Assembly: GCA_034620365.1 (NCBI GenBank)
Contig: JAQGEQ010000291.1
Coordinates: forward strand, 1 to 64,000
Source: Pegea sp. RAD2-039
Lineage: Eukaryota; Chordata; Thaliacea; Salpida; Salpidae
DNA: 64,000 bases
Direction: 5' to 3'
In this document: piece after piece, positions 1 through 64,000 of the stretch
Layout of the letters: each line of letters starts with the position of its first letter
Numbering within the stretch: the stretch's first letter is position 1
Program-made: the position numbers and the translations under genes
The notes under the pieces: model-generated
What the model was told of the DNA's origin: nothing
Databases searched by the model: none
What the model saw: the letters and a program-made list of their open reading frames with translations, nothing else

Positions 1-1855
1 ATAGAATTATAAATGCACACAATACCAAGATGCAGACACCAGAGCCTCATAGGAGTGATTTAATATATAACAATTTAATATATAATAAATTGATCTTTGA
101 TTTCTTTTAGTTAAACATCAAACTAAACCCAACTTTGTAAAACAGCATAAAATAAAGTAAAATTAACTAAGTAAAAGGATTATTGAATTAACATATCTTA
201 AATGAAATTTTTCTGTGAATGGTTCTTTCCCTACTTGCTCAATGGTGAAAGCGTCTGTAGGCAGCTTTTTAAACATTTATGATATCATTAGCATATTATA
301 TTTAAATGTTATATTAAAGTAAACAACTTTCTAAATTTAGTTAAATATTCTATCTTTAAAAATTTGTTTCAATAATCCAATCTTTAATGTTGAATTTTTA
401 TAAACTGATAACTAACTTTGAACAAACTTATTAAAACCAGAAAGGTAGGTCTTCGACTAATATAAATAGTCTTTTTTTAAAACAAAAATAAACAATTTTC
501 TGCAAAAATTAACTTAAAAGAATTAATCGTCTAAACATTTTTAGCAAATAACTCACTAAACTTCATGATTTCAACTTGATTTAGATTTTACCAATAAGAC
601 AAAAAAAAATTGATGATTGTTCTTTGTAAAAGCATATAGTAGCATTGTACGCTGTTTAATTATGTAAATGGCTAAAAATAACTTTTTCAAACTCACAAAT
701 TTTAGACTTGGTTTGTTCTATATATACGCTATCTTTGCTACAAACGAATATGCTCATTAAATATAGCATCATCATTTTGGCAATTTTGAAGATGCAACTT
801 GCATCGATGCTTAACTATGAATCTCTAGAAAACAGGTAGAAACTGTTTTCAAGATACATAAGTCTTAATGTTTGCTTATTTTCGAAATTACACTGCAAAA
901 GAAAATAAGTAAACAATTCACCAATTTTGATATTTTAAAAAGATTTTATAGCTTCAAACGGTGATGTATATTATTACGTCATCCAATAATGACATTGTAA
1001 CTTTGCTCTACCATGATTAATCCAATCAAAATGTACCTCTCTTAGTTTTTTGATTGTTAATCTTCATTAAACAGCAAACTTGTGTACTTCTAGATCTTTA
1101 TTTATTTATCTTGGTTTTATTCAACTATAAGCTGTTACTTTGTATCTATTAGTTCTTGATTAACTGGCAGGTTTTACTTAGATATCAAGCACAAACCAGA
1201 ATCAATCTTAGTATCAAACGTTTAATGTTGCAAAGCAAACAAAATTTGTAAGAGAAATCATTAAAGATTGATAGATTGGCCAAGAATGTTCATTTTAAGA
1301 CCTTTGCAGAAACTAAATAAATAGTGTAACTAAAATAAGTTAAAATTGATTTATGTAATTTCCTAATTTCATTACAAACGGTTATAAAATAATCCGTTGA
1401 AATATAGTAAACTGTTGTTGCGATATTTAAAGCTATTATTTTCTCTGGTATGATTAAAGATAGAAGCTTAATTATTAAATACGTTTTAATATTTTGTCTC
1501 TATTTGTTGACCATTTTAAATCGAATCATTTGATGAGCATATTAATATACTATTACACTTCTTAAAGTATACAACTCAACCATCTTACTCAAGTAAGACA
1601 TTGATAGTAATAAAATAGTATTTTTCTGTCTAGACCAAATCATTTTAATTTATCTGGAAAATGATTAGGAAATGTTTTAATCAAGATTCAACTGTTTTTT
1701 TAAATAAGATAGATTTTATACTTGTTCTAAAGATAAGAAAATTTCAAAATGGTCATCGTCATGTGCTCTTATCACACTATCATTATAAACTTAATCACAT
1801 GTTATACGAGGTCAAACATATCAATAAGCTAGCTGTGATTGAAAATATCACTATC
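1..1855 (+). repeat. Left inverted arm of foldback element
   Basis: This arm pairs with about 7190-9210 on the opposite strand. It lacks the second tandem copy of the TCTAAGTAAAAGCTG segment that the right arm carries. The open frame at 1661-1990 lies inside the arm, has no recognisable domain and is not preserved in the right arm, so I do not call it a gene. Confidence 0.7.
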
Positions 1856-3039
1856 CACAAAACTTACGTGGGAAAAAAACTAGTGGCTAAAATCATATTC
1901 GTTACATTACTCTTAAAAGTAATCTTTTCGTTCAATGCTATGTTATGTTATTTTACATCTATTTTCTACTTGCTTTTTCTGCTTTTTTAAAATGTAAAGT
2001 TTCATCAAAAGGATGTCTGTGGCTCAGCAGCTAACTGATTATTTTGACACGTTAAAACAACATGACATCAAACTAGCTTCTATACACCTAAGCACCTGCT
2101 GCGACTTATATTAGAATTGTAACATAAAGTACTTTCCAGAACTGGTTCATCTCTTCAATAGTTAAGTTTCAAATTTCATTAAATAAGAAGTATTTCAAAA
2201 TTATTAAATCCGATAGTTTGGTGAAGTTTGAAAAGAACCTCTTACAGAACAATTTAATTTATTTAAATGTAATACAAAAAGAATTTTAAAAAAAAAGTTT
2301 GAAACACACGTAGTGTTTCAGTTCAAAAGTTTCAGTTGAAAAAGATCATCTTCTCCTAGCTCACTCACAACTTAGTGTCAAGCAATCCGCAATTGTTAGA
2401 TGAGTCAAGTAGTCAAATGCTAAAGTACCTTACCTGAAAATGAAATATTTGAATCTGACATCTTTCTGCAAGCAATGATGCAGAACGTCAGCACGATTTT
2501 AATAAGTTTTGCTTTTTACCTGGTTCTTGTCATTACTACATCATAAAAACTTACAACTCGACGTCCCTCTTGACTTAAGGATAAATCATTTTATAAATAA
2601 GAATAATGATACAGTTCAAAATAAACCGTCTTAGCACAAGAACACGTGACTCTTCAAACAATTGCTGACTTCAGATACTAAGTTATGAGTGAGATAGGAG
2701 AAGATAGTCTATTTCCAGAATTATTAAACTACCAACAAATATTTCATATAAATATTATTGTTAAACATAATAATATGTTTTAAATGAAATCAATAAAACT
2801 ATCTTTATGTCCCTTGAAGAAAAAACAACCTCAAGAAGATGATGGATAAACTTCAATTTGACTTCCATGTATGTATCTGATTTCTACTTGATTTTGGTAT
2901 GGTTCAACGATGTATATGGTCGTTATGAAGATTCATTTTTAACCACAGTAACCTTTCTGTGATTTCTTTAATTCTTAGGATTTTAACTTTATCTGATCGT
3001 AGTTTCTGTTTCATTTATTGTTATCACTTTTGACTTTAA

Positions 3040-4090
3040 AATCTTTAATGTTCTCCTTGTAAAACATTAATTTGATTTTAAAAATTTAATGGTGAGATAG
3101 AATTTGATTTGATCTAAATGTCTAAGTAAAAGCTGTCAATCAATCAAAACAGATAAAATGTCACAGCTTATAGTTGTTTCAAACCAAGTGATTAAATTAA
3201 GTCTCCAAGTAGAAAATGTTGTTGTCTACTAATGATTGGTAATCAATAACTTACTTAATCATGTGCATTTTGAATCAAATTGTCATGGTAGAGCAAAACA
3301 CGAATGTCATTATTCGATGACGTAATCATATACAGCAGCGGTGTTTGAAGTTAGGAAATGTTTTAAATTTTAAAACAAAATGTGGAATAGTTCATTTATT
3401 TCCGTTTACAATTTATTTTCAAAAATATGCAGACATCAAGATTTATTTCTCTCTGAAACAGTCTGCATCTGTCTCCGAGAGATAATTAGTTAAGTATCGA
3501 TGCATGTTGCATCTCCAAATTATCAAAAGTGCTTCTATTGAACTTACTGAGCCAATAGCTTTCCTTCTGTGCCAAAATTGACGTATATATCCACCAAAAG
3601 AAGTCTAACATTTGTGAGCGATGACGTAATTTTAGCGATTAAATCAATTTAACGATGTACAATGCTACAATATGCTCTTAGAAACATAAATTTTCAATTT
3701 TCTTTGCTATTTGATAAAATCTGAATCAATGAGTTTTTATTAAGGTATTTGATAAAATTAATTACAAGATTAATTATTTTATGTTAGTTTTTCCTGAATA
3801 TTGTTTATTTATGTTGTGAAAAAAGAGTACTTAGATTAATAAACAATCCTTTTTTTGGTCTTAATAAGTTTATTTGAAGTTTTTTATCAGTTTATAAACA
3901 TTTTATGTAAGAGATTGAATCATTAAAACAAATTTTAAAAGCTAAAACATTTCAGTAAATTTATAAATCTCTTTTCTTCGATATAACAATTAAATATAAT
4001 AAGCTTATGATATCATAAACATTTGAAAAACTGCCTAAAACATTGTTTCTATTGAGAAAGTTTGATTAAAACTTTTTGCAGAACAATTTA
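3040..4090 (+). repeat. Internal direct copy of the right arm
   Basis: This stretch follows the right arm (about 7990-9010) in the same orientation. It shares the AAAGCTG...GTCACAGCTTATAGTTG segment, the GATGACGTAATCATA motif, the GCATCGATGCAnnTTGCATCT-like segment and the TGCCTAnAn-ACGCTTTT end. With the left arm this makes three copies of one sequence in 9 kb, two direct and one inverted. Confidence 0.65.
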
Positions 4091-7000
4091 ATTTCATTAA
4101 CTGTTAATGCAAAACGATTTTAAAAAGAATAGATTTAATCTTACTTTTGTCAAGCAAAATTATTTTGTTGAATTTGGTGTTTTATTTTCTTGTCTTTTTG
4201 TAAAATCATTTTTATGTAAAATTCTTTCTCAGCTTGACTTGCTTATGTCATCAAATACTAAAATTGCCGAAAATGCACGACTATGCATTGAAGTTGTGAC
4301 GTCACGATCACTAAAAGTGGAAAATTAAGCGCTGTATCATTCGCCTAACCTACTAGGTCTCATAGCAATTGAAAAAAAAGATTAATATCAGAATTCAATT
4401 GATAGTGCACTAATAAATGTTGCACAGGAATTTGTGAAAAGTAAACTGAACAGTAAGACGAGTAAACAAATTTATGCATTTTAACTGTAGTGTAATATTC
4501 TATTCTCTATTAAATATGACAAAAACCAAAGTAATTGTTTTAAATAATATTATATTCGTTTGGTTTCAAACAATCTTTTATTTGATAATCAAAATTGTTT
4601 CAAAAAATGTTTATTTCTACACTCTACTAATTTTTTTTTAAATTTTAATTCTTACTAATACTGCTTCAAAGTTAAGATTTAAAAAAAGTATTTTAACAAC
4701 TTTTAAAACGTTTAATGAAGTCTTAGACAAAACATTGAGTGTTTGTTAATACGAAATGTTGAAAAAGTTAAAGCTGCAGAGTTTTTTATCAGAAACTTTA
4801 AATAAAAAGTAAGTAAATTAAATTATTTAACACATTTATTTTGTCACATAAAAAGCTGGGAAATAACTTCAGTAAAAATAATAACTAGGTATGATTTTAC
4901 TCTTAAAGTAAAAGTTATTAGGGTTACCCTTTAGAAATAAAATATCAACATTTTTTCTTAATTAGGTTTACGAAAAAATTATGTTACAACGATTTTTTTC
5001 ATTCTTATTCTTTACTTTGAACACTTTCTGCAAAAAACATTTCTATTTTTTCTTAGTTGTTACTAAGCAAGTATACATTTTTATATTTTATATAAATTTA
5101 TATTTGGTTTATCTTTTTAGTTATATCTATTTCTGATGTTGATTTAGTTACAATCACTGTATTAGCACTACAAAATTAACATTTTGCTGCAGCGAGGCCA
5201 AAATATTCTTCAAACTTAAAGTCAGCTTCAAAAAGAGAGAATATCACCATAAAAATGTTACGCCCAAATTGTCGTGAAATAACAAATATTATTACTAGAT
5301 TTAGTTTCATCAAGCACTTTAAGTTTTTGGGTAAGTTTATACTTTGATTTACTAAGATACTAATTTTAGATAATCAGGTAGCCTTGATAAAGAAAGCCTT
5401 TAGTAAGCTCATTGTGATAAGTTTCAAGCAATAGAGTTCTTAAAACTGAGATAAAGTTGAATATTTACAAGGTTGTTGTAACAATCTTGCATGAATCTTT
5501 TATTGATTCTAATTTTAATGATTTAATGAACTATTCACTCAAATGATTATTAGTCACAAATGTTTTCACAAAAAATGTAACCAAAATTGTATTATGTCAT
5601 CTAGACTTTGAGGTGCTACACAAAAACGTTACAAGGATATAAACCTCTATTTGAAACTTTCGGTATACAATAGTCGTAATTGTCTTAAATTAAGTAGGAT
5701 TGCAATAAATAGCAACAAAAAGTCTTTCTTATCTCAATTTAAAAATTATTCATTTAAATAAATGGTTTTTAAACGAATCCATACTTAAAACTGGTTTGTT
5801 ATTAACTTTGAAAAGTCAAACATCTTAAATAAAAATGTTTTAAATAAATTAATCACTAGAAATTATTTTGTTGATTATACTGACTTAAAATATTAACTTT
5901 CTGTTTACTAGGAAATTCAACATTTTTATTTGGTGTTTACTTTGTATAAAAGTTATTTCAACCGCACGATAGCGGTAAGTAAAAGAGATTTTCTCTCATT
6001 TTAATTACTTTTCATTAAGTACCATGAATTAGTTAATTTTTATTTAAAAGTTGAATTCTAGCAATTAAACCAAACTTTGATGTATATTATTTTAATTATA
6101 GCTACAAATCATTGTCAGCATGCCAACATAAAAGCTGTTTTATAGCAGCAAAACAAACATTATTCAAAACGTTTTTCAAAATGTGATAAAATTTTCTTAT
6201 TTTTATAAAAAACATGAAAAAAAAGTCTAAAGAGTTTTTTTGATAAGAGATAAATAACTTTTAATAAGAAAATTGTTTTCAACTAAGATCGTATTTTTCA
6301 ATGCAAAAAAAGTTTTAAAAGATTACATTCGTTGAATATAAAATTTGAATATACTTCAAGTTAGAAATCAATATTTCACAATTTTATGTGTAAAATAAAA
6401 ATGCTACAAAATAACTCTAAGCTTGATAGGAAACCTACTTTTACAAAAATACTCATAAATAAATAACTATACATCTGTTAAGTAATAAAGCTTTAATTAT
6501 TGAATTCTAACCTTATCCAAATTTTATCAAAAATTTTATAAAACTAGAAGTCTCAGAAAAACATCATTAAGATACTTTTTTTTCCACAGTTGAATAATAT
6601 CAGACTTTAGATGACATACTTCAATAATTTGATCTAAACTAGTTTACTCAGTGAAGCTTATAAATGTTTGATATTATTATGATACTACGCTATAAAGTTA
6701 AACACATACATAATTCTCTTAGTCATTCAAAACTTCTAATGATGTCGTTTGAAATCATGTAGAGTCAGCTAAACTACTTTAACATCTCTTCTTGATTCAT
6801 CAAACCTATCTCTAAAAATCTGTCAAAAATGAAGATCGCACAGTTCTTCATCTGGAGTGATAGTAAAACTGTTTCGTTTTTTAACTTGAACAATACACTT
6901 GAACAACAGTGTTTCATCAGATCATCTAGTACTAACAATTATTCTTTGACTTATTCAATCTATTCTCACAATAATAACAATTGCCAGCTTTCGCCAATTG

Positions 7001-7190
7001 AATGATTTCAGGTTCTAGAACAGTATAATGAGTTAGCGTCAAGTTGTTGTCAATATTTAATACTGTCCAGAAGGTAATGAGGGATTGTACGAGAAGGAAG
7101 ACCTTACTGAGGAATATAGTTTACATCAGATGTAAAACTATTATGGCTGTTATTTACATAAAACTATGTGAGGCTTTTATTGTTATAAGT
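4090..7190. other. Centre of the foldback element, no gene recognised
   Basis: This AT-rich sequence lies between the arms. The only open frames are short (4107-4328 and 7044-7238) and show no domain. The segment around 2225-2290 resembles 4065-4130 (GAACAATTTAATTT followed by AAAACGATTTTAAAAA-like sequence), so the element also has smaller internal duplications. Confidence 0.4.
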
Positions 7191-9210
7191 AATATTTTCA
7201 ATCGGAGCCAGTTTATTCATATGTTTGACCCAGTATAACATGTGATTAAGTTTATAATGATAGTATGATAAGAGCACATGACGATGACTATTTTGAAATT
7301 CTCTAATCTTTAGAACAAGTTTAAAATCTATCTTATATAAAAAAACAGTTGAATCTTGATTAAAACACTTTCTAATCCTTTTCCAGATAAATTAAAAGGA
7401 TTTGGTCTAGACATAAAAATAGCATTGTATTACTATCAATGTTTTAGTTGAGTATAGAAAGGTTGAGTTATATACTTTAAGAAGTGTAATAGATTAATAT
7501 TTTCATCAAATGATTCGATTTAAAATGGTCAAAAGATAGAGACAAATTATTCAAATGTATAAGCTTCTATCTTTAATCATACCAAAGAAAATAATAGCTT
7601 CAAATATCACACCAACTGTTCACATAATTTCAACGGATTATTTTCTTACTGTTTTTAATGAAATTACGAATTTACAAACAATCAATGGTAACTTATTTCA
7701 GTTACACTATTAATTAAGTTTTTGCAAAGGTCTTAGAATGAACATTCTTAGACAATCTATCAATCCTAAATGATTTCCTTTTGCAACTTTTGTTTGATTT
7801 GCAACTTTAAAAGTTTGATACTGAGATTGAATCTGGTTTGTGCTTGATATCTAAGTAAAAGCTGCCAGTTAATCAAAAATTAATACATTCAAAGTCACAG
7901 CCTATGGTTGATTCGAACCAATTGGAATAATTAGCAAAGGTCTTAAAATAAACATTGTTAGCTAATTTATCAATCTTAAATAATTTGGTTTTGTAACATT
8001 AGTTTGATTTAAAATATTAAAAGTTTGATGCTGAGATAAATTATGGTTTGATCTAGGTTTCTGAGTAAAAGCTGCCATTTAATCAAGAATTGTTAGATAC
8101 ATAGTCACAGCTTATAGTTGAATTAATCCAAGTGGTTAAATTAAAGCTTCCAGTAGAAATGTTAAAATTTATTAAAGATTGACAATCAAAAACTTAGTTA
8201 GGGCGGTACATTTTAATTCAATTTATCATGTTAGAGCAAAGTTAGAATGTCATTAATGGATGACGTAATCATATAGAGCACCATTTTAAGCTAGAAAATG
8301 TTTTTAAATTAAGAATAATTGTTGAATTGTTCTTCTACTTTCTTTTACAGTGTATTTTCGAAAATATGCAAACATCGATTTATTTTATCTCTCAAAACAG
8401 TCTGTTTCTGTTTTCCAGAGATTCTTAGTTAAGCATCGATGCAATTGCATCTTCAAAATTTGTACAAATAATGATATTATTGCTTATATTGTATTTTGGC
8501 AGCGAAGATATCGTATATATAGAACAAACCAAGTCTAATATTTGTGAGCTTTAAAAAGTTATTTTTAGCCATTTATTGAGTTCAACTGTATAAGTTGCTA
8601 CTATATGCTTTAACAAAGATAAATCGACATTTTCTTTGTCTAATTCGTAAAATCTGAAACAGTGTGAAGCTTAGTGATGTATATCCCCAAATTGTTTTTA
8701 TGATTAATTATTTAAAGTTGCTTTTTGCGGAAATTTGTTTATTTATGTTATAAAAAAATTACTTATATTAGTCAAAAACCATTTTTTGGTTTCAATAAGT
8801 TTGTTCGAAGTTAATAATCAGTTTATGAAAATTAAACATTAGAGATTGAATTATTGAAAGAAATTTCAAAAGATAGAACATTTCACTAAATTTAGAAAGT
8901 TGTTTACTTTAATATAACATTTAAATATAATATGCTGATGATATCATAAACGTTTAAAAAGCTGCCTACAGACGCTTTTACCATTGAGCAAGTTGAAAAG
9001 AACCTTTAAAAGAAGAATTTCATTTAACAGATTTTAAATCAGGGATCTTTAAACTTAGTTTATTTTATTTAATTTCACGCTGTTTTACAAAGTTAGGTTT
9101 AGTTTAAAGTTTAACTAAAAGAAACTAAAGATTAATTTGTTATATATGAAATCACTCATATGAGGCTCTAGTGTCTGCATCTTGGTATTGTGTGCATTTA
9201 TAATTCTATT
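7190..9210 (+). repeat. Right inverted arm of foldback element
   Basis: This is the reverse complement of the left arm. It contains a local tandem duplication of ~220 bp (about 7735-7930 and 7930-8160, both holding AAGTAAAAGCTGCCA followed by AATCAA). The left arm and the internal copy have only one copy of this segment, so the duplication arose after the arms separated. Confidence 0.65.
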
Positions 9211-10005
9211 AACTAGCAAATATGGCGTACCTTTGAGCGACGTAGTATCATTTACAAGTATTACAGGCAACCCAAGCTAGTATTATACTAATAATTCGAT
9301 AATTTGCTAGCATTTTTGTTTGAAACGTGACCCCACATTCATTTTATCTAAACAAGAAAGAGTTAAAACAGTTGATTGTAGTAATTGTTATATCACCAAT
9401 GCCAGGGGGTCAAGTTAAACAAACGTTAATGCTCAACACAGATATTCTGATAACATAAGAAAATTTCCTTATAAAAACATGACTTTTTACAACCTTCAAC
9501 CTGTTTTTTTTATTAAGTTTGAAACATTTTGCAGTGAACAAGTATTTGCTGATAAACTTTAGTTTGAAAATATTTGCTTTGTTCGTTTAACAATGTTAAG
9601 ATTACAAATTGTAGTAGTAAAAGTAACTAATTTTAAATTTCCAGTCAAATAATTAAGTTAGTGTTATTAAATAATTGCTTTATCTATTATTAAAACACAA
9701 AATACAGCTTGACAAAATTTAAAATAACTTAGAATTTGGTTTAACTGAATCTCAATCCTTTAACAAAATAGTTTTGGATTTCTATATCTTTATTCTTACT
9801 AAAATAAAAAATAGACGTTTTATTAGCTGCCTACAGACGCTTTTACTATTGAGCGAGTTGGGAAAGAACCTTTTACAGAAGAATTTCTTTTAACAAATTT
9901 TAAATCAACGACCTTATTATTTAGTTAATTTTATTTTCACTTCATTACTTTATAAAATTTATAACATAATAAAGCTCTTTCTATATTTCTTTCCTTTTTC
10001 TGTAG
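9211..10005. other. AT-rich spacer with an arm fragment
   Basis: No gene is visible. Positions 9825-9900 repeat the GCTGCCTACAGACGCTTTTA...GAGCGAGTT...AAGAACC segment found near 8970-9005 in the foldback arm. A partial copy of the element therefore lies just outside it. Confidence 0.5.
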
Positions 10006-10209
10006 CTGCTTTCAAAATGACCCAATTTGAACATCAAGCGAATGACAATATAATGTCATCTCTGCCCGCATTTGAAATAAATGGCATGACAATTTTGTGT
10101 TTTTTAATCACCTATTTCATAAGTACCACTAAATACTTTTTCGAATCACTCTAATATAGAATATTTATATTAGACGACTGAGCCATTTCTAGATTATGAG
10201 TATTGTGAG

Positions 10210-11450
10210 CTTTCAAGTTCTAAGCAACCTTCTCATTTCTGATTTTTCGATGATTGTATCAATAAAAGCTCAAAATATCTTGCCCGCAGTAGAAAAATTC
10301 ACCATCGCAGTTCAATTTTCTGAAAAATTGAGTAAGCCCTAGTACTTCATGTCTTTGGGTAGTAACTGAAGCTCTCTCATTTCTTCACTCCTTTGTGCGC
10401 TGGATTATGAGCTGCCAGCTTCTAGAGCAGATAAGTTCATAGACCAGTTTTTTACAGTATGTAGTGCAGTTTAAAATTTTGAAGGATTTCAAGATAATAG
10501 TTTAATGTCATTTGCATACACAAACACACTGGTATCATCTACCGCTACCAGTCTTGCGATGAGATTCTCAATAAAACTTAAAAGAGAAGAGGACCAGAGC
10601 GGAACCCTGAGGAACACCACTAGTAATTTGACTAGAAGTAGATAAAGATATTTCAAGTCGAGTTTGTTGGATTCTACCTGATAAGTAATCTACAAACCAC
10701 ATCAAAATAAAACTGATTTTCAACTTTTGTAAAACAATAATGAGCTTGTTATGTGGTCGAAATCTTCATCAAAATCTAGATATATGATGTCACCAGGAGT
10801 ATTAATTTTATAATGTGCTGTAAGATCATTGAGAAAAGTGAGATGTTAAGTCAGTGAAGATCTACGTTTCACAAAGCCATGCTGGACATCAGGTATTAGA
10901 TGGTATTTCATCAATCATTAGTCATATGATTGTGAGTGATGTGTTTTTCTGTTCTGCAGATAACTGAAGTCAAAGAATCTGGTCTATAGTAAAGTGTAGT
11001 GTTTCTGAAACCTTGTTTATGAGTAAGTGTAATGATAGCTTACTTCAAAATTTGCAGAATTCTTCCTCACCCAGAATAATGTTAAAGAGTAGCGATAACC
11101 AGAAAGTAGTTTTGTTTTTTGCTTAAAAACAAACAAAGGATCTGACCATTGGTGTTAAAAACTGATGATTCTAAAAAGAAGTTGCCTTAGCTATTATATC
11201 AACCCTTGTGTCAAGATCTATCGACTCAGACACACTTGTAAGATTGTCGGAGCAGGAAAGAGAATGAGTATTGCCGGCATCAATTATAAAAACGCTATTA
11301 AATTGGTTGTTTAGCAGTTCAGTTTATTCTCTGATTCCATCACCATCTGGTTGCTGTTATTTGCAAGGAAAGATTTGAGATTTAAGCTTGTGATTTATGA
11401 AGCCAAAAATCGTTTTTTACTAGGTGAAGATAAGAATGCATTTCTTACTT
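10210..11450 (-). pseudogene. Decayed non-LTR retrotransposon reverse transcriptase
   Basis: Read on the minus strand, 11,000 down to 10,480 gives the ordered motifs of a LINE-type reverse transcriptase. First comes QHGFVKRRSSLT (near 10,870). Then DIIYLDFDEDFDH (near 10,790), the usual palm motif with an aspartate pair. Then a SGVPQGSAL block (near 10,600), and finally VYANDIKL (near 10,500), where the catalytic YADD is changed to YAND. A one-base loss just after SGVPQGSAL breaks the usual GPLLF continuation, and stops occur elsewhere, so the copy is dead. The order and spacing fit the jockey/CR1/L2-like group of LINEs, but I cannot assign a clade. No endonuclease domain or poly(A)/microsatellite tail is evident, so it is a truncated relic. 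The flanks toward 11,450 and 10,210 are estimated from the loss of protein-like reading. Confidence 0.85.
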
Positions 11451-13490
11451 CATAAGTAGAAATTAGAAATCAATTTCTCGTAAACTATACAACGATGCTT
11501 ATACAGAGATTTGATAGAAAGGTGTGCTTTAGTTTGTTGGTATAAAAGGTTTTTTAAAAATTATAAATTCCTTACATTTTTGGGCGAATGTGGCAAACGA
11601 ACATTCTCTCAAATAATGCATAATAAAATTGATTATTACAAGCTTAGTTTTATCTAGAATAATTTTTTTCATCTAAAACTTCTCTCCGATTTTAAATTTT
11701 TGTAATTAAACTTTATTCGAATATTTATTGAAATACAATATGTATGTCAGCGGAAAATTGATTTCATAACAAATATTTCACTAAGACTTTCTGAAATTAT
11801 TAAAATGTATCTTTTAACGTAATTAACATTTTTTTATAAGATAAGAAAAAGTCATAGACTAGATTTTTAAATTTTCCAATTGTTTTGTAACTTTTTAAAC
11901 TTTTTTCTGTTTCCAAAAACCTGAAAAAAATTAATTTTTAACTTTCCATATACTCAAATATTTATATTTCGTCTTATATTAAATTCTTACCTTATGGATT
12001 TTATGATAAATCTTACAATTTTAAAGTTATAAATATTCATTAGAAAAATATTAGTACAAATTAAATAATTAGATAATTTTTAATAAATTGTAAAGATTCT
12101 AGAATAGGGGAATTCCCAGAATTCTTGTTTTTGATCAGTTTTTAAAATATTGAAATATAACTTTAACTACAAATACTATGGTTTTTACATTAAGAGTTAT
12201 TTTTTATTTACAAATTATTATCATTTTTCCAAATATTTTTTTTATTTGTTGTTCATCTCATTATTATTTTTAATTATGTTATATTTCTGTTCATAATTAT
12301 TTTTAGTAAAGAACTATCTTTTATTTTCTTATAAATTAGATTTGTATGATTTCACATGTTATAAAAGGTCTTATTTTTTTATGAAAGTGTTTCTTGTTTA
12401 GATTTTATAATAAATCAATATTTAATGTAAATAATTAATATTTTTATATTTTTTTTAATGAATGAAAATATATTATTACAAAGTTTTTTTTATAAGAATT
12501 ATATTATTATTTATAAACCAGTTTTTTTTTTTCTTTGTTGTTTATATTCTGTAACAAATAGCTTCAATGACAATAATTCTTTTTTTGTTTTTTGTTTCTT
12601 GTCTATTTCAGTATTAAATTTATATTTTTTCAAAAATCTATTTTTGCAAAAACTTTATTTTTTTAAACAACATGTAATGTAATAAAAACATTTTTTATTC
12701 TGTTTAGATTTTATTGTAATTTGTTATTTAATTTATATGAATATAAATTTTATTTTTATATTTGTTAAAATGAATGAAAGTATATTTTTGTAAAGCTTTT
12801 TTTAATTAGGATTATTTTATGATACATAAACATAAACAGCTTTTATTCTTTGTTTTTGATATTTTTTTATAAATTTTGTTTCAGTTTATTAATCTATAAA
12901 GTAAGTTTTTCATAAAAGTATTTTCTTTATTGATTATTTTAGTAATCCTAAATTTATATTTATTTATTTTCAAACTTAAATTACAATTTGATGTTTTGAT
13001 TATTGTTGTATGTTATAAGTTGATTATAAATGAATATATTTTAAATTAAAGCTTTTGATTAAACTACTTGATTTTTTCTATTATATTTAAATACTTTTTA
13101 GGATTCTTATTTCATATTTTTGCCAAAGATTTTTAATGAAACTTTGCTGTAAGTCTTTTGACTCATATAAACCTTTTAATACCATTTTAATAAATATAAT
13201 ATCAGTTTTTTTCTTCTTTGTATTATATAATATATCTTTATTTTCTTTGATTAATCATTGAGAAGTATTATTTTTAATATTGGTCTTATATATAATAGAT
13301 CTTATAAATTTCTGTAATTATATTTTAGATGAAGGTTTAAATATATTTTTATATTTTATAGTAATTGTGCTTCAATTTATTGACTTTCAACATTTTGTTA
13401 CTTTGTATTTCTCATATTTTATTTATGATTTTTCAATCTTTCTGTATAAGATTTTTACTTACTTATATATAGAATTAATTGTTTTCATCA
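11450..13490. other. AT-rich spacer upstream of GFER, strongly T-rich on the + strand
   Basis: From about 12,180 to 13,490 the plus strand is markedly T-rich, with long T runs. The open frames seen here (12458-12682, and 13280-13555 which starts at a TTG) are made of F, Y, L and I codons and reflect composition. The stretch probably holds the promoter and the outron or 5' intron of the GFER gene, but no TATA box or exon can be placed with confidence. Confidence 0.4.
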
Positions 13491-13505
13491 ATCAATTTTT
13501 TACAG
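13488..13505 (+). other. 3' splice site 28 nt upstream of the GFER start
   Basis: The sequence CAATCAATTTTTTACAG ends at 13505 and is followed by ATTTAATAAAAAAC and then the ATG at 13534. A pyrimidine-rich tract plus ACAG so close to the start codon, with no convincing upstream coding exon, fits a spliced-leader acceptor. A conventional intron in the 5' UTR is the alternative. Confidence 0.55.
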
Positions 13506-13533
13506 ATTTAATAAAAAACTTAAAAACAAAATT

Positions 13534-14073
13534 ATGTCCAGAAGCTCTCGCATGAGTTATGACTTAGATGAAGACCTCACCACCTTTAACCGTGATTCAT
13601 TATTCAACAAACCAAATTGTAGGGCTTGTACTGACTTTAAGAGCTGGAGAAAACAAAAGCAAGCTACAAAAAAAGATTCAGAAGAATCCCAACCAGCAAA
13701 CCAACCATCAAACCAGCCAACTGTAGAACCAGCCAACTGTCCACTTGATGTTGAACAGCTTGGCCGTAACACTTGGTCCTTTCTACACACAATGGCAGCT
13801 TATTATCCTGACAACCCATCACCGAGTGAGCAGAAAAACATGATGAACTTCATCACACTCTTTTCTAAATTCTACCCATGTCATCATTGTGCTTCTGACT
13901 TCCGTCAAAGCATCACAAAGTATCCTGCTGACGTCACTAGTCGTCTCAATTTGTCTATGTGGTGGTGTGAGCAACACAATTTGGTTAACGCCAAATTGGG
14001 GAAACCTATTTTTGATTGTTCTAAGACTCTTGAACGATGGGGCGATGGGTGGGCCGATGGGTCTTGTGATTGA
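13534..14073 (+). CDS. GFER: ERV1/ALR family FAD-linked sulfhydryl oxidase (GFER-like)
   Basis: This 179-residue protein is a close match to the animal ALR/GFER family. The family oxidises Mia40 in the mitochondrial intermembrane space disulfide relay and passes electrons to cytochrome c. An N-terminal ~65-residue region ends in a repetitive Q/P/N stretch and holds CRAC at residues 30-33, the distal shuttle-type CxxC. The Erv fold follows: LGRNTWSFLHTMAAYYP (~75-91), the active-site CxxC as PCHHCASDF (~114-122), WWCEQHNLVNAKLGK (~142-156) and the C-terminal FDCSKTLERWGDGW...DGSCD. The proximal pair is CHHC, whereas CEEC is usual in vertebrates. The coding region is a single exon. The ATG at 13534 follows a splice acceptor by 28 nt; the second in-frame Met is at residue 7. 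The ZNF830-like gene follows 83 nt downstream. Confidence 0.95.
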   Translation: MSRSSRMSYDLDEDLTTFNRDSLFNKPNCRACTDFKSWRKQKQATKKDSEESQPANQPSNQPTVEPANCPLDVEQLGRNTWSFLHTMAAYYPDNPSPSEQKNMMNFITLFSKFYPCHHCASDFRQSITKYPADVTSRLNLSMWWCEQHNLVNAKLGKPIFDCSKTLERWGDGWADGSCD

Positions 14074-14156
14074 CTTTTTTGCGCGTTTGTGACGTCATCG
14101 TTGTCGATTAATTATTTTTGTTGTTTATTTACAGGTTGTTAGGGATTTGTGACGTC
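14074..14156 (+). other. Intercistronic region with trans-splice-like acceptor
   Basis: Only 83 nt separate the GFER stop from the next ATG. The region has no AATAAA. It carries TTTTTGTTGTTTATTTACAG ending at 14134, then a 22-nt leader before the ATG at 14157. Two TGACGTCA palindromes (14090-14097 and 14150-14157) flank the acceptor, and the second overlaps the A of the start codon. This suggests one primary transcript split by spliced-leader addition. Confidence 0.65.
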
Positions 14157-14894
14157 ATGAGTAAAACTTCGAAAAAGATATCACAGCAAGATCTGCGAAA
14201 AATTGCAAAACAAATTCGGCCGATGACGTCATTGAAGCGCGCTGCTTCGAAGGAAGTGTCAGCAGATGAAGCAAAAAGATTAAAAGCTGATTATTTACAA
14301 CTGCTCTCTCGGAAGAGAAGACTGGAAGAAGAGAAACTCATTAAAAAGATGAGTAAAACACAACCTAAAGATCACCAAAAACAGGTCCGTAGTATCCTCA
14401 AAAGCTCACGTGCATCGCTTGTGACGTCATATGGAGATGACAGTAGCGATGATGATGTCAGTGAAGCGAGAAAAGACGAGAAAATGGTGACATCGTCGAC
14501 TGTGAAAGTTGAAAAGAAGAAGATGACGTCATCAGCTCTTCCAAAAGGATTCTTTGATGATGAAGATGTAGAAGCAAAGATGAATAATGAAGAAACAAAA
14601 GAAGAAAAGATGAATCGTGAAATGAAGATATTTCAGAAGGAGATTAGAAAGGAAGAAGAATCATCTGGAATTATTTTGGATGAAGATCATGATGATGAAA
14701 ATCGAAGAAGACAATTGGCTGAGATTGAAGAGCAAATTGAGTTTTATAAGAAGATTATTGAATTGCAATCAAAAGTAGAAACAAAAATGAATACTTCCAA
14801 AACAAAACAGTCGGTGGTTGATGAAAGTGATGAGGATGATGATGAGGAAGATGATGAAGATGTTGATGATTGGAGAAGGAAAAGTGCTTTTTGA
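14157..14894 (+). CDS. ZNF830/CCDC16-like nuclear protein lacking the zinc finger
   Basis: This 245-residue, highly charged single-exon protein resembles ZNF830, a spliceosome-associated nuclear protein. The match rests on an N-terminal ISQQDLRKIAKQIR segment (~7-20), the LPKGFFDDEDVEAKM block (~128-142), the RQLAEIEEQIEFYKKIIELQ coiled coil (~184-203), and an acidic tail ending DDWRRKSAF. Vertebrate ZNF830 is longer (over 350 residues) and has a C2H2 finger after the N-terminal segment. This protein has no cysteine at all, so the finger is gone. A K/R-rich, NLS-like stretch (~45-65) is present. I chose ATG 14157 because the upstream in-frame ATG (14118) lies before the acceptor at 14134. It is probably the second gene of a GFER operon. 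A fragment of this coding sequence recurs at 50133-50241. Confidence 0.8.
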   Translation: MSKTSKKISQQDLRKIAKQIRPMTSLKRAASKEVSADEAKRLKADYLQLLSRKRRLEEEKLIKKMSKTQPKDHQKQVRSILKSSRASLVTSYGDDSSDDDVSEARKDEKMVTSSTVKVEKKKMTSSALPKGFFDDEDVEAKMNNEETKEEKMNREMKIFQKEIRKEEESSGIILDEDHDDENRRRQLAEIEEQIEFYKKIIELQSKVETKMNTSKTKQSVVDESDEDDDEEDDEDVDDWRRKSAF

Positions 14895-14958
14895 TAGTCT
14901 TCAAACTGTTTTAATTAAATCTAATTTTTTTGTTTTTTTTTTGTTTTTGTTCATTTTA

Positions 14959-14964
14959 AATAAA
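14959..14964 (+). terminator. Poly(A) signal of the GFER/ZNF830-like pair
   Basis: AATAAA lies 65 nt after the stop codon of the second gene, downstream of a T-rich stretch. It is the first such signal after both genes, consistent with a shared 3' end. Confidence 0.7.
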
Positions 14965-14969
14965 AGTCT

Positions 14970-17004
14970 TTAAAACGTTTTGAACTGTGTTTATCTCTAA
15001 ATCACTTTTATAAGAGATATGATTAAACTGTTGTGACTTTCTTACTGGTTGAGTTCTTGAACAACAAGTTGTGACGACTTTATATGTGACAACATCGTTA
15101 TTAGGTTCCCATTAGTGACATTATCCATCAGGACAATATTAATAGTTGTAACTTTATCAGCTTTGAAATAAACAACTGTTTGCTTACAATATTGAGAATC
15201 AATCAATACTTTGGTAATAATTCGTGTTAGCTTATTTGTTGTAAGAAGCCCAAATACTCCAGTAGTATTATATTATATGTTGCTTATGACTTATATTATT
15301 CTATGCAAGCTGTATTCAACTCTTAGCAGGACTAACGAGTTAAATTTATTTATTGTCAATTGCATCTTCGGCAGTCCATATAGCTCATAAGAAACAGCAA
15401 TTAAGAGCTAATTGGAAGGTCTTAGGTATCAAGGGATATAGTTTAAGAGAAGAAAAATCAAATAGTAATGGCAGAAAAGTAACAAAATTTTCTTAACATT
15501 TAAAATTATTTATTATAAAATTAGAGAATATAAATGCCTAGAGTCATGATTAAATTATAAGATTTGCATAATAATTAAATTGTAAATTAGGCATAAAACT
15601 TATAAATAAAAAAAGTGAAGAAACTGGTAGTGAAAGGAACTAATATATGCAACTTACAACAAATTGTCAAAATCTTTTCATACTTTTATGCTGCTGGTAA
15701 CTTTGACAATTTAAGTACCTAAAAGCAAACTTTAAGCTCTTTCAAAAACTCTCTAAGACATTAAAATTTAGTGCAAAACAACATCATTCTAAAGGATATT
15801 CAAAATCAAGTATAACTCAAGTAAAATCCATTTAAAGATTCTTCACAAGACATTTAGAAATATATTCGAGTCAGAAGAAGTAGCTAACATAGTATCCAAA
15901 AAGAATATAACCTTAAAAATGTTTATCTAATTTTATAATTGAAAAAATTTTAAGAATATTCTGAAAGTACTACTGATTATCACTTATTACATTTATTTAA
16001 AAACGAACACTAAAAAAATCCATCAAGGGTATCGAGCAATAGTCCCTAAAAAAATAGAATATGTTGTAAAATAAATCAACTACAACTTTTATATCTTTCG
16101 ATAACTTCTAAGGATTCATAATTTGACAATAAATTACTACACCAATACAAAATCTAAACTAAAAAGTCTCTGGACGAATTAGTTCTGTATAGAGTTAACA
16201 TTAGAATGAACTTCTTCAAGCACCTTATTAGGGGGTAAAACAAGTAAATAAAATGTTATTTTATAATGAACCTTTCAAACTCTATAAGCAAAGCAATTTT
16301 TATACATGTTTTCAATTAAGATCTGAATTGTAATATTAATTTGATTACAAAGTTATAATTTAGTTTATTGTTTGAACTATCAAAATTATTATCTGGCAAA
16401 GACTTTTAATGTAGTATTCGTAAATTAATTAGTTCTCTACTTCTTACAAATTATGAATTATTAGTTTTTGTAGCCAGCTTTATACTACCACAGAAAGATG
16501 AAGTTAAACTGCTTTTCTAACTTTTAAACTGCTTTTTTGTAATTTGTTAAACTAAGAGAAGATACTGGTGGCAAACTGAACTATTAAACGAAGAAATGTA
16601 AAACTTAAACAACTACTTTTAAAAATATCTCCAGACTTAGAAAAACTTTTGTGATGAAAAAGACCAAAACTCAATCAACTTGTAAAAGTGAATGATAAGA
16701 TGGTGTATTTAAGTTAACCAGAAAAACCTTTCTTTATTTTGTTTATATGAAAGTTTTATTCAATCATTCATAATTTCAAAAATATTGATAATTTTCCAAA
16801 CTATTAGAAAATTATAAACAAGACTTTTTATTTATATATTTTTCAAACAAAACTCCTCGTTACTAAATACAAAAATATCTTAACATATAATAATACCAAT
16901 GCAAATAATTAGGAATACAAGTCTATTATTCTTTAACGGTTACTTAAATTCTTAAATACAATAGTACAACAATTTTAAATTAATATTTTTTCATTCAGCA
17001 ACCA
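14970..17004. other. AT-rich spacer, fragment of the array unit at its start
   Basis: No gene is seen. About 15045-15135 (CAAGTTGTGACG...GACAACATCGTTATTAGGTTCC-like sequence, then TTAGTGACATTAT) matches an inner part of the array unit found near 23580-23635, 28030-28085 and 36010-36065, so an isolated array fragment lies here. The rest is unassigned. Confidence 0.4.
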
Positions 17005-17053
17005 TTTATTTATATTTACAATTCAGTAACTCTAGGAAATTTGATGGAATAAT

Positions 17054-17155
17054 CTACAGCTCTTGTGGTGGTGAATAAGTCCAGAATTTATCTTTGTTGT
17101 ATTTGTTGTTAAGATGGCTTATGATTGGTAAGAATGAAGCTCGATAAAAATCCTT
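17054..17155 (-). CDS. Possible terminal exon, minus strand
   Basis: On the minus strand a textbook acceptor (CTCTCTTTCTTCTAG, ending at 17156) is followed by a 33-codon frame that reads DFYRASFLPIISHLNN and ends YSPPQEL, then TAG at 17054-17056. An AATAAA on the minus strand (17005-17010) lies 44 nt past the stop. I do not recognise the protein. Its frame does not join directly to the upstream candidate exon at 17364-17423, whose only open frame ends in phase 1. Either an exon is missing between them, the acceptor is the alternative one ~18 nt upstream (TTGTTCAG), which gives a different 3' frame, or one of the two is not real. Confidence 0.3.
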   Translation of the reverse strand, partial: KDFYRASFLPIISHLNNKYNKDKFWTYSPPQEL

Positions 17156-17363
17156 CTAGAAGAAAGAGAGATTCTGAACAAGATAAAAAGATTATAAATA
17201 TTGTGGTTGCATAAGTGATACGCTTTTTTATAATATTATTAAACACAACACAGAAACTTATAACAATAAAAATAAATATTTGTAATATATATAGTCCAAA
17301 TAGTTATGTCCGTTACTCATAAACAATAGCACAACCAAGCTTAATAAATATTAATGTAATTAC

Positions 17364-17423
17364 CTGACTTCTTATATTCATTTTGAAGCATTACATAAAC
17401 AGCTTTTGCAATGGATATACATT
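17364..17423 (-). CDS. Possible internal exon, minus strand
   Basis: A 60-nt minus-strand segment is bounded by a CCTATTTTTTAATAAAG acceptor and a CAG|GTAATT donor. Its single open frame reads CISIAKAVYVMLQNEYKK. Upstream of it (toward 17,570) the array begins, so any 5' exons of such a gene would be interrupted by, or lie beyond, the array. This is a tentative exon call based on splice sites and protein-like composition only. Confidence 0.25.
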
Positions 17424-17896
17424 CTTTATTAAAAAATAGGCAAGAAAAGAGTGCTTTATTTTTAGAAATCAAACTTTTAACTGATTTTAACTAGAGCTTC
17501 TGAAGAATTTGTTAACCTAAAAATAACTTATTCACTTGAAAACAACTTTTAAACTAGATATATATTAAGAGGGTTGGCTGGGATAGTGTTGATATCTTTC
17601 AAGAAATAATAACACAAAAAGTAAAAACGTAAGTCTTTGATTTGGAGTATATTTTTTAAAGTAATTCCATCCTATATTTATTACAATTATAATTTTTAAA
17701 TCATTGTAAACGAAGGCATGAAGTATTACTCGTAAAGTGTAATTGTTAGAAAGAACAATTTTTAGTAAGCATTGTATACTAAAATGATATTGCTGCCTGC
17801 CTATGAAGTTCGAATAAAGTGATTAATGACTGGTATTGAACTACTACAACTTTTTTGATCTGCTATTAGTTGACACGCCACACGATCTAAAGACAT

Positions 17897-17910
17897 TGAC
17901 CTCAAGGTCA
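17897..17910. promoter_or_regulatory. Everted nuclear-receptor-type half sites
   Basis: TGACCTCAAGGTCA consists of two AGGTCA half sites facing away from each other with a 2-bp spacer. The same 14-mer recurs at 21253-21266 in unit 1, and a one-base variant (TGACCACAAGGTCA) at 25471-25484 in unit 2. It lies just before the TTTTCGAATA...CTTCTCTT acceptor-like stretch. Binding is inferred from the motif only. Confidence 0.3.
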
Positions 17911-18352
17911 ACGGATTGCACAATTTTCGAATAGTTTTTCCCTTCTCTTAAAGGAGACGACGAAGGCTTTATTATTTACTTATAGTATTGGTTCTAATTT
18001 CTGCACCTGTAAGTACTTTATGCAATCAAACGCGATATTTCGTACCGATGATAGATTATTTGATTTCGAACCTAAATAGATCTTAAAGCAGATATAAACT
18101 ATTTTAAAAAGTAAGTAAATTTTTTTTCTTCCCACAATAATAGTTTCCCCAGTAATGGTTTGGCTATAAAATTTAGTTTAAATATTACTTAACCAAATGT
18201 ACTTTTCAGTCATGAGTTTTTTTAAAATTAACCTCTAGAGTACAGTTTTTTATTGTCATCAAACTTTAAACTAATATCCAATATGAAACTTAAGATAAAA
18301 ATTGCATATATTTAAATTTTATTTAATTTTTAAAATCAAAGACTGGAAACTT

Positions 18353-18412
18353 ATGAGTCTCCTTTTTGTGATCTTTGTAATCATCTGGTTTGTGATAAGA
18401 GTTTATGATTAG
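18353..18412 (+). CDS. Hydrophobic micropeptide frame, unit 0
   Basis: The frame ATG...TAG encodes MSLLFVIFVIIWFVIRVYD, 19 residues that form a single membrane-spanning or signal-like helix with a basic and acidic end. The unit 1 copy (21697-21756) gives the same peptide with a synonymous CTC/CTG difference. Unit 2 (25998-26051) has a CTG/TTG synonymous change and ends two codons earlier. It may be a free micropeptide or the remnant of a signal-peptide exon of a larger gene. Confidence 0.3.
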   Translation: MSLLFVIFVIIWFVIRVYD

Positions 18413-20136
18413 AGATATTTTGAAAATGCACTTTATATGTTAAAAGAAGATTTGTGAATACATTTGTAGAATTAAAGTTGAAATTAATAGTGGAAAGTTC
18501 AAATCTAAATGAATCAACAAATCAAACCCTTTTACTTGAAGCATCAAGATGAAAAGATAGTATTGGGTGTAATTTGATGGCCAATGATAAGCTTACAAGG
18601 TGTCACATTAAGGTGATCAACTGAAGGTTTTGATAATTTTATTTTATATAATAGTTCTGCCCTAATTAGGTAAAAATATTAACCTAAGACTTAACACTTT
18701 TGAATTTCGTAATATTTTAAACTTAAACTACCAAATAACTTTTTAAAATTTCAAAGCTTATGAAATATTTATCTTAAAAATACTTTTTTAATGTTTTATT
18801 ACATCATAAAAACTTTTCTTATAAATTTATTTTTTAATGACTATTATAAATTGAAGCTTTTCTAAATTTTTTTCTATTGGTAATTAAAATTTTCCCCTAA
18901 TCGAAACAAACCATATAAAGATAGGTTTGAAACATTTCATAGTACCAAGCGTCATGTGATACATACGTGGACCATACGTGGCTGTAGTACATCAAAATTA
19001 AACTGAAATCCATGACGCTTTAAAAAAAAGTCTTTTTACAAGAAGCAGAATCATCGCAAATATCATCAAACTAATCTAATCAACAAGCTGACTAATCTGT
19101 AAATCTGATATACTGCATGTCAAAAAAACTAAGCGCTATTGTTTCAACTTTCTATATATGATTATCTATTCTATTCCTTATACTGATTAATATCATTTAA
19201 TAAATTCAGCTTTTTCCTCCTGGGTTGCTTCTAATAAACGTTACAAGGCGATCATAACGATGTTCAAAGGAAGTTTTAACAGAGCTACATGTGACTTGAT
19301 CATATGACGTCATCTAGATGCAAGTAGTAGAAGAACTTGTAATCGAAAGCCACCAATAGAATTGTTGTGAATAATATCTATAAACAGAATCTCATTAAAA
19401 CAATCCTTACAACAGGAATCAACTTTGTTGCATTTATGAAATTTATCAGCACCAACTTAACCACTAACACTGACCATCACCATTATGAATATAGAACAGG
19501 AAAACAAATGATTGCGTAATAATTTCACAGCTCTAGTATCTTTGCAATTCTCTGCATGAATCTGCAAATAGATGCAACAGCGACGATGAGGTCACTGTGG
19601 CAATATAGTCACAAACGTCTTATGATAATTCAGAGTACTCTGCTGTAAAATCTACGCGGGTATTGTGAAAAGTTTAAATTCTTTTTCTGCGATGTCATCT
19701 TCTAAACTAAAATCCGAGAAAACAGAAAAAAAATGTTTAAGAATCAGGAAAAAAACAATAGTTGACAAAGTTTTCAATACAAAGTCGATATCAAAAACCA
19801 AATCTGTCTCTGATAAAAAAAAATGAATTTTGAGCAGAATTTCAATCTTTTCTGTGCAGACATGAAACAGCCATCATTTAAAAACTGATAAGTTTTTATG
19901 CAAGAATTCTCATTTGATGGCATTATTGATGTTGAAGCAGAAAATAAAGTAATAGCAAGCTTGTAAACTACAAAAACGATTTTAAATTTTGATTTTGTTC
20001 TTTTTATTGAAAAGTTTTCTTTTATAATGGGATGATTTAAAGCTCTGTTTTTTACGTCTTTAAATTTTAGTAGATTTAATGTGTTTTACAACTAAACACT
20101 AATTATAAGAAGGTTTGAGGTAAACTGTCAAACTAC

Positions 20137-20320
20137 TAGCGCCATCTTGCGAAAAGTTGCTACAAGTTATCAAACTGTTGATGATTATGTAACATTTCCG
20201 TTTTGCTAACTATAAATAGAGCATTCTATTTCCTTTAAAAGAGGAAACGTATCAGACAAAATTGTTTTACTTTTAACCAAAAGATTTATAACAATTTGCA
20301 TAAGACATTTTTGAGTGAGT
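20137..20320 (+). promoter_or_regulatory. Promoter-like module, unit 1
   Basis: TAGCGCCATCTTGCG (20137-20151) contains GCCATCTTG, the reverse complement of a YY1-type CAAGATGGC core. TATAAATA starts 74 nt later (20211-20218). A GTGAGT donor-like site follows at 20315, 104 nt after the TATA box, with an acceptor-like CTTGATGCAG ending at 20648. The arrangement reads as a TATA promoter, a ~75-nt non-coding leader and a 334-nt intron. Confidence 0.5.
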
Positions 20321-21696
20321 GTTTTATGTATGTAATCATTGTGAACAACAACAAATCTTTTTTAAGTTTGCAAATCGTAAATGTTAAAAAAATTGTTCAA
20401 ATTAAATATAGTGACAACTAACAAGAGCAATCCTATCATAACAAAATAAATATTTTTACCATTTAATTAAAGTTTACTAAGTGAAGAAAATTTAAACAAT
20501 AAAGTCAAAAGCCTAAAAAAAGAGAAGATTGCTCATTTTTAAACTTGTATTTTAAGATAAAAAATTAACACTTTGTTGAACAATTATTTTAGAATGATTT
20601 CTCAATTGGTCAGTTTGTGAATTGGTTTGTTTCCTTCTCTTGATGCAGTCAACGAAGGATTTACTATTTACTTATAGTTTTGATTATACTTTTTGCACCT
20701 GTTAGCACATTACGTAATCAAGCACGATATTTCGTATCTATGACAAAAAATTTGATTTCGAACCTTCATAAATCGAACCTACAGCAGAAATAAGCCATTA
20801 GATTTAATAACTAGTCTGTATTGGTACCGAAATAATCATCTGTCTATAAAATTCATGGAATATATTCTGATAAAAGTCTGTTAAATAAAAGTAAACGACT
20901 TTTAATCTAAAATTATATTAAGACATCTGGGTAGGATAGTGTTGTAATTTTGTTTTTGAAATAATAAGGCAAAAAGTAAAATCCTAAGTCTTTGATTTGG
21001 AGTATAAGTTTCAATGTAATTCCATCTTATATTTTTTACAATTATAATTTTTAAATCATTGTAAAACGAAGGTATGAAACATTACTCGTAAAATGTAATT
21101 GTTAGAAAAAACAATTTTTAGTAAGCATTGTATACTAAAATGATATTGATGCCTGCCTATGAAGTTTGAGTAAAGTAATTAACTACTGGTATTGAACTAC
21201 TACAACATTTTCGATTTACTACTAGTTGAAACGTCACAATATTAAAAGACATTGACCTCAAGGTCAACGGATTGCACAATTTTCGAATATATTTTTTCCC
21301 TTCTCTTAAAGGAGCCTATGACGGCTTTACTACCTAATTATAGTAATGATTATACTTTCTGCACCTGTAAGTACATTACGTAATCAAGCGCGACATTTCG
21401 TACCGATGATAGAATACCAGACTTCAAACCTATGTAGAACTTAAAGCAGATATAAGCCATTTTACAAAATAAGTAATTCTTTTATTGTTTCCTCTATAAT
21501 GGTTTGTCTATAAAATTTAGTTTAAGTATTACTTAACTAAATGTACTTTTTAGTGATGACTTCTTTTAATATTAACCTTTAAAGTACAGGTTCTTATTGT
21601 TATCAAACTTTAAACTAATATCCAATATAAAACTTATGATAAAAATTGCATAAATTTAAATCTTATTTATTTTGTAAAATCAAAGAGTTGAAGCTT

Positions 21697-21756
21697 ATGA
21701 GTCTGCTTTTTGTGATCTTTGTAATCATCTGGTTTGTGATAAGAGTTTATGATTAG
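21697..21756 (+). CDS. Hydrophobic micropeptide frame, unit 1
   Basis: This 19-codon frame encodes the same peptide as in unit 0. The ATG, reading frame and TAG are all kept. No clear Kozak-like context or transcript evidence is available. Confidence 0.3.
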   Translation: MSLLFVIFVIIWFVIRVYD

Positions 21757-22789
21757 AGATTTTTTGAAAATGTACTTTATATGTTGAAAAAAGATTTGTG
21801 AATACATTTATAGAATTAAAGTTGAAAATAATAGTGGAAGGTTCAAATATAAATGAAACAACAAAACAAACCTTTTACTCGATATATTAAATAAAAAATT
21901 ATTTTTAAGTAAAATTTGATAGCCAATGAAAAGCTTACAAGGTGTCATAATTAACTGAAGATTTTGATTTTGCTTTTTTTAATTATTCTTCATTATTAAA
22001 AGTATTTTTTTGATGACTATTATAAACTAAAAGTACTTTTAAATGTTGCTCTGGTGGTAAGTATAAATTTTCCCTAATCAAAACAAACCATATAACTATA
22101 CGACCAAAACACTTTTTAATAGTAACAAGTGTCACATGACTGTATTACATCATGATGACGCTGAAATCCAAGATGATTTCATCAAAACTGAGCTCTTACA
22201 AGAAGCAGAATCGTCACAAATATCATCAAACTAATCTAATCAACAATGCTGAATAATCTGTAAATCTGATCTACTGCATGTCAATAAAACTAAGCGCTTT
22301 TGTTTCAGTTTTCTATATATGATTATTTATACTATTCCTAATACTGATTAATATCATTTAACAAATTCAGCTTTTTTCTTCTTTGTTTGCTCTAAAAAGC
22401 ATTAGAAAGCGTTTAGAGTGATACTCTTTAACAAAAATTTTAACAAAATTTTAACAGCACTACATGTTACGTGTTCCTATGACGTCATCTAGATGCAGGT
22501 AGTACAAGAACTCGCCATTAGCCAACCAATAGAATTGTTGTGAACAACATATATAAACAAAATGTCATTAATAGATTTCTTACCAAATAACGGAAATTTG
22601 TTAGTTATGAAATTTATCAGCATCACTGCAACCACTCACACAGCCTATCACATCTAAGCTAGCTGTTGGTTCATCATAACTTCATTCTGAAGTCGATCAT
22701 CAATGATTGTATTACGAGATGAATGCAACATACGTCGACATCATTACAAATATTAGGTAAGACTTTTCATATCAAAAGCAGTTAGTCTG

Positions 22790-22873
22790 ATGAAAATATA
22801 TCAATATTTGAGAAATTCATGCACCAATGCACGTGATAGTGACATCATGCTAATAAACAAAATCCTATTTTAG
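22790..22873 (+). pseudogene. MKIDQ-type frame, unit 1 copy
   Basis: Of 27 codons, the first part reads MKIYQYLRNSCTNARDSD and the copy ends LINKILF with TAG. The stop replaces a sense codon seen in the 45855 copy (TCA). A GGTAAGA donor-like site lies 7-8 nt after the stop. Confidence 0.3.
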
Positions 22874-24748
22874 AAAAAAAGGTAAGATTATTATCGTTTC
22901 ATTGTTTCAATGGCTATCAATTGATGACGTCATCAAAAATGTGAAGAACTATGGTCGTTTAAAAGACAAATAAATATGTCACATTTTAATTATGAGATAA
23001 AATACACAGAGAAATATTCATAGCAAATTTATATCACAACACAATCATAAATATAGTCATCGGATTAAAAAGTATTGTGTAAGAGTTTCGTTATTCCGAG
23101 TATTGTTGTATATCTCTGCATGAAATTACAAATAGATCCGACAGCGACGATGACGTCACTGTAGCAATGTTGTCACAAACATTTTATGATAATTCAGAGT
23201 ACTGTAGTGTAAATTCTACGCGATTATCATAATAAATTTGAATTCATTATCTTGGATAACACCTTCAAAACTTCTATTTGATAAAATACTAAAAAATGTT
23301 TAAAAATAGGGAAGAAAATATTAGTAGACAAAATTTTCAATACAAAGTTGATATTATGAAAAAATTCTTCTCTGATAAATATGTGAATTTAAAGCAAAAG
23401 TTTAATTTGTTCTTCACAGTTTTGCAATAGCTACAACTTAAGAACTAATCATTATTTTGATTGTTGATCTTATTTTGCTATTGTGACAATAATGTGAACT
23501 AAGAATTTATTGGTATATGGTGCACAAGATAATTTAGGAAATTAAATGAGTTTTTGGACATGATTTATGATGTAACAAGTTGTGACGTCATTATTTGAAA
23601 CGACATCATTACCAGGTTCCTATTGGAGACATTATTATTAAAACGAGATTACGATAGAAACACCATTATGTCAATCCTTTGTGTGATCTTGTGAATCCGA
23701 GTTTAAACTCGTCCAGCAATACAGATGACGTCAATGAGATACCATCTTCAAAACTGAAATTAGTCATTTCCGCATGAATGATTTCAAGCTGGTTAGCGCT
23801 GACAGTTTGGAAATTATTTCAAAACGCTAAAAATCACACTTATCGGTTTCCGATGTAAAATTGAAAACTAATGAAGGTTTTGAATTGATGAGAAAGCCGT
23901 AATATTCGAAACTTAAAATTGTATTGCCACCTGATGCACACATTTACTATTGATACACTCGAGCGACTAACAAAAGTTGATGAATAGTAGTAATCACAAG
24001 ATTAAACTTCCAGCTAATGGTGCATTTGATTCTTGTAATTGATCCTTTAAGCTGAAACGGCGACCTGTTACCAAAAGCATAAATAAGCTATAAGGCTTTC
24101 AGTATTGAAAGTTACCAAGAGTTAATCACATGACACGACATCAATGACGTCATCATGTTATGAGATAAGTCGTAAATTAAAGTTGTAGTGAAATAACATC
24201 GTCAAGTTTGATGACATCACGAAGTTTTGATTGGCTTAAAAGATCAATAATAGAATGGAAGCAGTGAAGTGGAACTATTTTCAACTCAAGATAACGAAGA
24301 TGTATTCTAGAATTTTGATTAAATGTGAAGAAAATACGTCAACTTCAATTTAGTAACTTCAATTTCATCAAAATATTATAAAAACTATTTTGGAAGAAAT
24401 TCATGTTGACGTCAACAATACAAAAATTCCTTTATTAAAGATAACCACTTTTAATTATCAATTAAGTTAAATCTTCTCACAAGAACTTCATAAATAAAAA
24501 TCATAATAAAGTAACATAAAAAACAAATTAATATAAAATAATAAGAAATACGTTGAAAAGTTTCATACTAGTAATCCACAAAAAATGTTATAAAATGATT
24601 TTAGATGCTTCATTTGTTCTTTTTATTGAAAATTTCCTTTTATAATGAGATAATTAGAAGGTTGGTTTTCGTTTTCAACTTGCGACTGATTCAATGTCTT
24701 TTAAAACCAAACACTAAGTAAAAGGTTTGAGGTAAAAAGTCAAACTAC

Positions 24749-24932
24749 TAGCGCCATCTTGCGAAACTTTGTTAAAAGTTATTAAACTTTTGATGATTAT
24801 GTAACATTTCTGTTTTTCTAACTATAAATAATGCATTCTATTTCCTTTAAAAGAGGAAACATATTTGACAAAATTGTTTTACTTTTAACCAAAAGATTTA
24901 GATCAATTTGTAAAAGACATTTTTGAGTGAGT
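24749..24932 (+). promoter_or_regulatory. Promoter-like module, unit 2
   Basis: The same box (24749-24763) and TATAAATA (24823-24830) are 74 nt apart. The GTGAGT donor lies at 24927, again 104 nt after TATA, and the acceptor TTGATGCAG ends at 25269. Confidence 0.5.
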
Positions 24933-27242
24933 GTTTTATATATGTATCCATTGTGAATAACAAAAACAACAAATCTTTTTTAAGTTTGCAAATGGTAATC
25001 AATAAAGAAATTGTTCAAATTGAATAAAGTGACAAATCACCAGAGCAATACTATCATAACAAAATCAATATTTTCACCATTTATTTAATGTTTACTGAGT
25101 GAAGAAAATGCAGCAAATAAAGTCAAAAGCCTACAAAGATGAGAAGATTGCTCATTATTAAACTTTTATTTCATATGATAAAAAATTATTACTTTGTTGA
25201 AGAATTAATTTAAAATGATTTCTCTCTTGGTCAATTTTCGAATAGATTTGTTTCCTTCTCTTGATGCAGCCAACGATGGCTTTTACTATTTACCTATAGT
25301 TCTGATTAAACTTTTTGCACCTGTTAGCACATTACGTAATCAAGTACGAAATTTCGTATCTATGACAGAAAATTTGATTTCGAACCTATTATCAGTTGAC
25401 TTTATTAGAACAGAATCAGTTGAAACTATGAATCTACTATTAGTTGACATGTCACAAAATCAAAAAACATTGACCACAAGGTCAACTGATTGCACAGTTT
25501 TCGAATATGTTTTTCCCTTCTCTTTAGGAGCCTATGACGGCTTTACTACCTAATTATAGTAATGATTATACTTTCTGCACCAGTTCTGCAACTTTGTTTC
25601 CTTCTCTTGATGCAGTCAACGATGGCTTTACTATTTACTTATAGTAATGATTATACTTTCTGCACCTGTAAGTACATTACGTAATCAAGCGCGACATTTC
25701 GTACCGATGATAGAATACCAGACTTCGAACCTATGTAGAACTTAAAGCAAATATAAGCCATTTGACAAAATAAGTAATTTTTTTATTGTTTTCTCTATAA
25801 TAGTTTGTCTATAAAATTTAGTTTAAGTATTACTTAACTAAATGTACTTTTTAGTGATGACTTCTTTTAATATTAACCTTTAAAGTACAGGTTTTTATTG
25901 TCATAAAACTTTAAACTAATATCCAATATAAAATTTAAGATAAAAATTGCATAAATTTAAATTTGATTTAATCTATAAAATCAAAGACTTGAAGCTTATG
26001 AGTTTGCTTTTTGTGATCTTTGTAATCATCTGGTTTGTGATAAGAGTTTAATATTAGAGATATTTTGAGAATGCACTTTATATGTTGAACTAAGATTTTT
26101 GAATACAATTATAGAATTAAAGTTAAAAATTATAGTGGAAATTTCAAATCTAAATGAATTAACAAATCAAACCTTTTTATTTGAAATATCAAGATAAAAA
26201 TATATTATTAAGTAAAACTTGATGGCCAATAAAAAGCTTACAATGTGTCATAATTAAGTATTAACTGAGGATTTTGATTTTGCTTTTTATAATTATTCTT
26301 CACTAATTTGGTAAAATTATCAACTTAAGACTTAAAACTTTTGTATTTAATAACATTTTAAAACATTAATTACCAGATGAATTTTAACATATCAAAGTTT
26401 ATGAAATATTTTGCTCAGAAACACCTTTATAAAGTTTTATTACATTTTACAAAAACTTTGTGTTAAAAGTATTTTTTTGATGACTATTTTAGATTAAAAC
26501 TACTTTGGTATCTTGCTCTGGTGATAAGTAAAAATTTTTCCTAATCAAAACAAACCATATGACGATACGACAAAAACACTTTTTAATAGTAACAAGTGTC
26601 ACATGACTGTATTACATCATGATGACGCTGAAATCCAAGATGATTTCATCAAAACAGAGCTCTTACAAGAAGCAGAATCGTCACAAATATCATCAAACTA
26701 ATCTAATCAACAATGCTGAATAATCTGTAAATCTGATCTACTGCATGTCAATAAAACTAAGCGCTTTTGTTTCAGTTTTCTATATATGATTATTTATACT
26801 ATTCCTTATACTGTTTAATATCATTTGATAAATTCAGTTTTTTCCTTCTTTGCTGGCTCTAAAAAGCATTAGAAAGGGATTATAATGATACTCAAACAAA
26901 GTTTTAACAGCACTGCATGTCAGGTGATCATATAATGTCATCTAGATGCAGGTAGTACAAGAACTCGCCATCAGCCAACCAATAGAATTGTTGTGAATAA
27001 TATATATAAACAGAATATCATTAATAGATTTCTTACCACATAACGGAAATTTGTTAGTCATGAAATTTATCAGCATCACTGCAACCACTCACACAGCTTA
27101 TCACATCTAAGCTAGCTGTTGGTTCATCATGACTTCATTCTGAAGTCGATCATCACTGATTTTAATACGAGGTGAATGCAACATACGTCGACATCATTAC
27201 ACATGTTAAGTAACACTTCTCATATCAAAAGCAGTTAGTCTG

Positions 27243-27326
27243 ATGAAAATATATCAATATTTGAGAAATTCATGCATCAATGCACGTGATAGTGACATCA
27301 TGCTAATAAACAAAATCCTATTTTAG
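27243..27326 (+). pseudogene. MKIDQ-type frame, unit 2 copy
   Basis: This frame is nearly identical to the unit 1 copy, with one amino-acid change (T to I at residue 12) and the same early TAG. It belongs to the same recent tandem duplication. Confidence 0.3.
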
Positions 27327-30300
27327 AAAAAAAGGTAAGATTATTATCGTTTCATTGTTTCAATGGCTATCAATTGATGACGTCATCAAAAATATGAAGA
27401 ACTATGGTCGTTTAAAAGACAAATAAATATGTCACATTTTAATTATGAGATAAAATACACAGAGAAATATTCGTAGCAAATTTATATCACAACACAATCA
27501 TAAATATAATCATCGGATTAAAAAGTATTCTGTAAGAGTTTCGTTATTCCGAGTATTGTTGTACATCTCTGCATGAAATTACAAATAGATCTGACAGCGA
27601 CGATGACGTCACTGTAGCAATGTTGTCACAAACATTTTATGATAATTGAGAGTACTGTAGTGTGAATTCTACGCGATTATCATAATAAATTTGAATTCAT
27701 TTTCTGGGATAACACCTTCAAAACTTCTATTTGATAAAATACTAAAAAATGTTTAAAAATAGGGAAGAAAATATTAGTAGACCAAATTTTCAATACAAAG
27801 TTGATATTATGAAAAAACCCTTCTCTGATAAATACGTGAATTTATAGCAAAAGTTTAATTTGTTCTTCACAGTTTAGCAATAGCTGCAACTTAAGAACTA
27901 ATCATTATTTTGATTGTTGATCTTATTTCGCTGATGTGACAATAATGTGAACTAAGAATTTATTGGTATATGGCACACATGATAACTTAGGAAATTAAAT
28001 CAGTTGTTGGAAATGATTTATGATGTAACAAGTTTTTACGTCATTAGTTGTTACGACATCATTACTAGGTTCCTAATAGAGACATTATTATTAAAAAGAG
28101 ATTACAATAGAAACACCATTATCCCTTTTGCAATGCATTTTGATAAAGATACCATTATTGCAATCCTTTGTGTGATCTTTTGAATCCGAGTTTAAACTCG
28201 TCCAGCAATAAAGGTGACGTCAATGAGATATCATCTTCAAAACTGAAATTGGTCATTTCTGCATGAACGATTTCAAGCTGGTTAGCGCTGACAGTTTGGA
28301 AATGATTTCAAAACGCTAAAAATTACACTCATCGGTTTCCGATGTAAAATTGAAAACTAATGAAGTTATTGAAGTATTGAGAAAGTCGTATCATTCAAAA
28401 CTCAAAACTGTACCACGACCTAATGAACACATTTACTATTGATACAGAAGAGCAACTAACAAAAGTTGACAAAAGCGACCACTTGAAGATGACAAAATGA
28501 TTTCTGGAGGATTTCAAATCAGAATCATCATCTGTTTCTCATGTGAAAGGTTTATGATGTACTCGAGACTAGAGAAATCATTTTATTTTTTTTACCTGAT
28601 CTTATTAAAAGCAGTCATTCTAATTTCCTTTACTTTTGTTTCGTCGAAATTATCAGAGAATAAAATTTTTAATAGATGATAAATATGAAAGTATACTTTT
28701 TATTATTAATGAACGTCTTATACCAATTTAGCTGATAGCTGATACAAGCATATATTTTGATTATATAAATATTTTATTTTTCAAATTTCAAACAAATTTT
28801 TATAAATAAAATTGATTTCTCAATTGATCAATTTTTGAATAGGTTTATTCCTTTTTTTTAAAGCAGCCAACGAGGGCTTTACTATTTATTTATAGTTTTG
28901 ATTATACTTTTTGTACCTGTTAATAAATTACATAATCAAGCGCGATATTTCGTATCTATGACAGAAAATATGATTTCGAACCTATATAAATATGATAAGC
29001 TTACAAGTTGTCATTGTAAGCTGATTAACTGGAGATTTTGGATTTACCCTATATAATAATTCTACCCTAATTAAGAAAAATTATCATCTAAGTCTTAAAA
29101 CTATGGAATTCTGTAATTTCAAAAAATATTAACTACCAGATGATTTGTGGTATTTCAAAGTTTTTGAAATTTTTAGTTTACAAATACTTTTTAAGTGTTT
29201 TATTAAATTTAACAAAACATTTTTTTAAGTATTTTTTGATGACTATTATAAATTGAAACTTTTTAAAATTTTACTCTATTGATAATTACAATTTTTCCCT
29301 ATATGAAACCAAACCATATAACGATACGACCAGAAACACATCTTAATAAAAACAATTGTCACGTGATTGTATTAAATTATCATGTTGGTGAAATGCAGGA
29401 TGCTTACATCAAAACAATCTTCTTACAAGAAGCAGAATCATCAAACATATCATCAAACCTACAGCAACTATTTCAACATTAGTTCAACAATAAGACATTA
29501 TAAAGTATTTTATACAGAACCTTTCTTAATAGGAGTTTGACAAAAGTATATAAAACTTTAAATTGAAAATTAAAACTTCTAAAAGCTACCGACAGTTTTT
29601 GCAACATATTTTAAAATGTTTTTATCTAAGAACTATCATTTTATTGAAATATTGTTGTTGAAGCAGAAAACAGAGTACTAGCAAACTAGTAAGCAACAAA
29701 AAAGATTTTAGATGCTTCATTTGTTCTTTTTGTTGTAAAATATCGATTTATAATGAAATAATTTGAAATTTGTTTTTTTACGTCTTCAACTTGCAACTGA
29801 TTCAATGTCTTTACAGCAAATTCTAAGGAAAAGGTTTGAGGTAAATTTTAAAGCCACTAGCGCCATCTTGCGAAACATTTTTAAAAGTTATCAATATTTT
29901 GATAATTATGTAACATTTTCGTATCTCTAACTAAAAAATTAAGCCTTTTAAATCTTCTAAAGTGGAAATAATATCTTACACAATTGTTTTAATTTCAACC
30001 AAAAGATTTTGAACAATTTTTAACAAACATTTTTGAGTAAGTATTGTTTTAAATCTAATAGCCGTGAACGACAACAAACCTGCTTTTATGTTTGCAAATG
30101 GTAATCAATAAAGAAATTGTTCCAAATTAATTGAAAACAATGACAAATAACAAGAGCAATCATGTTATAACAGAATAAATATTTTCACTTCTTAATTATT
30201 GTTTAATAAGTTAAAAATTGCAACAAATATTAACAAAAGCATAAAAAAGGATAAGGTTGTTTATTATTAAATTTTTATTTTGTACATAAAAAACTATTAC

Positions 30301-30751
30301 TTTATTGAAAAATTTTTCCTAAACAATTTCTCAATTGGTCAATTTTTGAATTGGTTTGTTTCCTTTTCTTAATGCAGCCAACCAGTGCTTTACTATTTAT
30401 ATATATTTTTGATTATTCTTTTTGCACCTGTTAGTAAATTACGTAATCAAGTATGACATTTCGCACCTATGACAGATCGTTTGATTTTAAACCTATATAT
30501 ATAGAACTTACAGCAAAAATAAGCCACTTGACAAAAATAATCTGTTTTGTTTTAACAATTAACGTTTGTCTATGAAATTTAATTTAAATCTTACTTAACC
30601 AAATGTTCGTTTTGATGATGAGTTTTTTTAATAATAAGATTGAAAGTAGAGTTAGTAATTGTCATCAATTTTAAACTAATATCTTCTATCAAACATAAAT
30701 TGGCAATTTCATAAAAGTGAAACTGATTTAATTTATAAGACCAAAATCCTG

Positions 30752-30832
30752 ATGCACATGAGAACTTACTTGTATTTCATTAGTACTGTAATCTTTCTTT
30801 TCATCTGGTTTGGGATTAAAGTTTATGATTAG
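30752..30832 (+). CDS. Hydrophobic micropeptide frame, long form, unit 3
   Basis: The frame has 26 codons (24 from the second ATG at 30758) and reads MRTYLYFISTVIFLF then IWFGIKVYD before TAG. It matches the 19-residue form at its C-terminal half and has five more residues in the middle, an in-frame length difference. Unit copies at 39535 and 41182 show the long form with frame breaks. Confidence 0.3.
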   Translation: MHMRTYLYFISTVIFLFIWFGIKVYD

Positions 30833-31760
30833 AGAGATTTTGAAAATGCAGTTTTTACGTTAAAAGGGGCTTTGTAAATATATTAATAAAATTAAAGTAA
30901 AAAACGATAGTGTAAAGTTAAAAAATAACAGATCAACAAAACAAACGTTTTTACTTGAAATATCAAGATAATAAGATATTTTTAAATAAAATTTGATGCC
31001 AATGATAAGCTTACAAGGTGTCACAATAAGACGATTAACTGAAGATTGTAGTTTTACTCTAAAATTATTCTGCCCTAAATAGGTAAAAATATTAACTTAA
31101 GACTTAAAATTTTTGTATTTGGTAACATTTTAAAACATTAACTACCAGTTGATTTTTTGTATTTCAAAATTTATGAAAGCTTTTTCTTACATTTACTTTT
31201 TAAGTGTTTTATTACATTTAGCAAAACTTTTTATTAACATTATATTTTGATGACTTTTATAAACTGAAACTTCATTCAAATGTTGCTCTAGTGTTAATTA
31301 AAAACTTTTCCTAATCGAAATAAACAATCTAACGATACGACCAAACCACTTTTTAATAGTAACAAGTGTCACTTGACTGCATTACATCATAAAGGTGCTG
31401 AAATGCAAGATGTTTTCATCAAACGCCTTCTTACAAGAAGCAAAATCATCAAAAATATCATCAAACCTATCTAATCAACAACGCTGTATAATCTGTAAAT
31501 CTGATCTACTGCATGTCAATAAGGCTAAGCGCTATTGTTTAAGTTTTCTATACATGATTATTTATATTATTCCTTATACTTATTAGGATCATTTAATAAA
31601 TTCAGCCTTTATCCTTCTGCGTTAGCTCGTATAAGCGTCACAAAGCGATCATAACTATATTCAAAAAAATTAATGCTCTAAAAAGCATTAGAAAGCGATT
31701 ATAATGATATTCAAAAAAAGTTTTCACAGCACTACATGTCACTTGATCATATGACGTCAT

Positions 31761-31976
31761 CTAGATGCAACTAGTACAAGAACCCGCCATTAGACAACAA
31801 CCATTAGAATTGTTGTGAATAATATCAAGAAAAAGAATCTCATTAATAAAGTCCTTACCACAAGAATCAAACTTGTTACAGTTATGAAATTTAACACCAC
31901 CACTGCAATTAGTAACGCTGCCCATTACGATCATAAAAATAGAATCGGAGTAAAAATGATTGCGTAATAAATTCAT
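31761..31976 (-). CDS. Secreted cysteine-rich peptide candidate, copy 1 (71 aa)
   Basis: This ATG-started 71-residue frame runs on the minus strand, opposite to the rest of the unit. The N-terminus MNLLRNHFYSDSIFMIVMG looks like a signal peptide or signal anchor. The rest holds six cysteines, with HNCNKFDSCGKD (~31-42), a NEILFLDIIHNN block (~45-56), GCC (~59-61) and a C-terminal SCTSCI. Copy 2 at 43788-44003 has exactly the same length with no indels and about three quarters identity. A TGACGTCA (31752-31759) follows the stop. On the coding strand, 59 nt upstream of the ATG, is a TGACCTCA (32035-32042), a one-base variant of the palindrome. I do not recognise a family. It could instead be a 3' exon of a larger gene. 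Confidence 0.4.
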   Translation of the reverse strand: MNLLRNHFYSDSIFMIVMGSVTNCSGGVKFHNCNKFDSCGKDFINEILFLDIIHNNSNGCCLMAGSCTSCI

Positions 31977-32139
31977 AGTTCGAATTTCTTTGCAACTCTC
32001 TGCATGAAATTACAAATAGATCCGACAGCGACGATGAGGTCACTGTGGCAATATAGTCACAAACATCTTATGATAATTCAGAGTACTCTGCTGTAAAATC
32101 TACGCGGGTATTGTGAAAAGTTTAAATTCTTTTTCTGCG

Positions 32140-32334
32140 ATGTCATCTTCTAAACTAAAATCCGAGAAAACAGAAAAAAAATGTTTAAGAATCAGGAAAA
32201 AAACAATAGTTGACAAAGTTTTCAATACAAAGTCGATATCAAAAACCAAATCTGTCTCTGATAAAAAAATGAATTTTGAGCAGAATTTCAATCTTTTCCG
32301 TGCAGACATGAAACAGCCATCATTTAAAAACTGA
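32140..32334 (+). CDS. Lysine-rich small frame, unit 3
   Basis: This 64-residue frame starts at ATG 32140 and is rich in K and S, with MSSSKLKSEKTEKK at the start and DKKMNFEQNFNLF near the end. The almost identical copy at 19692-19890 is broken by two extra A in an A-run. In the 23290, 27740 and 46360 copies another frame is the open one. I see no domain. The evidence for coding is weak: one intact copy and a biased composition. Confidence 0.2.
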   Translation: MSSSKLKSEKTEKKCLRIRKKTIVDKVFNTKSISKTKSVSDKKMNFEQNFNLFRADMKQPSFKN

Positions 32335-32582
32335 TAAGTTTTTATGTAAGAATTCTCATTTGATGGCATTATTGATGTTGAAGCAGAAAATAAAGTAATA
32401 GCAAGCTTGTAAACTACAAAAACCATTTTAAATTTTGATTTTGTTCTTTTTATTGAAAAGTTTTCTTTTATAATGGGATGATTTAAAGCTCTGTTATTTA
32501 CGTCTTTAAATTTTAGTAGATTTAATGTGTTTTACAACCAAACACTAATATTAAGAAGGTTTGGGGTAAACTGTCAAACTAC

Positions 32583-32664
32583 TAGCGCCATCTTGCGAAA
32601 AGTTGCTACAAGTTATCAAACTGTTGATGATTATGTAACATTTCCGTTTTTCTAACTATAAATA
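32583..32664 (+). promoter_or_regulatory. Promoter-like module, unit 4 (leader deleted)
   Basis: The box at 32583-32597 and TATAAATA at 32657-32664 keep the 74-nt spacing, but the leader and donor are replaced by downstream unit sequence. The promoter, if active, would now drive a truncated unit. Confidence 0.45.
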
Positions 32665-33273
32665 CTTAACCAAATGTACTTTTCAGTCATGAGTTTTTTT
32701 TAATAGCAAACTTTAAACTACTTTTTTTATGAAACTTAAAATAAAAATTTCATACATTTAAATTTTATTTAATTTATAAAATCAAAGACTTGAAACATAT
32801 GAGTCTGCTTTTTTCTTGATCTTTGTAATCATCTGGTTTGTGATAAGAGTTTAAGATTAGAGATATTTTGAAAATGTAATTTTTACGTTTAAATAGGCTT
32901 TGTGAATACATTTATAGAATTAAAGTGAAAAATGATAGTGCAAAGTTAAAATATTATAAAATCAACAAAACAAACCTTTTACTTGGTATATTAAGGAAAA
33001 AATTATTTTTAAGTAAAATTTGATGGCGACTGATAAACTTACATGGTGTCACATTAAGGTGATTAACTGAAGATTTTGATAATTTTACTCTATATAATAA
33101 TTCTGCCCTATAAACGACTTTAGATTTTAATTTCTTTCGTTTTATCAAAATGTTTTCTTTCATAATAAGATAATTTAAAGCTCTGTTTTGTACGTCTTCA
33201 ACTTTTAATAGATTAATGTGTTTTACAACCAAACACTAATTATAAGAAGGTTTGAGGTAAAAAGTCAAACTAC
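32583..33273 (+). repeat. Array unit 4 (deleted remnant)
   Basis: Only ~690 bp remain. The promoter module (32583-32664) joins directly, at the end of TATAAATA, to CTTAACCAAATGTACTTTT. In other units that sequence lies more than 1 kb downstream. A decayed micropeptide module and the AAGCTTACAnGGTGTCA module follow before the next promoter box. Confidence 0.7.
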
Positions 33274-33457
33274 TAGCGCCATCTTGCGAGACTTTGTTAA
33301 AAGTCTTCAAACTTTTGATGATTATGTAACATTTCCGTTTTTCTAATTATAATTAAAGCATTCTATTTCCTTTAAAAGAGGAAACATATCTGACAAAATT
33401 GTTTTACTTTTTACCAAAAGATTTAGAACAATTTGCATAAGACATTTTTGAGTGAGT
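33274..33457 (+). promoter_or_regulatory. Promoter-like module with degenerate TATA, unit 5
   Basis: The box at 33274-33288 is intact. The TATA position (33348-33355) reads TATAATTA. Spacings of 74 nt to the TATA position and 104 nt from there to GTGAGT (33452) are unchanged. Confidence 0.4.
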
Positions 33458-35241
33458 ATTTTATAGATGTATTCATTGTGTACAACAACAAATACTTTTT
33501 AAATTGGTAAATGGTGAATGTTAAGGAAATTGTTCAAATTTAATTGAATACAGTGACAATTAACAAAATCAATCTTATCATAACAAAATAACTTAGCTTT
33601 AATTTTTTCGTTAATGTTTACTAAGTGAGGAAAATGCAACCAATAAAGTCAAAAGCATAAAAAAATGATAAGATTGCTCATTATTAAACTCTATTTCATG
33701 CGATAAAAAGTAATTACTTTGTTGAATAATTAATTAAAAATGATTTCTCATTTGTTCTTTTTTCGAATAGGTTTGTTTCCTTAATGCAGCCAACGAGGTC
33801 TTTACTGTTTACTTACACATTTAGTTCAACTTTCTGAAACTGTTAATACATTACGTAATCAGGCGCGACGTTTCGTATCGATGATAGAATATTTGATTTC
33901 GAACCTATATACATACCAGTAATTTCCAACCTACATCATAAATAAGGCATTATTATTATTATTATTGACATAATAAGTAATCAGTTTTGTTTCCACAATA
34001 ATCATTTGTCTATAAAATTTACTCTAAATACTAATTAACCAAATGTACTTTTTGGTGACGAGTTTTTATTAATATTAAGATTGAAAGTAGAGTTTGTTAT
34101 TACCATCAAATTTTAAACTAAATTCTTCTATCAACCTTAGAATATCAATAGCATAAGAGTAAATTTACTTTTACTTAATTTATTAAGGAGAAATTAATTA
34201 TTAAGTATAATTTGATGGCAACTGATAAGCTTACAAGGTGTTATTATAAGGTGATTAAATGAAGATTTTGATTTTTCTCTATATAATAATTTTGCCCTAA
34301 TTTGGTAAAAACATTCACTTAAAACTTTAAACTTTTGTATTTCGTAACATTTTAAAACTTTAACTATCAGAAAATTTTTAACATTTCAAAGTTTATGAAA
34401 TATTTAGCTCGCAAATACTTTTCTAAAGTTTTATTACATTATCAAAACTTTTGTATTAAAAGTATTTTTTGATGACTATTATAAACTAAAACTACTTTTA
34501 ATATTCCTCTAGTGGTAATTAAAATGTTCCTCTAATCGAAAAAAACCATATAACGATACGACCAAAGCACTTTTTAATAGTAACAAGTGTCACGTGATTG
34601 TATTAGATCATCGTGATGCTGAAATGCTAGATGGTTTCATCAAAACAGACCTCTTACAAGGCACAGAATCATCACAAATACTATCAAACCTATCTACTCA
34701 ACAATGCTGACTTATCTGCAAATTTGATCTACTGCATGTTAATAAAACTAAGCGCTATTGTTTAAGCTTTCTAAATATGGTTATTTATACTATTCCTTAT
34801 ACTGATTAATGTCATTTAATAAATTCAGCTTTTTTCTTCATTGTTGGCTCTATTAAGCGTCACAAAGCGATCATGTTGATACTAAAAGAAAGTTTTAAAA
34901 GAACTCTGTCTCACGTGATAGTATGACGTCATCTAGATGCAAGTAGTACAAGAACTTGTCATCGAAAGCCACTGATAGAATTGTTGAGAATAGTATCAAG
35001 AAACAGAATCTCATTTATAGAGTCCTTACCACGAGAAGCAAAATTGTTAGAGTTATCAGATTATCATTGTCACTGCAACCACCCACACAGCCCATCACAT
35101 CGGTTCTAAACTAGCTGTTGGTTCATCATGACTTCATTCTGAATTCGATCATTACTGATTGTAATACGGGCTGAATGCAACATTCGTCGACATCATTAGA
35201 AATGTTACGTAAGACTTATTAGAGCAAAAGGAGTTAATCTG

Positions 35242-35376
35242 ATGAAAATAGATCAGTATCTATTTAATCCTTATAGCAATGCAAGTGATAGTGACATCAA
35301 GCTAATAAACAAAATAATTTTTGTAAAACTAAAGTATAAATTTTATCGTTTCATTATTTCATTGTTCATCAATTGA
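35242..35376 (+). CDS. MKIDQ-type frame, unit 5 copy (44 aa)
   Basis: The frame reads MKIDQYLFNPYSNASDSD then IKLINKIIFVKLKYKFYRF and stops after FIN. One extra base near the end shifts it relative to the 42269 copy. If the shift is allowed for, the SIDEVIKNVNKFGRLK block follows in homologous position. Confidence 0.3.
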   Translation: MKIDQYLFNPYSNASDSDIKLINKIIFVKLKYKFYRFIISLFIN

Positions 35377-38300
35377 TGAGGTCATCAAAAATGTGAACAA
35401 ATTTGGTCGTTTGAAAGAAAATAAGAATGCAAAATTTGATTATGAGAAAAAATACTCATGCAAATATTCGTAGAAAAATTATATCAAATTACAATCATAA
35501 ATAAAAATATTGGAATAAAAAGTATTGTGTAATAATTTTGTTATTTCGAGGATTTTTGTAATTCGCTGTATGAAATTAGAAAAAGATCCAACAGCGACGA
35601 TGACGTCACTGTAGCAATGTAGTCACAAACATTTTGTGATAATTCAGAGTACTGTAGTATAAGTTCTACGCTGTTATCATAATAGATTTAAAATCATTTT
35701 CTGCGATTTCATCTTCAAAAGTTATATTTGAGAAAATACTAAAAAATGTTTAAAATCAGGAAATAAAACATTGGTAGACGAAGTTTTCAACACAATGTCG
35801 ACATTATAAACAAATAATTTTCTGATAAAAAAGTGAACTAAAAGCAACACTTCTTTTTGTTCTTCACAGTTTTGCAATAGCTGATCATTTGTTCATTGTT
35901 GGTCCTATTTCGCTAATGTGACAATAATTTGAACTAAGAATATATTGGTATATGGCACACAAGATAATTTAGCAAAATAAATCAGTTCTTGGACATGATT
36001 TATGATGTAACAAGTTTTGACGTCATTATTTGTGACAACATCACTACTAGGTTCATATTAGTGACATTATTATTAAAAAGATTACAATACAAACATCTTT
36101 TCGTCAATCATTTGTGTGATCTTTTGCATTCGAGTATAAACTCGTCCGGCATTATAGATAACGTTAGATAGATAACGTTTGATAGAAATACTTTGCAACC
36201 CTTCGTGTGATCTTTTAAATCCCAGTTAAAGCATGTCCAGCAATAAAGATATCGTTATTGTGATGTCATCTTGAAAGTCATTAGTGTCAGTTCTCCATGA
36301 ATGATTTCAAGCTGGTTGGTGTTTACGACTTGAAAATGATTTGAAGACGCTAAAAATCACACTCATCGGTTTCTGATGTAAAATTGAAATCTTATGAATT
36401 AATTGAAGTGATGAGAAAATCTTATTCAAAACTTAAAGTTGCATCGCGACCTGATAAACAAGTTGAGTACAGTAGAGCGATACAGAAGAGCGACTAACAA
36501 AAGTTGATAAATAGTAGTAATCACAAGATTGAACTACCAGCTAATGGTGCATTTGAGCTGAAACGGCGACCTGTTACCAAAAGCATAAATAAGTTATAAA
36601 GTTTGGAGTATTAAAAGTTACTAAGAGTGAATCACATGACACGACATCAATGACGTCATCATATTAAGAGATAAGTCGTAATTCAAAGTTGTAGTGAAAT
36701 AACATCTTCAATTTCGGTGACATCACGAAGTCTCGGTTCGCTTAAAAGATCAATAGTAGAATAGAAGCAGTGATGTGGAACTATTTTCAAATCAAGATAA
36801 CGAGGATGTAATTTAGAATTTTGAGTAAATGTGAAGACAACACGTCAACTTCAATTTAGTAATTTCAATTTGATAAAATAAAAATTTTGAAAGAAATAAA
36901 TTCATGTTGACATCAACAATACAGAAATTCCCCTATTAAAGATAACCACTTTTAATTATCAATTAAGTTAAATCTTCTCACAAAACCTCATAAATAATAA
37001 TCATAATAAAGTAACATTAAAAACAAATTAATATAAAATAATAAGAAATACGTTGAGAAGTTTCATACTTGTAATCCACAAGAAATGTAGAAAAGAAACT
37101 GCTTTGGAGAAATCTTTATCTCTTCTTACAATCCTCTGCATCCTAACATCGATGATGACGTCAGTAACTGAAGTTGCTTCAATCATGTATGAATGATTTG
37201 AAGTCAGTAATTAGCGACCACTTGGAGACGACAAAATGATTTCTGGAGGATTTCAAATCAGACTCATTCTCTGTTTCTCATGTGAAAGGTTTTCGATGTA
37301 CTCGAGACTAGAGAAATTGTTTTACTTTTTGTTACCTGATCCTAATAAGCTGTCATACTAATTTTTTTATTTTTGGTTTGTCGAATTAATCAGAGAAGTA
37401 TATTATTTATAGATTATTTAATACATTCCAAACGTGAAAATATACTTTTTATTATTAATGAAAGTCTCATACCAATATAGCTGATAGCTGATAGAAGCTT
37501 ACATTTTGATTATATAAATATTTTATTTGTCAAACTTCAAACATTTTTAAAACTAAATTTGATTTCTCAATTACTCAATTTTCGAATAGTTTTTCCCTTT
37601 TTTTAAAGCAGCCAACGAGGGCTTTACTATTTACTAATATTTTTGGTGATACTTTGTGCACCTGTTAGTAAATTACATAATCAAACGCGATATTTCGAAT
37701 CGATGACAGAAAATTTTATATCGAACCTATATACATATGATAAGCTTACAAGTTGTCATAGTAATGTGATCAACTGAAGATTTTGGGTTTACTCTTTATA
37801 ACAATTCTAGCTTAACTAAGTAAAAGTAATCATCTAAGTCTTAAAACTTTGGCATTCCGTAGTTTCTTACAATATTAACTACCAGATGATTTATGATTTT
37901 TCAAAGTTTATGAAATTTTTAGATTACAAATGCTTTTTAAGTGGCTTATTATATTTAACAAAACTTTCATTTTAAAGAATTTTCTGATGAATATTATAAA
38001 TTGAAACTTTTTAAAATTTTACTCTATTGGTAATTACAATTTTTCCCTATTGAAACAAAACCATATAACGATACGATCAAAAACACATCTTGCTAGTAAA
38101 ACCTGTTACGTAATTGTATTACATCATCATGTTAGTGAAAGCTTTTCATCATAACAGTCCTCTTACAAGAAGCAGAATCATCAAACCTACAGTAATTATT
38201 TCCATATTAGTTCAACAATAAAACATTATAAAGTATTTTATGCAGAACCTTTCGTAATAGGAGTTTGACAAAAGTTTATAAAACTTAAAATTGAAAATTA

Positions 38301-38585
38301 AAACTTCTATAAGCTACCGACAGTTTTCGCAACATATTTTAAAATGTTTTTATGGAAGAACTATCATTTTATGGAAATATTAATTGAAGCAGAAAACAGA
38401 GTACCAGCAAATTAATAAACTACCTAAACGATTTTAGATGCTTCAATTGTGCTTTTTATTGAAAAATTTCCGTTTATAAAGAAATAATTTGAAGGTTGGT
38501 TTTTTATGTCTTCAACTTGCAACTGATTCAATGTCTTTTACAGCCAAACACTAAGGAAAAGCTTTGAGGTAACTTGTCAAACCAC

Positions 38586-38806
38586 TAGCGCTATCTTGCG
38601 AAACGTTGTTAAAAGTTATTCAACTATTGATGATTATATAACGTTTCCTTTTCTCTAACTATAAATACAGCTTTTTATTCTTCTAAAATGGTAATATCCT
38701 CTTACAGAATTGTTTTACATTTAAAAGAGGAAACGTATCTGACAAATTTGTTTTACTTTTAACCAAAAGATTTTGAACAATTTTTAAAAGACATTTTTGA
38801 GTGAGT
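38586..38806 (+). promoter_or_regulatory. Promoter-like module, cluster start
   Basis: TAGCGCTATCTTGCG (38586-38600) is followed by TATAAATA at 38660-38667, spacing 74. The leader is about 37 nt longer than in units 1, 2 and 5, because an AAAGAGGAAACGTATCTGAC segment follows a diverged leader start. The donor GTGAGT is at 38801. Confidence 0.45.
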
Positions 38807-41800
38807 ATTTTCTTATATGTATCATTACTAAACAACAGCAACATTTATTTAAGTTTGCAAATGGTAATCAATAAAGAAATTGTTCAAAATTAATTGAAAA
38901 TAATGACAAATAACAAAGCAATCATATCATAAGAAAATCAAAATTTTTACTGTTTAATTAATGTATAATAAATTAAAAAATTGTAACAAATATAAACAAA
39001 AGCATAAAAAATGATAAGGTTAATTTTTATTATAGTTGTATTTTGTACATAAAAATTATTATTTTATTGAAAACTTTTTTTTAATAATTTCTCAATTAGT
39101 CAATTTTCGAATAGGTTTGTTTCCTTCTTTTAATGCAGCCAACGAGTGCTGTACAAGGGATTTACTATCTACTTATAGTTTTGATTAAACTTTTTGCACC
39201 TGTTAGTAAATTGCGAAATCAAGTGCGACCTTTCGCACCTATGACCGAACATTTGATTTCAAACCTATATATATAGAAGTTAGAGCGAAAATAAGCCACC
39301 TGAAAAAAATAATCTGTTTTGTTTTCACAATAATCGTTTGTCTATAAAATTCAATTTAAATATTAATTAACCTAATGTACATTTTGGTGATGATTTTTTT
39401 AATACTATGATTGAAAGTAGAGTTTGTAATTGTCATCAAATCTAAACTATTATCTTCTATCAAACTTTACTTAATATTTGCATAAAAGTAAATCTGATTT
39501 AATTTATAAGACCAAAATAATAAAGCACGTGAGTTCTTACTTGTATTTTATTAGTACTTTCCTAGTTCATCTTTTTTTTCATCTGGTTTGGGATTAAAGT
39601 TTAAGATTAGAGATATTTTGAGAATGCACTTTATATGAAAAAAGAAGATTTGTGAATACATTTATAGAATTAAAGTTAAGAATGATAGTTCAAAGTTAAA
39701 ATCTAAAAGATCAACAAATAAAACCTTTTTACTTGAAGTATCAAAATAAAAAACTACTTTTGGGTAAAATTTGATGGCAACTGATAAGCTTACAAGGTGT
39801 CACATTAAGGGGATGAGCTGAAGACTTTAATTTTTCTTTATATAATAATTCTGACATAATTTGGTAAAAACAATCATTTAAGACTCACAACTTTTGTATT
39901 TGGTAACATTTTAAAAAATTAACTACCAAATGACTTGTGGTTGTTCAAAAATTCTGAAAGTTTCATCTTACAAGTACTTTTTAAGTGTTTTATTACGTTT
40001 AACATAACTTTGTATTAACATTATTTCTTGATGACTTTTATAAACTGAAACTTCATTCAAATGTTGCTCTAGTGTTAATTAAAACATTATCTAATAGAAA
40101 CAAACCATTTACGATACGAACAAAAAAACATCGTATTAGTTACAAGTGTAACGAGACTGTATTACATCATGATGACGCTGAAATGCAAGATACTTTTATC
40201 AAAAGAATCTTCTTACAAGAAGCAAAATCATCACAAATATCATTAAACCTATCTAATCAACAACGCTGGATTATCTGTAAATCTACTGCATGTCAATAAA
40301 TTTCAGCGCTATTGTTTCAGTTTTCTATATATGACTATTTATTTTATTCCTTATACTGATTAATATCATTTAATAAATACAGCTTTTTCTTTCTGTGATA
40401 CAACAAAAATTCGTTTGTGGTACCAAAAGACTTAGAACAATATGTAAAAGACCTTTTTGAGTGAGTATTTTATAGATGTATCAATTGTGAGAACAACAAA
40501 TCTTTTTTAAGTTCGCAAATGTTAAATGTTAAAGAAGTTGTTCAAATTGAATTGAATGAAATCAGTGACAAACAACAAGAGCAATCCTATCATAACAAAA
40601 TAAATATCTTCACTTTTTAATTAATGTTTACTAAATGAAAAAATGCAACGAAAATAAACATAAGCTAAAAAAAATTATAAGGTTGTTTATTATTCAAGTT
40701 AAAATTCATATCATAAAAAATCATTACTTGTTTGAATAATTTAATTAAAACAATTAATCAATTGGTCATTTTTCGAAAACGCTTGTTTGCTTAATGCAAC
40801 CAACGAGGGCTTTACCATTTACTTATAGTTTTGATTATACTTTTTACAACTGTTAGTACATTACATAATCATACGACATTTCACACCTACGACCGAACGT
40901 TTTATTTTAAACTTATATATACGGAACTTACAGCAGAAATTGGCCACTTGACATAAAAAGTAATCTGTTTTGTTTTTACAATAATCATTAACTGTAAATT
41001 TACTTTAAATATTATTTTACAAAATATAATTTTTGATGATAAGTTTTTTTAAGATTAAGATTGAAAGTAGAGTCTATCATTGTCATGAAATTTTAAAATA
41101 ATATCTTCTTTGAAACATAAAATATTAATAACGTCAGAGTAAATTTGATTTAGTTTATAAAATCGAAATCTTTTTTCGCATGAGTTTTTACTTGTATTTT
41201 TTAGTACAGTGATCTATGTTTTCATCTGGTTTGTGATTAAAGTTTATCCCTAGAGATATTTTGAAATAGCAATTATTATGTTAAAAAAGGCTTTGTGAAT
41301 ACATTTATGAAACTAAAGTTAAATTCTGCAAAGATATAATCTAACGAAATACACAAAACAAATCCTTTTACTTGATGCCTAAGCAAAAAAAGATGTTTTT
41401 ATTAAAATTTGACAGCAACTGATTAGCTTACAAGGTGTCATGATAAGGTGATTAAGTGAAGATTTTGATTTTAATTTATATAATTACTCTGCACTAATTA
41501 GGTAAAAACAATCATTTAAGTCTTAAATCTTTTGTTATTGGTTACATTTTTGAACTTTAAACACCAGATGATTTGTGGTATTTCAAAATTTAAGAAAGTT
41601 TTAGTTTACAAATACTTTTTAAGTGTTTTATTACATTTAACAAAACTTTTTTAAACCTTTTTTAATGACTATTATCAACTAAAACTTCATTCAAATATTA
41701 CTCTAGTGGCACGTAAATAGTATACTAATCGTAAGAAACCATATAATGATACGAACAAAAACACTTTTTAATGGTAACAAGTGTCAAGTGACTGTATTAC

Positions 41801-42268
41801 ATCATCGTGTTGCTCAAATGCTAGGTGCTGTCATTAAAACAGACCTCTTACAAGAAGCAGAATCAATTAGCAAATTTCTATTTAGCATTAGAAAGCGATC
41901 ATAAGGATACTCCAAGTGAGTTTTTAAAGTACTCTTTGTCACCTGATCATATGACGTCATCTAGATGCAAGTATTTCAAGAACTTGTCATCGAAAGCCAC
42001 CAATAGAATTGTTGTGAATGATATCAAGAAACAGACTCATTAATAGAGTCCTTATCACAAGAAGCAAAATTGTTAGAGTTATGAAAGTTAGCAGCGTCAC
42101 GGCAACCACTCACTCAGCCCTTCACATCGGTTCTATACTAGCTGTTAGTTCATCATGACTTCATTCTGAAGTCGATCATCACTGATTGTAATACGAGGTA
42201 AATGCAACATACGTCGACATCATTACAAATGTTAAGTAACACTTCTCATAGCAAAAGGAGTTAATCTG

Positions 42269-42457
42269 ATGAAAATTGATCAATGTTTGATTAATTCTTG
42301 CATCAATGCGAATATTAGCGACATCAAGCTAGTAAACAAATTCTTTTTAGTAAAACTTAGCTATAAACTTTATCGTTGCATTATTTCATTGCAATCAATT
42401 GATGACGTCATTTATAATGTGAAAAAATTTGATCGTTTGAAAAGCAAATATTCGTAA
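42269..42457 (+). CDS. MKIDQ-type small protein, longest intact copy (62 aa)
   Basis: The frame starts at an ATG preceded by AAAAGGAGTTAATCTG, a context shared by several copies. It reads MKIDQCLINSCINANISD, continues through IKLVNKFFLVKL, and ends with a SIDDVIYNVKKFDRLK block that is recognisable at the same place in units 1, 2 and 5 and at 45985. No domain is recognised. The sequence GATGACGTCATT inside the SIDDV block is one of the recurrent TGACGTCA palindromes. Six other copies keep the first 25 or more codons without any indel, which is unusual in this array, where indels are common. Alternatively the region is a 5' exon with a GTAAG donor after INKIL, as suggested by the 22790, 27243 and 45855 copies. 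Confidence 0.4.
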   Translation: MKIDQCLINSCINANISDIKLVNKFFLVKLSYKLYRCIISLQSIDDVIYNVKKFDRLKSKYS

Positions 42458-42830
42458 AAAATTTATATCAAATCACAATCATAAATATAATTATCAAAAT
42501 AAAACCGATTGTCTAAGAATTTTGTTGATTCGAGCATCTTTGACGTCGAATCTATATAGAACTACAACAGAAATAAGCCACATGACACAAAAACTAATCT
42601 TTTTTCATTCTACAATAATAGTTTCCACAGTAATGGTTTGTCTATAAAATTTAATTTAAAGATTACCTAACCAATTGTACTTTTTAGTGATTACTTTTTT
42701 TATTATTAATATTAAAAGTAGAGTTTTATATTGTCATCAAATTTTAAACTAATATCCAATATGAAACTCAAGATAAAGATTTCATAAATCTAAGTCTTAT
42801 TTAATTTTTAAAATCAAAGACTTGAAGCCT

Positions 42831-42923
42831 ATGAGTCTGCTTTTTGTGATCTTTGTAACCATCTGGATTGTGATAAGAGTTTATGAGAGATATTTTGAAA
42901 ATGCACTTTATATGTTGAAATAA
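42831..42923 (+). CDS. Hydrophobic micropeptide frame, extended
   Basis: The peptide begins MSLLFVIFVTIWIVIRVY as in units 0-2. A short deletion removes the usual GATTAG stop, so the frame runs on through ERYFENALYMLK to 30 residues. This is probably decay rather than a functional extension. Confidence 0.2.
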   Translation: MSLLFVIFVTIWIVIRVYERYFENALYMLK

Positions 42924-43787
42924 GATTTGTGAATACATTTATAGAATTAAAGTTAAAAATGATGCAAAGTTAAATCTGAAAAATAAACAGAACACACCCT
43001 TTTACTTGATGTATAAGAAAAAAAGATATCGTTAAGTAAAATTTGATAACTGATAAGCTTACGACGTGTTATTATAGGGTGATTAACTGAGGATTTTAGT
43101 TTTACTTCTTATAATTATTCTCTGCTAATTAGGTAAAAATAATCATTTAATAAATTTGGCCCTTCGTAATTTCAAAAAATATTAACTACTAGATGACTTG
43201 TGGTATTTCAAAGTTTATGAAAGTTTTAGTTTAAACATACTCTTTATTGTTTTATTACACTTAACTAAATTTTTTTTAAAGTATTTTCTGATGACTATTA
43301 TAAATTTAAGCTTTTGTAAAAATTTCTCTATTGGTATTTACGATTTTCCCCTTATCAAAACAAACCATATAAATATAGGTTCAAAACACTTCTTAGTAAT
43401 AACAGGTGTATTACATCAATAGGTACCAATATAATGTGTTTGTATTACAGCAATATGAGACTGAATTGCAAGATGCTTTTAACAAAAAAGTAATATCAAA
43501 AGAGTCTTTTTACAAGAAGCAGAATCATCGCAACTATCATCAAACCTATCTAATCAACAAGCTGACTTATCTGTAAGTCTGATCTACTGCATGTCAGTAA
43601 AACTAAGCGCTATTGTTTCAACTTGCTATATATGATTATTTATTCTATTCCTTATACTAATTAGTATAATCTATTAATTTCAGCTTTTTCCTTCTAAGTT
43701 AGCTCCAATAGGCGTCACAAGGCGATCATAATGATATTCAAACAAAGTTTTAACAGAACTACATGTCACTTGATCATATGACGTCAT

Positions 43788-44003
43788 CTAGATGCAACTA
43801 GTGCAAGAACTCGACATTAGACAACATCCGTTACAATTGTTGTGAATAATATCAAGAAACAGAATCTCATTAATATAGTCCTTACCAAAAGAATCAAACT
43901 TTTTACAGTTATGACATTTAACAGCACCACCGCAACCACTAACACAGCCAATCACCATTATAAATATAGAATCGGAATAAAAACGATTGCGTAATAATTT
44001 CAT
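43788..44003 (-). CDS. Secreted cysteine-rich peptide candidate, copy 2 (71 aa)
   Basis: This is the same frame as copy 1 and has ten cysteines. The N-terminus MKLLRNRFYSDSIFIMVIG is hydrophobic after two basic residues. CVSGC follows (~20-24), then KCHNCKKFDS (~29-38), NEILFLDIIHNNC (~45-57), GCC and CTSC. An in-frame GTG nine codons upstream extends the open frame to 44030, but the ATG at 44003 aligns exactly with copy 1. TGACGTCA palindromes bracket it: 43779-43786 just after the stop and 44062-44069 upstream. A minus-strand AATAAA lies at 43639-43644. Eight of ten cysteine positions differ in presence between copies only at three or four sites, which is compatible with either decay or diversification. 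Confidence 0.45.
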   Translation of the reverse strand: MKLLRNRFYSDSIFIMVIGCVSGCGGAVKCHNCKKFDSFGKDYINEILFLDIIHNNCNGCCLMSSSCTSCI

Positions 44004-45854
44004 ATCCCGAGCATCTTTGCAATTCTCCACATGAAATTACAAATAGATCCAACAGCGACGATGACGTCACTGTGGCAATGTAATCTAAAAATTTTAAAAA
44101 ATGATAAGATAAGTCTTGATCAAACTTGTATTTCATATTATAAAAAATTATTTCTTTATTGAATAATTTATTTAAAATAAATTCTCAATTGTTCAATTTT
44201 CGAATAGGTTTGTTTCCTTTTGTTAAGGCAGCCAACGAGGGCTTTACTATTTACTTATAGTTTTGATTATACTTTTTGCACCTGTTAGTACATTACATAA
44301 TCAAGCACGACAATTCGTATCTACAGAAATCGTACGACAGAAAATTTTATTTCGAACCTATATCATCGAACCTACAACAGAACGAACTTACAGCAGAAAT
44401 AATCCGCTTGACATAAAAAGTAGATAACTTTGTTTTCACAATAATCATTTGTCTATAAAACTTACTTTAAATATTATTTAACCAAATGTACTTTTTTGAG
44501 ATGAGTTTTTTTAAGATTAAATTAAAAGTAGAGTTTATTTTTGTAATGAAATATTAAAATAATATCTTCTATCAAACTTAAAATAATAATAACACAAACA
44601 TAATTTTTATTTACCTTATAACATCAAAATCATGAAGTACATGAGCTCTTAATAAAGATCATACTGTAAGTATGTTTTTTTTAGTACAGTGATCTTTGTT
44701 TTTATCGTTTAGATTATTTTATTGGTTTTTGATTATAGTTTATGGTTAAAGGTTATATATTTTGAAAACGTATTTATTACGTTAAAAGAGGCTTTGTGAA
44801 TTCATTACTAAATTTAAAGTTAAAAATGATAGTGCAAATTTAAAATCTAAAAAAATCAATAAAACTGACACTTTTGTTTGACATATCAAGAAAAAAATAT
44901 GTTTAAGTAAATTTTGATGGCAACTGATAAACTAACAAGGTGTGATAAAAAGGTGATTAACTGAATATATTGGTTTCATTCCTTATAATTATTCTGCCCT
45001 AATTAGGTAAAAATAATCAGTTAGAACATTAAACTTTTGCTTTTGGTAACATTTTAAAACATTAACTATCAGTTGATTTGTGACATTTCAAAAATTATGA
45101 AATTTATAGTTTATAAATACTTTTTTAGTGCTTTAGTACATTTAATAAAACCTTATACTAACAGACTTTTTTTTAATGTCATCATGAATTTTAGCTTTTT
45201 AATTTTTTCTATTAGTAATTAAAATTTAACCTAATCGAAGCAAACCATATAACGATACGACCAAAATCAATTCTTAATAGTAACAAGTGTCACGTGACTG
45301 TATTACATCATTGTGATGCTGAAATGCTAGATGGTTTCATCACAAGAGTATTCTTACAAGAAGCAGAATCATCACAATTATCATCAGATTTATCTAATCA
45401 AGAATGCTGACTAATCTGTAAATCTGATCTACTGTTGTAAATAAAACTTAGCGCTATTGTTTCAGCTTTATATACATGATTATTTATACTATTCCTTATA
45501 TTGATTGATATCATTTAGTAAATACTCTGTGTCACGTGATCATACAACGTCATCTAGATGCAAGTAGTACAAGAACTTGTCATCAGACTACCGCCATTAG
45601 AATCACTGTGACTAACAGAATCTTATTTATAGAGTCCTTATCACAAGAAGCAAATTTTTTGCAGTTATTAAAGTTATCAACATAACCGCAACCACTAACA
45701 CAGCCCATTACATCGGTTCTAAACTAGATGTTGGTTTATCATAACTTCATTCTGAAGTCGATCATCACTGATTGCAAAACGGGTTTAATGCAACATTCAT
45801 CGACATAATTACAAATGTTAGGCAAGACTTCTTATATCAAAAGGAGTTAATCTG

Positions 45855-45950
45855 ATGAAAATAGATCAATTGTTGATAAATTCATGCATCAATGCAAGTG
45901 ATAGTGACATCAAACTAATAAACAAAATCCTACTTTCAAATCGAAGGTAA
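45855..45950 (+). CDS. MKIDQ-type frame with donor-like end
   Basis: The frame reads MKIDQLLINSCINASDSD then IKLINKILLSNRR and stops at TAA. The last codons overlap CGAAG|GTAAAA, a possible 5' splice site that would keep the frame open to the junction. This copy lies closest to the consensus of the seven. Confidence 0.35.
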   Translation: MKIDQLLINSCINASDSDIKLINKILLSNRR

Positions 45951-47453
45951 AAATATAACCGTTTCAATATTTTATTTGGTATCAATTGATGAGGTCATCA
46001 AAAATGTGAACAAATTTGGTCGTTTGAAAGACAAATAAATATGCCACAATTTGATTATGGGAAAAAATACACATAGAAATATTCGTAACAAATTTATATC
46101 AAATTACAATCATAAATATAAATATCGGAATAAAAATTGTTGTGTAAGAATTTCGTTATTTCGAGTATTTTTGTAATTCTCTGTATGAAATTACAATTAG
46201 ATCCGACAGTGACGATGACGTCACTGTAGCAATGTAGTCACAAATATTTTTTAATAATTCAGAGTACTGTAGTGTAAATTCTACGCTGTTATCATAATAA
46301 ATTTGAATTCATTTTCTGGGATAACACATTCAAAACTTAAATCTGTGAAAATACAAAAAAAATGTTTAAAAATAGGGAAGAAAATATTAGTAGACAAAAT
46401 TTTCAATACAAAGTTGACATTATGAAAAAATATTTCTCTGATAAAAAAGTGAATTTAAAGCAAAAGTTTAATTTGTTCTTCACTAAAGTTGTTCTAAAGC
46501 AGTCAACGAGGGCTTTACTATTTACTAATATTTTTGGTGATACTTTGTGCACCTGTTAGTAAATTACGTAATCAAGCGCGATATTTCGAATCGATGACAG
46601 AAAATTTTATTTCGAACTTATATACATATGATAAGCTTACAAGTTGTCATATTAAAGTGATTAACTGAAGATTTTGGTTTTACTCTTTATAATAATTTTA
46701 CCCTAATTAAGTAAACATAATCACCTAAGTCTTAAAATTCTATCATTTCGTAATTTTTAAAAATTCTAACTACCAGATGATTTGTGGTATTTCAAAGTTT
46801 ATGAAATTTTTAGCTTACAAATACTTTTTAAGTGTTTTAGTACGTTTAAACAAACTTTTTGTTAAAGTGTTTTCTGATAACCAATATAAATTGAAAATTT
46901 TTTATATTTTACTCTATTGTTAATTAAAATTTTCCCCTAATTAGAACAAACCATATGACGATACGAACAAAAGCACATCCTAAATTTAACAAGTGTCACA
47001 TGACTGTATTACATCATGATGATGCTGAAATGGAAGATGCCTTCATCAGAAGAGTCTTTTTACAAGAAGCAGAATCATCACAAATATCATCAAACCTATC
47101 TAATCAACAAGCTGACTAATCTGTAAATTTGATCTACTGCATATCAAAAAAACTAAGCGCTTTGTTTCAACTCCTTATTCAACTTCCAGATTTTTTTTAC
47201 CATTCCATTGATTGCAATAGAAATATGGCTGAACAGAACATACGTCGATTCATATATACAATTTATAAATTGATATCATTACAAATGTTAGGTAATATTT
47301 CTTAGAGCAAAAGATTTTGAAAGTTATGATGTAAGATTTCAAGATCTTTGATTAAGTTAATATTGCTATTGAGTTTACTATTGTCATCTTTTTTTGCTAC
47401 CTTTTTCAAAAATAAAAATATTGAATATATATCAAAATATTTTATATGATTGT

Positions 47454-47459
47454 TTTATT
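47454..47459 (-). terminator. Poly(A) signal of the recombinase-like gene
   Basis: On the minus strand AATAAA lies about 100 nt beyond the stop codon at 47558, the first good signal after the gene. Confidence 0.55.
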
Positions 47460-47557
47460 TTTTTAAAAGAACCGATAAAAGTATAGAATTATTCAAATAA
47501 TATTCTAACAGATAAAAACTACTTTAAACTTTAATAAAAATAGTATAATAAAATAGT

Positions 47558-49182
47558 TCATGTAAATTGCAAATTATTACATAATTCATTAAAACGTTCC
47601 ATTTTTTCCCTCGAATTTTCAAGAAAGTTAGAAACGTTAACCCGAATATTATAAAAACGTTTGAAGTTTAGAAATCTTTGATTATTTAAATTAAAGATTT
47701 TGTATTGTCGACCTTTGTGGAAACACAAATAACGTTGGAGACCAAGTAACACTTGTTTCAAAGCTTTAGTTGAATAATAAGTCGAGTTTCTTTGCTTAGC
47801 TTCCTGTAGAAATAAATAAATTTATCTAATGATGACGTCACTTAATAACTTAATCAAATTTTACCCAAACAAATTTACAGAGCCAAAAATCGAGCTGTGT
47901 TTCACTAGCAGCTTCTATATCTAATGGAACACTCAGTACACCGTGAAACTGTTGATACTGAAAGAAACATAATTTGAAATGAACTTTCTTGAGTTTTGCA
48001 TAAACGAGAAAGATTTATAGGAGAAGATACTAAAAGGAAAAAATATAATATGGCAACTTTTGGTTAAGTATGCATATATCAAACATGCCTATTAAACTTA
48101 GTTTAAATATTGAAAAAACTAGTTGGAAAAATAAAAAAATCAAATTTGCAAAATAAAAACATATGTTCTAAATATTTTAAGGTGCTTAAAAATAAATCTT
48201 GTAAAAAATAATTATTTTGTATAATTTTAAAATTAACAACATGTTTTGAATATGTAAGTTATATGAACAATGCTCATAAATAAACCGAATACAAATCTAG
48301 AAAAACAAAGCTGTTTTTAAATATGTAGACTATTATTAACTGTTTTTCTAAACAATTTTATTACAAAGATCAAATAAGTAAAACTAACCAACTTTGTGAT
48401 ACATTTTTAGGAATAAAATATATGAATATATAAAAACTTAAAGTGTGTGTTTGTTCAGATTAGTTTTGTTGTAATTAAAAAATGATAATAAAAACCAACA
48501 ATACTTACTTTAATATTTCGATTCCTCGCCCATCTTAACCAAGCATTAAACGCCCATTTGGTTTGAGTGTTTGTTTTCTTAGTAACTTCAGTTATATCTT
48601 TCGGTTTCACATCTTCACCATAACCAACTGGTGCATCATGGTTAGTTTCAACATTATTATTTAGATCCCATCTTCTCATAAAATATTCAAATCTATTGTT
48701 ATACTCAACTAATACCTCCTGGTAAGTTTAAATTTCAAGATTTAGAAAATTAATTTGTTATTTGAAAAGATATTTTTTACCTGGCTAAGTTCGGTATTTG
48801 GTATTAATCGTTCAACATCTCTTACAAAATGAGCAATTCTGTGATTATCAAAAAACTGGAAAAACGAATAATGTTGATTTTCTATTATGCTCGCATCTTC
48901 TTGGTTTTCATTTTCATGATTTTCATCTGTTTTATTTGTTTGCTTTTCTACTTCTTCTTCCTCATTCTTTTCTACGCTTACATTTTTACTTTCTTGATTT
49001 TCATTATCAGTTTCTGCTGTAAAATTTACAGAATTTCTTACAACAGAATCTAAATTTAAATTTGGTTCAATCTTTGATGAGCCTTGGATCTCTGAATTAT
49101 TCTGAAAAGTAATTTCTTCAGCAGCTTCATGTGATTGAAGAATAGTTTCTTTTTCAGAAAAACTTGTACTTGGTTTGTTCAT
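47558..49182 (-). CDS. Crypton-derived (ZMYM/QRICH1/KIAA1958-like) N-terminal domain protein, four exons
   Basis: Four phase-0 exons join cleanly on the minus strand: 49182-48781 (134 codons), 48718-48509 (70), 47957-47865 (31) and 47803-47558 (81 plus stop), giving 316 residues. Introns have GT-AG ends (61-62 nt for the first and third, 551 nt for the second). Exon 1 is acidic, low complexity and E/N-rich. Exons 2-4 read TKWAFNAWLRWARNRN, then ETQLDFWLCKFVWEAK and YYSTKALKQVLLGLQRYL. This follows the pattern of the region before the DUF3504/recombinase-like domain in host proteins derived from Crypton tyrosine recombinases. No catalytic R/Y recombinase part is seen, so integrase activity is not expected. 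The start at 49182 follows an acceptor by about 31 nt (TTTTTTTTCAG ending at 49214), as in GFER. Confidence 0.65.
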
Positions 49183-49224
49183 TTTAGATTTTTTGAATTA
49201 TTTCAAATAAGACCTGAAAAAAAA
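49183..49224 (-). other. 3' splice site upstream of the recombinase-like gene
   Basis: On the minus strand a run of T followed by CAG ends at 49214 and GTCTTATTTG begins the leader; the ATG comes 31 nt later. This is the third case in the window of an acceptor just before a start codon. Confidence 0.5.
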
Positions 49225-50132
49225 AACTTTTTTTGTTAAAAAAAGGTTAACAATTTTAAGCTCATTCTTTTTTAATAAAAAACTGATAATAATCTACAAT
49301 TAAATTATAAAAACAAAAAGCAAAATGCAAAATTATCAAACTGCTTTCAGTTTTTAAATCATTCTTCCAATTAAATGAAGTCATAAGTCTAATGATTAAA
49401 TAAACCTTTAAAACTAGTCATAGTCCTTAAACATTCGTACGACATCAGATAAACTTTTTTAAATTAATAGAATTACCTAAACTAATAAATAGTAGAAATA
49501 AGTATACTTTGACTTCAAAAAGACTGAAAACTGTACTTTGCTGAAAGTAAAAAAATTTCAATAGTGAAGGGATAAAAAAAATTTACTTAATATAACAATT
49601 TGTAAAGTTAATCTTTAGACTTATTTGTATTTTTGTTAACAAAATTTTGTTTAGATAAGATGTTAAACAAAAACAACAATTATTTAAGAAACTGACGAAA
49701 ACATACATTTTTTTCAATTTTTGTAAATCTGAATATTTTTTATCAACTAAATAACACTATATAACACTTATTTTAAACAAAAACAAGCTTCTCGCGGGCT
49801 TATTATAGAATTAACAAAATAGTTTTGAACTGGAGAAATTATCTTTAATCTATAAAGTGGACTTAGAAAATTGTCAAAGCAAAGTCTGTTAAATAAAAGT
49901 AAACAATTTTCAAGTGAAGATAGTCTTCAAACGTTTACTAAATTTTTTATTACACATAAGAAATAAGATAACAGAGTTGATCTTTGAATCTTTTAATGAA
50001 GCTTAAAGAAATATTTTCTACAGAAAAAGCTTGTTTTGAAAAGATATTCTACAAAAGAAAAAAGTTATCAAAAAACTCTGTTTAATTAAGTTTCTATATA
50101 AGTATTTAAGACAATCTGTTTTAACCGTCCTT
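49225..50132. other. AT-rich spacer
   Basis: I see no gene, repeat module or RNA here. It probably holds the 5' flank of the minus-strand gene. Confidence 0.4.
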
Positions 50133-50241
50133 AAGACTAGAAGAATAGAATGCTAATTAGAAAGATGAGTAAAAAACAACCTAAGGATCACCAAAAACAG
50201 GTCCGCACTATCTTCAAAAGCTCACATGCATAACTTGTGAT
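50133..50241 (+). pseudogene. Fragment of the ZNF830-like coding sequence
   Basis: About 109 bp match 14316-14424 of the ZNF830-like gene in the same orientation, including CACCAAAAACAGGTCCG and TTCAAAAGCTCACATGCAT-like sequence. Several substitutions, a TAG within the first codons and the lack of flanking homology show a small, dead copy. As the parent is a single exon, a retrocopy and a DNA-level transposition cannot be told apart. Confidence 0.8.
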
Positions 50242-52729
50242 TTAGCAAGCGTTTTAAAACATTAATAATTTGCCTAATATCTAGAAATTCATAAACGTGA
50301 ATATATCTATTTTTAAACCAAAACTACTTTTAACTAAATATTTTCATTACTTAATATATAATAAAGATAAGCTTACAAGGTGTCATAAAAAGGTGATCAA
50401 CTGAAGATTTTAATTTTATCTTTCATATTCATTCTGCCCTAATTAGGTAAAAACAATCATTTAAGACTTTTGCATTGGGTAACATTTTAAAACATTTACT
50501 ACCAGATGATTTGTGGTATTTCAAAATGTTTGAAAGTTACATCTTACAAATAATTTTTAAGTATTTTATTACATTTATAAAAACTTTTGTATTAAAAGTA
50601 TTTTTTGATGACTCTTATAAATTGAAACTTCATTCAAATGTTGCTCAAAAGTTAAATAAAAAATTTTCCTAATCGAAACAAACCATTTAACGATACAACC
50701 AAAACCAAAAAAAGAAAATAAATATGCCACAATTTAATTATGAGAAAAAATACACATGCAAATATTTATAACAAATGTTGTATATCAAATTACAATCATA
50801 AATACAAATATCGGAATAAAAAGTAATGTGTAAGAATTTCGTTAATTCGTGTTATTTTGTAATTCTCTGTATGAAGTAATAAATAGATCCGACAGCGACG
50901 ATGACGTCACTGTGGCAATGTAGTCACAAACATTTTATGATAATCTAAAGTACTATAGTGTAAGTTGTACGATGTTAACATCGATGATGACGTCAGTAAA
51001 ATCACAAGAGCAATCATATCAATACAAAATCAATATTTTTACTGTTTATTTAATGTTTACTAAGTTAAAAAAGTGCAACAAATATAACCAAAGCTAAAAA
51101 AATGATAAGGTTGTTTATTATTAAAGTTGTACTTTGTACATAAAAAGTTATTACTTTAATGAAAAATTTATTTTTAATATTTTCTCAATTGGTCATATTC
51201 TGAATTGGTTTGTTTCCTTCTCTTAATGCATCTAACGAGTAATTTACTATTTATTTATAGTTTTATCATAATTTTTGCACCTGTTAGTACATTACGTAAT
51301 CATGCGCGACATTTCACACCAATGACCAAACATTTGATTTCAAACCTTTATATATAGAACTTACAGCAAAAATATTATGTGTTGTTTTCACATTAATCTT
51401 TAAAATTTAAATATTGGTTAACCAAATGTACTTTTTTGGGATGTGTTTTTTTAGTAATAAGATCGAAAGTAGAGTTGGTAATTGTCATCAAATTTAAACT
51501 AATACCTTCTATCTAACTTAAATTAGTAATTGCATAAAAGTAAATCCGATTTAATTTATAGGACTAAAATCCTAAAGCACATGAGTTCTTACTTGTAAAT
51601 TATTATTACAGCAATCTTTCCTTTCATCTTGTTTGGGATTAAAGCTTAAGATTAAAGATATTTTGAAAATGCACGTTATATGTTAAAATAAGATTTGTGA
51701 ATACATTTATATAATTAAATTTATAAATAATAGTGGAAAGTTCAAATCTAAATGAATCAACAAAACAAACCGTTTTATAAACCTTTTGAAGTATCAAGAT
51801 AAAAAGGTATTTTTAAGTAAAATTTGAGTGTAATTTGATGGCAACCTATAAACATACAAGGTGTCACAATAAGGAGACCAACTGAAGATTTTGATTTTGC
51901 TCTGTATAATTTTTGCTCTTAGAAATACTTTTTAAGTGTTTTATTACATTTAACAAAACTTTTTGTTAACATTTATTTTTGATGACTTTTATAAATTGAA
52001 ACTTTTCCAAATGTTACTCTATTGGTAAATAAATTTTTCCCCAATCAAAACAAACCATAAAAAGATACGATTAAAAACACATTTTAATGGTAACAAGTGT
52101 CACGTGATTGTTTGCTGCTTCAGCTTTCATCAAAACAGACCTCTTACAAGAAGCAGAATCATCACAAATATCATCAAATCTATCTAATCAACAAACTGAC
52201 TAATCTGTAAATCTGATCTACTGCATGTCAATAAACTTAGCGCTATTGTTTCATCTTTCTATATATGATTATTTATACCATTCCTTATACTGATTGGTAT
52301 CATTTAATAAATACACATTTTCTTTCTTTGTTGGCTATAATAAGCATAAGAAAGTGATCATAATTATACCAAAATAAGGTTTTAACAGCACTACATGTCA
52401 CATGATCATATGACGTCATCTACATGCAAGTAGAACAAGAACTTGTTATCGAAAGCCACCATTAGAATTGTTGTGACTAGTATTGGGAAACAGAATCTCA
52501 TTAATAGAGTCCTTACCACATAAAGGTATATTGTCAGAGATATGAAATTTATCAGCATCACGGCAACCACTAACACAGCCAACCACATCAGTTCTAAACT
52601 AGCTGTTGGTTCATCATGATTTCATTCTGAAGTCGATCATTACTGATTGTAATACGAGGTGAATGCAACTTACATTGGCATCATTACAAATATTAAGTAA
52701 CACTTCTCTTATCATAAGAATTTAATCTG

Positions 52730-52813
52730 ATGAACATAGATCAGTGTCTATTTAATCCTTTTAGCATTGCAAGTGATAGTGACATCAAGCAAATAAATAA
52801 GATTCAATTTTAA
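52730..52813 (+). pseudogene. MKIDQ-type frame, copy beyond the recombinase-like gene
   Basis: Of 27 codons, the first part reads MNIDQCLFNPFSIASDSD and it ends INKIQF with TAA. No indel occurs relative to the other copies. A GGTAGGTAA donor-like site follows. Confidence 0.3.
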
Positions 52814-53636
52814 AAAAGAAGGTAGGTAATATTATTGTTTTAGTATTTGATTAGACATCTATTGATGACATTTTCAAATCAATGAAACAAATAGTTAGTT
52901 TAAATTAAAAATAAATATGTCAAAATTTACTTATAAGAAAATATTCGTGTAAAACAAAACAAATTAACCAATATAATCTGGCTTATTCCAGTAATAATGA
53001 TGTCATCGCGAGTTATGTAAACATATTACGCCATCATTAGTTTAAGGAAAGTCAAGTTTTACTGATTAGAATACAAAACGTTTTTTCAACTAAATAAAAG
53101 TTGCTCCGTAAGTCAATTTTAATTTCAAATAAACAATTAACTTAACTTTTTTTATCATTTCAAAACGTAATTACAACTTGTATCAAAGAAATATTGGGTA
53201 AAAAAGATTGCACAACAAATTCGTTATCTCGAGCACATATGCAATTCTCTGCACGAAATTACAAATAGCCCCGACAGCGATGATGCCGTCACTGTGGCAA
53301 TGTATTCAAAAATATATAATGGTAATTTAGATTACTGTAGTGTAGACTCTACCCTGTAATCATAAAACATTCAAATTTATTTTCCATGATGCATCTTCAA
53401 AATTCAAATCTGATAAATTACAAAAATATTTTTAAAATAGGGAAGAAAACATTAATAGACAAAGTTTTTAATACAAAGTCTATATCATAAACAAATATTT
53501 CTCTGATAAAGAAGTGGATTTTAAACAAAAAGTTTAATTTGTTCTGCGTAGTTATGAAATATCCACCACTAAATAAATGATAAGTTTTTAGTTAAGAATT
53601 ATCATTTGATGGAAATATTGATAGAAGCAGAAAACA

Positions 53637-54400
53637 GAGTAATAGCAAACTAGTAAACTAGATAAACGACTTTATATTTTAATGTTGATTCTTTTATGGA
53701 AAACATTCATTTATAATGAGATAGTATAAAACTCTTTCTTATGTCTTTAACTTGTGATAGATTCAATGTATTTTCTAACCAAACATTAAGCATAAGTAGG
53801 ATTGAGATAAATTGTCAAATTATTAGCGCCATCTCGCGAAAGTTTATTAAAAGTTATCAAACTGTTGATAATTATGTAATTTTTTCGTTTTTCTAACTAT
53901 AATTAAAGATTTTTATTTCTTATAAATGATAAATAGTATCTTGCACAATTGTTTTACTTTCAACCAAACAACTTTTGGAATGACACCAAACCTTTTTTTA
54001 ATTTTGCAAATGGTAAATATTAAAAAAGGTTTTAAAAATTAATTGAAAGCAATAATAAATAATTTATTCAAAATTTAGAAAGTGAAGAAATAATAATATA
54101 TAATAAATATAATCAAAACCTTAAAAGATGATAGAGCTCATTATCAATGTTGTACACAATTTTGTACGATAAAAATTAGTACTTTTTTGAATATTTTATT
54201 CAAAATGATTATAATTACTTTAACATCGGTTGAATTCACTTTTACTTAAATTGAGTTTCTTTAAAATTTGTAAAAACTTCACAAGTATAATTATTTTGTG
54301 CAATTTTTGAAGTACAAAGCTTATTTGAAAAATCAAGTTTCCGTCAAACAGTAAAATAAAGAGTATAAATTAATTTTCTTTAAAATTTTAATTCATTTGC
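53637..54400 (+). repeat. Left arm of a long inverted pair
   Basis: The reverse complement of 63240-64000 matches this segment closely. Shared landmarks include AGCAAACTAGTAAACTAGATAA, the GCGCCATCTCGCG box, ACAACTTTTGGAATGA and GGTTGAATTCACTTTTACTT. The other arm runs off the end of the window, so its full length is unknown. Confidence 0.75.
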
Positions 54401-57400
54401 AAAGACAAAACTTTTTGAAATAAAAATGTTTATCTGAAAGAATTAATGAACTTGTAATCAATTTATAGCAGATAAACTTATTGAATATTTTTAAAAATTA
54501 TAATTAGAAAATGCTTTTAATAGTATACATAGCTTGTTTGCATGTTTCTTTTTAATAATAGAAAAAAATCTAATGAGATGATATGATAATATTTTGTAGC
54601 TTTTAAGCATGTAAGCTTTATTACCCTAAAAAATCGATTATGGTAATTATGTCAATTAGATTAATTATTATAACTACATTGATTATCTATATTATTGATA
54701 TATTTTAATACACTATCTCATTTAAACGTCTCCTAAAATAAGTAACACTTCAGAGATGATTTAAAAGTTTATTTTATTTTAATGAATAAATCTTCAAATA
54801 TCTGCTGTCAAGTAAAAAAACCATATTGTCCGACTGTGGTAAATTTTACTTTTAATTTGTTTAACAATTTCTTAAAAACTTTTCAGAATAATTGCAACAA
54901 TCTTAACATTTTAACATCAAATAGCATGTAATTACGTTTATTTCAAAATCAAAGCAACAAATTTGCAAGTTCAACCACATAAAAGCAGTTCCATCAACCT
55001 TGTTTTATTCTTAAGTTACCTTATTTTTCTTTGAAACTTTTAGTTTTGAGCCTTTTCACTTTTAGGAAGAACAAAATTTGATAATCAGTTATAGGTGTTT
55101 TCTTTTTTTAGAAAAACAGACATATTGTTTTTTATCATGGTAATTTAAATAGTGTATACCTCTGCAGTAACAAATTTATGTATTGATAAACTTTTGCTGC
55201 TGCAATACGACGTATACAACATAAAACAATTCTCTTTAAGTAAAGAACATATAATAAAATATCATAAGAAATATTAACCTTATCCTAATGATCTATCAGC
55301 ATCTTAGACCGCTTATCGCTTCAGTAATATAAAAATATTTTTTAGATAAAGATTTCTTATTTAAGATTAAAAAAAGATTTGAAACTTTGGTAAAGTTAGA
55401 GTAGTGAAAATAAGCTATCTATCAAAAATCTTGCTTGTCTTTGTGGGGCCCGTAAGATCTAGAGATAGATAACTTACTTTTGATATGTTTAACTTTCATT
55501 TCCTTTATTTTTGATTTATGTTATGAGCATTGAATGTCAAACTATCATTTTAAAAAACAAATAAAAGTTTTTGGTTAAAAGTATAAAATTTTTGAATAAT
55601 TTCTTATTAGCTTTAACATGTGACCTTGTAAAACAATAACTTAAGAAACCAAGTCAAAATTTGTCAAAATCTTAGTTTACTTTATTATAGGTTCACAAAA
55701 TTTAACAAAAATGTACAACCAAACAATATTTATTCTAAATTGAAAGTTCATTTTGTCTTAAATTCAATAAATTTTATGATAACAATAGAATAATTTTTAT
55801 TAGAAAATACTTCATGTACTAGAAATCTGTTTTTACTTAGAATATTAAATTAATAATCCCTTTAATAAAAGTTTTGAAAGTAACAAAATTACTTTCTCCT
55901 AACAGTAAAGATTTTTTCAAATAATATAAATTGTTTATAATAAACGAGGATGTTGTAACAGTCAGGACTCTTTAATTTGACGTTTTGATAAAATCTTGAT
56001 CCATATCTATGTTTTAGATTTCTTAAGTCATTCAAAAACTTAGAAGATTCGTGACTAAGATTATTTTCACTATTTGACTTTTATAAGATTTAACAATTTT
56101 ATAGAATTGTGACTTAACTAAATTTGTATGACAGTAATGTTAAAAACAATTTCGTAGATATAATGAATGTTGTAATTTGTTGTTGTTTTTTAAAATCGAA
56201 ATTAAAATTTAAAGAATTTTTTTACCTCTGATCACAGTTAATTTTTTAAAAATATTTTTGAATAATTTTTAATACAAAATAGTAAAATTTCAAAGTTGAA
56301 TATTACACAATTGATAATATGTCAGTTTATTACTTTTAACTGACTACCGTTAAATATTACAAAATTAAATATTTATTATTTTTTGATATAAATAATTTTT
56401 ACAAAAAAAAAATGTTTTAAACATGAAACTAATTATTTAACAGCTGATATATTTTTACATCTATTTACAAAAGTTAATTTAAATTAACAAATTTTATTAT
56501 CGAAACTTGATGAAAATATTCTGAATGTTTTTAGTTTTTAATTTAAAACCCTTTTTGGTAAGTTTAATTAGTTAAGATATTTATCAGTATTTTTATCGAT
56601 AAGTCATAAAGTTGTGATTACGAGTTATAAATAATAATATCTAAAGTTAATAGCACAGAACGATGATTTGTCAAAATCCATCAAATTAAGCTTTATTTTT
56701 TATGACAACTTTATTCATATTTATTAGATTTATTAGATTATTTATTGATAGATTTATGAATTGACAACACTAATAGTCCCTAAATTAAAATACTGGTTTT
56801 TTATTCTTTTTGTATAAGTTTTTGTAAACAAAGAAAAATGTTTAAAAATTTAATGTAACGGAAGTACGTTAGGAAACATAAATCAGTTAAGATAAGATTA
56901 AAAACTGTTTAAAAGTTAGTCAGTAATGTATATTAAATAATTTTCGATATAAAGATAATAACCAGTAAGAGAAGAGATTTGTTAAATAAATCTTTAACAT
57001 CTTTTTTTCTTTTCTTACTGTTTAAGGAAATGTTTCTTTTTTTTATTATTCTGTACATACATATCTCTGTAAGTGAGTAAGCAGCTATTTATTTTTGCTT
57101 GTGTAGAAAGAAAATGTAAATTAAGAAGATTAAGAAGATGTAAATTTATGTAACCTCATGTTGTTTTTAAATGTATTCATTATTCTTATGGAAGTTTATT
57201 TAAAAAAACTGACAAAAATAGAAAAGCAGAGTTAATTTGATATTTTTTCAAGTTTTAAAATAATTTAATATAACACTAATATGATTATTCTTTTCACTAA
57301 TTAACTTTAAAAATAAAAATTGTTTGTACCGGAAGTAGTTTCTACCATTTTACTAAAAATTGATATCCTTTTAAGCTGATTTACATTTTTGGTAGCTGCA

Positions 57401-58200
57401 GCGATAAAAAAGATAGCATCTAACAAAAGCAAGTTTATCAATGAAAGAAAAAGAAGAAGATAGTTTTATATTTTCATTTTTAAGTTTTATTCAAGTGTCA
57501 GAACATTTTTGCTTGTAGTATAAACTCACTAGACAGTAGATAGTTCAAATAATTTTTAATGAGAAGTTTTTTTTTAGAATATAAGTCATCTTGAATTATA
57601 AGAATGCATTCTACAAATTTCTAATTAATCATTTTGATTTATAATCGACACAAATAGCATCAAAAAGGTTTAGAAAGGGATTTTTACGAAAAGTTTATGA
57701 ATGCTTTTTTTATAAATATTTATTAAACAAAAGTTTTTTTTTCATAAATTACAATAGTAATGATGAGTGTTTAATCATTTTGTGGATAAGCTTCAAAAAA
57801 ATTGTGGCAAAGTTTTTTAATGATGATTCAGTTTGCATATTGAGATTTTTGAAAATACAGATAAAAATCAGTTTTCTGAAAAACAAAAAAAAAATAATAA
57901 TCTGTATTCTTTATTCACAGATAAATAGTATAATGTTCTATAAATTCTAAATCAGTGGACTGAGTTATTGATTTGTGATAGATAACTTAATAGAAACAAA
58001 TTGTTTAATAACAGTACTAATTAGTTCACTCTTCAATTGTAAATAAACAATTATTTTTTTGCAGAATAGTTTGTGATATTTGGTTTAGAAAAACTTTTTA
58101 CTCTAAATTAGAAACTACTATTTGGATCAAAGGTATTATTTCTATCTAATAATATTAAATTTAATATTTTTGTTAATCTAACTAAGGAAAAAGTTTAATA
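54400..58200. other. AT-rich spacer, no feature recognised
   Basis: I see no conserved reading frame, array module or RNA gene. A short GC-rich patch (GTGGGGCCCGTAAGATCTAGAG near 55443) stands out but has no evident meaning. Confidence 0.4.
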
Positions 58201-58209
58201 ATATTTTCA

Positions 58210-58223
58210 CTTATGCTCTACAG
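58210..58223 (+). other. Possible 3' splice site before the 58-kb gene
   Basis: CTTATGCTCTACAG ends at 58223, 32 nt before the ATG at 58256. It is weaker than the other acceptors in this window but lies at the same distance from the start. Confidence 0.35.
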
Positions 58224-58255
58224 CTCTTCTTGGAGAAAAAAAAAAGAATAGAGTT

Positions 58256-58976
58256 ATGAATCAACCACGCAACACTTCACATCCTTATTTTAGACAATTT
58301 AAACCCAGCCCTTATCTAAACAGTCTCTATCTAAGATGCAAACAATCTTTATGTCTTGGTTTAAGCCCAACTTATAATCCTCTAACTAGCAAACCTACTT
58401 GTTCTCATCCGTGTTATCAGAAAAATATCTCATCAACACCTTTTAAAACATTTAATTCAAACATGCAAGCTTATGAAAATAGATTTCCAAGTTTCAAGTT
58501 AAATAGCCCACCTGAAAGTCTAAGTGATGATACCATAGATAATTGTGATAAGAATAGAAATGATGACGAAAATGAGCTTGACTTTGAGCATAAGCTGAAA
58601 TTATCTTTTACCGATTATCAAACTGCAAAAGAACCCGACATAAAGTTTGTAGAATCTGAAAAGATGTTTGTATGCTATAACTCATTCAAAGAAGTTATAG
58701 CTAATCAATATAACAGAAACTTTTTGATTGCTCGGAATTTTCAAGGTAAGTTTGCTTCACAAGTATAAACGTTTGTTTTAATATTGATTTTATTTTTTAG
58801 TTTGGGTCATGTTCAATTACATGAAGATTGAAGAAAAAGATTTATCATTTAAAGAGTTTCTTTATCAATTAAGCATACTGTACATTGAAGAGATGAAACA
58901 TCATTTATCAGAAAGTTTTGCTACTTGGTCTGTTGTGTACAAGACTACAATCGAAAAATTCCTTGAAAGCCTTTAA
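58256..58976 (+). CDS. Protein of unknown function, two exons (221 aa)
   Basis: Exon 1 (58256-58745) ends at CAAG|GTAAGT and exon 2 (58801-58976) starts after TTTTATTTTTTAG. The 55-nt intron falls after the first base of a valine codon, and the joined frame is 666 nt including the stop. The N-terminal half is P/S/N-rich with several cysteines (RCKQSLCLG, TCSHPCYQ) and looks disordered. An acidic stretch (~98-110) precedes a more ordered C-terminal region with FVESEKMFVCYNSFKEV, VWVMFNYMKIEEKD and LYQLSILYIEEMKHHL, which should be helical. I do not recognise a family. An AATAAA follows at 59036-59041. It lies between inverted repeat arms but has ordinary codon use with no internal stops, so it is probably a real gene. 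Confidence 0.7.
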
Positions 58977-59035
58977 CTAAGTGTACTTTAATTTTTTACT
59001 TGTGTACAAAACTCGAAAGAAAGCAATTTTATATT

Positions 59036-59041
59036 AATAAA
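59036..59041 (+). terminator. Poly(A) signal of the 58-kb gene
   Basis: AATAAA lies 60 nt after the stop codon. Confidence 0.65.
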
Positions 59042-60715
59042 ACAATAATAATCGATATACGCCTTTCTCTTCTTCAAACGTTTACGAAAAACTGCTTTGA
59101 TGTTAATGACTTCAATAAACGTCAAAGAATTTAATTATTTTTTATTTTTTTAAATAAATAATTTTTGTTAAATATTAGTAGGTTGTATTGGTGTATTTAA
59201 ATTATTTAATAGATGATTATCAGTAAGTTAAGATAAACTAAACTTATTTCTAAATCATGGTTTACTCATGTGTAAATGTAGTCACATCATAACTACTTTG
59301 ATGCAAGCAGTTACTTATTTACCGAATACTTTCAAATTCTGAGATTTTGTTGATCAAGGTTTTCCTGGCATATATTAACTGAATTTTTGTAGTTTAAGAT
59401 GATAAGCTTGAATGATTAAATCTCTTTATATTCTTCAAAAAATTGCTATCAGAGCAGCTTATATTCCATGTGCTTAAACATTTATTGTACGTCTAACAAT
59501 TGTTATTACTTTAATAAATAGTAATATCTGTCCTTTATCATATAGTGAGCCATTAAATTAATAGTTTATAAAATTTAATTTTAATTGTTTTCCACTAGTG
59601 CACATGACTAGTTCTTTCAAATAAATATTAAAGATAATTTATATTTGAAACACAAATAAATAATGTGAAATTGATTCTAATTTATGTACTAAAAACTGCT
59701 ATGTCTAAAACTGTACTAATTACAAGATGGATTAACTTCAATAATTAGCTAAGTTAGTAAACGATAAATAGTTAAAGTAGATTAAAGGATTAATATAACT
59801 TATTTGATGTATTTCGATTAATGCACTCTTCATGTTATATTGTGTTTGCTGACTTTCTAATAATTCTGCGAATAAGAGACTCCTGAAAGCTCAATAACCA
59901 GGTTAAACTTAGCTTATTTTTGTAAAAGAAGCTTTTTTTAAAGTCAAGTGTTAATTTCATTTAACAAATATAAAACTTGTTTTTGATTTTCTAATCAATT
60001 AAGTTTAAATCTTATTAAAAGTAAGTTCAACACTAAAGCGTTTGTATCAATCAAAGCAATTACAATGTAATGGCACTAATTGGCAACAATTAGAAAATAG
60101 ACGAACTATAACCCCTGCAGTATTTTTGAATAAAGCATGATTACTCTAAACGTAATTCTAGATGTATTTCAGCAAAGATAAATAAAATAATTTCCTTTTC
60201 TTTCCAAAAGATACTTTTGGAAAATATAATTTTTTAATATAAACGATAAAAGTAACAATTTAAGCTAGGGACATTTAATCGATAATTAACAAATTTTCAC
60301 GTGAAGATAGTCCACCTTTTATTTTATAAAACTTTGAGAATATAATTAATATTATTTTACTTTCTTTCAATAGAAATGTATTCATTTTATATAAGTTACT
60401 TTTTCTTTTAATGTTAGAAATATAAATTTAAGTCTTTTTCCTTAATAATAATGTGCTTCAGGTCTATGGTTCTATGAGCTGAATCAGGCTTAATTTTATG
60501 TAATTACTATTTTAAATTATAAAAAATTAAAAAAATTAAAATTTCATAAAAATTAGAAAGTAGATAATACTCAGAAAGTAGAAACAAACTCTAATTTCAA
60601 TCTGATTATTCTAAGACTCATTAGTAAAAACCAAATTAGGTAAAATAATATTTAAAGTATATTTCATGGACAAACGATTATTGTGAAAACAAACCATAAT
60701 ACTGTATATTTCAAT
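59042..60715. other. AT-rich spacer, no feature recognised
   Basis: I see no gene or array module here. The GGACAAACGATTATTGTG stretch at about 60668 is the reverse of the ACAATAATCNTTTGTCTA segment of the array and marks the start of the inverted block. Confidence 0.4.
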
Positions 60716-61798
60716 TGGCTTACTTCTGCTGTAGGTTCGATGTATATAGGTTCGAAATCAAATATTCTGTCATCGGTACGAAATATCGCGCTTGATTACG
60801 TAATGTACTAACAGGTGCAGAAAGTATAACGAAAACTATAAGTAAATAGCACAGCCCTCGTTCGCTCCTTTAAAAGAAGGGAGTAAACTTATTAATAAAT
60901 AGAAAAATTACTTTATCATATAAAATACAAATTTAATAATAAACAATCTCATCATATTTTAAGGTTTTAGTGATACTGGTTGTAATTTATTGACTTTGTA
61001 AGCATTACATAAATACTGAAATATTGATTTTGTTATGATATAATTGCTACTATAATCTATCATTGTTTTTCAATAAGTTAGAACAATTTCCATAATATTC
61101 ACCATATGCAAATTTATACAAAAGTTTGCTGTGCTTCACAATGGATACATATATAAAATACTCACTCAAAAATGTCTTTTAAAAAATTGTGTTAAATATT
61201 TTGGTTACAAGAAAAACAATTGTGTAAGATACTATTTCTTATTTAAACGAAATAAAAATCTTTATTTAGTTAGAGAAACAAAAGTTTTTACAATTATCAA
61301 CAGTTTAATAACTTTAAAAAAACTTTTCGCGAGATGGCGCGAGAAGTTTGAAAAATTACCTCAGATATTAAAATCTACTACAAGTTGAACCCTTTAAAAA
61401 CAGAGCTTTAAACTATCTCATTATATAAGAAAATTTTTCAATAAAAAGAAAATTGAAGCATCTAAAACCGTTTATGTAGCTTACTAGTTTGCTATTGTTC
61501 AGTTATCTGCTTCAATAACGAAATATGTTTACTTGGAGGGTGATGACGTCATTATTACTGGAATAAGCTTCCTATCGTTAATTTTTTTATATTGCTTTAA
61601 TATTTGTCTCAAAAATAAACTATTCTATATTTATTTTTTATTCAGATTAACTATTTTTTTCATCGATTTGAAGATGTCATCAATTGATGTCTATTAAAAA
61701 GTTCAAACAATAATATTACTAATAATAGTTTTGATGACGTCATTAATTGATGCCGAATGAAATATTGAAACGATAAATTGTTTACAACTTTTAACTTT

Positions 61799-61882
61799 TT
61801 AAAATAGGATTTTATTTATTTGCTTGATGTCACTATCACTTGCATTGATGAATGAATATACCAACAATTGATCTATTTTCAT
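61799..61882 (-). pseudogene. MKIDQ-type frame, inverted copy
   Basis: On the minus strand the frame reads MKIDQLLVYSFINASDSD then IKQINKILF and TAA. It shows that the inverted block at 60.7-64 kb carries the same coding-like module, still in frame. Confidence 0.3.
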
Positions 61883-62024
61883 CAGATTAACTTCTTTTGA
61901 TATGAGAAGTCTTACCTAACATGTGTAATGATGCCGACGTATGTTGCATTCACCTCGTATTACAATCAGTGATGATCGACTTCAGAATGAAGTCATGATA
62001 AACCAACAGCTAGTTTAGAACCAA

Positions 62025-62187
62025 TGTGATGGGCTGTGTTAGTAGTTGCGGTTATGCTGATAACTATCATAACTGCAACAAATTTGCTTCTTGTGATGAG
62101 GACTCTATTAATGATATTCTCCTTCTTGATATTATTCACCACAGTCATAATGGTTGTTGTATGATGACAAGTTCTTTTACTACTTGA
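62025..62187 (+). pseudogene. Cysteine-rich frame in the inverted block
   Basis: On the plus strand, from ATGGGCTGTGTTAGT onward, the frame reads CVSSCGYADNYHNCNKF, then ASCDEDSINDILLLDIIHH and NGCCMMTSSFTT before TGA. It aligns with the C-terminal ~50 residues of the 71-aa frames, but the N-terminal hydrophobic part is replaced by an unrelated upstream module, so it lacks the signal peptide. Confidence 0.35.
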
Positions 62188-63239
62188 ATCTAGGTGACGT
62201 CGTATGAGCACGTGACATGCAGTGCTGTTAAAACTTTCTTTGAGTATCAACATGATCGCTTTGTAACGCCTAATAGAGCCAACAATGAAGGAAAAAATTG
62301 TATTTATTAAATGATACCAATCAGTAAAAGGAAAAGAACAGATAATCATATATAGAAAGATGAAACAATAGCGCTTAGTTTTATTGACATGCAGTAGATC
62401 AGATTTACAGATTAGTCAGCATTGTTGATTAGATAGGTTTGATGATTTATTTGATGATTCTGCTTCTTCTAATAAGACTGTTTTGATGAAATCATCTTGC
62501 ATTTTAGCATTATCATAATGTAATATAATCACCTGATACTTGTTACTATTAAGATGTGTTTTTGGTCGTATCGTTATATGGTTTGTTACGATTAGGAAAA
62601 CATTGTATTGACCACTTGAGCAACATTTGAATGAAGTTTCAATTTGTAATAGTCTTTAAAAAATAATGTTAATAAAAAGTTTTTTTTAAATGTAATAAAA
62701 TACTAAAACAGTAAGTTGTAAGATAAAAGTTTCATAAACTTTGAAATACCACAAATCATCTGGTAGTTAATATTTTTTGAAATTTCAAAATGATATAGTT
62801 TAAAGACTATGATGATAATTTTCACTTAAATATGGTAGATTTTTTATAAAGATTAAAACCAAAATCTTCAGCTAATCACTTTATAATAACAACTTGTAAG
62901 CTTATCATATGTATCTAGTTTAATAACTTTTAACAAAGTTTTGCAAGATGGCGCTAGTAATCAATTTACCTCAAACTTCCTTATAATTAGTGTTCTTTGA
63001 TAAAAACATTTTAAAATCTGTTGCAAAAACTGTCGGTAACATTTACGAGCTTTTGAAATTCCTATTATGAAAGATTCTGTATAAAAATCTTTATAATATT
63101 TTATTGTTAAATTAGAGTTGAGATAATTGCTTTAGGTGATAAAAATTACATAATTATCAACAGTTTGATAACTTTTAAAAAAATTTCGCAAATTTCATTA
63201 ATTCTCTCAAAAAAACATTTTTATTTCAAAAAGATTTGT

Positions 63240-64000
63240 CTTTGCTGATGAATTCAAATTTTAAAGAAAATTAACCTATACTCTTTATTTTACTGTTTGA
63301 CGGAAACTTGATTTTTCAAATAAGCTGTGTACTTCAAAAATTGCACAAAATAATTTTACTTGTGAAGTTTTTACAAATTTTAAAGAAACTCAGTTTAAGT
63401 AAAAGTGAATTCAACCGATGTTAAAGTAATTATAATCATTTTGAATAAATTACTCAAAAAAGTAGTTTTTATCGTACAAAATTGTGTACAACTTTGATAA
63501 TGAGCAATTCTATCATCTTTTAAGGTTTTGATTATACTGGTTGTTATTTCGTCACTATTTAATTTTTGAATAAATTATTTATTATTGCTTTCAATTAATT
63601 TTTAAAACTTTTTTTAATATTTATCATTTGCAAAATTAAAAAAAGGTTTGGTTTCATTCCAAAAGTTGTTTGGTTGAAAGTAAAACAATTGTGCAAGATA
63701 CTATTCATCATTTATAAGAAATAAAAATCTTTAATTATAGTTAGAAAAACGAAAAATTTACATAATTATCAACAGTTTGATAACTTTTGTTAAATTTATC
63801 GCGAGATGGCGCTAATAGTTTTAAAATGTATCTCAATCCAACTTATGCTTAATGTTTGGTTGGAAAATACATTGAATCTATCACAAGTTGAAGACATAAG
63901 AAAGAGTTTTAAACTATCTCATTATGAATGGAAGTTTTTCATAAAAGGAACAAAATGAAGCATCTAAAATCGATTATCTAGTTTGCTAGTTTGCTATTTC
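63240..64000 (-). repeat. Right arm of the long inverted pair
   Basis: This is the inverse of 53637-54400. It is truncated by the window end, and the similarity is still strong at position 64000. Confidence 0.75.

Follow-up and report, generated by a model that had tools for sequence, protein, structure and literature searches.

DXZ4 and D4Z4 are mammalian macrosatellites that the relevant part of PMC6985041 describes as kilobase-scale direct arrays at one or a few loci. The Firre locus, as portrayed in the part of PMC4820808 that deals with its repeats, holds local repeats, one of which is a DNA element that is bound by CTCF and YY1 and can be an enhancer. The tunicate locus analysed here is likewise a kilobase-scale direct array at one or a few loci, as in that description of DXZ4 and D4Z4 (PMC6985041), and, as in that portrayal of Firre, its repeats are confined to one locus (PMC4820808). 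It differs from DXZ4 and D4Z4 in that (i) it is AT-rich tunicate sequence, likened by layout rather than by sequence, (ii) modules are lost within units and the units lie in two opposed arms, (iii) its TATA box is not conserved and its YY1-like site lies in module A, outside the core, and (iv) D4Z4 carries DUX4, whereas no coding was found here. Firre, in the same portrayal, has non-contiguous repeats within a known lncRNA (PMC4820808), whereas the units described here are contiguous and known from sequence alone. The same tunicate genome holds another tandem array built from a unit plus spacer, which differs from the present one in unit length and sequence and shows no kinship to module A by eye:

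C4:1135044-1142217: SL RNA gene array, unit of ~199 bp

The window is a 64,000-nucleotide stretch of contig C322, from a genome of 105.7 Mb with a Ciona-type spliced leader. The contig carries about 30 whole or partial repeat copies in two opposed rows, a + strand array at 17.5-54.4 kb and a - strand array at 60.6-108 kb. Their parts within the window are:

17540..47169, + strand: main part of the left array, direct repeats of a modular unit
50363..54453, + strand: inner part of the left array, beyond a 3-kb gap containing a host gene
60583..64000, - strand: start of the right, opposed array, which runs on to about C322:108000

A sequence-only reading had proposed a direct array at 17570..47165. 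This array is real, spans 17540-47169 and has one module order common to its units; module copies are 67-97% alike to the reference, far above chance, and of the 14 whole or fragmentary module E copies in the left arm, 12 fall within it. Further units had been placed at 50.3-54.4 kb and beyond 60 kb: the former stand as claimed (50363-54453), but those at 60.6-64 kb are on the opposite strand and belong to a second array that reaches ~108 kb. The array is larger than first described and is one half of two opposed arrays.

Together the two arms form an imperfect palindrome of ~100 kb with an ALR-ZNF380 gene pair at either end, the pairs being 97.8% alike. The host genes in the window are:

13531..14073, + strand: ALR/GFER (Evr1_Alr) gene, with an inverted twin at C322:114-115.7 kb
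14157..14894, + strand: gene with a ZNF380 coiled-coil domain, 84 bp 3' of ALR
47558..49179, - strand: multi-exon gene with a QRICH1 domain, in the gap of the left array (limits by eye, approximate)
58256..58976, + strand: two-exon gene without a Pfam match, between the arrays, near the mirror axis (~58.8 kb)

The ZNF380 gene has an inverted twin at C322:114.2-115.0 kb and a partial third copy at C322:108.5-110.0 kb, and scraps of it occur inside and beside the arrays. Nearer the axis, 51917-54453 is mirrored at C322:63191-65746 (87% over 2.58 kb), and left and right units are intermixed in trees of modules A, B, D, E and F. Mammalian Y chromosomes also have palindromes with gene pairs in their arms; here, however, the arms are mainly tandem arrays, are of unequal length and are only 87% alike in their inner part. 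A haplotype fold-back of the assembly is a less likely source of the palindrome, because arm homology stops near 12.4 kb on one side and 116.3 kb on the other, and because the arrays lack colinearity.

The unit is ~4.6 kb long and has the order A-B-C-B2-D-E-F-G-H-I-J, with modules often absent:

19973..20594, + strand: module A of the reference unit, with a YY1-like GCGCCATCTTGCG at 20139 and a TATA-like box at 20210
20595..20773, + strand: module B, with a TTACGTAA palindrome at 20710 and a pyrimidine tract plus AG at 20634
20773..21213, + strand: module C, rare
21271..21433, + strand: module B2, a second B-type copy, with TTACGTAA at 21376
21437..21990, + strand: module D
21994..22450, + strand: module E, conserved at 22200-22350, with AATAAA at 22283
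22465..22960, + strand: module F, which holds the core, with TGACGTCA at 22480 and 22925
22961..24590, + strand: modules G-H-I-J, with five TGACGTCA sites

Elsewhere, module C is matched at 17540-17855, in a 33-bp scrap at 49881 and at C322:122260-122520. Missing modules, partial duplicates, the 67-97% identity and the ZNF380 scraps all bear out the earlier claim of turnover and decay.

Part of module F, the core block, recurs 27 times in an array on a second contig (C278) whose sequence is otherwise unrelated:

22611..22956, + strand: core block of ~345 bp, reference copy, common to the C278 array
22653..22831, + strand: inner core copy 1
27106..27284, + strand: inner core copy 2
35105..35285, + strand: inner core copy 3
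42132..42309, + strand: inner core copy 4
45718..45896, + strand: inner core copy 5
52593..52771, + strand: inner core copy 6
61841..62019, - strand: inner core copy 7, in the right array
C278:374601-432761: second array

A pattern search of the genome with the 34-bp heart of the core found 40 copies (27 on C278 and 13 on C322; the reversed-pattern control found 0) and none beyond these two loci. Homology between the two arrays is limited to the ~345 bp plus a weaker ~150-bp block. Complete core alignments were made with all 40 copies and with 22 of the 40. The C278 copies group in a single clade (100/100), whose stem is 0.16 long, against 0.15 for the longest C322 branches, and a 24-base stretch present in 21 of the 27 C278 copies occurs in one of the 13 C322 copies, that at 45718..45896.

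The core is among the slowest-evolving stretches in both arrays, whose copies are not independent and could have been homogenised in the core by conversion, without selection. In C278, we ranked 513 windows of 150 bp, each present in >90% of units; the best is the start of the core, at 98.75% against a unit mean of 94.9% (25 aligned units), which tops all 1000 column shuffles (maximum 98.49%), and the next best widely present window outside the core start reaches 96.3%. An optional stretch held by 64% of C278 units is, at 99.67%, less diverse than the core and is presumably young. In C322, core stretches score 0.95-0.97 against a unit mean of 0.86, and some H-J windows, for which there are just 8-9 copies, exceed the core in conservation. 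The best 30-bp window of C322 is reached by 62 of 1000 shuffles, while window variance is 0.0030, against 0.0017 +- 0.0002 in shuffles.

The bZIP-type palindromes and the YY1-like site are kept somewhat better than their neighbours. Retention scored against the reference copy looks inflated, because an intact reference motif biases it, and we used a consensus-based ranking instead. By this ranking, 242 of 20000 random sets are equally high for TGACGTCA and 103 of 20000 for TTACGTAA; the YY1-like site of module A is in the top 3.6% of windows by retention. Two of the seven TGACGTCA sites are kept no better than their neighbours, and the two in C278 are only in the top 15-16%. The signals from which the unit had been read as gene-like fared unevenly. 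Module A does have a TATA-like box, as expected of the proposed promoter-like module, but no more than 10 of the 17 copies aligned there retain TATAWAW or TATAATTA, and conservation is equal or higher in 91% of windows. The proposed splice-like site is present in module B as a pyrimidine tract plus AG but is kept no better than its flank, being equalled or bettered by 70% of windows. The poly(A)-like signal, AATAAA, lies in module E; 8 of 18 copies keep its surrounding 16-mer exactly, where the flank predicts 3.2.

There are several possibilities for what the arrays are. The unit had been described as bearing short conserved frames on both strands, and thus as an amplified cluster of small protein genes or a gene-carrying element. 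In a pair-against-reference codon test, each change in the reference counted once per pair and so inflated the z values; the replacement test scores distinct changes and has a simulated power control. By this test for synonymous excess, which covers stretches with at least 5 alignable copies (module C is among those left out), no 25-codon window exceeded z 2.73, so the tested windows show neither a coding signal nor the synonymous excess across copies of a tandem protein-coding gene family, whereas simulated coding copies at omega 0.1-0.3 exceed z 2.7 in 61-100% of windows (at omega 0.6, only 3-9% of windows are detected). Frame NICNDIDECCIKPVLQSMMIDFRMKL (NICNDIDECC...), a - strand frame in the core, ranks first or second in its set (z 1.3-2.3) and is stop-free in 35 of 40 copies, with stops in 5, which would fit a decayed small protein gene cluster with intact members perhaps on C278. 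We regard such a cluster as very unlikely, given the power of the test at omega <=0.3, indels that are mostly not multiples of three in the 17.5-29.7 kb stretch, and frame 61996-62415, for which neither a Pfam match nor, in a search of ~5.8 billion proteins that gave 58 candidates, a relative at E 0.01 was found. A mobile or degenerate virus-like element amplified in place is extremely improbable. Module nesting and truncated copies recall one, as do dispersed spacer fragments of C278: with the C278 unit as query, the search did not return the C278 array itself yet returned small fragments on C278, C279, C264 and C39. However, each arm has a single orientation, no Pfam domain was above cut-off in six array frames (three in the window, three of C278), and in the searches made modules A-J were met on C322 alone, except for part of F on C278. 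We therefore found none of the dispersed copies of a transposable element, gene-carrying or otherwise, in searches that skip common words and so test absence elsewhere weakly (one genome search for module copies scored 40 of 57 candidates). The impression that the unit is neither a known transposon nor a known gene family agrees with the lack of any Pfam domain above cut-off in the few frames tested and of any Rfam match at gathering score in the 64-kb window.

A cluster of non-coding RNA genes, in which the core would be an unstructured RNA gene or lncRNA promoter and the remainder spacer, is unlikely. A similar layout of gene plus spacer is seen in repeated RNA genes, for example in the SL RNA array, and some copies here carry TATA-like, AATAAA and pyrimidine-AG signals, but the TATA box is not conserved and the window has only weak permissive Rfam matches. 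Those in the core are of C/D-box snoRNA type (sR5, sR10, sR12, sR28 and SNORD50, E 0.017-4.9); a snoRNA was rejected, all being below gathering scores and no D box being seen by eye. The core's consensus folds reach -5.8 and -3.8 kcal/mol, and each shows a single two-sided change, in alignments where several of the 20 rows are without one end of the core; six single folds give z +0.26 to -1.80. A hairpin scan of 928 windows from one unit per array gave a best z of -4.0 (40 mononucleotide shuffles), with no miRNA-precursor-like hairpin among them by eye; a - strand window at z -3.5 fell to z -0.85 with dinucleotide shuffles and was dropped. Among snRNA, snoRNA, miRNA and SL RNA, we found no family match at gathering score and no conserved, covarying structure. 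Possible, though still unlikely, is a neutral complex satellite in which the whole unit, core included, drifts, one array grew from a fragment of the other, and conversion mimics conservation. The C278 clade, its stem barely longer than the longest C322 branches, is compatible with this, as are the modest C322 conservation peaks; a piece of 345-500 bp could have founded the second array without constraint, and fragment transfer could give the distribution of the 24-base stretch. Against neutrality, the 150 bp that rank first for conservation among the widely present windows of C278 also rank near the top in C322, and average retention is higher at the palindromic sites than at their neighbours.

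The locus is probably a locus-restricted, non-coding, macrosatellite-like array with a putative protein-binding core that may be under constraint. The odds of this reading and of its rivals overlap: the layout stands even with a neutral core. Its units lie head to tail, are of kilobase scale and occur at one or a few loci, and the repeat is closer in kind to mammalian macrosatellites than to transposons or gene families; the label "gene-bearing" is not supported. The slow-evolving core within the diverging unit is a candidate for an internal protein-binding or promoter element such as DXZ4 has; the TATA box of module A is not conserved. As a mechanism, a ~4.6-kb unit would have been multiplied into two opposed rows, with copies gained and lost via unequal crossing-over and conversion, including between arms. 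The bulk of each unit would be drifting spacer, and the core, together with the scattered bZIP-type palindromes (TGACGTCA, TTACGTAA) and the YY1-like site, would be a candidate protein-binding DNA element, which the array would turn into a multimerised putative binding platform (a boundary, an enhancer cluster or a non-coding RNA promoter). An unlikely further proposal is that the C322 and C278 arrays are a chromatin-organising macrosatellite pair in a tunicate, outside mammals, with different spacers and only the candidate-bound core kept; they would then serve as a boundary, as partners in a long-range contact or as a dosage-sensitive platform, as DXZ4 and FIRRE are proposed to do. Should the core prove to be bound and constrained, this compact non-vertebrate chordate would allow tests of whether macrosatellites do anything: the candidate functional part is all that the two arrays of this genome have in common, so that evolution itself has separated spacer from core. 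If the core is neutral, the locus remains a clear example of opposed arrays whose flanking genes are duplicated and whose units mix across the arms.

Two minor observations concern the motifs. Module A was considered as an SL RNA gene and set aside, no kinship to the SL RNA array being visible by eye; 3' of its TATA box it carries ATTCTATTT, which resembles the start of the spliced leader. TGACGTCA is in excess outside the arrays too, with 11 in 56 kb against 0.4 expected (20 shuffles).

Self-comparison placed array units on the + strand in two blocks, 17540-47169 and 50363-54453, and revealed a − strand array running from 60583 to about position 108000 of the contig (C322, 371,542 bp). The sequence-only reading of a direct array was right for the two + strand blocks; the units from 60583 onward sit on the − strand. 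Across 164 kb of this contig, in 1-kb averages, matches to the left array were + strand left of 54.5 kb and − strand at 60.6-108 kb. The same 164 kb also contains remnants: modules C-B2-D in diverged form on the + strand at C322:122260-123329, and array scraps of ~60 bp near the ZNF380 copies. The modules of the repeat unit follow the order A-B-C-B2-D-E-F-G-H-I-J, and the full unit at 19973-24590 spans 4.6 kb. Module E sites, whole or partial, number 14 in the left array and 17 in the right by hand count. Many units lack modules or carry them doubled or fused, as expected from the turnover and decay proposed earlier; the array is real, decaying and turning over.

In trees built for modules A, B, D, E and F (from 14, 28, 17, 17 and 11 copies, respectively), units of the two arms intermingle to about the extent seen with shuffled labels (module D: 6 changes vs 5.9), and central units tend to match central units of the opposite arm (Spearman 0.45 over 48 pairs that are not independent). 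The stretch 51917-54453 is mirrored at 63191-65746, with an axis near 58.8 kb, and the flanking ALR-ZNF380 gene pair at 13406-14941 has an inverse twin at 115662-114128 (97.8% alike). A third, partial ZNF380 copy (91%) adjoins the right array, and a 108-bp ZNF380 scrap lies at 50133-50240. The tree mixing, the mirror and the gene twins would fit an origin by inverted duplication, with unequal exchange and conversion afterwards. The top named relative, among the matches listed, of the ALR sulfhydryl oxidase gene (13531-14073) is from the sea squirt Phallusia mammillata (60% identity). ALR and the ZNF380-type gene (together 13531-14894) run in the same direction with 84 bp between them and an acceptor-like TTTACAG in the gap, an arrangement resembling tunicate operons. 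The gap in the left array holds a gene of several exons that encodes a QRICH1 domain (Pfam E 4.4e-10; 47558-49179, − strand), and a two-exon gene lacking a Pfam match (58256-58976, + strand) lies near the mirror axis.

When the assembly (105.7 Mb, 387 contigs) was searched with queries spanning 20000-24600, module A being searched again, matches fell on C322 only, part of module F excepted. Very common words were passed over in these searches, and scoring covered the best candidates, 40 of 57 for the part-of-F query and all of them for the others. The array is apparently confined to its locus. The excepted part of F (22653-22831, extended to 22611-22956 by profile search) forms a core that recurs in a second array, C278:374601-432761, which has 27 cores spaced 1.96-2.33 kb apart (one 3.28 kb) and long self-matches 85-96% alike. 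The 34-bp heart of the core, with up to 3 mismatches, occurs 40 times genome-wide, 27 times on C278, 13 on C322 and nowhere else. Beyond the ~345-bp core and a weaker ~150-bp block, the methods used found no relation between the units of the two arrays. The C278 core copies group as a single clade (100/100) whose stem measures 0.16 changes per site, with single C322 branches reaching 0.15, and a 24-base stretch present in 21 of the 27 C278 copies occurs on C322 in one of 13, copy 45718. With a C278 unit as query, the same genome search missed the C278 array itself, so that restriction of the repeat to two loci is only likely and unproved. The matches listed for this query were only the C322 cores, some other places on C322 and C278, and small pieces on three further contigs, C279, C264 and C39. 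Parts of the C278 unit other than the core have short, scattered relatives (70-91% alike) at C278:129427-129986, C278:362284, C278:439615, C279:1682 and 7566, C264:562983 and C39:848166.

In the C278 array (25 units aligned of 26 intervals), 513 windows of 150 bp occurred in more than 90% of units, and the one at the start of the core ranked first, at 98.75%; the unit as a whole averaged 94.87%, the runner-up window outside the core had 96.3%, and the best of 1000 column shuffles reached 98.49%. A stretch held by just 64% of units is less diverse than the core (99.67%) and presumably spread recently. On C322, core stretches score 0.95-0.97 vs a unit mean of 0.86; windows in modules H-J, covered by only 8-9 copies, exceed the core (up to 0.995) and are presumably young. 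The variance of 30-bp windows there, in columns with at least 10 copies, was 0.0030 vs 0.0017 ± 0.0002 in shuffles. The best window was equalled or bettered by 62 of 1000 shuffles, and the evidence from C322 alone is therefore moderate. The array holds a conserved core, a candidate functional element.

Three motifs, the palindromes TGACGTCA and TTACGTAA (which we take to be bZIP-type) and GCGCCATCTTGCG in module A (presumably YY1-like), are putative binding sites. The seven TGACGTCA sites of the unit average 0.047 above their flanks, a value reached by 242 of 20000 random sets; two of the seven lack any excess. The two TGACGTCA sites of C278 are in the top 15-16% only. The two TTACGTAA sites average 0.090 above theirs (103 of 20000 sets as high), and retention of GCGCCATCTTGCG is in the top 3.6% of windows. 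Neither the TATA box nor the pyrimidine-AG site is specially kept, 91% and 70% of windows, respectively, being equal or better; the promoter-like and splice-like signals read from the sequence show no sign of constraint. TGACGTCA occurs 25 times in 33.6 kb and 49 times in 47.4 kb of the arrays, where 20 shuffles predict 0.2 and 0.4, and is in excess outside them as well (11 in 56 kb to the right, 6 in 8.2 kb to the left). Its large excess over dinucleotide shuffles extends across the window and C322 to 164 kb, even in ZNF380-type coding sequence.

The proposal of gene-bearing units with conserved frames found no support. No codon periodicity was visible at 17.5-29.7 kb, where indels are mostly not multiples of three. 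In a distinct-changes test of 25-codon windows, covering stretches with at least 5 alignable copies (module C, for example, had fewer), synonymous excess peaked at z 2.46 in the C278 unit (374 windows, SD 1.02); for the C322 blocks the peak was 2.73 (SD 0.4-1.3). In a power control with copies simulated from two real window genes, windows exceeding z 2.7 made up 100% of the total at omega 0.1, 61-88% at omega 0.3 and 3-9% at omega 0.6; strong or moderate constraint would therefore have shown, and weak constraint or short exons might escape. The frame at 61996-62415, among the two longest in the array, matched none of 58 candidate proteins at E 0.01. The top single coding lead, a frame read on the − strand of the core, scores z 1.3-2.3 and has stops in 5 of 40 copies. 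As far as tested, the array is non-coding. Nor did the RNA tests reveal a structured RNA. Rfam gave nothing at gathering score within the window, with weak matches in permissive mode only. The core consensus (20 copies, several lacking one end) folds weakly on both strands, with one pair per strand changed on both sides, and six single folds gave z +0.26 to −1.80.

Kilobase units, one or two loci and a single conserved internal element liken the array to macrosatellites, whose anatomy its layout fits. We infer, by analogy only, that it might work like DXZ4-type macrosatellites or Firre repeats. Firre is described in PMC4820808 as having locus-confined repeats, one of which binds CTCF and YY1 and can serve as an enhancer. 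Titles and abstract openings from the ascidian, tunicate and Ciona satellite and tandem-repeat literature, with few subscription papers among them, described no comparable array.

The sequence ATTCTATTTGAATAAG, given as the Ciona spliced leader in PMC7986045, has 272 exact occurrences in the assembly (reversed pattern, 0), and a spliced-leader array on C4 has a period of ~199 bp. Together with the ALR relative, this leader marks the genome as that of an ascidian; a COX1 search of the assembly gave no hit. In at least six places two leader copies start 16-34 bp apart, one of these having a third, truncated copy:

Double spliced-leader places (among 100 leader places listed of 272)
C1:936457
C1:4097425
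C1:4358943
C12:144596
C18:114120
C22:21505

The last leader copy is followed by TGCTT(A/C)TAAGTTGTGA... in five of the six, and one place continues into a LINE-like stretch. The double leaders look as if transcripts of retrotransposons had been trans-spliced and then reinserted as copies in the genome on more than one occasion. Within the window, a separate, mostly inverted repeat set (74-87% alike) occupies 1-9300, and a broken-frame remnant at 10400-11100 (− strand) resembles, by eye, a LINE-type reverse transcriptase. One of the frames at C322:128000-129430 matches Tet_JBP weakly (E 7.7e-5, under the curated cut-off) and may mark a TET dioxygenase gene. A tandem repeat with a period of ~257 bp, 89-97% alike, lies at C322:134602-137828.
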